Shown in pieces: positions 1-64,000 of a DNA stretch of 64,000 bases. The DNA lies in contig CANJIU010000007.1 of the NCBI GenBank assembly GCA_947474365.1, positions 62,001-126,000 on the forward strand, written 5' to 3'. The DNA comes from Opitutia bacterium (GTDB lineage Bacteria; Verrucomicrobiota; Verrucomicrobiia; Opitutales; Opitutaceae). The notes beneath the pieces are model-generated. The model made no database searches, had not been told where the DNA came from, and saw nothing but the letters and a program-made list of their open reading frames with translations. Within the stretch, counting starts at the first letter, position 1. Each line of letters opens with the position of its first letter. A program made the translations under genes and the position numbers.

Positions 1-2163
1 CTCGTCGGGCGTGGTTCCGGTGACGGGGTCGGCCTTGGAGTTGCGCAGCGAGCTGAGGTATTCGCCCATCATTGGGCTGAGAGTGACGTTTTCCAGCAGG
101 GTGCGGAAATTGCCAAAGGCGCCGGCGCCGAGGATGTCGTAGTAATTGGCGAGCGGCTCGGCGCGGTTGTCGTCACCCAGGGCGATGTCCGACGTGACCA
201 GGATCTGACTGAGGGCGAACGCGACGCGCTGGCGGAGCTGGTCGGGAGCGGTGAGGGCGATCTTGAACCACGCCGACTGGCGGTTGGGCATGTGGATCGC
301 GTTCCAGTTCGTGAAGCTGCTGCTGCCGCCGAAAGCCGTGCGGTCCGCAACGGTGGCGGTACGATGAGAGGTGAACGGCATCGCCAGCTGCGACGTGATC
401 CAGGCATCGATGTTTCCGCCGGTGAGGGCGTCGATTTCAGCCTTGGTCGGGCCGAAGGTTGCCTGGGTCAGGAAGCGAGCGGCGTCTGTGGCCGCGACAG
501 TGGCGAGAGACAGGGCGGGAGCCGCGGCCGGCGGAGCAAACGAACGCGATCCGGAACCCACGATGAACGTGCCCTTGACCTCTCCAGCGGGGAACTTGGC
601 GGTATCGATCCGGACGGAAATATTGCCAGACTTGAGCGCGTCGAGCAGCGCCGCACCCGAATACGGCCCAGTGGGTTCGAACGTCCACTGAGCGCCGATG
701 ACCTGGCCCTGCGGCAGGTTGAAAACATAATCCTCGCTGCTGCCGATCGTGAGGTGGGCCGTGATCTCGGCAGAGCTGAGATTGTTGAACGACACGTTAA
801 CGGACGCGATCGCCCCGGTGGAACTGAGGAGAATTGCAGCGGTGCCCGAGGCGGTGGATCCGCCACTCGCGGTCGTCGTGGGCCGCACGGTGGCGACGTA
901 GAGCGTGGCGCTGCTGTCGGAAATCCGCACCGTCGCGGACGATTCCGGGCCGGCGACGTAGAGCGTGCCCGGGACGACGGTGACGACCACGGTGTCGGTC
1001 CCTTCGTTCTGCAAGTCGGGGTTGGGGAGCAAGGGCAGCTTCACCGTCGTGGCGCCGGCGGGAAAGACGATCGTTCCGGGGAGAAAGGCGTAGTCGAAGC
1101 CATTCACGGCGGAACCGCCCACGCCGTACTGTACCGTGAGCGGATCGAGGGTAGAGCCGGTGCGGGTGAACGTATACTCACCGTTGTTTCCGCCGGTTTC
1201 GTCCGCCGTGGCCTTGGAGGCGGCGACGGTGACGAGGGCGGGCGAGGTCGGGGAGAGGTCGTAAACTTCCACGATCGCCACGCCGCTCGTGTTGGCGGCG
1301 CCGTTGACCTGGACGGAGTAATTTCCGGGGGCGAGATCGACGAGGAGGGCGGCGTCGTTGCTGCCGGCGGGGAAGGCGAAGGCGCCCGCCTGGGCGAAGG
1401 CGGCCGTGAGCGTCGCGGCGCTGGCGGCGTTGGTGCCCACCGGAGTGCCCCAATTGTCGTTGGTCGCTACGGTGGTCGCGGGAGTGCCGTTGCGCACGAG
1501 GCTGAGTGTAGGATTTGGCAACACGCCGGTGACGCCAAGTGCCGAGAGCGCGGGACCGGCGGCCCGAATGAGGAGTTTGCGCGTGCCGGAACCGGCGGTG
1601 ATGACGAAACCCGGGGTCAGCTGCCCTGCCGCTCCTCCCACTTGGGCGCGGGTGGAGAGGTTGAGAAATTTTCCGGGGGGAGCGCCAACTTCGTAGACCT
1701 CAACAATCGCGGTGCCGGTCGTGCCACCGACGCCGCTGACCTGGGCCGAGTAGGCGCCGGGCGGGAGGGTCGCGACGATGCCCGCGTCGCGTGAACCAGC
1801 CGTCAGCGCGAAGGCTCCGACCGAATTGAAGGCGGTGAGGTCGGCGGCGTTCCAGTTGTCGTTGGTGGCGACGACAGCGTTGGCGGAATTGTAGACCGTC
1901 AGCAGGGGATCGGCGAGAGTGCCCGTGACATTGAAGGGTGCGGTGGCGAGCCTGGGGCCGACGCCCCGGATGACGACCTGCTTGGGTGTTGTGCCACCGA
2001 TGAAGAATCCCGCCGTCAGCACGTCGGCACCGGTGCCGACGCGAGCGAGCGTCGAGACATTGGCCAGACGGGTCTCCTGGGCGAAGAGCGAGCAGGTGAG
2101 CGTGAGCGCGAGTGCGACCAGGACGGCAATCGGCTGCGGACGACGGTGACGCGGGTTTTTCAT
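1..2163 (-). CDS. DUF1800 domain protein, secreted, 3' end cut by window
   Basis: The reading frame is open from an ATG at 2163 to the window edge (721 codons), so the C-terminal part of DUF1800 is missing. The N-terminus (MKNPRHRRPQ, then a hydrophobic stretch ending SLFAQE) looks like a Sec signal peptide. Two copies of a roughly 120-residue beta-rich module follow, each with an IRxxGPxL...GTL(A/P)(D/N)P...NDNW pattern and ending in (V/I)EVY(E/D). Next come a Calx-beta-like domain (near TVQYGVGG), a CHRD-like domain, and the start of DUF1800 (DAARFLTQATFGP, LRQRVAFALSQI). Its partner DUF1501 gene would lie beyond position 1. DUF1800 has no established biochemical role; an extracellular or envelope location is inferred from the signal peptide and domain set. 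Confidence 0.9.
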   Translation of the reverse strand, partial: MKNPRHRRPQPIAVLVALALTLTCSLFAQETRLANVSTLARVGTGADVLTAGFFIGGTTPKQVVIRGVGPRLATAPFNVTGTLADPLLTVYNSANAVVATNDNWNAADLTAFNSVGAFALTAGSRDAGIVATLPPGAYSAQVSGVGGTTGTAIVEVYEVGAPPGKFLNLSTRAQVGGAAGQLTPGFVITAGSGTRKLLIRAAGPALSALGVTGVLPNPTLSLVRNGTPATTVATNDNWGTPVGTNAASAATLTAAFAQAGAFAFPAGSNDAALLVDLAPGNYSVQVNGAANTSGVAIVEVYDLSPTSPALVTVAASKATADETGGNNGEYTFTRTGSTLDPLTVQYGVGGSAVNGFDYAFLPGTIVFPAGATTVKLPLLPNPDLQNEGTDTVVVTVVPGTLYVAGPESSATVRISDSSATLYVATVRPTTTASGGSTASGTAAILLSSTGAIASVNVSFNNLSSAEITAHLTIGSSEDYVFNLPQGQVIGAQWTFEPTGPYSGAALLDALKSGNISVRIDTAKFPAGEVKGTFIVGSGSRSFAPPAAAPALSLATVAATDAARFLTQATFGPTKAEIDALTGGNIDAWITSQLAMPFTSHRTATVADRTAFGGSSSFTNWNAIHMPNRQSAWFKIALTAPDQLRQRVAFALSQILVTSDIALGDDNRAEPLANYYDILGAGAFGNFRTLLENVTLSPMMGEYLSSLRNSKADPVTGTTPDE

Positions 2164-2304
2164 GCGAAAAATTCTTTTCTGGGTGACCGGAAATTTTCCC
2201 TCAGGAGGGGGTAATTCCGATTTCGAAGCGGGCGAAAGCTAGGCGAGCGTCGCCGGGTTGTCGCGACAATTCTTTGCCGTAATTGTCCCCGCCTTGCGTC
2301 CGTA

Positions 2305-2326
2305 GGAGCCGGTTTCCAGCGGCTCC
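2305..2326. other. inverted repeat downstream of DUF1501 gene
   Basis: Seven-base arms ggagccg (2305-2311) and cggctcc (2320-2326) flank an 8-base loop, just past the stop of the DUF1501 gene that ends at 2342. No T-rich run follows on the minus strand, so it is a weak terminator candidate at best. Confidence 0.3.
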
Positions 2327-2341
2327 ACCATGGTCAGTCGT

Positions 2342-3781
2342 TTAGAGAAATCCTAGGTTCGGTTTCGCGAATCGGCCGATGTTCGGCAGCACGGTGGGCA
2401 GGTCGGTGGCGCTGACGCCAAACCACGTCGCGAGCGTCGCAGCGTACTCGTCGACGCTCGTCGTGGGGATCCAGCGGCCCTGCGAGACGTCGTCCGGTCC
2501 GCTGATCGTGAGCGTCGGCATTTTCCCGTAGATGTCACCACCCTTGACCGCCCCGCCCACGATGAAGTGGTGACTGCCCCAGCCGTGGTCGGAACCGTCG
2601 CCGTTGGAGCGGTACGTGCGGCCGAAGTCGGAGGCGGTGAACGTCGTCACCTGGTTGGCGAGGCCGAGTTCGGTGGTCGCATTGTAGAATGTGTTCACCG
2701 CCTGGCTGATTTGGCTGAGCAACGCCGCGTGGGTGCCGGTCGTCGGGGCAGTGTTGATTAGCTGAGCGGCATGGGTGTCCCATCCGCCGAGCTGCACGAA
2801 GAAGATCTGCCGCTTCAGGCCGAGCCCCGCGGCCGCGCCGATCAGACGTGCGACCATCTTCAGCTGGTTCGCGGCGGTCGTGGAGGGAAAGACGGTCGTC
2901 AGCGTCGGCGAGGTCGCGAGGGTGGTGTTGAGGAAATCCGCGTCGGTGATCGCGCTGCCCGAGATTCCGGCAAACGCCGTGTCAATCAGGCCGGACTGCC
3001 CGAGGGAAAAAATGTCTTTTTGCGCACGGTAGCGGACGCCGTCGAGCAACGTGGGGCTGGTCGTGCTGCCGGTAAACGTGATTGCGCCACTGGTGCTGAC
3101 GGCGTATTGGGAGACGTTGCCGCCGACCTGGAAATAATTGGTGCCGGCGAGACTGACCGACATCGAGATCTGGTTGCTCGTGTTGAAGGCGTTGACGAGG
3201 TCCGCGACCCGTCCGCCCCATCCCGTCGTGCTGGGCCGGTCCGGCACGCTGCTCTGCCACTGCACCTGCTGGTCGCTGTGCGAAAACAGCTGGCGCGGCA
3301 GTGGCACCGACGCCGACGTGTATTGGGCCTTCGTTGTGGGGTAAGCGAGCGTGCCGACGTTGGCGAGCAGCGCCATTTTCCCGGCGCTGAAGAGGCTGGA
3401 CAATTCGGGCACTGCTGCGTGCAGCGAAAAACTGCGGCCGTCCGAGGTCCTCGGAGAGAGCGGAAGCAGGCCGGTCTGCGGCAACGCGAGGTTGGCCCGC
3501 GCGGCGGCATAGGCTGCGTAGCCGGTGGTGTCGGACGGGATGATGAAATTATTGGCGTCGTTCCCGCCGTTCAGAAAGAGGCAGACGAGCGCCTTGTAAT
3601 CGGTGGGCAGGGCGGCGGCGGTGTTCGGAACACTGATGCCGCTGTCGGGATTGGCCACGGCACCCATCAGCCGGAGGCTGGCGAGCGACGAGAGGAGGCC
3701 GGTGGCGCCGACCGCGGCGCAGCAGGACGAGCCGAGGAAATCCCGGCGGGACAGTTCGGGGGCGGCGGTTTTTTTGTTCAT
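2342..3781 (-). CDS. DUF1501 domain protein, Tat-exported
   Basis: 479 residues. The N-terminus carries a twin-arginine-type motif (SRRDFLG at about residues 10-16) followed by a hydrophobic stretch, so Tat export is likely. The body fits the DUF1501 family, which is distantly related to the alkaline phosphatase/sulfatase fold: an N-terminal KALVCLFLNGGNDANN segment, a central HSDQQVQWQSS segment and a TFTASDFGRTY...HGWGSHH segment. The last residues (VLPNIGRFAKPNLGFL) are almost identical in the other DUF1501 proteins of the window. Its ATG overlaps the stop of the upstream DUF1800 gene by 4 bp (ATGA), which suggests translational coupling. The substrate is unknown. Confidence 0.9.
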   Translation of the reverse strand: MNKKTAAPELSRRDFLGSSCCAAVGATGLLSSLASLRLMGAVANPDSGISVPNTAAALPTDYKALVCLFLNGGNDANNFIIPSDTTGYAAYAAARANLALPQTGLLPLSPRTSDGRSFSLHAAVPELSSLFSAGKMALLANVGTLAYPTTKAQYTSASVPLPRQLFSHSDQQVQWQSSVPDRPSTTGWGGRVADLVNAFNTSNQISMSVSLAGTNYFQVGGNVSQYAVSTSGAITFTGSTTSPTLLDGVRYRAQKDIFSLGQSGLIDTAFAGISGSAITDADFLNTTLATSPTLTTVFPSTTAANQLKMVARLIGAAAGLGLKRQIFFVQLGGWDTHAAQLINTAPTTGTHAALLSQISQAVNTFYNATTELGLANQVTTFTASDFGRTYRSNGDGSDHGWGSHHFIVGGAVKGGDIYGKMPTLTISGPDDVSQGRWIPTTSVDEYAATLATWFGVSATDLPTVLPNIGRFAKPNLGFL

Positions 3782-6700
3782 TTTTGCGTCGCGCCGGCGG
3801 GCGAGGTGGCGACGAGCAGGACCGCGGTCCGCGCCCGATCGAGAGTGGAGGTGGAGGTGGGCACCGCCCCCAACGCGGTGACGATGCGGTCCCGGGTCGA
3901 CTGGGGCATGGTGCCGCCGGCCATCACGGTCGCAAGATGATCGACCAGCGCGGCGGGCGTCGGGACGAGCGTCTGCTCATAGGTCAAATCCAGCATCAGC
4001 GTCGCCTGCAGTGCGTTGGTCGTCGTGCCGCTCGTCGCCGTAATGAACGTGCGGAGGAAATTCGGGCCGTCGACGCTCGTCGTGGCGTCGGTGATTTGAA
4101 ACTCCGGCGCGACGAGTCCGGCGGCCGCGAGGGGGCCGGTTTCGACGTACGAGGGGCTGAAGAAGTTGAAAACCGTGGGCGAGCGCAATGCCGCCTCTGC
4201 GAGGCGCGTCTGCACGTTGGTGATATTGGTGCCAGTGCTGTTCGTCGAAATGACCGAGGTTCCGGCCGGGAGCGGCGTCGCGCTCGTGATGGGATTGCCA
4301 TCCACCGTCACCCGGAATCCGGCATAGCGCCCGTTGGGCGCCGAGGCGTTGAACGTGCGCAGCAGCCCGGTCAGGCGCAGCAGCGGTTCCTTGAGTTTGC
4401 CGTAGGTGAGGTTGGCGGCGACTGTGGTCGACCGCGCCTCATAATCGGTGTAGATGGCCCGGACGACTGCCCCCAGATCGCCGCGGACGCCGGAGCCGTT
4501 GTTTTCAAATACCTTTGCCACCCGGTAGACGTACGCGGGACTCGGGTTGCTCGTGATCAGCCGCTGGATGAGCTGCTTCACGATGAACGGTCCCGTGTTC
4601 GGGTGGTTGAAGAGCGTGTCGAGCAGGATGCGGAGATCGGTCGTTCCGCCCTGAGAGGCGGGAATGACCACGCCTCGCACGATGCTCTTCGCGGTATCGT
4701 CGTGATAGGCGGGGAAGAGTTGCATCGCGCTGAAGTAGTTGATCCCCGCTGTGCGAAAGGCGGTGAGGTTCGTCGACGGGTAGGCCCAGCCGGTGAAAAT
4801 CTTCGCCGTTTCGGTGATCTCCGTCTGGGTGTAGGTCGTGATCGGCAGCGCCGTGCTGTCGAGCTTGAGGGTGCCGTCTGGCTGCAGCTCGTTGAGCCCG
4901 ATGGTGAACAGCTGCATGATCTCGCGGGCGTAGTTTTCGTCTGGCGTGGTGCCGGCGACGGGGTCGGCCTTGGCGCTGCGGAGCGAACTGAGATAGAGGC
5001 CCATCATCGGGTTGAGGGTGACGTTTTCCAGCAGCGTCCGGAAGTTGCCGAAGGCACCGTTGCCGAGGATGTCGTAGTACGCGGCCAGTGGTTCGGCCTG
5101 GTTGTCGTTGCCCAGGCCCACGTCGGAAACCACCAGGATTTGGCTCAGCGCGAACGCGACGCGTTGACGCAGTTGATCGGCGGCCGTGACCGCTTGGGTA
5201 AACCACGCAACCTGGCGGTTGGGCGGATGAACGGCGTTCCAATTGGTGATACTCGAGCTGCCGCCGAAGGTTGTGCGATCGTTGGTCGTCGCGCTGCGGT
5301 GAGAGGAGAACGGCATCGCCAGCTGCGTGGTCAGCCAAGTATCGATGCTTTGCCCGGTGAGCGCGTCGATCTCTGATTTCTTCGGGCCAAACGTCGCCTG
5401 CATCAGGAAACGTGCGGCATCGGCGCGGGTGACGTTGGTGAGCGAGACCGCCGGTGGCGCCGCCGGCGGGGTGAACGTCTGGGAGCCGACCCCTTGGATA
5501 AACGTGCCCTTCAGCTCCCCGCCGGGATATTTCGAGGTGTCGATGCCGACGAAAATCTTTCCGGTCCGGAGTGCGTCGAGCAGGTCGGCGCTGGCATAGG
5601 GGCCGACGGGGTTGATATACCAAGGGGAGCCTGCGACCTGACCGTTGGGCACGGCGGTGACATAGTCGCCCGACGGGCTGAGGCGGAGATGCCCGCTCAC
5701 CTGCGCGGAACTCAGGTTGGAGAACGAGACGTTGATCCCGGCGAGCGTGCCGCTGGCGCTGAGCAGCAGCGTCGCGGTGCCCGACGCGATCGAGTCAACG
5801 GCTGCGCCTTCCGGCCGTAGGTTGGCGACGTAGAGGGTTGCGGCGCTGTCGGCGATCGTGGCGGTCGCACTCGCTTGCGCCCCCACCTCGTAGTCGGCGG
5901 TTCCCGGCGTGAGCGTGACCGTCACGGTGTCCAGGCCGTCGGCTGTCAGATCCGGAATGGGCGTGAGCGGAAGTTTCACGGCGGCGACGCCGGCGGGGAG
6001 GGTGAGGGTGCCGGGCAGCAGGTTGTAGTCGACGCCGTTCACGGCGGTGCCGCCGACGCCGTAGGAAACGGTCAGGGCGGTCTGGATGTCGCCCGTGCGC
6101 GTGATGGTGTATTCACCGGGGTTGGACCCGGACTCGTCGCTGGCCGCCTTGGTTGCGACGATGGTGACGGTGGTCAGCGGACTGGGGGCGAACCCGTCCT
6201 CGCCGGCCGCCCACACGTGATAGGCTCCTGTCCGCACGGTGCCGTTGCGGAAATTGTAGAGCTGGATGACGCGCGTCAGTTCGGTGAGGTCGATGCGGCC
6301 GTCGCGGTTCGAATCGGCCGAGTGGTAGCTGGTGAGCGTGATCTTAGCGATGGTGTTGAGGATGGAGGGTTCGCCTGCAAACCCGTCCTCGCTGCCCGGC
6401 TGCACCTTGTAGTAGCCCGTGCGGGTGCTGCCGTTGCGGGTGTTGTAGAGTTCGATCACGCGGGTGAGCTCCTGCAGGTTGAGGCGGAAATCGAGGTCCG
6501 TGTCGGCGCTGTGATTGGGTGCGGTTGCCGCGGCGACCGAAGTTGCCGCCGGCGCGTTGTCGGCCGCCACGGGCCGGGCCTGGGCCGCAGTGGGAGGTGT
6601 GGCGGAGGCAGGGGTGATATCGTAGATTTCGACGAGCGCGGTGCCGCCGGCGCCGGATTTGTCCCCCACCTGAACGTGGTAGTTTCCGGGCGGAAGGTCG

Positions 6701-7413
6701 ACGAGCAGGGCGGCGTCGTTGCCTGGTTCGGGAAAGGCAAAGGCGCCCGCCCGCGCGAACGCGCCCTTCAATGTATCGGCGCCGGCCGCACGGGCATTTG
6801 CGGGGGTCGCCCAATTGTCGTTCGTCGCCAGTTCGGTACCGGTGGTCGCGTCGCTCACCCGCAGGACGGGATCGGGCAGGGGGCCGGCGACTCCGAATGC
6901 GGCCAGGGCGGGCCCGGCGGCGCGGATGAGCAGCTGGCGGGGGCGCGTGCCGGAGGAAATCGTCAGGCTGACCTCGGATTCGATGCCCGGGGCGAGCCGC
7001 AGGCGGGCCGAGGTGTTCAGCAGGCGGGCGCCGGTCGGACTGAGTTCGTTGATTTCGAGGCGCACCGGACCGGTGTGATCCGAGGTGCGGACAAGATAAC
7101 CTCCGGTGGTCAGGGTGGCGACGAGCGCATCGGGCGCGCCGGCGGAACCGTCGTTGGCGGCGATGATGCCGTGGGTACGGTCGAAGAGGGTGAAGGAGGG
7201 CCGGGGGGCCGGACTCGTTGGGCTGCCGGTCGGGACGGTAAGGAACGATTGAATCGAAATCGGTTGGTCAGGGCCGGGGCCGAGGACAAAGCCAACCGCG
7301 AGTTCGTCTCCGGCGGCGCCGGTCCCGGTGTTAATCCGGGACAGACGGGACTCCTGCGCGGGGAGGGCGAGAACGCTGAGCAGACAGCACACGGCCAGGT
7401 GGAGTCGGGTCAT
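3778..7413 (-). CDS. DUF1800 domain protein with dockerin/EF-hand-like repeats, Calx-beta and CHRD domains
   Basis: 1211 residues from the ATG at 7413, chosen because MTRLHLAVCCLLSVLALPAQ is a clear signal peptide; the frame is open further upstream, but that extension looks non-coding. Order: a degenerate copy of the beta module (GDELAVGFVLGPG), one clear copy (RQLLIRAAGPAL...TNDNW), two EF-hand/dockerin-like repeats of about 55 residues (HSADTDLDFRLNLQELTRVI and HSADSNRDGRIDLTELTRVI, near 6180-6530), Calx-beta, CHRD (LYVANLRPEG...GGELKGTF), then DUF1800. The acidic DxDxD-type loops suggest calcium binding. The stop overlaps the start of the following DUF1501 gene (ATGA). It is probably secreted; function is unknown. 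Confidence 0.9.
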   Translation of the reverse strand: MTRLHLAVCCLLSVLALPAQESRLSRINTGTGAAGDELAVGFVLGPGPDQPISIQSFLTVPTGSPTSPAPRPSFTLFDRTHGIIAANDGSAGAPDALVATLTTGGYLVRTSDHTGPVRLEINELSPTGARLLNTSARLRLAPGIESEVSLTISSGTRPRQLLIRAAGPALAAFGVAGPLPDPVLRVSDATTGTELATNDNWATPANARAAGADTLKGAFARAGAFAFPEPGNDAALLVDLPPGNYHVQVGDKSGAGGTALVEIYDITPASATPPTAAQARPVAADNAPAATSVAAATAPNHSADTDLDFRLNLQELTRVIELYNTRNGSTRTGYYKVQPGSEDGFAGEPSILNTIAKITLTSYHSADSNRDGRIDLTELTRVIQLYNFRNGTVRTGAYHVWAAGEDGFAPSPLTTVTIVATKAASDESGSNPGEYTITRTGDIQTALTVSYGVGGTAVNGVDYNLLPGTLTLPAGVAAVKLPLTPIPDLTADGLDTVTVTLTPGTADYEVGAQASATATIADSAATLYVANLRPEGAAVDSIASGTATLLLSASGTLAGINVSFSNLSSAQVSGHLRLSPSGDYVTAVPNGQVAGSPWYINPVGPYASADLLDALRTGKIFVGIDTSKYPGGELKGTFIQGVGSQTFTPPAAPPAVSLTNVTRADAARFLMQATFGPKKSEIDALTGQSIDTWLTTQLAMPFSSHRSATTNDRTTFGGSSSITNWNAVHPPNRQVAWFTQAVTAADQLRQRVAFALSQILVVSDVGLGNDNQAEPLAAYYDILGNGAFGNFRTLLENVTLNPMMGLYLSSLRSAKADPVAGTTPDENYAREIMQLFTIGLNELQPDGTLKLDSTALPITTYTQTEITETAKIFTGWAYPSTNLTAFRTAGINYFSAMQLFPAYHDDTAKSIVRGVVIPASQGGTTDLRILLDTLFNHPNTGPFIVKQLIQRLITSNPSPAYVYRVAKVFENNGSGVRGDLGAVVRAIYTDYEARSTTVAANLTYGKLKEPLLRLTGLLRTFNASAPNGRYAGFRVTVDGNPITSATPLPAGTSVISTNSTGTNITNVQTRLAEAALRSPTVFNFFSPSYVETGPLAAAGLVAPEFQITDATTSVDGPNFLRTFITATSGTTTNALQATLMLDLTYEQTLVPTPAALVDHLATVMAGGTMPQSTRDRIVTALGAVPTSTSTLDRARTAVLLVATSPAGATQK

Positions 7414-7624
7414 GCGGCAGTGGGGTTCGGGTGAATCACGGTGGGAACGGTCGCGGAGCATGCACGAAATCCGGGAATTCGGGAGGAGAAAAATGCGCAA
7501 CGGGAAACGAAGGGGCATCTCAGCCGGAAAACTCGGTCGGGGCGTCGCCTTTGTCGGCGCCGCTTCCGTGGTTTCAGCAACTAGATTTGACTTCGATCGC
7601 CTTTTTTCGCGCTTAGTCGCACCC

Positions 7625-9820
7625 ATGATTACATCCTCAGATATGTCCGGCACCCTTCTCGGATGGCGCGCCGTGTCGCGGGCAGCCGCAATCATCCTCG
7701 CGCTCGCTTCAATCTCGATCGGTTTCGCCCAATCGCGCATGACCGGGTTTACCCTGCGCGTCGCGGTCCCGGCATCCGGGATCACCTCCACATTCACCAT
7801 CGCCGGAACGGTGCCAAAAGCCGTTCTGATCCGCGCCCTCGGGCCGGCCCTCGCGGGTTTCGGCGTAGCCGGCACTCTCGCCGACCCCCAGATTGTCGTC
7901 ACGAACAGCACGGGAGCCACTGTCGCTTCCAACGACAACTGGAACGGCGATGCCGCCGTCGTCGCGGCCACCGGTCGCCTGGGAAGCTTTCCGATTACCA
8001 ATACCGGCAGCCGCGATGCCGCCCTGGTGGCGACATTGCCCCCAGGAACCTATGCGGCAACGTTCACAGGGGTCGGCGCAACGACCGGCCTGGTGTTGAT
8101 TGAAGTCAACGATGCGGACATCGTCTCGGGAAGCAGTTCAGTTTTTTCGTTTCTCGCCCTGCGGGGCCTGGTCGGCGGGAGCGCCGGGCCGTTGGTGTTC
8201 GGGATCAACACATCCGGAAATCTCGCCGTGATGATCCGCGCGCTCGGGCCGACGTTGACATCACTCGGTGTCGCCGGCGCCCTGGCCGATCCCACGCTGA
8301 CGGTCACGGCCGGATCCGCCGCGTTCACCAACAATAATTGGGGTGGAGACGCTTCGCTCGCCGCCGCTGCCGCCCAAGTCGGGGCAACGCCACTGCCGGC
8401 CAACAGCCTCGACAGCGCGCTTTTTGCCGCCGTGGGTGTTGCCGGGGTGACCGCGACCGTCACCGGAGTGGGCAACACCACCGGCATTGCACAGGTGGAG
8501 TTTTATTCCGTCACCGGTGTTTCGATTGCCCCGCTGATTACTTCCACTCCCCGCGACACCGCGCTGGTGACGGGCTCGCGGCTTACGCTTACGGCCGCGG
8601 CGACGGGCGTGCCGGCCCCAACGTATCAGTGGCAGAAGAACGGGGTCGCGATCGCCGGAGCCACGGCGGCGACCTATACCGTCGCTGCCGCGCAGGTCGC
8701 GGATACGGGAACTTACACCTTCGTCGCAACCAGCACGGCCGGCACCGCGACGTCGACCCCGGCGGTGGTTTCCGTCGGGGCGCTGGCCGCACCGACCGTG
8801 GTGCAGGCCCCGACATCCCAGACTGTCACCGCGGGGGCGTCGCTCACCCTGACCGCAACCGTGACAGCCTTCCCGGGGCCGACGTATCAGTGGCAGAAGG
8901 ACGGCGTGGCGGTTCCCGGCGCGACCAATGCGACGTTGACCATCGCCTCCGTTCAGGCCGTCAACGCCGGCACGTACACGCTCACGGCCACCAATTCGCA
9001 GGGGACGGTCACGTCGGCCGGGGCGGTGATTGCCGTGGAGCCGTCCTCGAAGCTCTCCAACCTTTCGGTGCGGACCTCGATGGCCGACGGCCAGAGCCTC
9101 GCCGTCGGGATGGTGGTGAGTGGCGGACCGCGCAGCGTGCTCGTCCGCGCCGCCGGTCCGGCCCTCGTGCCCTTGGGTTTCCAGGCGAACTCCGTGGTGG
9201 CCAATCCGCGGATGGCGCTGTTCAACGCACAGTCGGTGCAAATCCTCGCGAACGATGACTGGGACCCGCGCCTCGCTCCGAGCTTTGCGCAGGTGGCCGC
9301 CTTTCCCTTCCCGGCGGGCAGCCGCGATGCGGCGGTGGTCCAGAATCTGGACGGACAGGTCTCGGTGCAGATCACCGCCAGCGGCGCCGGAACGTTGCTC
9401 GCCGAAGCCTACGACCTTGAGACGGGCAACTCGCTCCGCCTGGTGAATCTCTCGGTCCTGAATCGCGTCGGAACCGGCAACGACGTCCTCATCGCCGGTT
9501 TCAATCTCTCGGGCACCGGGACGAAGCGATTGCTGATCCGCGGCGTCGGACCCTCACTGACGCAGCTGGGTGTCACTGGCGTGCTGGCCGATCCGCAGAT
9601 CCAAATCATGAATTCCAGCAACGCCCAGGTCGGATCGAGCGACAACTGGGACGCGGCCCTGGCGCCCGTGATGGCATCGGTCGGAGCTTTTCCGCTACTC
9701 GCGGGGAGCCGCGATTCGGCGCTGGTAGTCACCCTGGGGGTGGGAACCTACTCGGCGATCATGAGCGGCGTCGCCGGTGGCACCGGGATGGGAATCATCG
9801 AGGTCTACGAGTTGCCCTGA
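7625..9820 (+). CDS. secreted protein with four beta modules and two Ig-like domains
   Basis: 731 residues from the ATG at 7625; an ATG at 7643 (MSGTLLGW) is equally possible. Both give a hydrophobic export signal ending near SIGFAQS. Two copies of the IRALGPxL...LADP...NDNW/NNNW module (about residues 40-165 and 175-297) come first. Two Ig-like domains follow (about 305-388 and 392-473), each with a YQWQKNGVA/YQWQKDGVA core and a DTGTY or NAGTY motif. Two more modules close the protein (476-598 and 600-731). No catalytic residues are recognisable. It is transcribed divergently from the DUF1800 gene at 3778-7413 and shares the module with its neighbours, so a structural or binding role outside the cell is the best guess. 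Confidence 0.85.
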   Translation: MITSSDMSGTLLGWRAVSRAAAIILALASISIGFAQSRMTGFTLRVAVPASGITSTFTIAGTVPKAVLIRALGPALAGFGVAGTLADPQIVVTNSTGATVASNDNWNGDAAVVAATGRLGSFPITNTGSRDAALVATLPPGTYAATFTGVGATTGLVLIEVNDADIVSGSSSVFSFLALRGLVGGSAGPLVFGINTSGNLAVMIRALGPTLTSLGVAGALADPTLTVTAGSAAFTNNNWGGDASLAAAAAQVGATPLPANSLDSALFAAVGVAGVTATVTGVGNTTGIAQVEFYSVTGVSIAPLITSTPRDTALVTGSRLTLTAAATGVPAPTYQWQKNGVAIAGATAATYTVAAAQVADTGTYTFVATSTAGTATSTPAVVSVGALAAPTVVQAPTSQTVTAGASLTLTATVTAFPGPTYQWQKDGVAVPGATNATLTIASVQAVNAGTYTLTATNSQGTVTSAGAVIAVEPSSKLSNLSVRTSMADGQSLAVGMVVSGGPRSVLVRAAGPALVPLGFQANSVVANPRMALFNAQSVQILANDDWDPRLAPSFAQVAAFPFPAGSRDAAVVQNLDGQVSVQITASGAGTLLAEAYDLETGNSLRLVNLSVLNRVGTGNDVLIAGFNLSGTGTKRLLIRGVGPSLTQLGVTGVLADPQIQIMNSSNAQVGSSDNWDAALAPVMASVGAFPLLAGSRDSALVVTLGVGTYSAIMSGVAGGTGMGIIEVYELP

Positions 9821-9900
9821 TTCCGGGGAGAACGGCGGTCGCGTGTTTTCGGGGTGGCGTTTCGTTTGGCGCGCCCGGCAAATGCCGGGCGACAACTCCC

Positions 9901-10062
9901 TCACCCCGGGAGCCGATGATGTCCGGGGCCGAGGACAAAACCAACTATGAGTTTGTCTCCGGCGGTGCCGATTCCGGTGCTAATCCGGAAAAGAGGAAAC
10001 CCCTGCCCGGGGAGGATGAGGGGGCCGAGCAGGCCGCACACGGCGAAGCGTAGTTGGGTCAT
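9901..10062 (-). pseudogene. decayed duplicate of the 5' end of the DUF1800 gene at 3778-7413
   Basis: A 53-codon reading frame on the minus strand starts MTQLRFAVCGLL, with GDKLIVGFVLGPG further on. It aligns with the first residues of the intact gene (MTRLHLAVCCLL, GDELAVGFVLGPG). The similarity continues upstream of the ATG to about 10212, matching 7414-7563 (shared catgcggcagtggggttcgg and catgcacgaa blocks), so promoter DNA was copied as well. The frame ends at a TGA directly after the homologous part and nothing of the rest of the gene remains. Nucleotide differences are scattered, suggesting an old event. Confidence 0.75.
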
Positions 10063-10305
10063 GCGGCAGTGGGGTTCGGATGAAGCACGATGAAAACGAA
10101 CGCGGGGCATGCACGAACTCCGGGAACTCGGGAGGCGAAAAATGGGCCAATGGGAATCGGTGGCGGCGCGGCGGTGAGAATTTGGAGTGAGCGTCGCCTT
10201 CGTCTGCGCCCTTCCTCCTCGCCGGCCGCGTGAAAAACCTCGCCACCGGAGAATCTCGTTTGGAGGCCGGGCTGTTCCCGGTCCCACCCACCTTTGTTTC
10301 CGACC

Positions 10306-12378
10306 ATGTCCGCGCCCGTCGGTAATGCCGTGTTTGTCAGCTACGCGTCGCAGGACGCGGAGGCGGCGCGGCGCATCTGCGAGGCGCTGCGGGCGGCGGG
10401 CGTCGAGGTCTGGTTCGATCAGAACGAGCTCGTGGGTGGCGATGCGTGGGACGCCAAGATCCGAGGGCAGATCGCCGCGTGCGCGCTGTTTGTGCCGCTG
10501 ATCTCCGCGAACACCCAGGCGCGGCGCGAAGGATATTTCCGGCTGGAGTGGAAGTTGGCGGCGCAGCGCACGCACATGATGTCGGAACGGAACGCGTTCG
10601 TGCTGCCGGTCGTGATCGACGACACGCGCGATTCGGACGCGGATGTGCCGGGCGAGTTCAAGGCGGTGCAGTGGACGCGGCTGGTGCAGGGTAATACGCC
10701 ACCGGCCTTCGTCACCCGCGTGCAAAAACTTCTCGACGGCGCGAGCGCGCCGACGGCCGCGGGCGCGCCACCGGCGCCGCCGGCGGTGGGTTCCCCTCCG
10801 GCGAGCAAGTCCCGTTTGCCGGCAGGGACCGCCGTCGCGCTGATCGTCGGGGTGTTGTTTTTTGTCGGATACCGCGCGAAGCGACCGACGAGAGCGGAGC
10901 CGATGGTGGCACCCCAGGTCGCGGCCGACGTCAAAGCCTCTACGGTGCCGGTTGCGGCATCCAGCGACAAGTCCGTCGCGGTGCTGCCGTTCGAAAACCG
11001 GAGCGGCGACAAGAGCGACGAATATTTTTCCGACGGGATCAGCGACGAATTGCTCAACGTCTTGGGCCGGGTGGCCGGCTTACGCGTCGTGGCGCGGACC
11101 TCGGCGTTTTCCTTCAAGGGGAAAAACGTGACCGCGCACGAGATCGGCCGCGCCCTCAACGTGGCCCACCTCGTCGAGGGCAGCGTGCAGCGGGTGGGTG
11201 AGCGGGTGAGAATTCTGGCGCGGCTCGTCCGGGCTGAAACGGGCGATCAAATCTGGAGCGATCGTTTCGACACCGAGGCGAAGGACATTTTGGGCGCACA
11301 GGATGTGATCGCGAACGCGATCGCCCGTCAGCTGTCGCTTACGCTCGGTGCTTCCGCACGCCCGGCGAAGACGGTAAATCCGGAAGCGTACCGGCTGGTG
11401 CTGGAGGGGCGGTATTTTTTCAACATGCGAACGCCGAAGGGCTTTTCCGCTGCTGAGGAGGCTTTTGCCCGTGCGATCCAGATGGCTCCGGAGTTCGCCG
11501 AGGCACATGCCGGGCTCGGGTTCAATTTGGTCTCCCGGGCGTCGTATAACGACATCGACGGTTTTGTTAAGAATTCGGGAGAGATGGCAAGAGGTGAACA
11601 CGCGGCGCTGCGCGCCATCGAATTGGATCCGTCGCTTCCCGACGGGTATTCTGCCTTGGGCTATGGGCTGCTGAACGACGGGAAATTTGCCGAAGCCGAA
11701 CGGCGTCTTCTCCAGACGATCGCATTGAATTCAAATTCGGCCCCAGCCCGAAAGGTGCTCGGGCTTCTTTATTCGAGCACCGGTCGACTTGGCCTGGCGA
11801 TAGCCGAGCACGAAAAAGCGGACTCGCTCGATCCGCTCAATGACCAAAATATTCTCAACCTGGTGCAGGTTCTTTGGTGGGCGGGTAGGCTCAATCATGC
11901 GCTCACGGCCGTTGAACGATCCATTGCGTTGCGCGCCGACCCCTTTGTCATGAAACAAGGCTTACGGGCTCAAATTCTCCTCGCCCTTGGGCGCACGACC
12001 GAGGCTGTCGTCGAGGCTCGATTTGTCCGGGATCACCCGGAGCTCTCGCCCCGCTTGCAATCCGACCCCATCGCCGTGCGGGTATTGCTCGAGGCCGGCT
12101 TCCAGGCGGAGGCGGACGAGTACGCGGCTCAGTTGTTTGCCCGTTGGTCGTCCGACCACTATCAGCGCGGATTCGTGCTGACCGCCCTAGGGCGTTTCGA
12201 CGAGGCGATTCCGTACCTGGAGCGGACCGTGGCCCAGCCCGGGCGATATTTATTTTGGGATAGGATTTTTGACCCCTACCGAAACGATCCGCGTTTCCAG
12301 CAATTGCTGACGAAGCTCGGCCGGGCGGAACACTACCAGGTCGCCCGTGAGACGCGCGCAAGGATGAGCAGGCAATAA
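10306..12378 (+). CDS. TIR domain - transmembrane - TolB-like - TPR protein
   Basis: 690 residues from the ATG at 10306 (MSAPVGNAVFVSYASQDAE). Residues 1 to about 130 form a TIR domain: the strand AVFVSYASQD, the loop VEVWFDQNELVGGDAWD, and a conserved-position Glu in FRLEWKLA, the place of the catalytic Glu in NAD-hydrolysing TIRs. One transmembrane segment lies near 175-190 (VALIVGVLFFVGY). Residues about 223-343 fit the TolB/FlgO-like domain of adenylate-cyclase-associated TPR proteins (SVAVLPFENRSGD, LVEGSVQRVG, GDQIWSDRFD). The remainder is a set of TPR-like helices. The family's usual N-terminal partner is a cyclase, kinase or winged helix; here it is TIR. The role could be signalling or NAD-dependent defence; the sequence does not decide this. 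Confidence 0.85.
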   Translation: MSAPVGNAVFVSYASQDAEAARRICEALRAAGVEVWFDQNELVGGDAWDAKIRGQIAACALFVPLISANTQARREGYFRLEWKLAAQRTHMMSERNAFVLPVVIDDTRDSDADVPGEFKAVQWTRLVQGNTPPAFVTRVQKLLDGASAPTAAGAPPAPPAVGSPPASKSRLPAGTAVALIVGVLFFVGYRAKRPTRAEPMVAPQVAADVKASTVPVAASSDKSVAVLPFENRSGDKSDEYFSDGISDELLNVLGRVAGLRVVARTSAFSFKGKNVTAHEIGRALNVAHLVEGSVQRVGERVRILARLVRAETGDQIWSDRFDTEAKDILGAQDVIANAIARQLSLTLGASARPAKTVNPEAYRLVLEGRYFFNMRTPKGFSAAEEAFARAIQMAPEFAEAHAGLGFNLVSRASYNDIDGFVKNSGEMARGEHAALRAIELDPSLPDGYSALGYGLLNDGKFAEAERRLLQTIALNSNSAPARKVLGLLYSSTGRLGLAIAEHEKADSLDPLNDQNILNLVQVLWWAGRLNHALTAVERSIALRADPFVMKQGLRAQILLALGRTTEAVVEARFVRDHPELSPRLQSDPIAVRVLLEAGFQAEADEYAAQLFARWSSDHYQRGFVLTALGRFDEAIPYLERTVAQPGRYLFWDRIFDPYRNDPRFQQLLTKLGRAEHYQVARETRARMSRQ

Positions 12379-12382
12379 AAGC

Positions 12383-12442
12383 TCTGGGGACGCGACGCCC
12401 TCGTCGCGTGGATTGAAACCGCGACGGGCGTCGCGGCTCCAG
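12383..12442. repeat. GC-rich REP-like double hairpin, copy A
   Basis: Just after the TIR gene, two adjacent hairpins are visible: cgcgacgccctcgtcgcg and ccgcgacgggcgtcgcgg, bracketed by ctgggg and ctccag ends. Related copies lie at 38456-38517, 50308-50363 and 57092-57180. Confidence 0.6.
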
Positions 12443-12555
12443 TGATAGCATGATTTTAGTCGATGGCGTTTTCCGCATGTCCAAAAAACGGGATCCGCCC
12501 GCTTCGTTGCCTCTGTATCCGTGTCCATCCGTGGTTTCCTTCTGCAGGGTTGGCT

Positions 12556-13938
12556 TCAGAGGAACCCCAGATTCGGCTTCGCAAAACGCCCGATGTTGGG
12601 CAGCACGACGGGGAGGTCGGTTGCGCTCACGCCGAACCAGGTCGCGAGGGTGGCGCTGTATTCGTCGACACTCGTGCTCGGGATCCAGCGGCCGCGGCCG
12701 GTGTCGTCGTTGGCGCCGACGGCGAGGCTCATCATCTGGCCGTAGATGTCGCCGCCCTGCACCGCCCCGCCCATGATGAACTGATGGTTGCCCCAGCCGT
12801 GATCGGTGCCGCGGGCATTGGGCGCGTAGGTCCGACCGAAGTCGGAAGCGGTGAACGTCGTGACTTGGTTCGCGACACCGAGTTCGACGGTGGCGCCATA
12901 GAACGCATTCATCGCGCCGCTGAGCTCGATGAGCAGCGGTCCGTGACCCGAGACCTGGTCGTCGTGAAAGTCGAAACCGTAGAGCTGCACAAAGAAGATC
13001 TGGCGCTTCAGGCCAAGGCTGGAAGCGACGGAGATTAGCTGCGCCACCATCTTGAGATTCGCGGCGGTGGTGGTGTTGGGAAATACCGTCTTGAGCGTGG
13101 TGGCGCCGGGAAGCGCGGAGCTGAGCAGGGCTTGGTCATCGAGCGCTTTCTTCGTCACCGCGGCGTGGGCGGCGGAGTGGAGGTTGGAGTAGCCCGCAGC
13201 AAGGATGCGGTCCCGGGCGTTGTAGATCCGCCCGCGCACACCCACGGGATTATCCGGCCCCATGAGCAGGTTGGGCACCCCGCCGGCACCCGTGGCAAAC
13301 TGGAGCACGGTGTTGCCCCGCTGGAAGGAGTTGATGCCGCCGAGCGTGACGAGCATCGAGAGCTGGCTGTTGGAATTCTGCGCGTCGACCAGATCGGCCA
13401 GGCGTCCGCCCCAACCGGTCTGCGCCGGGCTGTCGGCGATACTGCTCTGCCATTGCAGGGATTGATCGGCGTGGGAGAACAACTGCAGCGGAAGTCCGCG
13501 CCCCGCGTTGTAGTCGGCAAGCGTGACCGGGCGGGCGAGGCTGCCGACATTCGCCAGCACCGCGAGTTTGCCGCTGGCAAACAAATCGCGCAGCTCGGGG
13601 ACCGCGGCGTGCAAGGCCCAGGAACGGCCATCGGAAAACCTCCGCGGCGTGATGGGGAGCAGGCTGGACTGGGTCACCGCGACATCGGCACGCAGTTTGG
13701 CGTAGGCCGCATAACCCGCGGGATCGCCGGGGATGAGGACGTTCGTCGCGTCGTTGCCACCCTGGAGGTAGAGGCAGACCAGCGCCTTGTAGTCGGGCGC
13801 GATGGCGGCCGCGCGTTGTCGGTCGAGGCTGTCGCCGGCGACGGCGGCGATGACGCGCAGCTGAGTGAGCGCGGAAGCCCTGCCGGTGGTGCCGACGGCG
13901 GCGCAGCATTGTCCGAGAAACTTGCGGCGGGTTTGCAT
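12556..13938 (-). CDS. DUF1501 domain protein
   Basis: 460 residues from the ATG at 13938 (MQTRRKFLGQCCAAVGTTG). A TTG two codons upstream is less likely. The TRRKFLG motif followed by a hydrophobic stretch indicates Tat export. DUF1501 landmarks are present: KALVCLYLQGGNDATN, FSHADQSLQWQSS, TFTASDFGRTY, HGWGNHQFIMGG and the C-terminal VLPNIGRFAKPNLGFL. It lies 42 bp downstream of the DUF1800 gene ending at 13981 and is presumably co-transcribed with it. Confidence 0.9.
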   Translation of the reverse strand: MQTRRKFLGQCCAAVGTTGRASALTQLRVIAAVAGDSLDRQRAAAIAPDYKALVCLYLQGGNDATNVLIPGDPAGYAAYAKLRADVAVTQSSLLPITPRRFSDGRSWALHAAVPELRDLFASGKLAVLANVGSLARPVTLADYNAGRGLPLQLFSHADQSLQWQSSIADSPAQTGWGGRLADLVDAQNSNSQLSMLVTLGGINSFQRGNTVLQFATGAGGVPNLLMGPDNPVGVRGRIYNARDRILAAGYSNLHSAAHAAVTKKALDDQALLSSALPGATTLKTVFPNTTTAANLKMVAQLISVASSLGLKRQIFFVQLYGFDFHDDQVSGHGPLLIELSGAMNAFYGATVELGVANQVTTFTASDFGRTYAPNARGTDHGWGNHQFIMGGAVQGGDIYGQMMSLAVGANDDTGRGRWIPSTSVDEYSATLATWFGVSATDLPVVLPNIGRFAKPNLGFL

Positions 13939-13980
13939 GGGCAAAGAAGAAACGATGGAAAGGTGAAAGAAGAAACCGGG

Positions 13981-16900
13981 TCAGCGTTGCGTGGCGCTGT
14001 CGGGGCACACGAGGACGAGGTTGATCGCAGCTTTGACGCGATCGAGCGCGCCCGTGTTGGGAAGCGTGGAGAGGTCTTGCAGCAGCGTGGCGAGCGAGGT
14101 GCGCGTGGCTGCGGTCATCTGGTTGGCGCAGAGCAGGAGATCGAGCTGGTTGATGAGAGCGGTGGGGTTGTCCGCATTGGCGAGGAACGCAGAGTAATCG
14201 GCCACCAGATAGGGGGAGGGGCCCGATGCCGGCTGCGGCATCGTGCTCGGGTCGCGATAGAGGTAGCTTTGGAGCGTGCGGGGCAGCCACATCGCATTCG
14301 AGGAATCCACGAGTTCCATTTCCGGCGAGACGAGACCGGCGGCAGCCAGCGGCCCGACGGGCGCGTAGTTGGGAGAAAAGAAATTGAACACCGTCTGCGC
14401 CATCAGCGGCATCTGCACGAGGGTGGGCACCGGGTTGTAGAGCATGCTCGCGGGGGCGTAGCCGGTGGGGTTGTTGTAGAAGGAGTCATACCATTCGCCA
14501 TTGGGCGCGGAAAAATTGAGCGCCCGGAACATCGCGGTGAACCGGATGAGCGGCTCCTTCAACTTGCCGTAGCCGATGTTGTTCAGCACGGCCGGTGACC
14601 GCGCTTCGTAATCGGTGAGAATCGCGCGCACGACGGCACCGAGATTGCCGCGCGTGCCGGTGCCGTCGTTGGCGAACACCTGCGCGACGCGATAGACGTA
14701 GGCGGGACTGGGATTGGCGGTGACCAGGCGCTGGATGAGGTGGCGAGACACGAACGGGCCGGTGTTCGGATGCGCGACCAGCGTATCGAGCAGCATTTTC
14801 AAGTCCTGCGGGCCGGACTGGTTTGCGGGAATCACCGTGGGCCGAGCCTGCGTGAGCGGCACCTGATCGAGGCTCACGATGCGTTTTTCGCTCGTCTCAT
14901 GGAAACGCGGGTAATTCTGCATCGGCTGGAACCAGTTGCTCTCCTCCGGAAGCAAGGCCCACACGCCCGGCTGCTTCGACGGCATCACGGGAAAAAAGAA
15001 CGTATCCGCGGGCTGGCCCGCGTAGGCCCACCCCGTAAGAACCTTGGCGGCTTCCGTGACCGCCGACTGATCGTAGGTGGGGATTGGCTGCGCCGAGGCA
15101 TCGAGCATCAACGTCCCGTCGGGCTGGAGCTGCACGAGGCCGATGGAGAATAGCTGCATCACTTCGCGGGCGTAGTTTTCATCGGGGGCGTTGCCGCGCG
15201 CAGGGTCGGCCTTCGAATTCGCCAGATGGCTCAGCCAAAGTCCCATCGAAGTCGAGAGAGTGACGTCCTCCAGCAACTGCCGGTAGGTGCCGAAGGCGTC
15301 GCGGAGCAGGATGTCGTAATAATTACCCTTCATCTGGCCGAGGCTCGTCTGCTCATTGCCGCTTGAGCCGACGACGAGCAGCTCGCTCAACGCAAACGCC
15401 ACGCGCTGCCGCAGCTGGTCTGGCGCGGTCACCGACATTTTCCACCACGCCACGCTCCAATCAGGGGCGATCACCGGACCCTGCGCCACAGCGGACGGTG
15501 GCGGCTGCGGCTTCAGGCCGGCGGTAAAGGCGGCGCGGATGGTCGCGCGTGCCGAGGTCATCGGCAGCGCCATCTGGTCGTCGATCCAGCCGGGGATCCC
15601 GCGGGCCATGAGGGCGTTGATTGTTGCGGCCGTCGGGCCGAAGGTCGCCTGCGCGAGGAAACGCGCGGCGTCGGTTTGCGTCGGCGACGTCAACGCCCCG
15701 GCCGGCAGCGCGGGCGGTGCGGCGGGAGCGGTGAACGTGATCGAGCCGCGCGTCGGCGTAAACGCTGAGCGGATTTCCCCGGCGGGGAATGTTGCCGTGT
15801 CGATCTGCACCGAGATGTCGCCCGTCAGCAGCGCGGCGACGATATCGTTCACCGCATTAGGCCCCTTCGGCGTGATCGACCAATACGCGCCGCTCACCTG
15901 GCCGCGCGGCAGGTCGTAGACGAACGTGCCGTTGCCGCCCGCGGCGCCGAGGACGAGGTGGGCGCCGGATTGCGTCGAGGTGAGATTGGAAAAGGAAACC
16001 GAGACGAACGCGCTCGCGGTGTTGGGATCGAAGAGAAGGGTGGCGTAACCGGAGGCCGTGGCGTCCGTCGCCGCCGAACGCAGGCTTGCGAAGAAAAGCC
16101 GAGGCGACTGGCCGAACGCGGGCGGCGTGCCGGTGGAATTGGTGACGTCGTAAACCTCGATGAGGGCAACGCCCGAAGTCGTGCCGCTGAGGCCCGCGAG
16201 TTGCGCGGTGTACGAACCTGGGGCGACGTTGACAATCACCGCCGTGTCGGTGGCGGTCGTCGCGAAGGCGCCGGCCTGGCCAGCGGCGGTACTGAGGGCT
16301 TCCGCGCTGCCGTTGGCATTGGCCACCGCAACCTCGCCGCCCGCTGCGTCGAGGACCGAAAGTTTCGGATCGGGCAGCGTGCCGCCGAGACCAAAAGCGG
16401 CGAGCGCCGGGCCGACGCCGCGCACGAGCAGCTTGCGGGTGCCCGCGCCGGGCGCGACGACGAAGCCGGCGACGGCGGCGTTGGCGCCGGTGCCGACCGA
16501 GAGGCGCGTCGCGATGTTAACGAGCTGGCCGGAGCCGCCGAGGTCGTAAACTTCGAGGATGGCGACGCCGGTGTTGGCGGTGCCACTCCCCGAAATCTGC
16601 GCGGTGTAGGCTCCGGGTTGGAGCGTGGCGACGATGACGGCGTCCTTGCTGTTGGCCGGGAGGGGGAACGCGCCGACCTGGCCAAACGAGGCGGCGTCAG
16701 CCGCGTTCCAATTGTCGTTGGTGGCGACGGTCACGTTTTTCGCATCGAAGATTGTTAGCGTCGGATCGGCCAGCGTGCCGGGCACACCGAAGGCGGCGAG
16801 GCCAGGGCCGATGGCGCGGACGAGCACGGTTTTCGGTCCGCCGGCGATTACGAAGCCGCCGAAGATGTTGTTGGCGCCGGCGCCGACCTGGCCGCGGGTG

Positions 16901-16995
16901 GAGATGTTCGCGAGCCGGGCGTTTTGCGCGAGCGCGGTCGCCGCGAGCAGCAGGGCAACGGCAAATTCGGCGGGGCGGAAGCGAGACGGGACCAT
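13981..16995 (-). CDS. DUF1800 domain protein with two beta modules and CHRD domain
   Basis: 1004 residues from the ATG at 16995, chosen because MVPSRFRPAEFAVALLLAAT is a good signal peptide; an in-frame start at 17055 adds only a basic, low-complexity stretch. Two beta modules (TVLVRAIGPGL...TNDNW and KLLVRGVGPAL...) are followed directly by a CHRD-like domain (RLFFASLRSA...AGEIRSAF) and DUF1800 (DAARFLAQATFGP, DENYAREVMQLFSIGL, NPSPAYVYRVAQVF). Unlike three of the other array members, no Calx-beta domain is visible. It pairs with the DUF1501 gene at 12556-13938. Confidence 0.9.
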   Translation of the reverse strand: MVPSRFRPAEFAVALLLAATALAQNARLANISTRGQVGAGANNIFGGFVIAGGPKTVLVRAIGPGLAAFGVPGTLADPTLTIFDAKNVTVATNDNWNAADAASFGQVGAFPLPANSKDAVIVATLQPGAYTAQISGSGTANTGVAILEVYDLGGSGQLVNIATRLSVGTGANAAVAGFVVAPGAGTRKLLVRGVGPALAAFGLGGTLPDPKLSVLDAAGGEVAVANANGSAEALSTAAGQAGAFATTATDTAVIVNVAPGSYTAQLAGLSGTTSGVALIEVYDVTNSTGTPPAFGQSPRLFFASLRSAATDATASGYATLLFDPNTASAFVSVSFSNLTSTQSGAHLVLGAAGGNGTFVYDLPRGQVSGAYWSITPKGPNAVNDIVAALLTGDISVQIDTATFPAGEIRSAFTPTRGSITFTAPAAPPALPAGALTSPTQTDAARFLAQATFGPTAATINALMARGIPGWIDDQMALPMTSARATIRAAFTAGLKPQPPPSAVAQGPVIAPDWSVAWWKMSVTAPDQLRQRVAFALSELLVVGSSGNEQTSLGQMKGNYYDILLRDAFGTYRQLLEDVTLSTSMGLWLSHLANSKADPARGNAPDENYAREVMQLFSIGLVQLQPDGTLMLDASAQPIPTYDQSAVTEAAKVLTGWAYAGQPADTFFFPVMPSKQPGVWALLPEESNWFQPMQNYPRFHETSEKRIVSLDQVPLTQARPTVIPANQSGPQDLKMLLDTLVAHPNTGPFVSRHLIQRLVTANPSPAYVYRVAQVFANDGTGTRGNLGAVVRAILTDYEARSPAVLNNIGYGKLKEPLIRFTAMFRALNFSAPNGEWYDSFYNNPTGYAPASMLYNPVPTLVQMPLMAQTVFNFFSPNYAPVGPLAAAGLVSPEMELVDSSNAMWLPRTLQSYLYRDPSTMPQPASGPSPYLVADYSAFLANADNPTALINQLDLLLCANQMTAATRTSLATLLQDLSTLPNTGALDRVKAAINLVLVCPDSATQR

Positions 16996-17153
16996 CACGA
17001 TGAAGGTTCGGCGACGAAACGGCGAGGCGGGCGCCGTCGATGATGGTCGAAGCACTACGGTTTGTCAAAACGATGCGCAGGGCCTCAAGAAACCGCGCAC
17101 CGCTGGGGAAATTCAGTTGAGTCGCCCTGAAGATCGAACGCTCAATGGCGTCG

Positions 17154-18560
17154 TCACTCGCCTCCGCCCATGAACCCCAGATTCGGTTTCGTAAAACGCC
17201 CGATGTTGGGGAGGACGACAGGCAAGTTCGCCGCGCTGACGCCGAACCACGTGGCGAGCGTGGCGCTGTATTCATCCACACTGGTGCTCGGAATCCAGCG
17301 ACCGCGGCCCGTGTCGTCCTCGGCGCCGACGGTGAGCGAGGGCATTTTGCCGTAGATGTCGCCGCCCTGTACGGCGCCACCCATGATGAGTTGGTGGTTG
17401 CCCCAGCCGTGGTCGGTGCCGCCGGCATTCGGAATGTAAGTACGGCCGAAGTCGGACGCGGTGAAGGTGGTCACTTGGTTGGCTACGCCGAGTTCGACGG
17501 TGGCGTCGTAGAAGGCCTTTATCGCCCCACTGAGTTGGCCAAGGAGCGGGCCGTGACCAGTGACCTGTGCGGCGTGAAGATCCCAGCCGCCAAGTTCGAC
17601 GAAGAAAATCTGACGCTTGAGGCCAAGTGTCGGGGCGACCGAGATAAGCTTGGCCACCATGGCCAGTTGCCCGGCGAGGTCATTGCCGGGAAAAACAGTT
17701 TTCAACGCAGGCGCGGTTTGCAGGACGCCGCGCAACGTTTCGCTGTCGCTCCAGGCATCCTGGGTGATGCCACCGAAGGCAGCTTCGAGGAGATTGGCGG
17801 GCGAATTGGCGAGGACGTTGCGGAGCGCGGTGTCACGCGGGCGGTAGTTGGTCGCGGTTCCGGCCAAATACATGACGGGAGCGCCAAAGGTGCCCACCGT
17901 GTACGGCGCGACGGTCGTGCCGCGCTGAAAGGAGTTCGAGCCTGCGAGGGAAATTGCCAGCGAAATGTCGTTGCTGGAGTTGAGCGCGGCCACCAGGTCG
18001 CCGAGACGGCCACCCCAGCCGGTCTCGAACGGTTTGTCGGGAACGCCGCTCTGCCATTGGAGCTGCTGGTCGCTGTGCGAGAAGAGCTGCGGCGGGAGAT
18101 TTTTTCCGGCGTTGTAGTCGGCGAGCGTAGTGGGGCGGACGAGCGTGCCGACATTGGCGAGGACGGCGAGTTTGCCCTGCGCGAAGAGGTCGCGCAGCGC
18201 CGGCATCGAGGGGTGCAGCGCCCACGAGCGTCCGTCGGCGTAGCGGCGCGGGGTGATGGGCAACAGGCTCGATTGCGAGACGGCGAGTTCCGCGCGGGAC
18301 TTGGCGTAGGCGGCGTAACTCGTGGCGTCGCTGGGGATGATGAGATTGGTGGCGTCGTTGCCGCCATTGAGGAAGAGGCAGACGAGCGCCTTGTAGTCGG
18401 GCGGTAGCGCGGCAGCGCGGGCGCGGGCGAGATTATTGCCGGCCACGGCGCCGATGACGCGGAGTTGGGCGAGCGTGGAGAGGATGCCGGTGGTGCCGAC
18501 GGCCGCGCAGCACTGGCCAAGAAAGTGGCGACGGGAGAATTCAGGGGCGGACGGATTCAT
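17154..18560 (-). CDS. DUF1501 domain protein, Tat-exported
   Basis: 468 residues. FSRRHFLGQCCAAVG near the N-terminus is a twin-arginine-type signal. Family landmarks are KALVCLFLNGGNDATN, FSHSDQQLQWQSG, TFTASDFGRTY, HGWGNHQLIMGG and the C-terminal VLPNIGRFTKPNLGFM. It follows the frameshifted DUF1800 gene with a 7-bp gap. The DUF1501 frame itself is intact, which argues that the pair has not been abandoned for long, or that the neighbour's frameshift is recent or an assembly error. Confidence 0.9.
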   Translation of the reverse strand: MNPSAPEFSRRHFLGQCCAAVGTTGILSTLAQLRVIGAVAGNNLARARAAALPPDYKALVCLFLNGGNDATNLIIPSDATSYAAYAKSRAELAVSQSSLLPITPRRYADGRSWALHPSMPALRDLFAQGKLAVLANVGTLVRPTTLADYNAGKNLPPQLFSHSDQQLQWQSGVPDKPFETGWGGRLGDLVAALNSSNDISLAISLAGSNSFQRGTTVAPYTVGTFGAPVMYLAGTATNYRPRDTALRNVLANSPANLLEAAFGGITQDAWSDSETLRGVLQTAPALKTVFPGNDLAGQLAMVAKLISVAPTLGLKRQIFFVELGGWDLHAAQVTGHGPLLGQLSGAIKAFYDATVELGVANQVTTFTASDFGRTYIPNAGGTDHGWGNHQLIMGGAVQGGDIYGKMPSLTVGAEDDTGRGRWIPSTSVDEYSATLATWFGVSAANLPVVLPNIGRFTKPNLGFMGGGE

Positions 18561-18567
18561 CGGCGGA

Positions 18568-21500
18568 TTATTTTTGGGTAGCGCCGGCGGGAGAAACGAC
18601 CGTCAGGTGAATGGCATGCTGGACGCGCTCCTGATCGCTCGTCGCGGGATCGAACGACTGCAGCGCCGTCACGATCTGGTTCCGCGTGTAGGTGCCCATC
18701 TGACCACCACAGAAAATCAAATTCAATTGGTCGGCCAGTGCGGTGGGGTTTCGCGCGTTGGGGAGGAAGGGAGCATAGTCCAGCACGAGGAACGGGGAAG
18801 GTCCGCTCGGAGGCGCGGGCAGCGGGTAGGGACGATAGATGAATTCGACGAACGTGTTCGGGATCGAGATCGAGTAGTTGCCGTCGGTGATTTCAAGTTC
18901 CGGCGAGACGAGCCCGGCGGCGGCCATCGGTCCGGGCGGTGAATAGGTGGGGGAGAAAAAGTTGAACACCGAACGGGCGAACAGCGGCTGCTGGCCCGTC
19001 TGGTTCATCGGATAAGACATGAAGCCAGACGGAACATAGCCGCCAGGCGAACGCGGATCCGTATAATAACTGTCCATGAACCGGCCATTGGGTGCGCTGG
19101 CATTGAGGGCGCGGAAGAAAGCGCTGAAGCGCAGGAGCGGCTCCTTGATCTTTCCATAGCCGATGTTGTTCAACACGGCTGGTGACCGGGCCTCGTAGTC
19201 GGTGAGGATGGCGCGCACCACCGCGCCGAGGTTGCCGCGCACGCCGGTGCCGTCGTCGGCGAATTTTTGGGCAACACGATAGACATAGCCCGGGCTCGGG
19301 TTGCTCGTGACGAGCGCCTTGATCAAGTGGCGGCTGATGAACGGGCCGGTGTTCGGGTGGTTGAAGAGCGTGTCGAGCGCGGTCTTCAAATCCTGCGGGC
19401 CGGTCTGGCCGGCGGAGATAATTGTCGGCTGGGCGTCGAGCGGGGCCTTCTGCTGGAGACTCACGATGCTCTTCGCCGTCTTGTCGTGAAATGCGTCGTA
19501 ATAACGCATGGGCTGGAACCAGGAGGAGCTGTCGTAGGCGAGCTCCTTGTCTGGATCCCGGTAACCCCGGCTGGTGAATTGTGCGACGTCGGTCAGCGAG
19601 GCGGGGAAGTCGGCCCATTGCCATCCGGTAAGGACCTTCGCCATTTCGGAGACCATGGCCTGATTGTAGGTCGGAATGGGCAGCCCGGTGGCGTCGAGCA
19701 TCAACGTGCCGTCGGGCTGGAGTTGCACGAGGCCGATGGTGAAGAGCTGCATTACCTCCCGCGCGTAGTTTTCGTCGGGCGCGGTGCCAGTGACGGGATT
19801 GGCTTTCTGGTTGGCGCGATGGCTGAGCCACTCGCCCATCACTGGACTGAGCGTGACGTCGTCGAGGAGTTGGCGGAAATTACCAAAGGCGCCCGAGACG
19901 AGATAATCGTAGTAACGGACCTTCGCCTTGACCGGGATGGAACTGATTGCCCACCACCAGCAGTTCGCTGAGCGCAAACGCAACGCGCTGCCGCAATTGA
20001 TCCGGCCCGGTCAGGACCATCTTCCACCACGAGGCATGCCAGACCCAATGATCGTAATAGAAGTAGTCCAGGTTGTCAGTGCGCGGCGGGTTGGGGTAGG
20101 TCGTGACGTCGTAGTTGATCGAAGCGACGGCCGAGGTCGCGGGCAGCGCAAGTTGGTCGTCGAGCCAGCCGTTGATGCCGCGAGACTGGAGCGCGGCGAT
20201 CGTCGCGGATGTGGGCCCGAACGTGGCTTGGATAAGGAAACGCGTGGCGTCCGTCTGCGACGGAGATGTGAGGGCGCCGGTCGGCAGCGCGGGCGGCGCC
20301 GCCGGCGCGATGAAATTAGCCGAACCGCGTGTCGGCAGCAGCGCTGAGCGCAGCTCGCCGGCGGGAGCATTCGCCGTGTCGATCTGCACCGAAATGTCAC
20401 CGTTGCGCAGCGCGTCGATGAGGGCGCTGGACGAGTAAGGTCCACTGGCCGCAAAATTCCAGAGAACGCCGCTGACCTGACCGCGGGGCAGGTTGAGCAC
20501 AAAGGTGCCCGTGCTGCCGCTGGTGGCTCCGAGCACGAGGTGCGCGCCGGACTGGGTCGAGGAGAGATTGGAAAATGAGACGCTGACCGATGCCGTGTTG
20601 GTGCTCGCATCGAAGAGGACCGTGGCATAACCCGACGCCGTGGAGCCGGCGGAACTCGGGGCATTGCTGGCGGGTCGCAGGCTCGCCAGGTAGAGCGTGA
20701 CGGGGTTGTCGATGATCGAGACGGTGCCGCTGATCGCGGTGCCCAGCGTATAGCCGGTGCCCTCGGTCAGGGTGAGCGTCACCGTTTCGGTCGGCTCGAC
20801 CGCAATGTCGGCGAGCGGTTGCAGTGGAATCGCCACGTTGGTCGCGCCCGCGGGAATCGTGGCGGTGCCGGGCAGCGTGGAATAGTCGACGCCGTTCGTG
20901 GCGGTGCCGCTGATACCATAGTTGACCGTGAGGGGATTGAACGTGTCGCCACTCCGGGTGATCGTGAACTCGCCGGCCGACGGGCCGCTCTCGTTGGCAG
21001 TGGGCTTGGTGGCGGTGAGCGTGACGTTCACGGGTACGCTCGGCGACAAGTCGTAGACCTCGACGAGCGCGACGCCGGTGGTGTTGCCGACGCCGCTGAC
21101 CTGGAGGGTGTAGCTGCCGGCGCCGAGGTTGATGAGCAGCGCGGCGTCGCGGCTGCCGGCGGTCAGGGCAAACGCGCCGTTGTCCGCGAAGGCGGCGGCG
21201 AGCGTGGCGGCGTCCACCGCGGCCGGTCCGACGGGTGTGCCCCAATTGTCGTTCTCGGCAATCTTTGTGGTGTCGGAGTAGAGTTCGAGCTTGGGGTCGG
21301 CGAGCGTGCCGGGAACGCCAAAGCTTCCGAGCGTGGGTCCGACTGCACGCAGCAGGAGGCGGCGGGTCCCGGTGCCGGCGGAGATCGTGATGCCTGGGAT
21401 AAGGATGTTTGCTCCGGTGCCGACCTGCGCGCGGGTCGAGAGGTTGACGAGGCGCGTTGTGCCACCGGTGACCTCATAGACTTCGACGAGCGCGACCCCG

Positions 21501-21922
21501 CTTCCGCCAATGCCCGTGACCTGCGCGGTATAGCTTCCGGGGGCGAGCGAGGTGACGATCGCGGCGTCCTTCGCGCCGGCGCCGAGGGCAAACGCGCCGA
21601 CGGACGCGAAGGTCGGGGCATCGGTTGCATTCCAATTGTCGTTCTCAGCGATCTTGGTCGCGCCGGAGTAGAGTTCCAGCTTTGGATCGGCGAGCACCCC
21701 GGAGACGCCGAACGCACCGAGCGTCGGTCCCACGGCGCGGACGAGCACCTGCTTGTTTGGGCCGGGCCCGATCGTGAAACCGGTGATCAAGGTGTCGGTG
21801 CCGCCGGCGGACGTGCGCACGGAGACGTTGGAGAGCCGGGTGTCCTGCGCCCCGGACTTCAAGGCGCAGACGCACGCCAGAGCGAGGATGACGCGGTGGA
21901 GACCTTGCAGCGGAAGTAGCAT
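18568..21922 (-). pseudogene. DUF1800 domain protein gene with a frameshift
   Basis: Two overlapping minus-strand frames together encode one full-length DUF1800 protein. The first (ATG at 21922, MLLPLQGLHRVILALACVCA signal peptide) holds two beta modules, Calx-beta (TVNYGISGTATNG), CHRD and the start of DUF1800. It runs through RVAFALSELLVVGNQFHPG and then leaves the family pattern. The family pattern resumes in the other frame at about VKAKVRYYDYLVSGAFGNFRQLL and continues to the stop at 18568. The switch lies near 19930-19945 and needs one base skipped. No homopolymer or classical slippery site is obvious there. A real mutation or a sequencing error are both possible. Confidence 0.8.
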
Positions 21923-22042
21923 CGAGGGATGAACCGTACCAAGTGCGCCGAGCAGGAACGCGACCGGGAAAAAATCAACCGGATATAGGTATCCCGCTAT
22001 GGGGGAACGCGTCCCCGGCCGTCGGTCTGCTTGCGGCCGCGC

Positions 22043-23479
<1,437 letters not shown>

Positions 23480-23520
23480 CTCGAGGTGGGTCGGTGCGTT
23501 GAGGATGGTCGGGGTGGTGT

Positions 23521-26500
23521 TCAGCGCTGGACGGAGCCGTCGGGGCAGGTGGCGACGAAGTAGACGGCGTGGCGAACGCGATCGAGGGCCAGCGTGGCTG
23601 CCGGCAGCGCGCCGAGGGCGGTGGTGATGCGCGCCTTGGTGGCGGCGGACATCTGGTTGGCGCACAGGATCGTGCTCAAGCGGTCGAGCAGGGCCGAGGG
23701 GTTGCCGGCGAGCGCGACCTCGGCCGAAAGATCGAGGGCGTAGGTGGTGTTGAAATTCCGCGCGATTGGCGCGATGGGACTGATCGTGTAGTTGTAGAAC
23801 AGGTTGGGCACGGTGATCGACGACGTGGCGTCGGTGATCTGGAATTCGGGTGCGACGAGGCCCGCGGCGGCGAGCGGTCCGGGGAAGACGTAACCGGGTT
23901 CAAAGAAGTTGAAGACCGACGGAGCCTGCTGGGCCGCCTGGAACAGTCCGCCAGCGATCCCCTCAAGCGTGTTGCGACCGGAGGGCGAGGTGGCGTTGAA
24001 GCCGCGGAGCAACGCCGTGAAGCGCAGCAGCGGTTCCTTGAGCTTGCCGTAGCCCGGTGCGGCGGCGGGGGCGGCGGCGCGGGCCTCGTAGTCGGTGAGA
24101 ATCGCGCGCACAACGGCGCCCAGATCGCCCCGGACGCCGGAGCCGTTATCGACAAATTTCTGGGCCACCCGGTAGACGTAAGCCGGGCTCGGGTTGTCAG
24201 TGACGAGTCGCTGGATGAGTTGGCGGCAGACGAAGGGAGGCGTGTTCGTGTGATTGAAGAGCGCGTCGAGGAGCCGCTTGAGATCCTCGACGCCGCCGAG
24301 GTTGGCGGGGATCACCGTGCCGGCCGGGCCCGTGCTGCCGACGATGGTCTTTTGCGACGGCTCGTGAAACGCCGCGTACATCGTCATCGGGTTGAGGTAG
24401 TCCTGTCGTGCCGTGCGGAAATTCGCCGCAGTGGGGAACGGATTGGAGAAACCCCAGCCGGTGAGAACCTTCGCGGTCTCGGTGATCGTGGTCTGGTTGT
24501 AGGTGGGAATCGGCAGGCCCTGGGCGTCGAGCTTGAGCGTGCCGTCGGGCTGCAACTGCACGAGGCCGATGGTGAACAGCTGCATGACCTCGCGGGCGTA
24601 ATTTTCATCGGGACTGGTGCCGGCCGCGGCGTCGGCCCGGGCGTTGCGGAGGTGGCTGAGATAGGTGCCCATCACCGGACTCAGCGTCACCTGTTCGAGC
24701 AGGGTGCGGTAGTTGCCGAAGGCCGCGTTGGCGAGGGTGTCCCAGTAGACCGAGACACCTTCGTTGAGCGCGTTGGCGAGCGTCGTGTCGGAGACGACCA
24801 GGATCTGGCTGAGCGCGAAGGCCACGCGCTGGCGGAGCTGGTCCGGGCCGGCGAGGGCGACGGGAAACCAGCCGCGACGCCGAAAGGCCGGAAAATATTG
24901 GATGTCGTTCGGGTCGATCCCGATGACATTGGATTCGGCCTTGGTGGCGTTCCACTCCGCGAGGCCGGAGGCCCGGTGCGAGGTGGCGGGGAGTGCCATC
25001 TGCTGCGTGATCCAGGTGTCGATCGAACTGCCGGTGAGGGCGTCGATTTCGGATTTTTTGGGACCAAAGGTCGTCTGGGTGAGGAAGCGTGCGGCGTCGG
25101 TGGCGGAGACGTTGGCGAGTGAAACAGCGGGCGCGGCGGACGGCGCGGTGAACGTCTGCGAACCGATGGCGGAGAGGAACGCCCCGCGCACTTCGCCGGC
25201 GGGATAATTGCTGCTGTCGAGCCCAACGTAGATCAGGCCGTTGCGAAGCGCGTCGAGGATTTGCGTGCTCGTGTAGGTGGCGGTCGGTGCGATGTCCCAT
25301 TGCACGCCACTCACCTGGCCGAGAGGCAGGTTCAATACGTAGTCGCCGGCGGAGGTGCTGTTGCCGAGAAAGAGATGGGCGCCAGCCTGGCCCGAGCTCA
25401 GGTTTGAAAATGAGACGTTGACCGTCGCGACGGTCCCACTCGCGCTCAGCACGATCGTCGCGAGTCCGCTGGCGGCGGAGCCGGGGGCGTTGCTGGCGGG
25501 CCGCAGGGTCGCCACGTAGAGCGTGCCGGGGTTGTCGGCGATCGAAACGGTGCCCGAAATTGCGTTCCCCAGCACGTACCCGGTGCCCTCCGTCAGGGTG
25601 AGCGTCACGGTTTCGGTCGGCTCGACCGAGGTGTCGGCGAGCGGCTGCAACGGGATCGCCACGCTGGTCGCTCCGGCGGGAATGGTCGCAGTGCCGAGCA
25701 GCGCGGGATAATCGACGCCGTTCGTGGCGGACCCGCTGACGCCGTAGTTGACCGTGAGCGGATTGAACGTGTCGCCGCTCCGGGTAATCGTGAACTCGCC
25801 GGCCGAAGTGCCGTTCTCGCTGGCGGTTGGTTTGGTGGCGGCAAGGGTGACGCTCGCGGGCCCGGTTGGGCTGAGGTCGTAGACTTCGACCAGTGCGACG
25901 CCGCTCGTGTTGCCTACGCCGCTGACTTGGATGGTATAATTGCCTGGGGCGAAATCCGCGAGGACAGCAGCGTCGCGGCTGCCCGTGGCGAAGGCGAATG
26001 CCCCCGCCTGGGTAAACGCAGCGGTAAGCGCGGCTGCGGTGGCGGCGCCGGTGCCGACCGGGGTGCCCCAATTGTCGTTGGTCGCGACGGTGGCGTTGTT
26101 GGCGCCGAGCACGGTCATCGTCGGATCGGCGAGGGTGCCGCCGACTCCGAGGGCGCCGAGGCCGGGGCCGGCCGCGCGGATCAGCAGGCGGCGGGTGCCG
26201 TTGCCAGGCGATATGACGAGGCCGGGAATCAGGATGTTGCCGCCGGTGCCGACGAGGGCCCGCGTGGAAATGTTCGTCAACCGTGCACCGACGGCTCCGA
26301 CCTCATAGACCTCGATGAGGGAGACTCCAGTCGTGCCGCCGGCCCCGGAAACTTGGGCGGTGTAGCCCCCAGGGGCGAGGGTGGCGAGCAGCGCGGCATC
26401 GCGGGAGCCCGCCGTCAGGCCAAAGGCGCCGACCGAATTGAACGTGGCGGTGGTGACGGGTGCGGCGGAGCCAACGGGCGTGCCCCAATTGTCGTTCGTG

Positions 26501-26763
26501 GCGACGACGGCGCCGGCGCTGTTGAAGAGGGTCAGTACGGGGTCGGCCAGCGATCCAGTCACGCCGAACCCCGTGAGTGCCGGACCCGTGGCGCGGATCA
26601 GCACGGTCTTGTTTGAGCCGGTGCCGATCGTCAGGCCGGTGATGATGATGTCGCCGCCGGTGCCGACCTGCGCGCGGGTAGAGAGATTGGAGACGCTCGG
26701 TGTCTGGGCGAGCAGGGTGCTGGCGGCGGCCAGACAAAGACATGCGAGGCGCAGCGATTTCAT
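23521..26763 (-). CDS. DUF1800 domain protein with two beta modules, Calx-beta and CHRD domains
   Basis: 1080 residues. MKSLRLACLCLAAASTLLAQ is a signal peptide. Two beta modules (VLIRATGPAL...TNDNWG and LLIRAAGPGL...TNDNWG), a Calx-beta-like domain (TVNYGVSGSATNG), a CHRD-like domain (LYVATLRPAS...AGEVRGAF) and the DUF1800 region (ATDAARFLTQTTFGP, LRQRVAFALSQI, DENYAREVMQLFTIGL) follow. The Calx-beta part closely resembles that of the frameshifted gene at 18568-21922, so these two are probably recent paralogues. It is the promoter-proximal member of the array. Confidence 0.9.
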   Translation of the reverse strand: MKSLRLACLCLAAASTLLAQTPSVSNLSTRAQVGTGGDIIITGLTIGTGSNKTVLIRATGPALTGFGVTGSLADPVLTLFNSAGAVVATNDNWGTPVGSAAPVTTATFNSVGAFGLTAGSRDAALLATLAPGGYTAQVSGAGGTTGVSLIEVYEVGAVGARLTNISTRALVGTGGNILIPGLVISPGNGTRRLLIRAAGPGLGALGVGGTLADPTMTVLGANNATVATNDNWGTPVGTGAATAAALTAAFTQAGAFAFATGSRDAAVLADFAPGNYTIQVSGVGNTSGVALVEVYDLSPTGPASVTLAATKPTASENGTSAGEFTITRSGDTFNPLTVNYGVSGSATNGVDYPALLGTATIPAGATSVAIPLQPLADTSVEPTETVTLTLTEGTGYVLGNAISGTVSIADNPGTLYVATLRPASNAPGSAASGLATIVLSASGTVATVNVSFSNLSSGQAGAHLFLGNSTSAGDYVLNLPLGQVSGVQWDIAPTATYTSTQILDALRNGLIYVGLDSSNYPAGEVRGAFLSAIGSQTFTAPSAAPAVSLANVSATDAARFLTQTTFGPKKSEIDALTGSSIDTWITQQMALPATSHRASGLAEWNATKAESNVIGIDPNDIQYFPAFRRRGWFPVALAGPDQLRQRVAFALSQILVVSDTTLANALNEGVSVYWDTLANAAFGNYRTLLEQVTLSPVMGTYLSHLRNARADAAAGTSPDENYAREVMQLFTIGLVQLQPDGTLKLDAQGLPIPTYNQTTITETAKVLTGWGFSNPFPTAANFRTARQDYLNPMTMYAAFHEPSQKTIVGSTGPAGTVIPANLGGVEDLKRLLDALFNHTNTPPFVCRQLIQRLVTDNPSPAYVYRVAQKFVDNGSGVRGDLGAVVRAILTDYEARAAAPAAAPGYGKLKEPLLRFTALLRGFNATSPSGRNTLEGIAGGLFQAAQQAPSVFNFFEPGYVFPGPLAAAGLVAPEFQITDATSSITVPNLFYNYTISPIAPIARNFNTTYALDLSAEVALAGNPSALLDRLSTILCANQMSAATKARITTALGALPAATLALDRVRHAVYFVATCPDGSVQR

Positions 26764-26894
26764 GCGGCACGAAGTGGTTGGGGTGGGCGTGGTAGAGCGC
26801 TAGACGCGGTCCAGCGGCCAAAGTAACCGACGCGGGGAGAAAGTTGGGCCCCCTGCCCCTCAATGAAAACCGCCCGAGCGGCCGTCCGCGTTCA

Positions 26895-28337
26895 CTAGCG
26901 CACGGTCCGCAACTGCACGCTGTCGACCAGCCTGTCCTGGGCGAGGATGTCGGTCGCGACGACCACCCGGTCCCCGACGACAATCCGGCCGGCGCGGCGC
27001 AGGACGCCGAGCGCGTTTTCGATCGTGTCGTTCGGATCGGAGGCGAGCGGCATGAGAAACGGCTCGACGGCGCGGAGGAGCCGCAGCTGCCGGAAGACCT
27101 CAGGAGACGGTGTAAACGCGAGAATCGGGGCGTGCGACGGACGCAGCAGCGCGAGGCCCTGGGCCATGAAACCGTGGCGCGTGAACGTGACGAGTTTGGA
27201 GCGCGGCAGTTCGTTGGCGAGAATGACGGCCGAGTGCAGGACCTTCATCCGCTCGCCGGTGAAGACCGCGGGCTCCTTCCAGCTCTCGTCCACCTCGCGT
27301 TCGATGCGGCGCGCGATCACGTCGAGCATCTGTACGCACTCAAGTGGGTATTTGCCGATCGTCGTTTCGCCGGAGAGCATGACACAGTCGGCGAGCTCGA
27401 ATACGGCGTTGGCGACGTCGGTGATCTCCGCCCGCGTTGGCACCGGCTGCGAGATCATTGATTCGAGCATGTGGGTCGCGACGATCACGGGCCGGCCCTG
27501 GGCGAGGCACGCGCGCACGGCGCGGCGCTGGATCACCGGCAATTCCTCGAACGGACACTCGATGCCCAGGTCGCCGCGCGCCACCATCAGGCCGTCGCAG
27601 GCCGCCACGATTTCATTGAGATTGGTGATGGCGGACTGGTCCTCGATCTTGGCGATGATGCGGACCTTGGATTTCTTCTCCGCGAGAAACGCCCGCAGCA
27701 GCTCGATGTCCTTGGCCTCACGCACAAACGAGAGCGCGAGAAAATCGATCCCCTCCTCAAGGCCGACGGTGGCGTCGCCCCGATCCTTCTCGGTGAACGA
27801 CGGCAGGTTCACCTTCACGCCGGGCAGGTTGATGTGCCGGCGGGACTTGAGCTCGCCGGGAATCAGCACGCGGCAGCGGATGCGCGCCTCGTCCTTCTCC
27901 AGCACCTCGAGGCGCAGCAGGCCGTTGTCGACGAGGACGGTGTCGCCGACCTTGATGTCCTTGGCGAGGTCCTGGTAGTTCACGCCAACCGAGCGGACCT
28001 CCTCGTCGCCGCCGCCCCGGCCTTCGCTCATGCCCGGGCGTACGGTGAAGTCGAAAATTTCGCCCGCCTTCAGCTCGATCGGCGCCTCGAGGTCGCCGGT
28101 ACGGATTTCGGGCCCCTTGATGTCCATCATGATGGCGACATCGCGTTCGACGCGTGCACTCACGGCGCGGATCCGGCGGATCACGCCGCGTGTCCAGTCG
28201 TGTTTCGCATGGGCCATGTTGAGCCGCACGATATCCGCGCCGGCGCGGATGAGTTTTTCGAGCATCTCGTCGCTCTCGGTGGCGGGCCCAAGCGTGAAGA
28301 TGATTTTGGTGCGGCGAAACGCGGTGTCGATGACCAT
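26895..28337 (-). CDS. pyk: pyruvate kinase
   Basis: 480 residues from the ATG at 28337 (MVIDTAFRRTKIIFTLGPAT); an in-frame upstream ATG is not needed. It converts phosphoenolpyruvate and ADP to pyruvate and ATP in the last step of glycolysis. Family signatures are the N-terminal TKIIFTLGPAT, the substrate-site strand DIKGPEIRTG, the active-site segment RIIAKIEDQSAITNLNEI with its lysine, and MVARGDLGIE. The C-terminal allosteric domain is present but short. It is single-cistron in appearance; the divergent transporter gene starts 192 bp upstream. Confidence 0.93.
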   Translation of the reverse strand: MVIDTAFRRTKIIFTLGPATESDEMLEKLIRAGADIVRLNMAHAKHDWTRGVIRRIRAVSARVERDVAIMMDIKGPEIRTGDLEAPIELKAGEIFDFTVRPGMSEGRGGGDEEVRSVGVNYQDLAKDIKVGDTVLVDNGLLRLEVLEKDEARIRCRVLIPGELKSRRHINLPGVKVNLPSFTEKDRGDATVGLEEGIDFLALSFVREAKDIELLRAFLAEKKSKVRIIAKIEDQSAITNLNEIVAACDGLMVARGDLGIECPFEELPVIQRRAVRACLAQGRPVIVATHMLESMISQPVPTRAEITDVANAVFELADCVMLSGETTIGKYPLECVQMLDVIARRIEREVDESWKEPAVFTGERMKVLHSAVILANELPRSKLVTFTRHGFMAQGLALLRPSHAPILAFTPSPEVFRQLRLLRAVEPFLMPLASDPNDTIENALGVLRRAGRIVVGDRVVVATDILAQDRLVDSVQLRTVR

Positions 28338-28529
28338 GGCACCGGAAGTGGTGCAGGATTCGGGCCGCGGGTGCAAGTGTGAGGGGCGTCATCCGGGCCG
28401 CGGGGCCGGTTTGTTGCATAATCGTCGCCGTTTTTCCGTGCGTGCCGGAGCGCTTTCGATCATCGATCCCAGGGCAACGGGAGCGGCACTCGCGCGGCCC
28501 CCGCCGCTCCTCTCCGGAATTTCCTCCCC

Positions 28530-30005
28530 ATGTCCCTCAGCATCGTCGCCGCCTGCCTCTTCATCGTGGTCGGCATCTATTTCTACAACAACCCGCTGAA
28601 ACACGGGCCTTGGTTCCTGAGCCGGCGGTTCATCAACTGGTTTCCGCTCGGGATGACGTACGCCTTCCTCTACATGGGGCGCTACAACCTCGCGGTCTCG
28701 AAAAATGCCTTTGGCTCGCTCATGACCAAGGATGAGTTCGGTCTCATCTTCGCCGCGGGTACGATTACCTACGGATTTTCCTTCCTGGTGAACGGGCCGT
28801 TGGTCGACAAAATCGGTGGCAAGAAGGGCATCATCATCGCGGCGCTCGGCGCGTCGCTGGCCAACATCGCCATGGGCGTCCTGACGTGGATGACCGTGAC
28901 CGGACGCACGCACCTGAAACTCACCGGGTGGTTTTCCGTGCTCTACGCCCTCAATATGTATTTCCAGAGCTATGGCGCCGTTTCGATCATCAAGGTGAAG
29001 GCGAACTGGTTTCACGTCCGCGAGCGTGGGGTGTTCGGGGCCATCTTCGGCACGCTGATTTCGTTCGGCGTCTACTTTGCCTTTGATTGGGGTCAGGCGA
29101 TTCTGGACATGACCAAGGCCGGCGCGACCGGCGTCGAAGGCTGGCTGCAAACGCTGCTGCGAAAACTCTTCGTGCCCGAAGGCGTGCCGGTGGATGCGAC
29201 CTGGGCGGTGTTCTTTGTGCCGGCGGCAATCTTGCTCGTGTGGCTCCTGCTCGACTGGTGGCTGATCCGCGAGACCCCCGAGGATGCGGGCTTCCCCCAC
29301 CTCGACACCCACGACGCCTCGTCCGGTCACATGCACGAGATCTACACCACCATGGACCTGCTGAAAAAGGTCTTCGGCAGCCCGATCATGCTGTTGGTCG
29401 CAGGAGTCGAGCTGACGTCGGGCGTGCTGCGCAACGGCATCATGCAATGGTACTCGGTGTTCGCCCACGAGGTTCCGCAGAAGGGCGCCGAGGGAATCAT
29501 GGCCAACTGGGGCCTGCTGCTGTGCATCTTTGGCATCGTGGGTGGCTTCGCGGGCGGACTGATCTCCGACAAGTTTTTCCAGTCGCGGCGCGGCCCGCCG
29601 GCGGCGTTGTTCTCGTGTTTCATGCTCATCATGGCCGCGGTGATGGCGATGTGCATCTTCTCGCGTCCGCTGGTGGTGGGCATCGCGGCGCTGCTGATCG
29701 TGGCGGCGGTGACGGGGGTGCATTCGCTCATGTCGGGCACTGCCGCGGCGGATTTCGGCGGACGCAAGGCGACGGCCACGTGCAGCGGGATTGTCGACGG
29801 GTGCGTTTATCTCGGCAGCGGCGTCCAGTCGGTCTGCGTGGGTTATCTGTCAGGGATCAGTTGGCGTTGGTGGCCGCTGTTCCTGATGCCGTTTGCGCTG
29901 TCGGGGGCGTACATCGCCTGGCGCCTGTGGAACGAGTTGCCGGCGGCCACGAAAAAATACATCGCTGACCACGAGACGAAGCACGCATCCGCCACGCGGG
30001 CGTAG
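28530..30005 (+). CDS. MFS transporter, organophosphate:phosphate antiporter type
   Basis: 491 residues with about twelve hydrophobic segments. The early motif FLYMGRYNLAVSKNAFG and the loop VDKIGGKKGIII are typical of the OPA branch of the major facilitator superfamily (GlpT/UhpT relatives), which exchange glycerol-3-phosphate or hexose phosphates for inorganic phosphate across the inner membrane. The actual substrate cannot be read from the sequence. It is transcribed divergently from pyk; import of a phosphorylated carbon source next to a glycolytic enzyme is suggestive only. It converges with the MBL-fold gene, 12 bp apart. Confidence 0.85.
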   Translation: MSLSIVAACLFIVVGIYFYNNPLKHGPWFLSRRFINWFPLGMTYAFLYMGRYNLAVSKNAFGSLMTKDEFGLIFAAGTITYGFSFLVNGPLVDKIGGKKGIIIAALGASLANIAMGVLTWMTVTGRTHLKLTGWFSVLYALNMYFQSYGAVSIIKVKANWFHVRERGVFGAIFGTLISFGVYFAFDWGQAILDMTKAGATGVEGWLQTLLRKLFVPEGVPVDATWAVFFVPAAILLVWLLLDWWLIRETPEDAGFPHLDTHDASSGHMHEIYTTMDLLKKVFGSPIMLLVAGVELTSGVLRNGIMQWYSVFAHEVPQKGAEGIMANWGLLLCIFGIVGGFAGGLISDKFFQSRRGPPAALFSCFMLIMAAVMAMCIFSRPLVVGIAALLIVAAVTGVHSLMSGTAAADFGGRKATATCSGIVDGCVYLGSGVQSVCVGYLSGISWRWWPLFLMPFALSGAYIAWRLWNELPAATKKYIADHETKHASATRA

Positions 30006-30017
30006 CGGACGCCGGCT

Positions 30018-30818
30018 CTACAGTTCGTAAAACGGCGTGCTTTCGCCGGGCTCGACGACGGAAAACTCGCAGGCCGCGAGCGTCGCGCGGACGTCCGCGA
30101 GCGCGAGCTCGACGGCCGCGCGTGAATTGCAGTCGCGGGAGAGGTGTGTGAGGTAGATCCGCCGCCAGCGGGGACTCGCCACCGCCGCGAGCAGCTCGCG
30201 GGCGGCCGCGTTTGAAAGATGCCCATGCCGGCCCGCGATGCGCTGCTTGGTGGACCACGGGCGCTTCGTGTCGGCCTGGAGGAGCTGCGAGCAATGGTTC
30301 GACTCGACCACGACGACGTCGCATTCGCGGATACACTCGCGGACGTTTTGCGGGGCGTGGCCGAGGTCGGTGAGCCACACGAGCGAGCGGCGCGGCGCGA
30401 AGAGATCGCCATCGGTGCCGCTGGTGAACCGGAAACCCACGGGCTCCTGCGCGTCGTGCGGCACGGCGAAGCTCTCCACCTGCAGGTCGCGGAAGACGAA
30501 ACGCGAGCCCGTCTGGAAGATCTGCCAGTCGGGCTTGTGGCCGAGTCCGTCCTGCACCGCGCGCGAGGTGGCGGCATTGGCGAAGACGCGGATGTGGGGA
30601 AATTTTTTCAGGCCGTCGATCCCGGCCGTGTGGTCGCCGTGCTCATGGGTGAGGAAGACGGCGTCGACGCGCTCGAGCGATTCGCCGATTGCGGAGAGGA
30701 GTTGTCCGAGTTTGCGCGCGGAGAAGCCGGCGTCGACGAGCACGCGCGTGTTCTCGGTGACGAGCAACGCCGCGTTGCCCGAGCTGCCGCTGCCGAGAAT
30801 GCTGAAGCGCATCGCCAT
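30018..30818 (-). CDS. MBL-fold metallo-hydrolase (YycJ/WalJ-like)
   Basis: 266 residues (264 if the second ATG at 30812 is used). The zinc-binding motif HEHGDH is present in FLTHEHGDHTAGIDG, and the N-terminus MRFSILGSGSSGNAALL matches the YycJ/WalJ branch, proposed to be DNA exonucleases. Further metal ligands are likely in HDAQEP and THLSRDCN. The protein is cytosolic by lack of a signal. The exact substrate is not settled for this branch. Confidence 0.85.
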   Translation of the reverse strand: MAMRFSILGSGSSGNAALLVTENTRVLVDAGFSARKLGQLLSAIGESLERVDAVFLTHEHGDHTAGIDGLKKFPHIRVFANAATSRAVQDGLGHKPDWQIFQTGSRFVFRDLQVESFAVPHDAQEPVGFRFTSGTDGDLFAPRRSLVWLTDLGHAPQNVRECIRECDVVVVESNHCSQLLQADTKRPWSTKQRIAGRHGHLSNAAARELLAAVASPRWRRIYLTHLSRDCNSRAAVELALADVRATLAACEFSVVEPGESTPFYEL

Positions 30819-30977
30819 GTGTGCGATCGTTGAAGACAGCGCGCCGATGGAACGCCAAACAAAAATTGTCAGCGCGATTTAGATCTGTGCTCGAGTCCGG
30901 TCGGGGTGACGACTCAAACGCCGAGTCAAGGACGGGCCCTACCCGAATTCAGGTGAAGCGTGCGGTGGTGCCGTGGT

Positions 30978-31017
30978 GGGGAATTTGAAATCTCAAATCT
31001 GAAATTTCAAATTCCCC
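30978..31017. repeat. AT-rich palindrome, copy 1
   Basis: Perfect 14-base arms ggggaatttgaaat (30978-30991) and atttcaaattcccc (31004-31017) flank a 12-base loop, 5 bp before the ATG of the four-helix-bundle gene. The same AT-rich words recur at 31302-31333, 31556-31632 and 47295-47327. Confidence 0.75.
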
Positions 31018-31022
31018 AACCC

Positions 31023-31547
31023 ATGCCCACCTATCAACGCTTCGAGGATCTTCCGGTCTGGCAAGAGGCCATCCTCCTCGCCGAGCGTGTCGAAGATCTT
31101 GTCGAGTCCGCGCGCGACGCCCTCACGTGGTCCAAGCGCGACCAAATCGACCGCGCGTCGCTCTCCGTCTCCAATAACATTGCCGAAGGTTTCGAACGCG
31201 GCACCACCAACGAACTTCTCACCTTTCTCTACATCGCGCGCGGCTCCGCCGGCGAAGTCCGCTCCATGCTCTGCTTCTTCGAGCGCCGGCCGGCGCTGCG
31301 TGATCTCAAATCTGAGATTTCAAATTTGAAATCCATCGCCGAAAGCTGCTCACGCCAGCTGGGCGCCTGGGCCGCGTCGTTGCAAAACTCCGATATCGCC
31401 GGCCCGCGCCACCTCAACGACAAATCCCGGGCCGACTACGCGAAGCAACAATCGCGGAAGACCGGCACCACGAATTTTCAACAACTCCTCGCCCAAAATC
31501 TCTCGCCGGATCATCCCCTCCATCCGAGCAATCGTGCGGCGCGATGA
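31023..31547 (+). CDS. four-helix bundle protein (23S rRNA intervening-sequence family)
   Basis: 174 residues from the ATG at 31023 (MPTYQRFEDLPVWQEAILLA). The pattern FEDLPVWQEA...DQIDRASLSVSNNIAEGFER...FLYIARGSAGEVRSML is diagnostic for the four-helix-bundle family first seen in 23S rRNA intervening sequences; its function is unsettled. Residues about 94-104 (LRDLKSEISNLKSI) are encoded by a copy of the AT-rich repeat inserted in frame at 31302-31333 and extend the protein without a stop. The C-terminal tail beyond about residue 120 is polar and longer than usual. Confidence 0.8.
   Translation: MPTYQRFEDLPVWQEAILLAERVEDLVESARDALTWSKRDQIDRASLSVSNNIAEGFERGTTNELLTFLYIARGSAGEVRSMLCFFERRPALRDLKSEISNLKSIAESCSRQLGAWAASLQNSDIAGPRHLNDKSRADYAKQQSRKTGTTNFQQLLAQNLSPDHPLHPSNRAAR
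31302..31333. repeat. AT-rich repeat inside a coding sequence, copy 2
   Basis: The segment contains a perfect 16-base palindrome, atttcaaatttgaaat (31317-31332), preceded by ctcaaatctgag. It lies within the four-helix-bundle gene and is translated as DLKSEISNLKS. Confidence 0.7.
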
Positions 31548-31555
31548 CGCGTTGC

Positions 31556-31632
31556 ACGAATCTCAAAATTTCAAATTTGAAATCTCAAATCGGAAACCGG
31601 AAATCTGAAATCTCAAATTTGAAATTTCAAAT
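31556..31632. repeat. AT-rich repeat cluster, copy 3
   Basis: Several head-to-tail words of the type aaatttgaaatctcaaat, in both orientations, fill the 77 bp directly after the four-helix-bundle gene. The cluster stands out as AT-rich in a strongly GC-rich background. Confidence 0.7.
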
Positions 31633-31659
31633 CGCGCCGCGCGCGCCCCGCGCGCGGCG

Positions 31660-34973
<3,314 letters not shown>

Positions 34974-34977
<4 letters not shown>

Positions 34978-35822
34978 GATTCGTCGGCGCGCACCGCGAG
35001 GAGCTCGACCAGCTGCGTGAGAACGCGGTCGCGATCCCGTCCGGAGAGGGAGAGGGCGAGTTGGGCGAACAGCAGTCCGTAGGGTGCTCCGATGTCGAAG
35101 CGGCGGCCGGCGACGGTGAACGCCAGGTAGCGGCGGCGCGCTGCCAGCGTATGGAGTGCGGGGGAAAGTCCGAGCGGACGATCCGGCGCCGCGCGCTGCT
35201 GCTCGTCGAGAATCGAGAAAAGCTCCGGCCCGAGGACGTGCATCCCGAAGAAACAGAGGTAAAACCCTGCGCGCAGTCCCGGCACGAGCAGTTGCTGCTC
35301 CGCGATCGTGGGGGTCGGCTTTTCCAGCACGGCCTCCACTTGGTACAGGGGCTGGTCTCCGCTCACCAGCCGGCCGCCCACCGCACCGAAGGACGTCAGC
35401 TGGCTTTCGCGTGTCGGTTGGACGGCCGAGACCGGAGCGTTGGCGGCCACGGCGACGTCGATGAGCTGGCGGGCGCAACTCGTCTTGGACCGCGCGACAT
35501 GCAGATGGTCGCCGACCAGATGCAGAAACGGTTCGTCGCCGACAAAGCCCTGACCGCTCAGCACGGCGTGGCCGTAGCCGCGCGGCGTATCTTGAACAAT
35601 GAACCGCACCCGCGAGCGCAAGGCGCCGCAGGCCTCGGCATACGCCGCCTCGTCACCCGGGCAGACGACGACGGCAAATTCCTCGATGCCAGCGCCCGCC
35701 GCTTCCTCCAGGACGACCTGCAGGGCGGACTTGGGCTCGCCGGCTTGATCGATAAGCGTCTGCAGCGGCAAGGTGCGCTGGCGGGGATTGGCGGCGGTGA
35801 CGAGGACTTTGCGGATTCTCAT
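34974..35822 (-). CDS. GalU-like sugar nucleotidyltransferase, degenerate active site
   Basis: 282 residues from the ATG at 35822 (MRIRKVLVTAANPRQRTLP). The overall pattern follows GalU (UTP:glucose-1-phosphate uridylyltransferase): QDTPRGYGHAVLSG...GDEPFLHLVGDHLHV, VEAVLEKP, and RAGFYLCFFGMHVL. The nucleotide-binding GxGTR loop expected after the first strand is replaced by ANPRQRT, and the usual acidic pair after the third strand reads GDH. It may be a divergent enzyme or a non-catalytic partner of the kinase/pyrophosphorylase encoded downstream with a 4-bp overlap. Confidence 0.7.
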
Positions 35823-35959
35823 GGGCGCGGTGACGCGGAAGCGGACAACGTGGGGTGCGGCCGGCTGATCCTCAAGACGCTTGTTTGGGGAAATCGGTGC
35901 CGGGTCCAAATGACCGCCCGGGTTGACCGCGCCGGGTTTTTCGTTACCCCTGACCCCTT

Positions 35960-36463
35960 ATGCCGAAACGAACCGCCGCTCCGAAGCCCGCCGCGCCCCG
36001 CGTGCTGGGCGGCACCGTGTACATCACCCGGCAGGTTCATTTCAACTCGGCCCACCGGCTGATCAACCCCTTCAAGGGCCGGAAATGGAACGAGGAAAAG
36101 TTTGGCCCGTGCACCAACCCGCACTGGCACGGTCACAATTACGTGCTTGAGGTCACCGTCGCCGGCCAACCGGACCCCGAGACCGGCTACGTGATGGATC
36201 TGGGCGAGCTGAAGCGGATCTTGAACGTCGCGGTGGTGGATAAATGTGATCACCGCAACCTGAACGACCAGGTGGACTTTCTCCGCGGCATCAATCCCTC
36301 GACCGAGAACTTGGTCATCGCCTTCTGGCACGAGATCGAGCCGCTCATCCCCGCGGGCCGGCTGCACTGCGTGCGCCTCTACGAAACCCCGCGAAACTTT
36401 GTGGACTTTTTTGGGCCCGACACACCCGGCCAGGCTTCTGCGCCACAAAGGCCGAAGACATGA
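35960..36463 (+). CDS. 6-pyruvoyl-tetrahydropterin synthase / 6-carboxytetrahydropterin synthase family
   Basis: 167 residues. Zinc-binding histidines are in FNSAHRL and HWHGHNY, and the catalytic-type cysteine is in [11 protein letters not shown]. The sequence resembles animal-type PTPS (long insert after AHRL, ending in [15 protein letters not shown]) more than short E. coli QueD. It acts on 7,8-dihydroneopterin triphosphate, giving 6-pyruvoyl-tetrahydropterin or 6-carboxytetrahydropterin. Its stop overlaps the start of folE2, whose enzyme makes that substrate. No queC or queE is in the window. Product assignment is inference. Confidence 0.85.
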
Positions 36464-37434
36464 AAAAACCGATGTATCTCCACCGCTCCGCGAGCGGGGC
36501 GGCGCCACGCATCAAACGCGGCTACGACACCACGTTCAAGGTCACGCCGCCCTACCGCGAAACGTTGCCTGACATGATGGAGGCGGCGCACGATGCGGTT
36601 CACGGTGCGCATGTGCCGATCCAGCAGGTGGGCGTGCATAATTTCAAACTGCCGCTGAAGTTCCGCACCAAGCGGAAGGAAATCCTGACGCTGGAGGCCA
36701 GCGTGACCGGCACGGTGTCGCTCGAGGCGGACCTCAAGGGCATCAACATGAGCCGGATCGTCCGCTCGTTTTACGAGCACAAGGACGAAGTCTTCACGGG
36801 CGAGTGGATGGGCAGGATTCTCCGCTCCTACCTCAAGAACGTGAAGAGCAAGGATGCGCGGCTCAAGGTGAGCTTCTCCTATCCGATGCTGCACCGCAGC
36901 CTCCGCAGCGGACTCGAGGGCTATCAATTCTACCAGGTCGCGTTTGAAGGTGTGATGACACGCAACGGCGACTGGCGGCGGTTCATCCATTTTGACTTCG
37001 TCTACTCCTCGGCATGTCCGTGCTCGGCCGAGCTTTCCGAGCACGCGCGCGACACGCGCGGCGTATACACCGTGCCGCATTCGCAGCGGAGCAAGGCTCG
37101 CATCGTGCTTGAGGAAGTGTCTGGAAAACGGATCTGGATTGAGGACGTCCAGGCGTTGTGCCTGCGTGCCCTGAAGACTGAGACGCAGGTTATGGTGAAG
37201 CGCGAGGACGAGCAGGCGTTTGCCGAACTCAATGGTGCCCACCTCAAGTTCGTCGAGGACGCCGCACGGCTGCTCTACCGGGAATTCGACGCCGACCCGC
37301 GCATCCGGGATTTCCAGATCGCGTGCTCGCACCTGGAGTCGCTGCACTCGCACGACGCTGTGAGTGTGATCTGCAAGGGCGTGAAGGGCGGCTTCAGCGC
37401 CAACTTCATGGATTTCGGTTCGCTCGTGTGCTGA
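36460..37434 (+). CDS. folE2: GTP cyclohydrolase FolE2 (type IB)
   Basis: 324 residues. The zinc-ligand segment [13 protein letters not shown] and the N-terminal [15 protein letters not shown] match the FolE2 family, which converts GTP to 7,8-dihydroneopterin triphosphate, the first step of folate, queuosine and biopterin synthesis. Family members use other divalent metals than the zinc-only FolE. It is translationally coupled to the PTPS-like gene (ATGA overlap at 36460-36463). Confidence 0.9.
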
Positions 37435-37500
37435 GTAAGCGGACTTTGTCCCGCGCCACTCTCCGGTCGCGACGGTCTCCCGGGAAAACGAAAAACTAAA

Positions 37501-37580
37501 GTGTCACTTAATACGTGACACTGTGACTGAACTCTCGAGAGGGAGGCGGAAAAAGTGTCACGTATTACGTGACACTTTTT
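37501..37580. repeat. pair of GTGTCAC palindromes, possible terminator
   Basis: A perfect palindrome with 15-base arms (aaaaagtgtcacgta at 37550-37564 and its complement at 37566-37580) ends in a run of Ts, so it could terminate the folE2 transcript. A second, imperfect copy (gtgtcac...gtgacac, 37501-37521) lies 28 bp upstream. Both are in the gap between folE2 and the SDR gene. Confidence 0.75.
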
Positions 37581-37698
37581 CGAGCGCCGTGATCGGAATG
37601 GACTGAGGCGGAGGGCGTTTGGCGCCGGGGGCGCAGGGGCGGGGCAGGGTGATGTAGGATTGAGTTGGGGAGCGGCGGGCGGTGAGAATCCTCCCCTC

Positions 37699-38409
37699 AT
37701 GATCAAACCCGTTGTGCTCATTACCGGCGCGTCCCAGGGGATCGGCGCCGCGATCGCCAGGACTTTTGCCCAGGAAATCCGCGGTGTGCGGCTCGCGCTG
37801 GTGGCGCGCAATGCGAAGAACCTCGCTGCCATCGCCCGCGCGTGCGTCAAGGCGGGCGCGACGGCCGAGACGTTTGCGTGCGATGTGGCCGACGAATCGG
37901 CGGTGGCGGCGCTCGCAACGGCCGTAACAAAACGCTTCGGCGCGGTCGACGTGCTGATCAACAACGCCGGCGCGTTCGCCATGGCGTCGTTTGTGGAGAC
38001 AACCGTCGCCGACTTCGACCGCATGATCGCGACGAATCTGCGCAGCGCGTTTCTCGTCACACGCGCCTTCCTGCCCGCCATGCTGGAGCGCAGGAGGGGC
38101 GATGTTTTCTTCATGAGCTCGATCGCCGGCCTGGGCGCCTATCCCAACGCGACCGCTTATTGCGCGGCAAAATTCGGGTTGACGGGGCTCGCCAAGGTGT
38201 TGCGTGCCGAGACGAAGGCCACCGGCGTGCGCGTGTGCTGCGTGCACCCGGGCGCCACCTGGTCGCCTTCATGGAGCGCGAGTGGCGTGAAACCCGAACG
38301 CATCATGCCCGCCGAGGATGTGGCGCGCGCGTTCCTCGATGTTTATCGGCTGACTCGGCGCAGTGTGGTCGAGGAGATCGTGCTGCGGCCGCAACTCGGC
38401 GACTTGTAG
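37699..38409 (+). CDS. short-chain dehydrogenase/reductase
   Basis: 236 residues from the ATG at 37699 (MIKPVVLITGASQGIGAAIA). Classical SDR marks are all present: GASQGIG nucleotide loop, NNAG, the catalytic Ser in FFMSSIAG and YCAAK with Tyr and Lys. RN after the second strand favours NADPH. It lies 264 bp downstream of folE2 on the same strand; a sepiapterin-reductase-like role in tetrahydrobiopterin synthesis is possible by context only. Palindromes with a T-run separate the two, so co-transcription is not assured. Confidence 0.85.
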   Translation: MIKPVVLITGASQGIGAAIARTFAQEIRGVRLALVARNAKNLAAIARACVKAGATAETFACDVADESAVAALATAVTKRFGAVDVLINNAGAFAMASFVETTVADFDRMIATNLRSAFLVTRAFLPAMLERRRGDVFFMSSIAGLGAYPNATAYCAAKFGLTGLAKVLRAETKATGVRVCCVHPGATWSPSWSASGVKPERIMPAEDVARAFLDVYRLTRRSVVEEIVLRPQLGDL

Positions 38410-38455
38410 TTCGGACGTCCCGCCGTAACCACGATGTTGTGACACACACGAGAGA

Positions 38456-38517
38456 CTGGGGACGCGGAGCCCTCTCCCCGGTTTCGATTCACGCGACGAG
38501 GGCGTCGCGTCCCCAGG
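38456..38517. repeat. GC-rich REP-like hairpin, copy B
   Basis: The segment starts ctggggacgcgg and ends gggcgtcgcgtccccag, so its ends are inverted. It lies between the SDR gene and the beta-propeller gene and is related to the copies at 12383, 50308 and 57092. Confidence 0.6.
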
Positions 38518-38557
38518 AACAGGACACGCGCGACGCCTCCGCCGTTACCCCTCCCTC

Positions 38558-39505
38558 ATGAAATTTCCGACCTTGTATGCTGTGCTCTGGCTGGCGTTCG
38601 CTGCCGTCTTGGTAGCACAGCCGGAACGCCCGCTTCCTCCCCGGGGTGGCGACGGCCCTTGGAACCATCGCGTGCTGCTCGCGACTTCGCCCGACGGGTT
38701 GACGTGGACGGTCGGCAAGAGCGTCGTCGCCGAGCACGCGTCCGTGCCCGAGCTTTTCCAGGGGCCGGACGGTCGCGCCATCCTCCTGTTCGTCGACGCC
38801 TCCGGTGAGACGCGTCCAGGTGCACTGGGCGCGATGGTGCGGCAGGCGGATGGCTCGTGGAGCCGCCGCGAGACCAACCTGCGGGGGGCCGACCCGAATG
38901 TCGTGCGCCGCCAGGATGGCACCCACCTCGCGTACACGAAGGAGCGTGACGGCGCGATCGTCGTCTTCTCCTCCCGCGACGGCCTCGACTGGGAGTGGCG
39001 CGGAGTGGCGTTTCAGGACGAACGTTATCCCAACACGACGGACGCCGACGTGTTTGAAACACCTTCCGGCTGGGTGGCGCTGATCTCACTCGGCCCGCGC
39101 CTGCTCCGCTGTACGTCGCGCGACGGGCTGAAATTCACCACCGACGGCGAGATGCTCGATCTCGGCGGTTCCGTGTCAGACACCGTCGCCGTCAAGGGCG
39201 GCTGGCGGACGTTCTTTCATGTCAATCCGGTCCCGCGGAATGATTTCAAGATGTCGATTCGCTCCGCGTTCACGGCCGATGGGAAGACGTGGAAGCCGGA
39301 AGCGGGTGACCGCGTCGTCGCGCCCAAGGACGGCCCGGCCCGTCTGGGCGTTGCGGATCCTGCGCCGCTGCAGTTGCCAGACGGCACCTGGCTGATGGCG
39401 ATCAAATCATTTCATTCGCGGCCGGAATTTGGCGGCCCTCCTCCGGGTGGCTTCAATCGCGGTTCTGGTCCGCGCAACGCTCCCGCCGCCCGCGGGCCCG
39501 GGTAA
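38558..39505 (+). CDS. secreted beta-propeller protein (GH43/sialidase-like fold), possibly truncated
   Basis: 315 residues. MKFPTLYAVLWLAFAAVLVA is a signal peptide. Repeating segments such as LLATSPDGLTWTVG, VFSSRDGLDWEW, RCTSRDGLKFT and SAFTADGKTWK are sialidase/arabinanase-type propeller blades. No catalytic set could be assigned. The C-terminus is a glycine/proline-rich linker that stops at 39505, and a second propeller start continues in another frame directly behind it. The protein may therefore have been longer originally. Confidence 0.65.
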   Translation: MKFPTLYAVLWLAFAAVLVAQPERPLPPRGGDGPWNHRVLLATSPDGLTWTVGKSVVAEHASVPELFQGPDGRAILLFVDASGETRPGALGAMVRQADGSWSRRETNLRGADPNVVRRQDGTHLAYTKERDGAIVVFSSRDGLDWEWRGVAFQDERYPNTTDADVFETPSGWVALISLGPRLLRCTSRDGLKFTTDGEMLDLGGSVSDTVAVKGGWRTFFHVNPVPRNDFKMSIRSAFTADGKTWKPEAGDRVVAPKDGPARLGVADPAPLQLPDGTWLMAIKSFHSRPEFGGPPPGGFNRGSGPRNAPAARGPG

Positions 39506-39655
39506 CGCCCCGCGCGGAGGCGATCCGTGGAATAGCGATGTGGACGACTGGCGGACGACTTCCGTGGGGCGCCCGGAAAAATTGGCGACCTTTGAGCGGG
39601 CGGACGTGCCCACGACTGTGCGGCTCCACGATGGCCGGCTCATCGCGGCGCAACG
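39495..39655 (+). pseudogene. frameshifted remnant of a second propeller repeat
   Basis: In a different frame from the preceding gene, the sequence encodes APRGGDPWNSDVD followed by VPTTVRLHDGRLIAA. This resembles the first blade of the preceding protein (PPRGGDGPWNHRV ... VPELFQGPDGRAILL). It breaks off just before the 3' end of the sulfatase gene on the other strand. A frameshift in the linker plus a deletion would explain it. Confidence 0.5.
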
Positions 39656-39697
39656 TGGCTTCGCCGCGGCCGCCGCTCACTCCTCCCACGCGTTAGA

Positions 39698-41092
39698 TCA
39701 TTTTGCCGGCAACGCCGCTTTCCATCCGGCGCTGAGTAGTTTCTTCATTTCGGCGATCTGCGGAAGGTGTTTCGCATCGCCCGCGAGATTGTTGTATTCG
39801 TACGGGTCGTTGGCGTGGTCGTAGAGCTCAGTGCTGCCGTCAGGCCAGGTGGTGTAGCGGCGGCGGCCGTCAAAGGCCGTCCGTCCCATATACTCTGGAC
39901 TGTAACCCTTGGAAGGTTGGAAACTGACCCCGTCGCGGCTGATTACAGTAAAGACGGCCCGTTTCCAGGCGCGGCCCGGATCGTCAAGCAATGGCGCAAA
40001 GCTCAGGCCTTCCAGATCGCTGGGCGCGGTCAGCCCACACAGGCCGGCGAGGGTTGGATAGACATCGACCAATTCCACGAGACCGGTGGCGACCGCCGGC
40101 TTTCGCCCCGGGGCGGCGACGATGAGAGGGACGTGGGTGGTTTCCTCGAACAGGTTCAGCTTGTGAAACAGGCCGCCATGTTCACCGAGGTGGTATCCGT
40201 GGTCGCTGTGGAAAACGACGATGGTGTTTTCCCAGAGGTGCAGGCGATCCATCGTGTCGAGGAGCACACCCACCTGCGCATCCATGAAACTGATCGCCGC
40301 GTAGTAGGCCGCGATCGTGTCGCCGGGGCGTTCCGTCGGGAACTTGTCGCCGTGTGGGAGTTTGTAGGAGAGCGCGATGTCCGGGATTTTGGCGAGATGT
40401 TCGGGTGGGCCGGAGCGAGGGACCAGCGTATCCGGATTGTACATCGCATAATATTTTTCCGGCGCGATGTAGGGTGTGTGCGGCCGGCGGAATCCGGCCG
40501 CCACGAAAAAGGATTTTCCTCCCTTGAAGGTCTCTTCCATCAACGCGGCCGCCTTGCGCCCCACAAATCCGTCCCACGTGTCCGCGTCGTCGGCCCGGAT
40601 TACCACGCCGCCCTTGCCCTGCTTGCGCACGATCTGAGCCTCGGGCGGCTTTTTCGCGGTGTTGTTTTCCCGGATGTCGGTGTCCCACGAGCGCGGATCC
40701 TCGAATTCATCTCCGGTGTGATAGAGCTTCCCCACCTTGATCGTGCGGTAGTTCTGCTGGCGGAAGCATTCCGGCATGAAAACGGCGTCCTTCATAAAGG
40801 CGCGCGTCGGGGTCTTGTTGTCGACGACGCGCGTGGTGTCGGGCCGGCGGCCGCTGAGAAACGAGGTGCGGGAGGGGTTGCAGACCGGGTAGTTGCAGTA
40901 GGCGCTTTTGAAGCGCACGCCGTGCGCCGCCAGCCGGTCGATGTTCGGCGTTTTCACCACGGGATTTCCGTAGCAGCCGAGGTTGTCGTTCAAATCGTCG
41001 GAGACGATGTAGAGGACGTTTGGCCGCGGCGTGGCGGCGGAAGTGCACAGCGTGAGGAGGAGGGTGGCGGTGAGCAGGCGAAGAGCATTCAT
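39698..41092 (-). CDS. sulfatase, iduronate-2-sulfatase-like
   Basis: 464 residues from the ATG at 41092 (MNALRLLTATLLLTLCTSA signal peptide); an ATG at 41101 is also possible. The formylglycine motif is CNPSR in YPVCNPSRTSFLSGRRPDTT, the cysteine-type motif that needs a formylglycine-generating enzyme. DDLNDNLGCYG and the GRRPDTTR segment point to the iduronate-2-sulfatase group. Metal ligands HSDHGYHLGEHG are present. It acts outside the cytoplasm on sulfated polysaccharides. The ManD-like gene lies 52 bp upstream on the same strand. Confidence 0.88.
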   Translation of the reverse strand: MNALRLLTATLLLTLCTSAATPRPNVLYIVSDDLNDNLGCYGNPVVKTPNIDRLAAHGVRFKSAYCNYPVCNPSRTSFLSGRRPDTTRVVDNKTPTRAFMKDAVFMPECFRQQNYRTIKVGKLYHTGDEFEDPRSWDTDIRENNTAKKPPEAQIVRKQGKGGVVIRADDADTWDGFVGRKAAALMEETFKGGKSFFVAAGFRRPHTPYIAPEKYYAMYNPDTLVPRSGPPEHLAKIPDIALSYKLPHGDKFPTERPGDTIAAYYAAISFMDAQVGVLLDTMDRLHLWENTIVVFHSDHGYHLGEHGGLFHKLNLFEETTHVPLIVAAPGRKPAVATGLVELVDVYPTLAGLCGLTAPSDLEGLSFAPLLDDPGRAWKRAVFTVISRDGVSFQPSKGYSPEYMGRTAFDGRRRYTTWPDGSTELYDHANDPYEYNNLAGDAKHLPQIAEMKKLLSAGWKAALPAK

Positions 41093-41144
41093 GGGGATCA
41101 TGGCGCCGAAAAAGACACCGAGGTGGGTGGAAATGCGGGGTGGA

Positions 41145-42494
41145 TTACGGCCGGACTGCGGTGCCGTCACGACGGCGGACCGGTTCCCAATAGCCGGAGT
41201 GGGCGGGCAGCGGGTACTTCTTGGCCTTTTCCTCGTCGAACTCCACGCCCCAGCCGGGGGCCTCGTTGATGTACGCGTAGCCGTTCTTGATCGTGTGTGT
41301 GCCGGGAAATACCTCCCGCGTGGCGTCGTTGAACGTCACCGATTCCTGGATGCCGAAATTGTGGATGTTCAGGTCGAGATGGAGCGAGGCGGCGTGTCCG
41401 ATCGGGCAGAGGTCGCCGGGGCCATGCCAGGCGCTGCGCACGCCGAAATATTCCGCCAGTGCGGCCAGCTTGCGGGTCGGCGTGAAGCCGCCCACCTGCG
41501 TGAGGTGCACGCGCAGGAAGTCGATCAGCCGGTCCTTGATCAGCGGCGTCCACTCGTGCGGGCTGTTGAACAGCTCGCCCATCGCGATCGGCACTGTCGT
41601 CTGCGCCCGCAATTGCGCGAACCATCCATTCTGCTCGGGCGGGAGCGGATCTTCGATGAAGAACGGCCGGTATGGCTCGAGTTCCTTGCACAGGCGGATC
41701 GCTTCGATCGGTTCGATCCGCTCGTGGATGTCATGCAGCAACTCAACGGTGTCGCCGCAGGTGGCCCGGATGTGGGCGAACATCTTTGGCACGCCCTTCA
41801 GGTAGGGCAGCGAGTCCATGTGACGGTCCGCGGGCAGGCCGAAGCCGTTCTTCTTGAAGTCGGGATTCGTGTTGAGTTGTTCGGATCCGTAGCCGCCGAG
41901 CTGAATGCGGATGTGCCGGAAGCCCTGGGCCTGTCGGGCCTTCACCTGCGCCTCGACTGCCTGCACATCGGCGCCGCTGCAGTGGGTGTAGGTGTCGACC
42001 GCGAACCGCGACCTGCCGCCGATCAGTTGATACACCGGCAGCCCCGCGCGCTTGCCCTTGATGTCCCACAACGCGAGGTCGAGGCCGCTCAGCGCGTTGT
42101 TCATCACCGGGCCATTGCGCCAGTAGGAACTCGTGTAGGCGTTTTGCCAGATATCCTCGATGTCGTCGACGTTGCGGCCGCGCGCGAACGGATCGAGGTA
42201 CTCGTTCACCGCCGTGACGACCGTCAACGGTCGCTGGTTGAACGTGGCGCAGCCCAGGCCGTAGAGTCCGGGTTCGGACGTCTCCACGCGGACGACAACG
42301 AAGCGGGTTGAGCCTTGCGTGGCGCAGGTGAAGGCGCGGACGCGGGTGATCACGATCGGCTTCGAGCCGCGATTCACGCGGGCCGAGACCGCCTCGGCGG
42401 CCCGGGCGCCGCGGTCGATAAACCCCAGCGCTGAAAGACCGGCGCCAAGGCCGAGCGTTTTGAGGGCGGATCGACGGGAAACGGAATACGACAT
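41145..42494 (-). CDS. mannonate dehydratase-like enolase superfamily protein with Tat signal
   Basis: 449 residues from the ATG at 42494 (MSYSVSRRSALKTLGLGAG), which gives a twin-arginine-type export signal. The barrel domain matches D-mannonate dehydratase/RspA: LLHDIHERIEPIEA, FFIEDPLPPEQ, AMGELFNS as the three acidic metal-ligand segments, and SAWHGPGDLCPIGHAA. Typical ManD proteins are cytosolic, so an exported version is unusual. Its gene precedes a sulfatase gene, which suggests uronate-containing glycan breakdown. The substrate is not proven. Confidence 0.85.
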   Translation of the reverse strand: MSYSVSRRSALKTLGLGAGLSALGFIDRGARAAEAVSARVNRGSKPIVITRVRAFTCATQGSTRFVVVRVETSEPGLYGLGCATFNQRPLTVVTAVNEYLDPFARGRNVDDIEDIWQNAYTSSYWRNGPVMNNALSGLDLALWDIKGKRAGLPVYQLIGGRSRFAVDTYTHCSGADVQAVEAQVKARQAQGFRHIRIQLGGYGSEQLNTNPDFKKNGFGLPADRHMDSLPYLKGVPKMFAHIRATCGDTVELLHDIHERIEPIEAIRLCKELEPYRPFFIEDPLPPEQNGWFAQLRAQTTVPIAMGELFNSPHEWTPLIKDRLIDFLRVHLTQVGGFTPTRKLAALAEYFGVRSAWHGPGDLCPIGHAASLHLDLNIHNFGIQESVTFNDATREVFPGTHTIKNGYAYINEAPGWGVEFDEEKAKKYPLPAHSGYWEPVRRRDGTAVRP

Positions 42495-42594
42495 GGGAAG
42501 GGGAAATCGGGGTTGGGCGTTCTGCTTAGCACGCTCGACCGTGCTGGGCACGATCCAATTGCGGATGGGTCCAAAGGACGGTTGGGCTGCGAAA

Positions 42595-43113
42595 TCAGGG
42601 AGGAAAACGCACCGTCTTTTCCCCGTGGGTCGGCAGAAAAAACAGGGTCTGCTTACGCGTGCCCGCCCGCACCAGAACCGAGTTGAGCTGGTCGCGGAAG
42701 AGATCGGTCATCACCGCGTGACGGATCTTTGTGCCTTCGATCCCGGCGGGAAGCTCGACCTCGAAGTAGAGCCAGAATTCGTTCTCGGCGTCCTTGATCT
42801 CCCGGCCGATCCAGTGAAACCCACGGGCGGTGCCATCGGCCGATTTGATCGTGAACGTTGCCGTCACATAGGCGTGGGCGAGCGTGTCGAATTCCGTGAC
42901 CGGCGTTTTTTCGATCGAAATCTTCTTCTTGGCCCGCGCACTCAATGCGGTCTCGAAATCGTCTGCGTAGACACGCAGTGCGATCTCAAGTTTATGGGTG
43001 GATTCCTGGTAGGTCGCTTCGGCGATCGAGCGGTGAATCGGATGGGCGCGGGCGGCCGGAAGCCCGATCAGACACGCCCCCAGGAGCCACCCGGTGAATT
43101 GCCCGATTTTCAT
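42595..43113 (-). CDS. DUF6702 family protein
   Basis: 172 residues. The N-terminus ends in a signal peptide (LIGLPAARAHPIHRSIAEA), and the pattern HPIHRSIAEATYQ...LEIALRVYADDFETAL is that of the DUF6702 family of unknown function. Its ATG overlaps the stop of the upstream M1 peptidase gene by 4 bp, so the two are probably translated together. Confidence 0.8.
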   Translation of the reverse strand: MKIGQFTGWLLGACLIGLPAARAHPIHRSIAEATYQESTHKLEIALRVYADDFETALSARAKKKISIEKTPVTEFDTLAHAYVTATFTIKSADGTARGFHWIGREIKDAENEFWLYFEVELPAGIEGTKIRHAVMTDLFRDQLNSVLVRAGTRKQTLFFLPTHGEKTVRFPP

Positions 43114-45485
43114 TTCTGCTTGGAAGCGGGCACCGGCCTCTTGCCCGGCTCCGGCTTCGTCAGCTCCCGCAGCGGATTCCGCTCCGTGCCGTCCTTGTAG
43201 AGCTGGAACTTCGTCTTCACCGGGAGTCGCGGCCAGAAGTTGTTCTCCAAATCACAGTCGGCCATCTCGTCGCGCGGGTCGAGCGTCACCGCCTTCAGCT
43301 CCTTCGTGGTCATGATCAGTTTCGTGCATTTCTCCGTGTTGTAGCGCCAGAGTTCCGCCCCGAGCTGCATTTCCTCCGTCGTACCGTCGGTGAATTCCAG
43401 GCGCAGCGGCAGCGGCATGACGATTCCGCCGACGTTGGAAAAATCGAGCAGGTAGAAGTTGCGCGGCGTCTTGAGCAGGGCGGGGTCAATCTTGGCTTCG
43501 GCGAGTTCCTTGAGGAGGCTTTCGTAGCGGCGCTTGTCGCTGGGGAGGACGGTGGCCTCGTTGTAGTCGTTGTAAAAGTCCTTCAACTCGGGAAACCGGT
43601 CGACACGCTTGGGCAGCACCGCGTTGAGCTCGCGGGTGGTGGTTTGCGGGCGGGCCTTCTTTTCGGCCTCCGCCTTGGGCCGCTCAATGGCGGGATCCTT
43701 GGAATCGAGTTGCAGCCAGCGGACTTGGTCGATGGCGAGGTCGACGTGATCCGTGCCGAAAAACCAGCCGCGCCAGAACCAGTCGAGATCGAGGCCGCTG
43801 GCGTCCTCCATCGTGCGGAAAAAATCCGCGGGTACCGGCCGTTTGAACCTCCAGCGCTGGGCGTATGTCTTGAACGCGTGGTCGAAGAGTTCGCGGCCCA
43901 TCACGACGTCGCGCAGGATGTTGAGGGCGACGGTTGGCTGGGCGTAGCTGTTGTTGCCGAGATCGTGGATCGACTCGGAGTTGGTCATCACGGGCACGCG
44001 GTCGGTGCGGCGCATGTAGGCGGTGATTTCGCGCGCATCCCGGCGCTGCGGCCAGTTGTTTTCCCATTCCTCTTGAGCGAGCAATTGGAGGAACGAGTTG
44101 ATGCCCTCGTCCATCCAGGTCCACTGGCGTTCGTCGGAGTTGACGACCATGGGGAAATAATTGTGCCCCACCTCGTGGATTACGACGCCGATCAGGCCGT
44201 ACTTGGTGCGCGCCGGGTAGGTGCCATCACTCTCCGGCCGCGGCCGGTTGAAACAGATCATCGGATACTCCATGCCGCCGCCGACCGGGCCGTTGACCGA
44301 GATCGCCACCGGATAGGGATAGGGAAACGAGAAACGCGAATAGACGTCGAGCGTGTGGGCGATGGCGTGCGTCGAGTATTTGTCCCATAGCGGCATGCCC
44401 TCCTTGGGGTAGAACGACATCGCGAGCACGGGCTTGCCCTGGTGCAGGTGGCCGGCGGCGCCCATGGCGTCCCAGATGAATTTGCGCGAGGTGGCGAAGG
44501 CGAAGTCGCGCACGTTTTCCGCGCGGAAGTGCCACGTCTTGGTGCCGCCGGGTGAGTGCTTCTCGTTCGTTTTGGCCTCGTCGGGCGACACGATGAAGAC
44601 GGGGGCTCTGGCCGTTTCGGCCCGGGCGAGTCGTTCGCGTTGCGCGGAGGTGAGAACGCGATCGGCGTTTTGCAGCGTGCCGGTGGCGGCGACGATATGG
44701 TCGTCGGGCACGGTGAGGCGGACATCGTAGTCGCCGAACTCCAGGGTGAATTCACCGGTGCCGAGGTACTGCTTGTGCTGCCAGCCGGTGTAGTCGGTGT
44801 AGGCCGCGAGACGGGGAAACCACTGGGCGACGACGTACAGGGCGTTGCCGTCCTTCTCGAAAATCTCGTAGCCGGTGCGAAACGACGAGCCTTTCCAGGG
44901 GTTGAGTTGGTAGTTCCAGCCAAGCGAAAACGTGAACGTGCCGCCCGGCGCGAGTGGCGCCGGCAAATCGACGCGCATCATCGTTTTCACGATCGTGTGG
45001 GCGAGGGCGCGGCCGGTGGCGTCCTTGACGTCGCGCACGACGAGGTCGCTGGAGTAGGTTTCCGCCGTGACGAGTTCCTCCATCGTTCGGTAGGGAAACT
45101 TGGCAAGGTCTGACGGAGGTGAAGCGAGCGTGCGGTTGTCGGAGTTGTGGGAGAAGAAATTGGGATCGAGCTGCAGCCAGAGGTAGGTGAGCGGATCGGG
45201 CGAGGCGTTGTGGTAGGTGAGGGTGCCACGTCCGCTGAGTCGGTGAGTTTTCTCGTCGAGTGATGCTTCGATGGTGTAGTCGGCGCGGTTCTGCCAGTAG
45301 GCAGGCCCGGGTGCGCCGGCGGCGTTGCGTTGGGCGTTGGGCGAGGGCAGCAGCGGGCCGAGTTGCTGGAATTTTTCGACGGGCGCGCCGGCGGAAGCGG
45401 CGGCGGCGATGGCGGGAGTGGCGACGGCAAGACAGAGTGCAGACAGCACGAGAAGCAGGCCGGCAGCGTGGGCGGGCGTAGGCAT
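43110..45485 (-). CDS. M1 family metallopeptidase
   Basis: 791 residues from the ATG at 45485 (MPTPAHAAGLLLVLSALCLA signal peptide). The zinc site is HEVGHNYFPMVVNSDERQWTWMDEG near residue 437, with the third ligand Glu in the expected place, and a GGGMEYPMI segment replaces the GAMEN loop of classical aminopeptidases. It would cleave peptides outside the cytoplasm or in the periplasm. The C-terminal part (after about 650) has beta-rich segments typical of the family. Coupled with the DUF6702 gene. Confidence 0.88.
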   Translation of the reverse strand: MPTPAHAAGLLLVLSALCLAVATPAIAAAASAGAPVEKFQQLGPLLPSPNAQRNAAGAPGPAYWQNRADYTIEASLDEKTHRLSGRGTLTYHNASPDPLTYLWLQLDPNFFSHNSDNRTLASPPSDLAKFPYRTMEELVTAETYSSDLVVRDVKDATGRALAHTIVKTMMRVDLPAPLAPGGTFTFSLGWNYQLNPWKGSSFRTGYEIFEKDGNALYVVAQWFPRLAAYTDYTGWQHKQYLGTGEFTLEFGDYDVRLTVPDDHIVAATGTLQNADRVLTSAQRERLARAETARAPVFIVSPDEAKTNEKHSPGGTKTWHFRAENVRDFAFATSRKFIWDAMGAAGHLHQGKPVLAMSFYPKEGMPLWDKYSTHAIAHTLDVYSRFSFPYPYPVAISVNGPVGGGMEYPMICFNRPRPESDGTYPARTKYGLIGVVIHEVGHNYFPMVVNSDERQWTWMDEGINSFLQLLAQEEWENNWPQRRDAREITAYMRRTDRVPVMTNSESIHDLGNNSYAQPTVALNILRDVVMGRELFDHAFKTYAQRWRFKRPVPADFFRTMEDASGLDLDWFWRGWFFGTDHVDLAIDQVRWLQLDSKDPAIERPKAEAEKKARPQTTTRELNAVLPKRVDRFPELKDFYNDYNEATVLPSDKRRYESLLKELAEAKIDPALLKTPRNFYLLDFSNVGGIVMPLPLRLEFTDGTTEEMQLGAELWRYNTEKCTKLIMTTKELKAVTLDPRDEMADCDLENNFWPRLPVKTKFQLYKDGTERNPLRELTKPEPGKRPVPASKQK

Positions 45486-45626
45486 GGGTAAACACGATGG
45501 CGGCGGCGCCGTTGCACGCCAGAATTTGTTTACCCCGCGCGTTGGGATATCCGCGTGGTTGCCTGCGTACCGGCTCGGTGAGAGGAGCGAAACTGGCAAT
45601 GGCTCGAGATCGGAAGGTGACTGCAG

Positions 45627-46055
45627 TCACTTCCGCGGAGTGATGATGGGCACCGCCCGCCCGTCGCGTCGCCGATAAATGGTAAAGTCCGCGACATCCG
45701 TCGTGATTAACTTTGCTCCCGGAAATTGCTCCGAGAGTATGACGAGGGAGGCATCGCCAACATCCATGCGCGGCGCGAATTTGGCGACGAGTTCAGCGCA
45801 CCGGTTCACGTGCTCTGGGAAAATTGCAGTCAGCCTTACATGGCCGGTTGCGAGAGCGTCCAGCAGGGAGAGCAATGCCGGGGTATAGGGCTTGAGATGG
45901 TGGGCTGCTTCGGCGAAAACCGTTTCGGTCGTGTAGACGTTGGCGCCGAGTGAAATCAGCGTTTCGCGGCTCCAAGGGTGCCACTGATCGCGACCCCAGA
46001 ATGCGCCGACGAGAGGTCCGGCATCGACCAGATAGTCAACGGCCGAAGCCTTCAC
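45627..46055 (-). CDS. PIN-domain protein, VapC-type toxin
   Basis: 142 residues. The four acidic PIN residues are visible: D in YLVDAGPLVGAF, E in YTTETVFAEAAH, D in VGDASLVIL and D in ITTDVADF. PIN toxins are Mg-dependent RNases cutting tRNA or rRNA. A small basic reading frame overlaps its start and may be the antitoxin. No signal peptide. Confidence 0.8.
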   Translation of the reverse strand: MKASAVDYLVDAGPLVGAFWGRDQWHPWSRETLISLGANVYTTETVFAEAAHHLKPYTPALLSLLDALATGHVRLTAIFPEHVNRCAELVAKFAPRMDVGDASLVILSEQFPGAKLITTDVADFTIYRRRDGRAVPIITPRK

Positions 46056-46209
46056 GCGTCGAGAGATCAGTCGGCCCGTTGGCGATCACCGGGGGATGTG
46101 ATTCAAAAAAGCCCTTCCAGTCCGTTGAGTTGGCTCGTCGTCGCCTCGTCCTCGATTGAGAGCGTTTGAGCTTCGGCCGGCGTTCTTTTTTTTTGGTGAG
46201 TACGCTCAT
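46036..46209 (-). CDS. possible small antitoxin upstream of PIN gene
   Basis: A 57-codon frame starts at the ATG at 46209 (MSVLTKKKERRPKLKRSQ), continues [16 protein letters not shown] and ends with TGA at 46036, overlapping the PIN gene by 20 bp. The overlap and size suit a VapB-like antitoxin, but the protein is not recognised as any antitoxin family. A run of nine As near the start could cause slippage. It could also be noise. Confidence 0.4.
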   Translation of the reverse strand: MSVLTKKKERRPKLKRSQSRTRRRRANSTDWKGFFESHPPVIANGPTDLSTREGFGR

Positions 46210-46259
46210 GAGGAAAACGTGTGCAGCGCTCCGCAGCCGGTCAAGTGGGCAGTCGATGT

Positions 46260-47333
46260 TCAGAGCAGCGAACCCTGCTCGCCCGCCGCGGCCTTGAGCC
46301 CCACCGCGTGATATCCCTTCGCCGTCAACACGCGGCCCTGCGGGGTGCGTTGCAGATAGCCTTCCTGGATGAGAAACGGTTCGTGCACTTCCTCGAGCGT
46401 CTCCGGCTCCTCGCTCACCGCCATCGCGATGGTGGTCATGCCGACGGGGCCGCCGCGGTAATTTTCCGCCATGACGCGGAGCATTCGCTTGTCCATCTCG
46501 TCGAGTCCGGCGGCGTCGATTTCCAACAACTCGAGGGCGCGCGCCGCAACCGGCTGCGTGATGTGGCCGGTCGATCGCTCCTGGGCGAAGTCGCGGCAGA
46601 AATTGATCAGGTTGTTGGCGACGCGCGGCGTGCCACGGGCGCGCGTGGCGATTTCCTGGGCGCCACCGGCGTCGATCTGTACCTTCAGCAATCCGCAGCT
46701 TCTGCGCACGATTCCCTCCAACGTCGTGCGGTCGTAGTAATCGAGACGCGTCTGCAGCGTGAAACGCGAACGCAGCGGGGCAGTGAGCAGCCCGCTGCGC
46801 GTCGTCGCTCCGACCAGGGTGAAACGCGGAATCGTCAGCCGCACGCTGCGGGCGTTGGGTCCTTGGTCGATCATGATGTCGAGGCGGAAGTCCTCCATCG
46901 CCGAGTAGAGGTATTCCTCGACCGTCTTCGGAATGCGGTGAATCTCGTCGATGAACAGGATGTCGCCCTCCTCAAGGTTGGTCAGCAGGCCGGCAAGGTC
47001 GCCGGCTTTTTCGATCACGGGACCAGACGTGACGCGCACACTCTTGCCGAGTTCGTTGCCGAGGATGAACGCGAGGGTGGTCTTCCCGAGCCCCGGCGGA
47101 CCGGACAATAGGATGTGGTTGAGCGCATCTCCGCGGCGCTTGGCGGCACCCACCATCACCTGCAAGCGTTCGACGGTTTTCGGCTGCCCGGTGAAATCGG
47201 CAAACGACAGCGGACGCAGTGCCGCCTCGACGGGTGAGACGGGCGCGGCCAGTGCGGACGTGATGTAGCCGAGACCCTTCGGCGCGGACGCACCGATTTC
47301 AGATTTCAAATTTCGGATTTCAGATTGGCTCAC
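46260..47333 (-). CDS. ruvB: Holliday junction branch migration helicase RuvB
   Basis: 357 residues from the GTG at 47333; no ATG lies between the murA stop and the conserved part, and a TTG is less likely. Motifs: Walker A GPPGLGKTT, Walker B ILFIDEIHR, sensor GATTRSGLL, arginine finger region LRSRF, and the C-terminal winged helix (GGPVGMTTIAMAVSEE). RuvB drives branch migration with RuvA. Residues just after the start (SEIRNLKSEI) are encoded by a copy of the AT-rich repeat, so the true N-terminus is uncertain. It is 73 bp downstream of murA. Confidence 0.9.
   Translation of the reverse strand: MSQSEIRNLKSEIGASAPKGLGYITSALAAPVSPVEAALRPLSFADFTGQPKTVERLQVMVGAAKRRGDALNHILLSGPPGLGKTTLAFILGNELGKSVRVTSGPVIEKAGDLAGLLTNLEEGDILFIDEIHRIPKTVEEYLYSAMEDFRLDIMIDQGPNARSVRLTIPRFTLVGATTRSGLLTAPLRSRFTLQTRLDYYDRTTLEGIVRRSCGLLKVQIDAGGAQEIATRARGTPRVANNLINFCRDFAQERSTGHITQPVAARALELLEIDAAGLDEMDKRMLRVMAENYRGGPVGMTTIAMAVSEEPETLEEVHEPFLIQEGYLQRTPQGRVLTAKGYHAVGLKAAAGEQGSLL
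47295..47327. repeat. AT-rich repeat at the ruvB N-terminus, copy 4
   Basis: The segment gatttcagatttcaaatt continues with tcggatttcagatt. It belongs to the AT-rich family seen around 31000, and a shorter related stretch lies at 47374-47408, over the end of murA. Confidence 0.6.
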
Positions 47334-47406
47334 GTTGGGAGGTGGCAAGGGCGATTTCGAGTCGGTGTCCTGATTCCGAAAATCGCCATTCGAAAATCGA
47401 AAATCA

Positions 47407-48699
47407 TCACTCTTTCCACTCCACCTCTGCGCCGAGGCTGCGGAGGTTTTCGACGAAATGCGGATGGGCGCGTTTGATCGTGTCGGCGTTTTTGACCACC
47501 GAGCGGCCGGGGATGCTGGCCGCCACCATGTAGAGTCCGACGGCGGCGCGAATGATGTAGGGGGCTTCCACCGTTGTCGGCCGGAGCGGCCGGTGGCCGA
47601 AGACGATGATGCGGTGCGGATCACTCACGACGACGTGGGCGCCGAATTTCGAGAGCTCGGCCATCCACGAGAAACCGCCCTCGTAGACTTTGTTCCAGAA
47701 CTGCATCGTGCCATTGGCCCGTACGGCCAGGGCGATCATGCAGGGGAGCAGGTCGACGGGGAAATAGGGCCATGGGGCCGCCTCGATCTTTGGGAGTAGA
47801 TTGCTCGTGAACGGGGCCTCGATCTGGAGCGGCTGGTTGCGGCGTACGATGGCGGTGTCGCCCTTGTGCTCGATCGTGACGCCGAGCTTCTGAAACGCGC
47901 GCGTCATCAGGTCAAAGTGGTGCGGTAGAGAATGCTTCACCCGCACCTCGCCACCGGTGATCGCGCCGAGCGCGAGAAACGTCACGACTTCGTGGTAGTC
48001 GGTGTTGATCGTGAACGTGCCGCCCCGGAGCCGGGCGACGCCGTCGACGGTGATTTTGCTTGTGCCGATACCCTCGATCCGGGCGCCCATCGCGACCAGC
48101 ACGGTGCAGAGATCCTGCACGTGGGGCTCGCTGGCGGCGTTGATCAGGGTCGATTCGCCCTCGGCCAGGGCGGCGGCCATGACGAAATTCTCCGTTGCGG
48201 TGACGGACATGTAATCCGGCCAGTGGCGCGCCCCGCGGAATTTTTTCACGAGGCGGAGCGTGAGGTCGCCGTCGTGGGAGATTTTCGCGCCGAGCTTTTC
48301 GAGGATGTCGAGATGCGGATCCAATTCGCGGATCCCGAGTGAACAGCCTTTGGCGTTGGTCGGCAGCGTGATTTTTTTCATCCGCTGCAGCAGCGGCGCG
48401 AAGAGCAGGACCGACGAGCGCATGCCGGAGGGCAGCTCGCCCTCGAGCCGGCGCGGGTCGAAGCCCGAATGGTCGATGGTCATCGTGCCCGCCGGGCGGT
48501 CCCAGGTGATGGCCGAGCCCTGCTCCTGGAAAAAGGTGACGAGTTTCTCGACGTCCGTGATCATCGGCACATTGCGGAGCACCACGGGGTCGTCGGTGAG
48601 CAGCGTCGCGCACAGGATGGGCAGGACAGAATTCTTGTTGCCCGAGGGCGTGATGGTGCCGGAGAGCGGCTTGCCGCCGTTGACGATGAGATCGGACAC
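47407..48699 (-). CDS. murA: UDP-N-acetylglucosamine 1-carboxyvinyltransferase
   Basis: 430 residues from a GTG start at 48699 (SDLIVNGGKPLSG). It transfers enolpyruvate from PEP to UDP-GlcNAc, the first committed step of peptidoglycan synthesis. The N-terminal SGNKNSVLPILCATLLTDD, the RSSVLLFAPLL segment and the catalytic-type Cys in NAKGCSLGIRELDPHL are diagnostic. A cytosolic enzyme, the target of fosfomycin; the Cys argues that the fosfomycin-sensitive form is present. Confidence 0.93.
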   Translation of the reverse strand: MSDLIVNGGKPLSGTITPSGNKNSVLPILCATLLTDDPVVLRNVPMITDVEKLVTFFQEQGSAITWDRPAGTMTIDHSGFDPRRLEGELPSGMRSSVLLFAPLLQRMKKITLPTNAKGCSLGIRELDPHLDILEKLGAKISHDGDLTLRLVKKFRGARHWPDYMSVTATENFVMAAALAEGESTLINAASEPHVQDLCTVLVAMGARIEGIGTSKITVDGVARLRGGTFTINTDYHEVVTFLALGAITGGEVRVKHSLPHHFDLMTRAFQKLGVTIEHKGDTAIVRRNQPLQIEAPFTSNLLPKIEAAPWPYFPVDLLPCMIALAVRANGTMQFWNKVYEGGFSWMAELSKFGAHVVVSDPHRIIVFGHRPLRPTTVEAPYIIRAAVGLYMVAASIPGRSVVKNADTIKRAHPHFVENLRSLGAEVEWKE

Positions 48700-48744
48700 G
48701 GAAGTTGAGAGTTGAGAATGGAGAGGCGGCCGGCCCGCTCGCGC

Positions 48745-48778
48745 AAAAAAAAGGCGCCCGCGAAATGCGGACGCCTTT
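48745..48778 (-). terminator. rho-independent terminator
   Basis: On the minus strand a 12-bp stem (aaaggcgtccgc with gcgggcgccttt, one wobble) closes a 5-base loop and runs into eight Ts. It follows the stop of the Arg/Gly-rich protein gene that ends at 48843. Confidence 0.8.
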
Positions 48779-48842
48779 GAAATGCGCGCTCAGCGGCGCG
48801 CTCGGCAAGTTCTAATGCGGGCTGGGGCTCAATTCCCGGCGC

Positions 48843-50084
48843 TCAGATGGCACCGCCGCCCTGCTGGCCTTCGGGGCGGGGACCACGATCGTCCCGGCCG
48901 CCGCCACCACCACCGCCGTCGCGGAAGCGCCCGCGACCGCCCCGACGCCGACGCCGGCGCTGGCCGCCGTACTCGTCATCGCCGCGCGGTTCACCACGGT
49001 AGCCGCCGCCGCCTTCGTGCTGCTGCTGGCCGTTGGGATCGCGCGGACCGCGGTTGTCGCCGCGATAGCCACCACGACCACGACCGCCGCGGTCGCCGCC
49101 GTCGCGACGGGAATCGCCCTCGGGGCTGGTGCCGCCGTCGGTTGGCGCCGGTTCGACTTTCTTTTTGCGGCTGAAGAGTCCCTTGAACCAGCCGAAGAAA
49201 CCGCCGGATTTCTTCTCCGGTTCGGCGGCCGGCTTGGGCTCGCGGTAAGGCTGGTTGGAACGCGGCTCAAATTTGCGTTCGTCGCGGCGCGGTTCGCGCG
49301 GCTCGAGGCTGCGCGGCTCTCGGTTGCCGCGGCCATCGCGCGAATCACGACTGTCGCGGGAGTCGCGACCATCGCGTGGGTCACGGCCTTCGCCCCGACC
49401 CTCGCGCGGCTCGAACGACCGACCCTCGCGGCTGTCACGCCCATCGCGGGTGTCACGACCCTCCCGGCCGTCGCGGCGATCGCGCGGCTGGAAGGTCGGG
49501 CGATCCTCACGTCGGGCCGACGGCTGCGGCGCCTCGGCGCTGGTGGACGACGGCGCTTCCCAGCTGAGTGCGGAGCGCTTGGCGGTCTCGGGCGGGAGAA
49601 TGTTGAGTTCCGCCTTGGGAGCGGGCGTCATCGGCGGCACGGTGGGCGCGATACTCGACGGCGGCACGTCGGCGGGTGCGGCCGGAACGGCCACCGGAGG
49701 CGTGCTGACGCGGACGGGCTCGGTCCGGGCGACGGGCGCGGGGGCCGCAGCGACGGGTGCGGGAGCAGGAGCGGCCGGGGCGACCGGCTCGTTGGCACGA
49801 GGTGCGCTCACCGAGGTTTCCCCGGTGAACGGATTCTTGTATTCGGACGCCGGCGTGATGACTTCGAGCGCGGACGGCTTGTAACCAGACGGGGCGGCAG
49901 GGGCGGAGGCCGAGGCGGAGGCGACGGCCGGGCGTTTGCCGCGCAGCAGTCCTGATCCACGATTGGCACCGAACGATCCGAACGCCGGGGTAGCACTGAC
50001 GGACGCCGCCGGGGCAGGAGCCACCGGAGCGGTCAAGTCGGCGGGTGCCGGGGTCGGCGCGCCTGACTTTTCTGTATCTGACAT
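48843..50084 (-). CDS. low-complexity Arg/Gly/Asp-rich protein
   Basis: 413 residues from the ATG at 50084 (MSDTEKSGAPTPAPAD). The first half is rich in Ala and Pro, with GLLRGKRPA and YKNPFTGET segments. The middle is a run of RD/RE-type repeats (DGRDSRDSRDSRDG). A short aromatic/basic segment, GGFFGWFKGLFSRKKK, follows, and the C-terminus is RGG-rich (RRRRRGGRGRFRDGGGGG). No folded domain is seen; it is probably disordered and positively charged, as in RNA-binding RGG proteins. No family recognised. A good terminator follows it. Confidence 0.65.
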   Translation of the reverse strand: MSDTEKSGAPTPAPADLTAPVAPAPAASVSATPAFGSFGANRGSGLLRGKRPAVASASASAPAAPSGYKPSALEVITPASEYKNPFTGETSVSAPRANEPVAPAAPAPAPVAAAPAPVARTEPVRVSTPPVAVPAAPADVPPSSIAPTVPPMTPAPKAELNILPPETAKRSALSWEAPSSTSAEAPQPSARREDRPTFQPRDRRDGREGRDTRDGRDSREGRSFEPREGRGEGRDPRDGRDSRDSRDSRDGRGNREPRSLEPREPRRDERKFEPRSNQPYREPKPAAEPEKKSGGFFGWFKGLFSRKKKVEPAPTDGGTSPEGDSRRDGGDRGGRGRGGYRGDNRGPRDPNGQQQHEGGGGYRGEPRGDDEYGGQRRRRRRGGRGRFRDGGGGGGGRDDRGPRPEGQQGGGAI

Positions 50085-50477
50085 GTGTGTTTTGTTTTGT
50101 GTAAGGCGACTCACCGGGCACCCGGCGTCGAAATCGGCGTCGGGCGGCGGGAGCGCCGTTTTTATGAGAGCACCCGGAGCGCGCGAGGCGCTCGACAAGT
50201 GCATGGAGAGGACACGGTCGGGTAAATCGCCCTCGCGGGCAACTGTAAATTCCGGGCGCCATCGGGACGTTGGATCCTATTCATTTTCCCCCGCCGCCAT
50301 GAAGTCCCTGGAGCGGCGACGCACCCGTCGCCGGAGCAACGCGACAGGGCTTCGCGTCCCCAGTATTCACCAAGCGGGACGCATCAGGAAGCGCTCGACC
50401 ACCCTAACGCAGAAAACCCGCGCGTTCGCGCCGTGAAATCTTGCCACCCGCCACGGCCGCGGGCCAGCTTCGGAGCC
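50085..50477. other. 393-bp intergenic region with REP-like copy
   Basis: No convincing gene. It holds the upstream region of the Arg/Gly-rich protein gene and, at 50308-50363, a repeat copy that starts ctggagcggcgacgc and ends cgcgtccccag. Confidence 0.6.
50308..50363. repeat. GC-rich REP-like hairpin, copy C
   Basis: Two short hairpins, cggcgacgcacccgtcgccg and gcgacagggcttcgcg, lie between ctggag and ccccag ends. It is related to copies A, B and D. Confidence 0.6.
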
Positions 50478-50849
50478 ATGGACAAACTCGAGGAAATCTT
50501 CCAGATGCAGGACGCACTCAACCGCCGGATTGGGGTCAATCTGCCCCCGCCGACCGATGAGGAGAAGGCGAAGTGGATTCTCAATTACACCCGCGCAATG
50601 CAGCAGGAAACGGCCGAGCTGATCGACAGCGTGCCGTGGAAGTGGTGGGCGAAGTACCAGAAATTCGACGAGCAGAACGCCAAGGTCGAGGTCGTCGACC
50701 TGTTCCACTTCCTCGTGTCGCTCGCCCAGACGCTGGGGATGACGGCCGACGACGTTTACCAGGCCTATCTGAAGAAGAACGCCGTCAACCACCAGCGCCA
50801 GGAGACCGGCTACGTGAAAAAGGACGAGGCCGATTCGAAGCACATATAG
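50478..50849 (+). CDS. dimeric (all-alpha) dUTPase-like protein
   Basis: 123 residues from the ATG at 50478. The helical pattern with metal-binding ExxE and ExxD motifs, QETAELIDSVPWKWW and KVEVVDLFHFLVSLAQ, matches the all-alpha dUTPase/NTP pyrophosphatase superfamily, as does the conserved AQTLGMTADDVYQAYLKKN. It would hydrolyse dUTP or a related nucleotide in the cytosol. It converges with the thioesterase gene, and a perfect hairpin covers both stops. Confidence 0.8.
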   Translation: MDKLEEIFQMQDALNRRIGVNLPPPTDEEKAKWILNYTRAMQQETAELIDSVPWKWWAKYQKFDEQNAKVEVVDLFHFLVSLAQTLGMTADDVYQAYLKKNAVNHQRQETGYVKKDEADSKHI

Positions 50850-50872
50850 GTTTTCGCGCCGCGCGAAAACCT
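50848..50872. terminator. palindrome between convergent stop codons
   Basis: Perfect 11-base arms aggttttcgcg (50848-50858) and cgcgaaaacct (50862-50872) with a 3-base loop overlap both stop codons. A bidirectional termination or transcript-end role is plausible; no long T-run follows on either strand. Confidence 0.55.
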
Positions 50873-51332
50873 AGCGCGAGACCACAAACGCCGCTGTCAC
50901 ATCAACCGCGGTCTGGCCGTTCTCGACGATGCAGGCCTTGAGCTTCAGCTTAGCCTTGCCGTAGCGGCCAAGCGCTTCCTTGAACTCAGCGATCGCCGCC
51001 TGCGCGGGACGCTCGCAAATCGCCCGGAGATCGCCGATGACCGGCTTGCGGTACGCGGCGCGGCTTTCCTTCACCACGATGCTCCACTCGGTCTTGTCGG
51101 CGCCCTTTTCGTTCTTCATCAGCTCCCAAACGACGCCGTAGCCGGCGAGCGTCGCGAGTGAAACCAGACTGCCGCCGAAGGCCGTGTTGAGCGAATTTTT
51201 GTTCTGCTCTTTTGGCGCCCGCAGCACGAGCGAACGGTCGTCACTCACCTCAACGCCGACGCCCATGGCCTTCGCGAGGGGGATCATCTCGTGAAGAAAC
51301 AATTCGAGGGCGGGGACCTTGACCGATTTCAT
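50871..51332 (-). CDS. YiiD C-terminal-type hotdog thioesterase
   Basis: 153 residues. The core LRAPKEQNKNSLNTAFGGSLVSLATLAGYGVVWELM is that of the thioesterase domain found at the C-terminus of YiiD-like proteins, a hotdog-fold putative acyl-CoA thioesterase. Here it stands alone without the acetyltransferase part. The substrate is unknown. Confidence 0.75.
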   Translation of the reverse strand: MKSVKVPALELFLHEMIPLAKAMGVGVEVSDDRSLVLRAPKEQNKNSLNTAFGGSLVSLATLAGYGVVWELMKNEKGADKTEWSIVVKESRAAYRKPVIGDLRAICERPAQAAIAEFKEALGRYGKAKLKLKACIVENGQTAVDVTAAFVVSR

Positions 51333-51448
51333 TCGACGGCAAGTTGGAGGCTTTCTTCCCGCGCGTCAAAGCCTCATCTGGCCCGATTTTTTTTGTAAAA
51401 ACTCCCCTCAAGTTTGACCGCGGACGGCCGACCGGCTCATTCGAGCGT

Positions 51449-51922
51449 GTGATCACCCCCGGCCAACGGCTCAACCTCGGTTTCTCGCTCAAGGTGCTGC
51501 GCGGTGGCGCGGTTGAAACGATGACGTTTGCCGACCTCCTGACGCGCCGGACGATCGTCACTGTCTATATGAAGAACAAGACGCCGGGGTGCGACCGCCA
51601 GAACGACAGCCTGGTGGCGCATGCGGCCGAATTTGACCGCGCCGGCTTCAACCTCGTGGCGGTGAGTCGTGACACCGCTGGGTCGCATGCCCGGTATGCC
51701 GCGGCGAAACAGATCCCGTACGTACTGGTGAGCGATCCCGACGACCAATTTGCCCGGGCGGCGGATTCGCTCGTGGAAAAATCGATGTACGGCCGGAAAT
51801 TCATCGGACCGGCGCGGGCGGCGTATGTGGTCGACCGCGACGGTACGGTCCTGGCGGTGGTCGAAAAAGTCGACCCGGCGAACCACGCGGCGCAGTTGCG
51901 CGCGGCCATCAAGGCGCTTTAG
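51449..51922 (+). CDS. peroxiredoxin (AhpC/BCP-like)
   Basis: 157 residues from a GTG at 51449, chosen as the only good start before the conserved part (ITPGQRLNLGFSLKVLRGG); the start is uncertain. The peroxidatic motif is TPGC in KNKTPGCDRQND, and VSRDTAGSHARYAAAKQIPYVLVSDP follows the BCP/Prx-Q pattern. It reduces peroxides with thioredoxin-type donors. No resolving Cys five residues later is seen. Confidence 0.75.
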   Translation: MITPGQRLNLGFSLKVLRGGAVETMTFADLLTRRTIVTVYMKNKTPGCDRQNDSLVAHAAEFDRAGFNLVAVSRDTAGSHARYAAAKQIPYVLVSDPDDQFARAADSLVEKSMYGRKFIGPARAAYVVDRDGTVLAVVEKVDPANHAAQLRAAIKAL

Positions 51923-51950
51923 TACCCGGCTTCTGTCGCGATTTCCGTCC

Positions 51951-54338
51951 ATGCTGAATTTCCCTCGGCGCGTCCTGTGGCTACTGGTGGTGGCCGTCGT
52001 GGTCATCGGCCTCTTTTGTTCGCGTGGGCGGCGGGCGGAGCCCGCGACGGGCGCAACGGTCGCGACTCGTCCTGAGTTTCCGCATCGTCAAAACTCAGGG
52101 CGGCTGGGGCAGCCACCTGCACCTGTGGAGGCACCGGCGCCCAAAGAGGCGTCGCGAGCCCTCTTCAGCTTTGTGCAGCCTTTCAATGCGGCGGCGCTCA
52201 CCGCTGCGCTGCCGGCGCCGACGCGGGAGATGCATTACGTGCGAATCGACCGGGAGCAGGTCGTGGGCAAGCGGTCGCCGTTCTGGCAAGCGCCGGGCGC
52301 TGGCAGGCTCGAACTGCCGCTGCCCAACGGTGCGTCACTCCGCGTGGCGATTGAAGCGAGCGCGTCACTTGGGCCGAATCGTTTCACGAGTACGGGGAAA
52401 ATCGAGGGCCGGCCGTTGAGCCGGGTGTTGTTGGCGTGGAACGCGGGGTTTATGCACGTGTCGATCGAGGATCCGGAGCTGGGTAATTTTGCGCTGCGTG
52501 CCGCGACTGAGGAGGTTTCGCAGTTTTACCGGATTGATCCCCTGCTCGTATTGCCCTGCGGCGGGGAGCGTCTGCCGCCGCGGGCGGCGGTGACGGTTGG
52601 GCCGACGTCCAGTGATGACGTGCTGGCTCCGGCAGCGCTGGCGACGGCCGCTTTGGAAAATCCGCAGCGGGCCGAAGTGCACGTGTTGGTGGCCTACACG
52701 CAGTCGGTCCTGCCTACGCTGACCGGTACGGCCCGGGCGGATGCGCTGCAGAGTGCGTTCGATCTCGCGATCGCTCGCGTGAACGCGGCGTTCGAGGCCA
52801 GTCTCATCACAACGCGTGTCAAACTCGTGCGCAGCGTCGAGACCTTTTACGACGAAGATCTCAGTTCTTCGGCCAATGTGCAGGACGATGCGCTCACGGC
52901 GCTCTACAAGACCAACGATGGCAAGATGGACGAGTTGCATGCTATTCGTGACGTCGCGGGCGCCGATGTTGTCTGCCTGGCTCTGGGCCGGCGCGATGCG
53001 CGGACGAGTGGCCTGAGTTTCCTGCTCGGCGACCGGGAGGAGCCCGATTCGTTGGAGAATTCGCGTTTTGCCTTTTCCGTCCTGCAATATTCCGAAATCG
53101 CCGGGACCAACACGATGGCGCACGAGCTCGGTCATCTTTTTGGCTGCGCCCACGATCGGGAGAACGCCCTCAGCGGTCAGGGCGCCTACCCGTACAGCTA
53201 TGGTTACCGGTTTTTTGGCGCCGACGGGCGGCTTTACCACGACATCATGTCGTATTCGCCCGGCGTGGAGCTCGGTTATTTCTCGAATCCGAACGTCACG
53301 GCGCCGGCGCCAATCAACGCCCCAATCGGAATCGCGGCAGGCCGTCCGGGCGAGTCGAACACGGCGCTCACGATCGAGCAGACCGGTTTTGCAACCTCGA
53401 TGTACCGGTTGCAGACGCAGTCAGCGGCCGGCGCCGGCACGTTGGTCAACGTGGCGACGCGCGCCTTTGTCGGCGCGGGCGCGCAGGTGCTCATCGGCGG
53501 ATTTGTCATCCAGGGTTCGCAGCCAAAGGAAATTCTGATCCGCGCGGCCGGACCTGCGCTGGCCGGGTTTGGCGTGGCCGGAGCGCTCACCGATCCCGTC
53601 CTGCGGATTTATTCCGGTGCGACGGTGACAGCCGAAAACGACAGCTGGGGCGCGCCGATCGGAATCGGCCGCCCGGCCTCCGCCGGTGAAATTTCGTCCG
53701 CGGTGACACGAGTCGGGGCGTTTCCGTTTGGCGCCGGCAGCGCCGATGCCGCCGTGCTCGTGACGCTCCCGCCCGGGGCCTACTCCGCGGTGATGGAAGG
53801 CGCGCGCGGAGCGACCGGCTTCGGGCTCATCGAGGCGTACGAGGCGGGATCGGACACGGGGCGGATCGTGGCCCTGGCCACGCGGGGCTATGCGGATCGC
53901 GCCAAGGAGATGTATGCCGGCTTCGTGGTGCAGGGGGCACCGGGTTCGACCAAGCGCATCCTCGTCCGGGTGTTGGGGCCGTCGCTCGCGCGGGCGCCGT
54001 TCAATCTGCCGGACGTGCTTGACGATCCGGAAATGGAAATTCGCAACGCGTCTGGCGAACTCGTGATCAAGAGCGATGATTGGACCACGACGCCGGACGA
54101 TTGGCTGTCACCCGAGTCGGATTTCAGCCCGGAGGTTCGCGTATATCTCGCGCAGCAGATCTTTGCGACCGGGCACGCTCCTGGTAACCGGCGCGAGCCC
54201 GGCGTGCTCGTCGATTTGCCCCCGGGAACCTACACGGTGGTCGTACGGCCCTTTGAATTGCGCGACACAAACCCGGACCGCGATCAGCCCGCCAAGCCGG
54301 GCCTGGGCGTCGTCGAAGTTTACGAGATCGCACGGTGA
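51951..54338 (+). CDS. metzincin-type metalloprotease with two C-terminal beta modules
   Basis: 795 residues from the ATG at 51951 (MLNFPRRVLWLLVVAVVVIG), a signal or membrane anchor. The zinc-binding site HELGHLFGCAHD near residue 389 and the Met-turn DIMSYSPG near 433 identify a metzincin (M12-like) peptidase. After it come two copies of the beta module also found in the DUF1800 proteins (ILIRAAGPALAGFG...ENDSW and ILVRVLGPSLARAP...). These likely target or hold the enzyme outside the cell. A propeptide-like region precedes the catalytic domain. Confidence 0.85.
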   Translation: MLNFPRRVLWLLVVAVVVIGLFCSRGRRAEPATGATVATRPEFPHRQNSGRLGQPPAPVEAPAPKEASRALFSFVQPFNAAALTAALPAPTREMHYVRIDREQVVGKRSPFWQAPGAGRLELPLPNGASLRVAIEASASLGPNRFTSTGKIEGRPLSRVLLAWNAGFMHVSIEDPELGNFALRAATEEVSQFYRIDPLLVLPCGGERLPPRAAVTVGPTSSDDVLAPAALATAALENPQRAEVHVLVAYTQSVLPTLTGTARADALQSAFDLAIARVNAAFEASLITTRVKLVRSVETFYDEDLSSSANVQDDALTALYKTNDGKMDELHAIRDVAGADVVCLALGRRDARTSGLSFLLGDREEPDSLENSRFAFSVLQYSEIAGTNTMAHELGHLFGCAHDRENALSGQGAYPYSYGYRFFGADGRLYHDIMSYSPGVELGYFSNPNVTAPAPINAPIGIAAGRPGESNTALTIEQTGFATSMYRLQTQSAAGAGTLVNVATRAFVGAGAQVLIGGFVIQGSQPKEILIRAAGPALAGFGVAGALTDPVLRIYSGATVTAENDSWGAPIGIGRPASAGEISSAVTRVGAFPFGAGSADAAVLVTLPPGAYSAVMEGARGATGFGLIEAYEAGSDTGRIVALATRGYADRAKEMYAGFVVQGAPGSTKRILVRVLGPSLARAPFNLPDVLDDPEMEIRNASGELVIKSDDWTTTPDDWLSPESDFSPEVRVYLAQQIFATGHAPGNRREPGVLVDLPPGTYTVVVRPFELRDTNPDRDQPAKPGLGVVEVYEIAR

Positions 54339-54484
54339 GGTGAGTCTGGCGGTTCCGACATTCTGACCCGGACGGGGACAGCGGATTGTTCCAGTCTGAC
54401 CCGTTCTTCCCTGGCAGGAATTTTTTGCTACTGGGGCAAACACCGGTTTGAGAGATGGCGCGGGATGTGCGAAAGTAATGTACC

Positions 54485-57091
54485 ATGGATTTCGCCAAAC
54501 TCACCCAGATGTCGCGTGAGGCCGTCACCGAAGCGCAGAACATCGCCCGTCGCCGCTCCCACAATGAAGTCGACACGTTGCACCTGCTGTCCGCGCTGCT
54601 GGAACAGGAGAAAGGCATCGTGCCGGGCTTGCTGGAAAAACTGAACATCGGGCATGGCGCCATGCAACTCGCTTTGGAGAGAGAACTTGAGCGCCTGCCG
54701 AAAGTGAGCGGGGCGGTCGACACCTCCAAGGTTTACGTCACCCAGGCCGTCAACGAGGTCCTGACCCGCGGCGAGGAGGAGGCGGGCAAACTCAACGACG
54801 AATATGTCTCGGTGGAGCATCTATTCCTCGGCCTGCTTGACGTCGGCAAACCCGACGTGCTGAAGAAACTCTTCAAGAGCTTCGGGCTCGATCGCGCCAA
54901 GGTGCTGGGGGCACTCAAGGAGGTGCGCGGCTCGCAGCGTGTGACGACGGACAATCCTGAGACGACCTATCAGGCGCTGGAAAAGTACGGCATCGACCTG
55001 GTCGCCCTCGCCCGCAAGGGGAAGATGGATCCGGTCATTGGCCGCGATGAGGAAATCCGGCGCACGATTCGGATCCTCTCGCGCAAGACCAAGAACAACC
55101 CCGTACTGATCGGCGAACCCGGCGTTGGCAAAACCGCGATCGTCGAGGGGCTGGCGCAGCGCATCCTGCGCGGCGACGTGCCCGAGGGCCTGAAGGACAA
55201 GACGATCTTCTCCCTCGACATGGGGGCACTGGTTGCGGGCGCGAAATACCGGGGGGAGTTCGAGGAGCGTCTAAAGGCCGTGCTCGGCGAGATCAAGCAG
55301 AGCGAGGGGAGAATCATTCTCTTCATCGACGAGCTGCACGTCATCGTGGGTGCCGGCAAGACCGAGGGTGCGATGGATGCGGGCAATCTGCTGAAGCCGA
55401 TGCTCGCGCGGGGAGAACTGCACTGCATCGGGGCGACGACGCTCGACGAGTATCGCAAGCACATCGAGAAGGATGCCGCGCTTGAGCGCCGGTTCCAGCC
55501 GGTGCTCGTCGACCAGCCGACGGTGGAGGATGCGATTTCGATTCTGCGGGGACTGAAGGAGCGCTTTGAGTTGCACCACGGGGTGCGCATCCAGGACAAC
55601 GCGCTCGTGAGTGCGGTCGTGCTGTCGAACCGCTACATTAGCGACCGGTTCCTGCCGGACAAGGCGATCGATCTCATCGACGAGTCGTGCGCGATGATCC
55701 GCACCGAGATGGACTCCATGCCCCAGGAGCTAGATGAGCTCACGCGGCGTGTGCTCCGGCTGGAGATCGAGGAGACCGCGCTCGCCAAGGAGAAAGACGA
55801 GGCCAGCAAGCGCCGGCTTGACGCGTTGCGCAAGGAACTCGCCGATGCCCGCGAGCGGGCGAATGCGCTGAAGGTCACCTGGGAAAAGGAGAAGGCGGCC
55901 AATCAAAAGACGCGGAAATTGCGCGAGGAAATCGAATCGCTCCGCGTCGAGATGCAGAAGGCGGAGCGTGCGTACGATCTTAACAAGGTGGCCGAGCTGC
56001 GCCACGGGACGATTCCCCAGCTCGAGGCCGAGTTGAAACGCCTGGAGCAAAAGGCCCACGACAAGCAGGGCGCGCTCTTCAAGGAAGTGGTGACCGATGA
56101 GGAGATTGCAGAGGTGGTATCGAAGTGGAGCGGCGTGCCCGTCACGCGGCTCGTGGAGGGAGAAAAGGAAAAATTGCTTCGGCTCGAAGAGGTGCTGCAC
56201 GAGCGGGTAGTCGGCCAGCAAGAGGCCGTGACGCTCGTGACCGAGGCGATTCTGCGTGCTCGCAGTGGGATCAAGGATCCGCGGCGGCCGGTGGGTAGTT
56301 TTCTGTTTCTCGGCCCGACCGGCGTGGGCAAGACGGAGTTGGCGAAGACCCTCGCCGAAACGCTCTTCGACACCGAAGCCTCGATGGTGCGGCTCGACAT
56401 GTCCGAATACATGGAGAAACACAGCGTCGCGCGGCTGATCGGCGCGCCTCCCGGCTATGTGGGTTACGACGAGGGCGGCCAGCTGACCGAGGCCGTCCGA
56501 CGGAAGCCCTATGCGGTGATCCTTTTCGATGAAATCGAGAAGGCGCATCCGGACGTGTTCAACGTCCTGCTGCAGGTGCTCGACGACGGGCGGATCACGG
56601 ATTCACAAGGTCGTACGGTGGATTTCAAGAACACGGTCATCATCATGACGTCGAACATCGGTTCGCGTCACTTGCTCGACGGTGTGCAGGGCGACTCGAT
56701 TCCCGACGGTGTGCGCGAGAGCGTAATGGTGGAGTTGCACAAGGCGTTCCGCCCCGAGTTCCTCAACCGCATCGACGAGACGATTCTCTTCAAGCCGCTC
56801 ACTCTGGAGGAAATCACCACGATCGTCGACCTGCTCCTGGTCGACCTGAACAAGCGGCTGGCGGATCGCCGGGTGACGGTGGTGCTCGATCGCAAGGCGA
56901 AGGAATGGGCGGCCGAAAAAGGTTACGACCCGGTTTTCGGGGCACGCCCGCTCAAGCGTTTCCTGCAGCGGCAAATCGAGACCAAGCTGGCACGCGCGTT
57001 GATCAGCGGCGAAATCCACGAGGACAGCAAGGTGACCTTCCGGGTGAAGGGTGACGAACTTGTCCTCGGCGGGGCGCCGGTCGAGGTGTGA
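54485..57091 (+). CDS. clpB: ATP-dependent chaperone ClpB
   Basis: 868 residues. It disaggregates proteins together with DnaK. Order: Clp_N domain (1 to about 145), first AAA+ domain with Walker [10 protein letters not shown] near 210 and LFIDELH, coiled-coil middle domain (about 410-525, rich in E/K/R), second AAA+ domain with GPTGVGKTE near 610 and [19 protein letters not shown], and the ClpB D2 small domain. The usual length is 850-870. Confidence 0.95.
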
Positions 57092-57180
57092 GGCAAGACG
57101 ACGCAGGGCGTCGCGTTGCCAGGAATCGGAATTCCTACTGACTGAACTGGAGCGGCGACGCCCCGTCGCCGTGTTCCGGG
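57092..57180. repeat. GC-rich REP-like hairpins, copy D
   Basis: Immediately after clpB, acgacgcagggcgtcgcg and ggcgacgccccgtcgcc hairpins lie between clpB and the phosphatidylserine decarboxylase gene. They are related to copies A to C. Confidence 0.55.
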
Positions 57181-57229
57181 CTGGGAAAATCCGCGTTGAG
57201 GTCGGCGCCTGCTCTCGCACAGTGCGCAC

Positions 57230-58129
57230 ATGTCCGCCGCACCGATTCGCTACTTCAACCGTTACCAGCAGACCATCGAAACCGAACGTGTCTATGGGGA
57301 AGGCTGGCTGCGGTTCGCTTATGAGAACCCCGCCGGCCGGTTCTTCGTCTGGCTGGTCGCGCGCCGGGCGTTCTTTTCCCAGTGGTATGGGCACAAGATG
57401 CGCCAGTCGGAAAGCGCGCTCCGCATCCTTCCCTTCATCGCGACGTACAACATCGACGTCGACGAATTCGCCAAGTCGGCCTTCGACTACAAGACGTTCA
57501 ATGAGTTCTTCTACCGCGCGCTGAAACCCGAGGCGCGGCCGATTGCGGCCGGCGACAACGTGGCGGTGTTTCCGGCCGACGGCCGGCATCTGGCCTTTCC
57601 GAACGTCGACGCCGCCGACGGTTTCTATGTCAAGGGCTTCAAGTTCACGATGGGCGATCTATTGGGCGAGGACGCGCTCGCGCGAACATTCGCCGGCGGC
57701 GCCATGCTCATCTCGCGCCTTTGCCCGGTCGATTATCACCGGTTTCACTTCCCCGTCTCCGGCCTGCCCGGTGAATCGCGACTGATCAACGGCTGGCTCT
57801 ACTCGGTGAGTCCGGTCGCGCTCTCCCGCCAGGTGCGTTATCTTGTCGAGAACAAGCGAGTTGTGACCCTCGTGGAATCGCCCCAATTTGGCACGGTGGC
57901 GGTGGTGGAGGTGGGCGCGACCAACGTCGGCAGCATTCAGCAGAGTTTCGTTCCGGGACGGCCCGTGCAAAAGGGCGACGAGAAGGGCCTCTTCGCGTTT
58001 GGCGGGTCCTGTGTCATCACGGTTTTCCAGCGCGGGAAAATCTGGTTCGATGCCGATGTGATCAACTCGGGCGAACAACACTTGGAAATCTACGCCAAGA
58101 TGGGTGACAGGCTTGGCGTGCGTGCGTAA
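57230..58129 (+). CDS. psd: phosphatidylserine decarboxylase
   Basis: 299 residues. It makes phosphatidylethanolamine from phosphatidylserine. The self-cleavage motif is GGS in FAFGGSCVITVF near the C-terminus (LGST in E. coli), and CPVDYHRFHFP holds the catalytic histidine region. The N-terminus has no signal; membrane association is expected. Confidence 0.9.
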   Translation: MSAAPIRYFNRYQQTIETERVYGEGWLRFAYENPAGRFFVWLVARRAFFSQWYGHKMRQSESALRILPFIATYNIDVDEFAKSAFDYKTFNEFFYRALKPEARPIAAGDNVAVFPADGRHLAFPNVDAADGFYVKGFKFTMGDLLGEDALARTFAGGAMLISRLCPVDYHRFHFPVSGLPGESRLINGWLYSVSPVALSRQVRYLVENKRVVTLVESPQFGTVAVVEVGATNVGSIQQSFVPGRPVQKGDEKGLFAFGGSCVITVFQRGKIWFDADVINSGEQHLEIYAKMGDRLGVRA

Positions 58130-58140
58130 TCGCTTCGACC

Positions 58141-59640
58141 ATGAAAAGCGGAATCATCGCGGTGCTTGCCCTGTGTTTGCTGTCGCCGCTGCGGGCGGCG
58201 TTTCCGTTCGCTGAGGCGACGATTGACGATCTGCAGGCGCGCATGGCCGCCGGGACATTGACGGCGCGCGCGCTGACCGAGGCATATCTCGGGCGCATCG
58301 CGGAGATTGATCGGGCCGGGCCGAGACTCAACGCGATCATTGAACTGAATCCCGAAGCCCTTGCCATCGCGGAAAGACTCGATGCTGAGCGCAAGGCGGG
58401 CAAGGTGCGCGGGCCGCTGCACGGGATTCCTGTCCTGATCAAGGACAACATCGCGACCGCGGACAAAATGGAGACGACCGCGGGCTCACTAGCGCTTGTC
58501 GGTCTGAAGCCGCCGCGCGACGCCCACCTCGTGTCGCGGCTGCGCGATGCCGGCGCGGTGATCCTGGGAAAGACGAATTTGAGTGAGTGGGCGAATTTTC
58601 GCGGCGAACGTTCAGTCAGCGGTTGGAGTGCCCGCGGGGGCCAGACGCTGAATCCCTACGTGCTCGACAAGTCTCCTTCGGGTTCGAGCTCCGGCTCGGC
58701 GGTCGCGGTGGCGGCGAACCTGTGCGTCGCGGCGATCGGCACGGAGACATTCGGTTCGATCATTTCGCCCTCGACCGTCTGTGGGGTGGTGGGCTTCAAG
58801 CCGACCTTGGGCCTGGTGAGTCGCAGCGGGGTGATCCCGATTGCCGCTGCGTTTGACACCGCCGGTCCGATCACGCGCACCGTCCGGGATGCGGCGCTGA
58901 TGCTGGCGGCGCTCGGCGGGCCCGACGCGCGCGATGAAGCCACCCGGGGGTTGCCGCCGGGCCTGCCGGAGAAAATGACTGCAGCCATTCCCACTGGCGC
59001 GCTGCGGGGCGCCCGTATCGGTGTGGTGCGTGGTTCCGGTATCCGGATCGGAGACAAAATGCTGACGGCGGCGCTCGACGTGCTCCGTGGGGCCGGCGCG
59101 GAGGTCGTCGAGGTGGGCGAATTGTCCGGTGTGGCGAATATCGGGGGCGCGCGTACCGAAGTGATGCTCTACGAGATGAAGGCGGGCATCAATGCTTACC
59201 TCGCCGAACTCGGGCCGGACGCGCCGATCAAGTCGATGACCGACATCATCACGTTCAACGATGGAAATTGGGCCAAGGAGCAGCCGCTCTTTGGTCAGCA
59301 GCACTTTACCCGTTCCGCTGCCAAGGGTCCGTTGACCGATCCCGCGTACCTCGACGCGCTCGCGCATTGCCGCCGCGCGGCGCGTACCGAAGGAATTGAC
59401 GCGTTGGTGGAGCGGCACCGGCTCGACGCCCTCGTCGGCGGCGTGCTCGGAGCGGCCGCCATGGCAGGTTATCCGAGTGTGACGGTGCCGTTTGGGGTGG
59501 TCTCCGGTCTGCCGGTGGGTTTCCTGTTTTGTGGCGCCGTATGGACCGAGGTGAAGCTGCTGGCGTTGGCGGCCGATTTTGAGGCGCACACCCGCGCGCG
59601 GCGCGAGCCGCAATTCCTCCCAACCGTGCCGGCGCCCTAA
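58141..59640 (+). CDS. amidase signature family protein
   Basis: 499 residues. MKSGIIAVLALCLLSPLRAA is a signal peptide, so it is exported. The Ser-Ser-Lys set is visible: Lys in PVLIKDNI, Ser in SPSGSSSGSAVAV and the nucleophile segment ETFGSIISPSTVCGVVG. It hydrolyses amides; the substrate is unknown. It lies 11 bp downstream of psd. Confidence 0.85.
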   Translation: MKSGIIAVLALCLLSPLRAAFPFAEATIDDLQARMAAGTLTARALTEAYLGRIAEIDRAGPRLNAIIELNPEALAIAERLDAERKAGKVRGPLHGIPVLIKDNIATADKMETTAGSLALVGLKPPRDAHLVSRLRDAGAVILGKTNLSEWANFRGERSVSGWSARGGQTLNPYVLDKSPSGSSSGSAVAVAANLCVAAIGTETFGSIISPSTVCGVVGFKPTLGLVSRSGVIPIAAAFDTAGPITRTVRDAALMLAALGGPDARDEATRGLPPGLPEKMTAAIPTGALRGARIGVVRGSGIRIGDKMLTAALDVLRGAGAEVVEVGELSGVANIGGARTEVMLYEMKAGINAYLAELGPDAPIKSMTDIITFNDGNWAKEQPLFGQQHFTRSAAKGPLTDPAYLDALAHCRRAARTEGIDALVERHRLDALVGGVLGAAAMAGYPSVTVPFGVVSGLPVGFLFCGAVWTEVKLLALAADFEAHTRARREPQFLPTVPAP

Positions 59641-60355
59641 TTTGCCACGCCGTTTCGCGGGGCACGAGCGGACCGAACAACTGGTCGAGGAATCGGCGCA
59701 GGTGCGATAGCTCTACCAGCTGGAGGGACATCATCCCGAAGGCGCATTGAAGATGGCCGACGAGATTATCGCGAAGCCTGCGTCCGACTACGAGCGGTGG
59801 GCTGCGGCCCAGGCGCTCCGTGAGTAGCTGGCGCGGGCGATTCTGAACGGTTTGCGTTCGCTTCGTGTCATGAGGTCTTCCTGACGCCGTGGCATGATTC
59901 TCTGACCCAAAAATCGCCCGGCGCGACCGAGCTCCTGTTTGAAGTGCTGGTGGCTTTTTCGCATGTCGCCCATCTCGATCTGGTGGCGAGCTCGATGTCG
60001 CGGTCTGCCAGCAACAAGATGATTGCCGTGCACAGCTGACCGCGGCGCCGGGGAACGGTCGTGCTGCCGGACGGTGATTGCGAAGTCGTGGTGCTGAGTC
60101 CGTCGAGTGACATCGTACCCTATCGGGCGAAGGGTAACTACACCCGCGGAATCCGGGTCTCCGACTATACGATTCGGACGACCGACAGTGCGGGCAAAAT
60201 TCTGCGTACACCCAGAGTGGTCGCGACCGGCGATTACAAGTTGCGCTACGCTCTGCCCGCCCTCGGACCGGTGGCCGTCGCGCCGCGCTCGGGCGTTCCG
60301 CTGTTGAGTCGGGGCCGCTTAAGCGGCCCCCGACCCCGCGCAGATCCCGCGCCAG
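59641..60355. other. gene-poor region with degraded coding traces
   Basis: 715 bp without a convincing intact gene. A plus-strand frame from 59642 is interrupted by in-frame TAG codons (ALKMADEIIAKPASDYERW between them), and another from about 60061 reads DCEVVVLSPSSDIVPYRAKG before ending in GC-rich sequence. These look like eroded genes, but no family was recognised. A GC-rich inverted repeat (gtcggggccgctt and aagcggcccccgac) lies at 60308-60334 near the end of the next gene. Confidence 0.45.
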
Positions 60356-61939
60356 CTACGGCTGGGCGGCGCCGATGGCGTCTTTCACGGATTTCATCCC
60401 GAGCTTCGTCACATTGATGGGCGCGTCGACGCCGTCGGGCGGGATCGCGTCGGCGAACTGGCCGGTGTCGCCCAGCTGTTTCTGGAGCCGTTTGACCTCG
60501 GCCTTCAGCTCCGCCAGTTTGCCCGCGTAAGCCGGGTCGCCGGCGACGTTTTTCTGCTCCGTCGGATCGCGGACGAGGTCGAAGAGTTCCCATGCGTCTT
60601 TCTTCCAATAGTGGATCAGCTTGTGGGTTTCGGTGCGGACGCCGTAGTGTGCGCGGGTATTGTGATGCCCGGGATCGTGGTAGTAGCGGTAATAGACCGA
60701 GGTGCGCCAGTCCGCGGGACGTTCGCCGCGCAGAATGGGCAGGAGGGAGCGGCCGTGCATCTCGGCAGGAACTTTCACGCCGGCGATGTCGAGGAAGGTC
60801 GGAGCGAAATCGGCGTTCAGGGCGAAGAGGTTGGTCACGGCGCCGGACTTGAGCCCGGGGCCGCGGACGATGAGGGGAATGTGCATCCCCGGTTCGTACA
60901 TGAAGCGCTTGTCGTAGAGTCCGAGATCGCCGAGGTACCAGCCGTTGTCCGAGCTGTAGATCACGATGGTATTTTTCGCCAGGCCGGTGCGATCGAGGTA
61001 GTCGAGGACTTCGCCCACGCTGTCGTCGACGCCTTGCACGCACGCCAGGTAGTCCTGCATGTAGCGCTGGTATTTCCATTTCACCAGTTCACGACCGGTG
61101 AGGATGCGTTTGGAACCGTCGGGCTGGGTGATTTCCAGTTCCATCGGCTTGAAATTGAGCCATTGCTGCCGCGCGGGCCCGGGCGGAATGTCGGCCGGCG
61201 GTTCGAGCTTCAGGTCGCGGCGGGTGAGGTCGCGGGCGACGGTCTGCAGGTTTTCCGGCAGCGCGGCGGGGCGAGTGGCGTAGTCGTCCCACAGCGTGGC
61301 GGGCTCGGGGATCACACGGTTCTTGAACAGCGCCTTGTTCTTCTCGTCGGGTTCCCAGCCGCGGTGCGGCGCCTTCTGGTGCAGCATCAGGAAGAACGGC
61401 TTGTCCTTCGGTCGTGTATCGAGAAATTCGATGCCCAGCTGGGTGGTGATGGCGGTGGTGTGGCCCTTGATCGTGACGCGCCCGTGCGGCGTGATGAAGT
61501 CGGGATCAAAGTAGACGCCCTGCCCCGGCAGGATGATCCAGCGGTCGAAGCCCGTGGGATCGCTGCCGAGGTGCCACTTGCCGATCATGCCGGTGTGGTA
61601 GCCGGCGGCCTGGAGCATTTTCGCGGCGGTGGGCTGGGCGCCGTTGAAGACGTTGAAGACCGGGGTGCCGTTGGTGTGGGAGTATTTTCCGGTGAGCACG
61701 ACGGCGCGGCTGGGCGTGCAGATCGAGTTGGTGACAAACGCGTGGTTGAACCGTGTGCCGGCCGCCGCGAGTCGGTCGAGGTGTGGAGTCTGGTTCACCT
61801 TCGAGCCGTAGGCGCTGATCGCGTGCTGCGCATGATCGTCCGAGAAGATGAATAGAATGTTGGGCCTGCTGGCGGCGGGCGCGGCCTGGGCGGCGGAAAG
61901 GGCGAGGCAAAGACCGGCGAGAAGGGCGGGAAATTTCAT
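60356..61939 (-). CDS. sulfatase, secreted
   Basis: 527 residues. MKFPALLAGLCLALSAAQAA is a signal peptide. The formylglycine motif is CTPSR in SICTPSRAVVLTGKYSH, metal ligands are in FSDDHAQHA, and SSDNGWYLGD supplies the second Asp-Asn pair. It is a second Cys-type sulfatase, distinct from the one at 39698-41092, acting on sulfated polysaccharides. No formylglycine-generating enzyme gene was seen in the window. Confidence 0.88.
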   Translation of the reverse strand: MKFPALLAGLCLALSAAQAAPAASRPNILFIFSDDHAQHAISAYGSKVNQTPHLDRLAAAGTRFNHAFVTNSICTPSRAVVLTGKYSHTNGTPVFNVFNGAQPTAAKMLQAAGYHTGMIGKWHLGSDPTGFDRWIILPGQGVYFDPDFITPHGRVTIKGHTTAITTQLGIEFLDTRPKDKPFFLMLHQKAPHRGWEPDEKNKALFKNRVIPEPATLWDDYATRPAALPENLQTVARDLTRRDLKLEPPADIPPGPARQQWLNFKPMELEITQPDGSKRILTGRELVKWKYQRYMQDYLACVQGVDDSVGEVLDYLDRTGLAKNTIVIYSSDNGWYLGDLGLYDKRFMYEPGMHIPLIVRGPGLKSGAVTNLFALNADFAPTFLDIAGVKVPAEMHGRSLLPILRGERPADWRTSVYYRYYHDPGHHNTRAHYGVRTETHKLIHYWKKDAWELFDLVRDPTEQKNVAGDPAYAGKLAELKAEVKRLQKQLGDTGQFADAIPPDGVDAPINVTKLGMKSVKDAIGAAQP

Positions 61940-62080
61940 AGGGCAGGGGAGGCGGACGAGAGTGTCACCTACTTGAGCCGCGCATCACCCCGCGAGGCCA
62001 GCCCGAAAGCAGCGGGCAGCGTTCGACTCCGCGCTTGCCCCGGGGGGGGCGGGTAACGAGATTGCTTCCGCATTGCCCGC

Positions 62081-62119
62081 GCCCGGGTGGTGGAATGGCA
62101 GACACGCGGGTCTTAGAAG
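62081..62119 (+). tRNA. tRNA-Leu(UAG), 5' half only
   Basis: Acceptor strand gcccggg, D-arm gtg...cac, anticodon stem cgggt and loop cttagaa (anticodon TAG at 62114-62116) are visible from 62081. The sequence after 62119 does not rebuild the anticodon stem well (gtcta), and no T-arm or 3' acceptor is found in the following 100 bp. The tyrosine recombinase gene begins just downstream, so the tRNA was most likely cut by integration. Confidence 0.7.
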
Positions 62120-62231
62120 TCTATGCCGCTGCCAAACTACCTGTTTCGTAAACCGAAGTGATGGAGCTGCTTCGGAAGGCATTGTGGATCGGAAATGGAC
62201 GATCCCTATACCGCTCACCTATACTGGCACC

Positions 62232-63350
62232 ATGAGTACGACAAAGACCGGAATTTCCTACCTCCGTCGCGACACCGACAGCGACGTTTACTACGCGATG
62301 AAGAAGATTCGGGGACGCCTGGTTTGGCGTTCGCTCGGCACCACGAGTAAATGGGAAGCAGTCGCAATTTTGCCGGACAAACTCAAAGAGATGACCGACG
62401 AGCTGCAGGTCGTGACTGAAGCGAAAGTTAGTCCAACGATGACCTTTCGTGCGGCGATGGAGATTTACCGTGGCGAAGTGGAAGTCATGGCGATTCGGTC
62501 GAGTTCGAAAGTGGTTCGTATGCGTCGCGAGGCGACACTCAAGCGTTGCTGGCCCGCCATCTTTGACCGGCCGCTGCGGAGCTTCACGCAACCAGAGCTC
62601 CACCGCTTTCTCCACGAGTTCAAAGGCGGAAAATCGGTTTACAAAAAGCACAACGGCAAGCTCACCCTCAAAGGGGACAGCCCCACGACCATCAACGGGC
62701 TCATCCGCTTTTTGCACGCCGTGTTCGACGTGGGCGTGCGTAACAAAATCATCCGTGAGAATCCTGCGGACAAACTCAAACGGGCAAAGCCACGGGAGAA
62801 GGTCATGAACCTTCCCAACAAGCAGGAATGGGCGACGATGCTCGCTCATATTCGCGATACGCCGGGGTGGGGCAGGAAGGCCGCGGATCTCATCGAAGGG
62901 CTGTCCTACAGCGGCATGCGGGTGGGCGAAAGCCGCCGCAGCATCTGGAGCCACGTCGATTTCGGACGCGGGATTTTCTATGTGCTACCCGACAAGGGCG
63001 ATGTTCCCCGTGCCGTGCCGATGAATACCGCACTTCGCGACTTGCTCCAACGGGTTTACGACCATCGCTGTGCCCAAGGAGGAAAGCCGCAACCGACCGA
63101 CCGCATTTTTGAGTGTGGGTCCGCAGCGGTTAGCTTGGCGGAAGCCTGCAAGCTCGTGGGTCGCCCCAAGATGACGCACCACGATTGCCGGCATTTCTTT
63201 GCAACGACCGTGCTGGAGTCGGGCGTGGACATTCCGACTCTCGCCCTCTGGTTGGGGCACAAAGACAAGGGAGCCCTTGCGATGCGGACCTACGTCAATG
63301 TCCGCACGCCGCATATGGCGACCGCAGCAGCAAAAGTATCCTTTCAATAA
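62232..63350 (+). CDS. tyrosine-type site-specific recombinase (integrase)
   Basis: 372 residues from the ATG at 62232 (MSTTKTGISYLRRDTDSDV); the open frame upstream runs into the tRNA. Catalytic residues are the Arg in SGMRVGESR (about 228), the HxxR in HHDCRHFFATT (about 317), His in LWLGHKD and Tyr in MRTYVNV (about 354). Residues about 70-170 look like a SAM-like core-binding domain. It probably mediated integration at the tRNA-Leu fragment at 62081. Confidence 0.88.
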   Translation: MSTTKTGISYLRRDTDSDVYYAMKKIRGRLVWRSLGTTSKWEAVAILPDKLKEMTDELQVVTEAKVSPTMTFRAAMEIYRGEVEVMAIRSSSKVVRMRREATLKRCWPAIFDRPLRSFTQPELHRFLHEFKGGKSVYKKHNGKLTLKGDSPTTINGLIRFLHAVFDVGVRNKIIRENPADKLKRAKPREKVMNLPNKQEWATMLAHIRDTPGWGRKAADLIEGLSYSGMRVGESRRSIWSHVDFGRGIFYVLPDKGDVPRAVPMNTALRDLLQRVYDHRCAQGGKPQPTDRIFECGSAAVSLAEACKLVGRPKMTHHDCRHFFATTVLESGVDIPTLALWLGHKDKGALAMRTYVNVRTPHMATAAAKVSFQ

Positions 63351-63384
63351 CCCTGCCCGCTGACGTGGGCGAACTTCATTACAT

Positions 63385-63573
63385 ATGCACCCCATCGTTG
63401 CTGGAGCACTCCTCGGCCTCGTCTGGGGCATCTTTATCCTGGTCGATTTCACGACGCCCAAAGGAACGTTTCTCGCCATTCCGCTTGGCATCTGGGTCGT
63501 CCTCCTGCTCGCCCTCTTCTTTGTGTGTTGTGCGATTACGTGGTTTTTCGGGTGGTTTTTTCCGAAGAAGTAA
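63385..63573 (+). CDS. small two-pass membrane protein
   Basis: 62 residues, with two hydrophobic segments (IVAGALLGLVWGIFILVDF and VVLLLALFFVCCAITWFF) and a basic C-terminus. No family recognised. Located just behind the integrase; it may belong to the element. Confidence 0.45.
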   Translation: MHPIVAGALLGLVWGIFILVDFTTPKGTFLAIPLGIWVVLLLALFFVCCAITWFFGWFFPKK

Positions 63574-63575
63574 CA

Positions 63576-63794
63576 CTACCCCGAGCTTGGCGGAAAGAGG
63601 AGGCCCATCAGTTCGTGTTCGGTGAGTCCAAGTGTGCCAGCGGGGTTTTGAAGCAGATTGAACGCGAATTTCTCCGCGTTAATCGTGGGGTCGTGGATCT
63701 TTTCACTGATGTGCTCGGCGAGACTCAGCGGCGGACGTGGTGGCAAATATTCGAGGGTGCGTAAGGGAAGCAAGTAATCCCGGTTGTGATACAC
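63576..63794 (-). CDS. hypothetical protein
   Basis: 72 residues starting MYHNRDYLLPLRTLEYLPP, with a plausible amino-acid mix (SLAEHISEKIHDPTINAEKF). No family recognised. It converges with the small membrane protein gene. Coding status is uncertain. Confidence 0.4.
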   Translation of the reverse strand: MYHNRDYLLPLRTLEYLPPRPPLSLAEHISEKIHDPTINAEKFAFNLLQNPAGTLGLTEHELMGLLFPPSSG

Positions 63795-63810
63795 CGGGGA
63801 CTTGATGACC

Positions 63811-63837
63811 GACCGCCCCCTTTAGGGCGGTCTTTTT
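63811..63837 (+). terminator. rho-independent terminator
   Basis: An 8-bp stem, gaccgccc (63811-63818) with gggcggtc (63825-63832), closes a 6-base loop and is followed by a T-run on the plus strand. It could end the integrase-side transcript. Confidence 0.8.
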
Positions 63838-63870
63838 ATTTAGGAAAAGTGAACACAAACCCTATTAAAT

Positions 63871-63900
63871 CCATATTTCGTATCATATAATAAAATATGG
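63871..63900. repeat. inverted repeat over the MobC-like start
   Basis: Eight-base arms ccatattt (63871-63878) and aaatatgg (63893-63900) flank an AT-rich centre and include the ATG at 63897. It could be an operator bound by the encoded ribbon-helix-helix protein, or part of an oriT region. Confidence 0.5.
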
Positions 63901-64000
63901 GAATTAAGGGAAATCAGAGAAATAAATTTCTACACGTCCGACTGTCGAGCGAGGAGCACGCCGTTATTGCCGACCGTGCACGCGGTGCTGGGGTTCGGGT
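63897..64000 (+). CDS. MobC/ribbon-helix-helix-like mobilisation protein, cut by window end
   Basis: The frame runs from the ATG at 63897 to the window edge (about 34 residues): MGIKGNQRNKFLHVRLSSEE, then HAVIADRARGAGVR. The RLSSEEHAVIADRA part matches the N-terminus of MobC-type relaxosome accessory proteins and other RHH DNA-binding proteins. The upstream DNA is AT-rich, unlike the chromosome. Together with the integrase it suggests a mobilisable integrated element. Confidence 0.6.
   Translation, partial: MGIKGNQRNKFLHVRLSSEEHAVIADRARGAGVR

Follow-up and report, generated by a model that had tools for sequence, protein, structure and literature searches.

Five DUF1800–DUF1501 gene pairs arrayed on one Verrucomicrobiota contig, and a possible link of the pair to type II secretion

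An operon composed of DUF1501 and DUF1800 genes (PF07394 and PF08811, respectively) was described alongside bacterial chitin synthases (PMC5122149). Co-transfer of the pair with genes for chitin synthase and sugar epimerase has been described for plant-associated enterobacteria and Agrobacterium vitis, and the latter is reported to have two pairs in tandem (PMC5122149). DUF1501 genes are also paired with PSCyt-PSD1 (DUF1549/DUF1553) genes in Planctomycetes/Verrucomicrobia (PMC5615132). The DUF1501 and DUF1800 families are widespread, their members are exported, and neither has an established function. The locus examined here has in common with the chitin-synthase-linked operon (PMC5122149) the two families, their pairing, and the Tat motif on DUF1501. 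However, it contains five pairs, its DUF1800 proteins carry N-terminal modules, no chitin synthase was found beside the array, and at related loci a third gene (T) is accompanied by type II secretion genes. While the pair itself was previously known, the array, T, and the secretion link look new.

The window, i.e., the whole 64,000-nucleotide stretch of the Opitutaceae contig CANJIU010000007.1 (hereafter C7) that was analyzed, contains most of this array. The five pairs are all on the minus strand and span C7:59.2-88.8 kb, with pair 1 completed to the left of the window (Table 1). In each pair, DUF1501 is located directly downstream of DUF1800. Both Pfam families score above their cut-offs, with E values of 1e-25 to 2e-86 for the DUF1800 domains (complete or cut) and 8e-36 to 1e-28 for the DUF1501 domains. 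The shared orientation and close spacing agree with the original prediction, and with the genes begun at their signal-peptide starts, the distances within pairs are -4, +42, +7, and +41 bp. The long ORFs 3778-8001 and 22043-23665 begin too early, and the signal-peptide starts are at 7413 and 23479. Four complete pairs and the beginning of one more DUF1800 gene had been proposed. The latter (pair 1) is part of a full pair with its own DUF1501 outside the window, but the DUF1800 domain of pair 4 is split over two frames and is either a pseudogene or an assembly error. The two plus-strand genes said to interrupt the array are present, whereas a search of 7.2-12.55 kb revealed no relic of DUF1800/DUF1501.

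Table 1. Features of the DUF1800–DUF1501 array. Positions refer to the window unless prefixed with C7.
Feature	Position	Strand	Description
Gene T behind pair 1, outside window	C7:58562-59203		
Pair 1 DUF1501, outside window	C7:59240-60703		
Pair 1 DUF1800, remainder outside window	to C7:60825		
Pair 1 DUF1800, N-terminal part	1..2163	-	Signal peptide, module doublet, Calx-beta-like region, CHRD, DUF1800 start
Pair 2 DUF1501	2342..3781	-	Twin-arginine signal, predicted AP-superfamily fold; 4 bp overlap with DUF1800 stop
Pair 2 DUF1800	3778..7413	-	Module, EF-hand/dockerin-like repeats, Calx-beta, CHRD, DUF1800; start MTRLHLAVCC
Ig-domain gene in gap	7253..9820	+	Open frame; exact start uncertain; overlaps pair 2 start
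TIR-TPR protein gene in gap	10294..12378	+	Unrelated passenger or neighbour
Pair 3 DUF1501	12556..13938	-	
Pair 3 DUF1800	13981..16995	-	Module doublet, CHRD, without Calx-beta
Pair 4 DUF1501	17154..18560	-	Intact; query of structure model (pLDDT 93)
Pair 4 DUF1800	18568..21922	-	Frameshifted near 19.9-20.0 kb; ORFs 19880-21922 and 18568-19983; domain mosaic
Pair 5 DUF1501	22043..23479	-	
Pair 5 DUF1800	23521..26763	-	Module doublet, Calx-beta, CHRD, DUF1800; DUF1800 domain is structure-model query (pLDDT 94.5)

The genome is 10.3 Mb in size and has 14 DUF1800 genes, including the five in the array. Among 150 genomes of the family, 121 have at least one DUF1800 gene, and the next-highest count listed is seven. 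This accumulation looks greater than chance would give. The pair order is kept for 13 of the 14 DUF1800 genes and, in the other genomes inspected as well, at nearly every locus with room. The beta module adjoining DUF1800 corresponds to Pfam CHRD, and the N-terminal beta modules are copies of an unnamed module of about 135 aa that occurs twice in a row in almost every DUF1800 protein of Opitutae. The predicted variation of the N-termini was borne out in part: Calx-beta is absent from pair 3, and pair 2 has one reduced N-terminal module together with a dockerin/EF-hand-like insert, but the doublet is mostly conserved in Opitutae. The related idea of variable binding regions is not supported in its original form, since the N-terminal regions of the array members (41-67% identity) differ little more than their DUF1800 domains (50-68%). 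Domain exchange between neighbors is evident in one member, the mosaic pair 4 DUF1800. The plus-strand Ig-domain gene also carries four copies of the 135-aa module, the last one ending at the C-terminus. A role of DUF1800/DUF1501 as sorting machinery for proteins with the module doublet was considered and rejected, because genomes without any DUF1800 match keep many copies (29 in G032 and 18 in G003) and because the same-genus genome G006 has 63 copies and only a short, divergent-type DUF1800.

As originally predicted, the partners co-diversify. For 12 paralogous pairs of this genome, the Mantel correlation was r = 0.95 (0.87 without the divergent and frameshifted pairs), and over 85 pairs it was r = 0.86; none of 2000 permutations reached as high a value in either the 12-pair or the 85-pair comparison. 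The DUF1501s of this genome that are partnered with DUF1800 form one clan, separate from those partnered with PSD1, with a support of 1.0, suggesting that DUF1501 partners are not interchangeable between the two systems here. The genome has 51 PSD1 genes and 73 DUF1501 matches, and 47 of the 51 PSD1 genes have a DUF1501. Both arrangements consist of a gene for a large exported protein followed by DUF1501, yet the idea of a distant homology between DUF1800 and PSD1 was set aside, as their profiles did not match (hhalign probability 0.3%). The array interleaves two old clades and is composed of old paralogous operons rather than the product of a recent duplication burst. The description of a repeatedly duplicated two-part secreted system holds for the export signals on both products and for the conserved order, but not for a single run of repeated duplication.

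The DUF1501 model is predicted to adopt an alkaline phosphatase (AP)-superfamily metallohydrolase fold, with NPP phosphodiesterases as the nearest matches (Z = 19.6); the match to choline sulfatase has Z = 17.6. The structural matches have Z = 17-20 over about 250 residues, with an rmsd of 3.1-3.6 for most, and sequence identity to NPPs and sulfatases is about 9-13%. The prediction narrows, for DUF1501, what had been put down as an unknown function. Among 72 DUF1501 sequences from several phyla, D26, N29, S118, H119, D284, H286, S326, R330, D340, and H341 (model numbering) are invariant and D327 is D/E. The conserved D/H/S set, reminiscent of NPPs and sulfatases, includes residues of metal-ligand type that are candidates for catalysis. 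A classical S1 sulfatase was rejected, as the [C/S]-x-P-x-R motif is missing; no Cys form occurs, and S-x-P-x-R matches in three of the 72 sequences are regarded as chance. The DUF1800 domain (about 525 aa) has a confident, mostly helical model for which Foldseek + VIA found no match with E <= 0.001. Its best structural match, and the only one with Z over 2, was the Caulobacter S-layer protein RsaA, at noise level (Z = 3.5, rmsd 7.9). Failure to find a match does not in itself establish a new fold. PDB sequence profiles gave nothing convincing for either family. A twin-arginine motif precedes 81 of 84 DUF1501 domains and is found in 12 of 91 DUF1800 proteins, and 86 of these 91 have a hydrophobic segment. 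Judging from motif and hydrophobicity, DUF1501 is predicted to carry Tat and DUF1800 Sec export signals.

Verrucomicrobiota usually have T behind the pair, and T encodes a single-span membrane-anchored protein. Strong T hits numbered 35 across 15 genomes; 30 of them immediately follow DUF1501 or DUF1800, and a further two are truncated at contig ends. T is present at five paralogous loci in this genome. One profile comparison indicated a likeness to the GspG C-terminal domain (hhalign E = 4.5e-5, probability 69%), and hmmsearch cross-matches to GspG were weak (E about 1e-3); no match to Pfam T2SSG was obtained, and searches of PDB profiles returned nothing convincing. Because a prepilin-type signal (the prepilin peptidase cleavage motif) is missing in all 17 sequences, T is not an ordinary pseudopilin. 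In 12 genomes including the present one, all Opitutae-like, GspG-H-I-J-K(-L) genes follow DUF1800-DUF1501-T at one locus per genome. Here, the locus is on contig C68 and has in common with type II secretion systems genes for GspG, GspH, N_methyl proteins, GspK, and PilN/GspL-like and GspM-like proteins. Pfam backs G, H, K, and M, while I and J were assigned by N_methyl and order, and L by weak PilN matches. Only two T2SSG genes occur in the genome, and this locus contains one of the two. Unlike a type II secretion cluster, C68 has no secretin; the genome has six. Most pairs, including those of the array, are without adjacent Gsp genes. The array has only T, and both T and the type II secretion neighborhood lie outside the window. 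In other phyla, the shared neighbors are lineage-specific and were set aside: Woeseiaceae-type loci have genes for a sigma factor, a tail-sheath-like protein, and DUF885, Bacteroidota have F5/8 or PA14 proteins carrying T9SS tails, and Caulobacterales have conjugation genes.

These features raise concrete questions on the export route of the pair, on hydrolysis of phosphate or sulfate esters by DUF1501, and on a link between T and the pseudopilus, with the secretion neighborhood suggesting how the proteins may leave the cell. Our working model, which has about an even chance of being correct, is that the array consists of five two-gene operons, each making an exported two-part unit that is handled by type II secretion. 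The DUF1800 protein would be exported through Sec and present beta-rich modules (doublet, Calx-beta, and CHRD) in front of the mostly helical domain, and the DUF1501 metallohydrolase would be exported through Tat. The two would act together and co-evolve within each unit, with N-terminal cassettes exchangeable between neighbors. T and the pseudopilus may then pass both proteins, or the assembled pair, from the periplasm to the surface, where the DUF1800 modules would hold a phosphate or sulfate ester, possibly part of a polysaccharide, for cleavage by DUF1501. The array, the co-diversification, the mosaic, the predicted folds, and the gene order are what the analysis established, and physical pairing, catalysis, substrate, and type II export are what we infer. 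A bolder version, which we regard as tentative and on the unlikely side, is that Verrucomicrobiota have a branch of type II secretion dedicated to DUF1800-DUF1501-T. In that case, T as a membrane-anchored, GspG-like non-pseudopilin would couple a Sec-exported carrier, whose N-terminal cassettes can be exchanged, and its Tat-exported AP-fold enzyme to the pseudopilus, and arrays like the present one would provide a single machine with a choice of carrier-enzyme pairs.

The link to T and type II secretion genes may instead be nothing more than a gene order conserved within one family, with DUF1501 and DUF1800 as an exported hydrolase and its carrier. The array would then be an ordinary case of a gene family expanding in a genome of very large size. 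The massive expansion of DUF1501 with PSD1 partners is consistent with this explanation, as are the restriction of the Gsp clusters to Opitutae-like genomes and the occurrence of the pair without T in Proteobacteria and Bacteroidota. However, T is rare elsewhere than behind the pair, and it recurs there both at paralogous loci in one genome and, beyond Opitutae, in Verrucomicrobiota that have diverged deeply (loci resembling those of Prosthecobacter and Brevifollis), such that we consider this explanation rather unlikely. The pair may also act on the envelope or exopolysaccharide of its own cell, e.g., by modifying an exported polymer, rather than on outside substrates. Although the co-transfer with genes for chitin synthase and sugar epimerase (PMC5122149) and the inclusion of LtaS and phosphoethanolamine transferases among the AP-superfamily relatives by fold are compatible with such a role, it appears improbable, as polymer-synthesis genes were found neither beside the pair in the scanned stretches of the genome nor among the recurrent neighbors. 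Finally, a structural role, with DUF1501 as an inactive AP fold in the assembly of a surface layer or pseudopilus tip, could be suggested by the operon position in front of the pseudopilins and by the noise-level RsaA match of DUF1800. This is very unlikely given that the invariance of metal-ligand-type residues across 72 sequences from several phyla would be unusual for a scaffold.

The DUF1800→DUF1501 gene pairs of the window all lie on the minus strand. The original prediction of four complete pairs and the start of a fifth had their common orientation right and their extent too short, as the array comprises five pairs (C7:59.2–88.8 kb, contig coordinates). The predicted close spacing was borne out by DUF1800–DUF1501 intervals of -4, +42, +7, and +41 bp within the window. 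Two plus-strand genes and a relic had been thought to interrupt the array; the gap at 8–12.5 kb contains the two plus-strand genes, one encoding an Ig-domain protein and one a TIR-TPR protein, and no DUF1800/DUF1501 relic was detectable in it. The DUF1800 gene of pair 4 has a frameshift within the DUF1800 domain (near 19.9–20.0 kb), which represents either a pseudogene or an assembly error; the DUF1501 reading frame of this pair is still open despite the frameshifted partner. The source assembly is a draft (10.35 Mb, 275 contigs, 97.6% complete, 7.4% contamination); among named organisms, its closest relatives belong to the Opitutae/Opitutaceae (Verrucomicrobiota).

Features of the array and its surroundings (C7, contig coordinates; others, window coordinates)
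Feature	Position	Strand	Remark
Window	C7:62001–126000
T gene	C7:58562–59203		behind pair 1, at the downstream end of the array; sole T in the array
Pair 1 DUF1501	C7:59240–60703		left of the window
Pair 1 DUF1800	1–2163	minus	runs on leftward beyond the window; own DUF1501 next
Ig-domain gene	7253–9817	plus	in the array gap; carries ~135-aa module
TIR domain plus TPR gene	10294–12378	plus	between pairs 2 and 3
Pair 4 DUF1800	18568–21922	minus	frameshifted
Further ~135-aa module carrier	51732–54335	plus
Further ~135-aa module carriers	N-termini of all array DUF1800 proteins

Of the 14 DUF1800 genes in the source genome, five are in the array and another two form a tandem on contig C68. In a survey of the same family, DUF1800 was present in 121 of 150 genomes, and other genomes had seven or fewer copies each among the matches listed. 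Tandem doublets of pairs also occur in a genome of the same genus (G054) and at locus L103, where a third gene, T, lies between the pairs. The DUF1501–DUF1800 operon and its Tat motif had been described before, as had a tandem of two pairs in Agrobacterium vitis, compared with the five pairs here (PMC5122149). The repeated duplication proposed for the array did not take the form of one recent burst. Two clades are represented: pairs 1, 2, and 5 fall in the first, and pairs 3 and 4 group in the second with the loci on contigs C101 and C218. The closest relative of each of the five members is found in another organism, outside the array. These patterns indicate that old paralogues were assembled. 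The pair 4 DUF1800 protein is a mosaic of differently related segments: its N-terminal module doublet resembles that of C101/C218 (74–86% identity), its Calx-beta domain, which is missing from C101, C218, and pair 3, matches that of neighboring pair 5 (84–88%), and its later CHRD domain and DUF1800 start resemble those of pair 3 (63–76%). This mosaic supports an exchange of cassettes between neighboring copies. The N-terminal regions are variable, as predicted, and their divergence (41–67% identity) is just slightly higher than that of the DUF1800 domains (50–68%).

The two members of the pairs co-diversify, with a correlation between DUF1800 and DUF1501 patristic distances of r = 0.86 for 85 pairs from many phyla. 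Among 12 paralogous pairs of the source genome r was 0.95, and it was 0.87 for 10 pairs when the divergent C2 copy and the frameshifted copy were left out; all three values were above those from every one of 2000 partner permutations. Because these paralogous pairs come from one genome, species history cannot account for r = 0.95. Furthermore, the DUF1800-partnered DUF1501 proteins form a single clan (support 1.0), separate from those sampled DUF1501 proteins whose partner is PSD1, a further family of large exported proteins that constitutes a larger system in this genome (DUF1501 downstream of 47 of the 51 PSD1 genes). Partners have thus not been exchanged between the two systems in this genome. 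The genome also has 73 DUF1501 matches and about 20 HXXSHH genes. It is possible that the DUF1800, PSD1, and HXXSHH sets share a logic, as parallel combinations of a large exported partner and a Tat-type protein; homology between DUF1800 and PSD1 was not detectable by sequence.

For DUF1501, an AlphaFold2 model (72-sequence alignment; pLDDT 93) was placed in the alkaline phosphatase superfamily by Foldseek and VIA; the best Z scores were those against NPP phosphodiesterases (19.6) and choline sulfatase (17.6). Ten positions (D26, N29, S118, H119, D284, H286, S326, R330, D340, and H341) are invariant in the 72 sequences, and an eleventh, D327, varies between D and E. The sequences lack the Cys motif of sulfatases. 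Based on the predicted fold and conserved residues, DUF1501 is likely a hydrolase of phosphate or sulfate esters. The DUF1800 model (pLDDT 94.5) is mainly helical and has no convincing match in the PDB. In Opitutae, 29 of the 31 long DUF1800 proteins scanned have a ~135-aa module doublet, often Calx-beta, and then CHRD, and those of other sampled phyla are mostly shorter, some with lectin-, Ig-, TSP3-, or PKD-type additions. A twin-arginine motif precedes the DUF1501 domain in 81 of 84 proteins and is found in just 12 of 91 DUF1800 proteins, most of which have an N-terminal hydrophobic segment.

T was found by clustering ORFs around pairs, at first directly downstream of DUF1501 at 26 loci. 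In its product, a single hydrophobic segment at the N-terminus is followed by a proline-rich linker and then by a ~110-aa domain that ends in DRWGTPFxFH…IRSAGPDrxxxTxDD; this end is similar to the GspG C-terminal domain (hhalign E 4.5e-5, probability 69%), and a prepilin signal is absent. Of 35 strong matches in 15 genomes, 30 immediately follow DUF1501 or DUF1800. Contig ends cut off two of the others, another is ~4.5 kb downstream of a pair, and the last two have no pair. T occurs in Verrucomicrobiota beyond Opitutae and was not found at any of the loci examined in Proteobacteria and Bacteroidota. At L218 (G140:C19) and L222 (G123:C349), T directly follows DUF1800 with no DUF1501 between, so the association of T may be with DUF1800 and not with DUF1501. 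In 12 genomes, including the source genome (C68), T is followed by the type II secretion genes GspG-H-I-J-K, plus L where the contig permits (one contig ends after GspI; L096 and G129:C213, whose contigs are equal in length, were counted once). On C68, a GspM-like gene comes next after L; no secretin is on this contig and six are on others. The source genome has only two T2SSG genes, and the chance of one lying within 1 kb behind any of the 14 pairs in 10.35 Mb is roughly 0.3%, a rough calculation for this genome alone, to which the repeats in other genomes are additional.

Type II secretion takes both Sec- and Tat-exported proteins, which is consistent with the DUF1800–DUF1501 arrangement. 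In the mechanism considered most likely, the DUF1800 protein would cross the inner membrane via Sec and DUF1501 via Tat. Once in the periplasm, the two would combine into a unit, which T and the pseudopilus would carry or display at the surface; there, DUF1501 would hydrolyze an ester while the DUF1800 modules would hold a polymer or matrix. The weakest points of this model are that most pairs have no adjoining Gsp genes and that T is missing in other phyla. DUF1501 modules have been associated with PVC bacteria having intracellular membranes (PMC4452313), and PSCyt/PSD proteins occur beside unknown families in freshwater Verrucomicrobia (PMC5615132). In the literature searched, which leaves out most subscription journals, DUF1800 appears in just four papers and DUF1501 is not mentioned together with type II secretion.

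At six Woeseiaceae-type loci (L115, L126, L135, L147, L161, and L165), conserved genes occur alongside the pair; they encode an ECF sigma factor, a small membrane protein, a Spy/metal-resistance-like protein, and a phage-tail-sheath-like product. The ~135-aa module, which has no Pfam or NCBIfam match and is usually a doublet, has at least 150 matches in the source genome. It is N-terminal in DUF1800 proteins. Among 24 non-DUF1800 ORFs whose 3' end is closed, 22 have their final copy ending no more than 30 residues before the C-terminus (1–3 residues in nearly all cases). Such placement resembles that of a C-terminal sorting or anchoring domain, and the module is possibly a new sorting signal. 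It was found in 38 of 61 genomes searched, often in dozens of copies.
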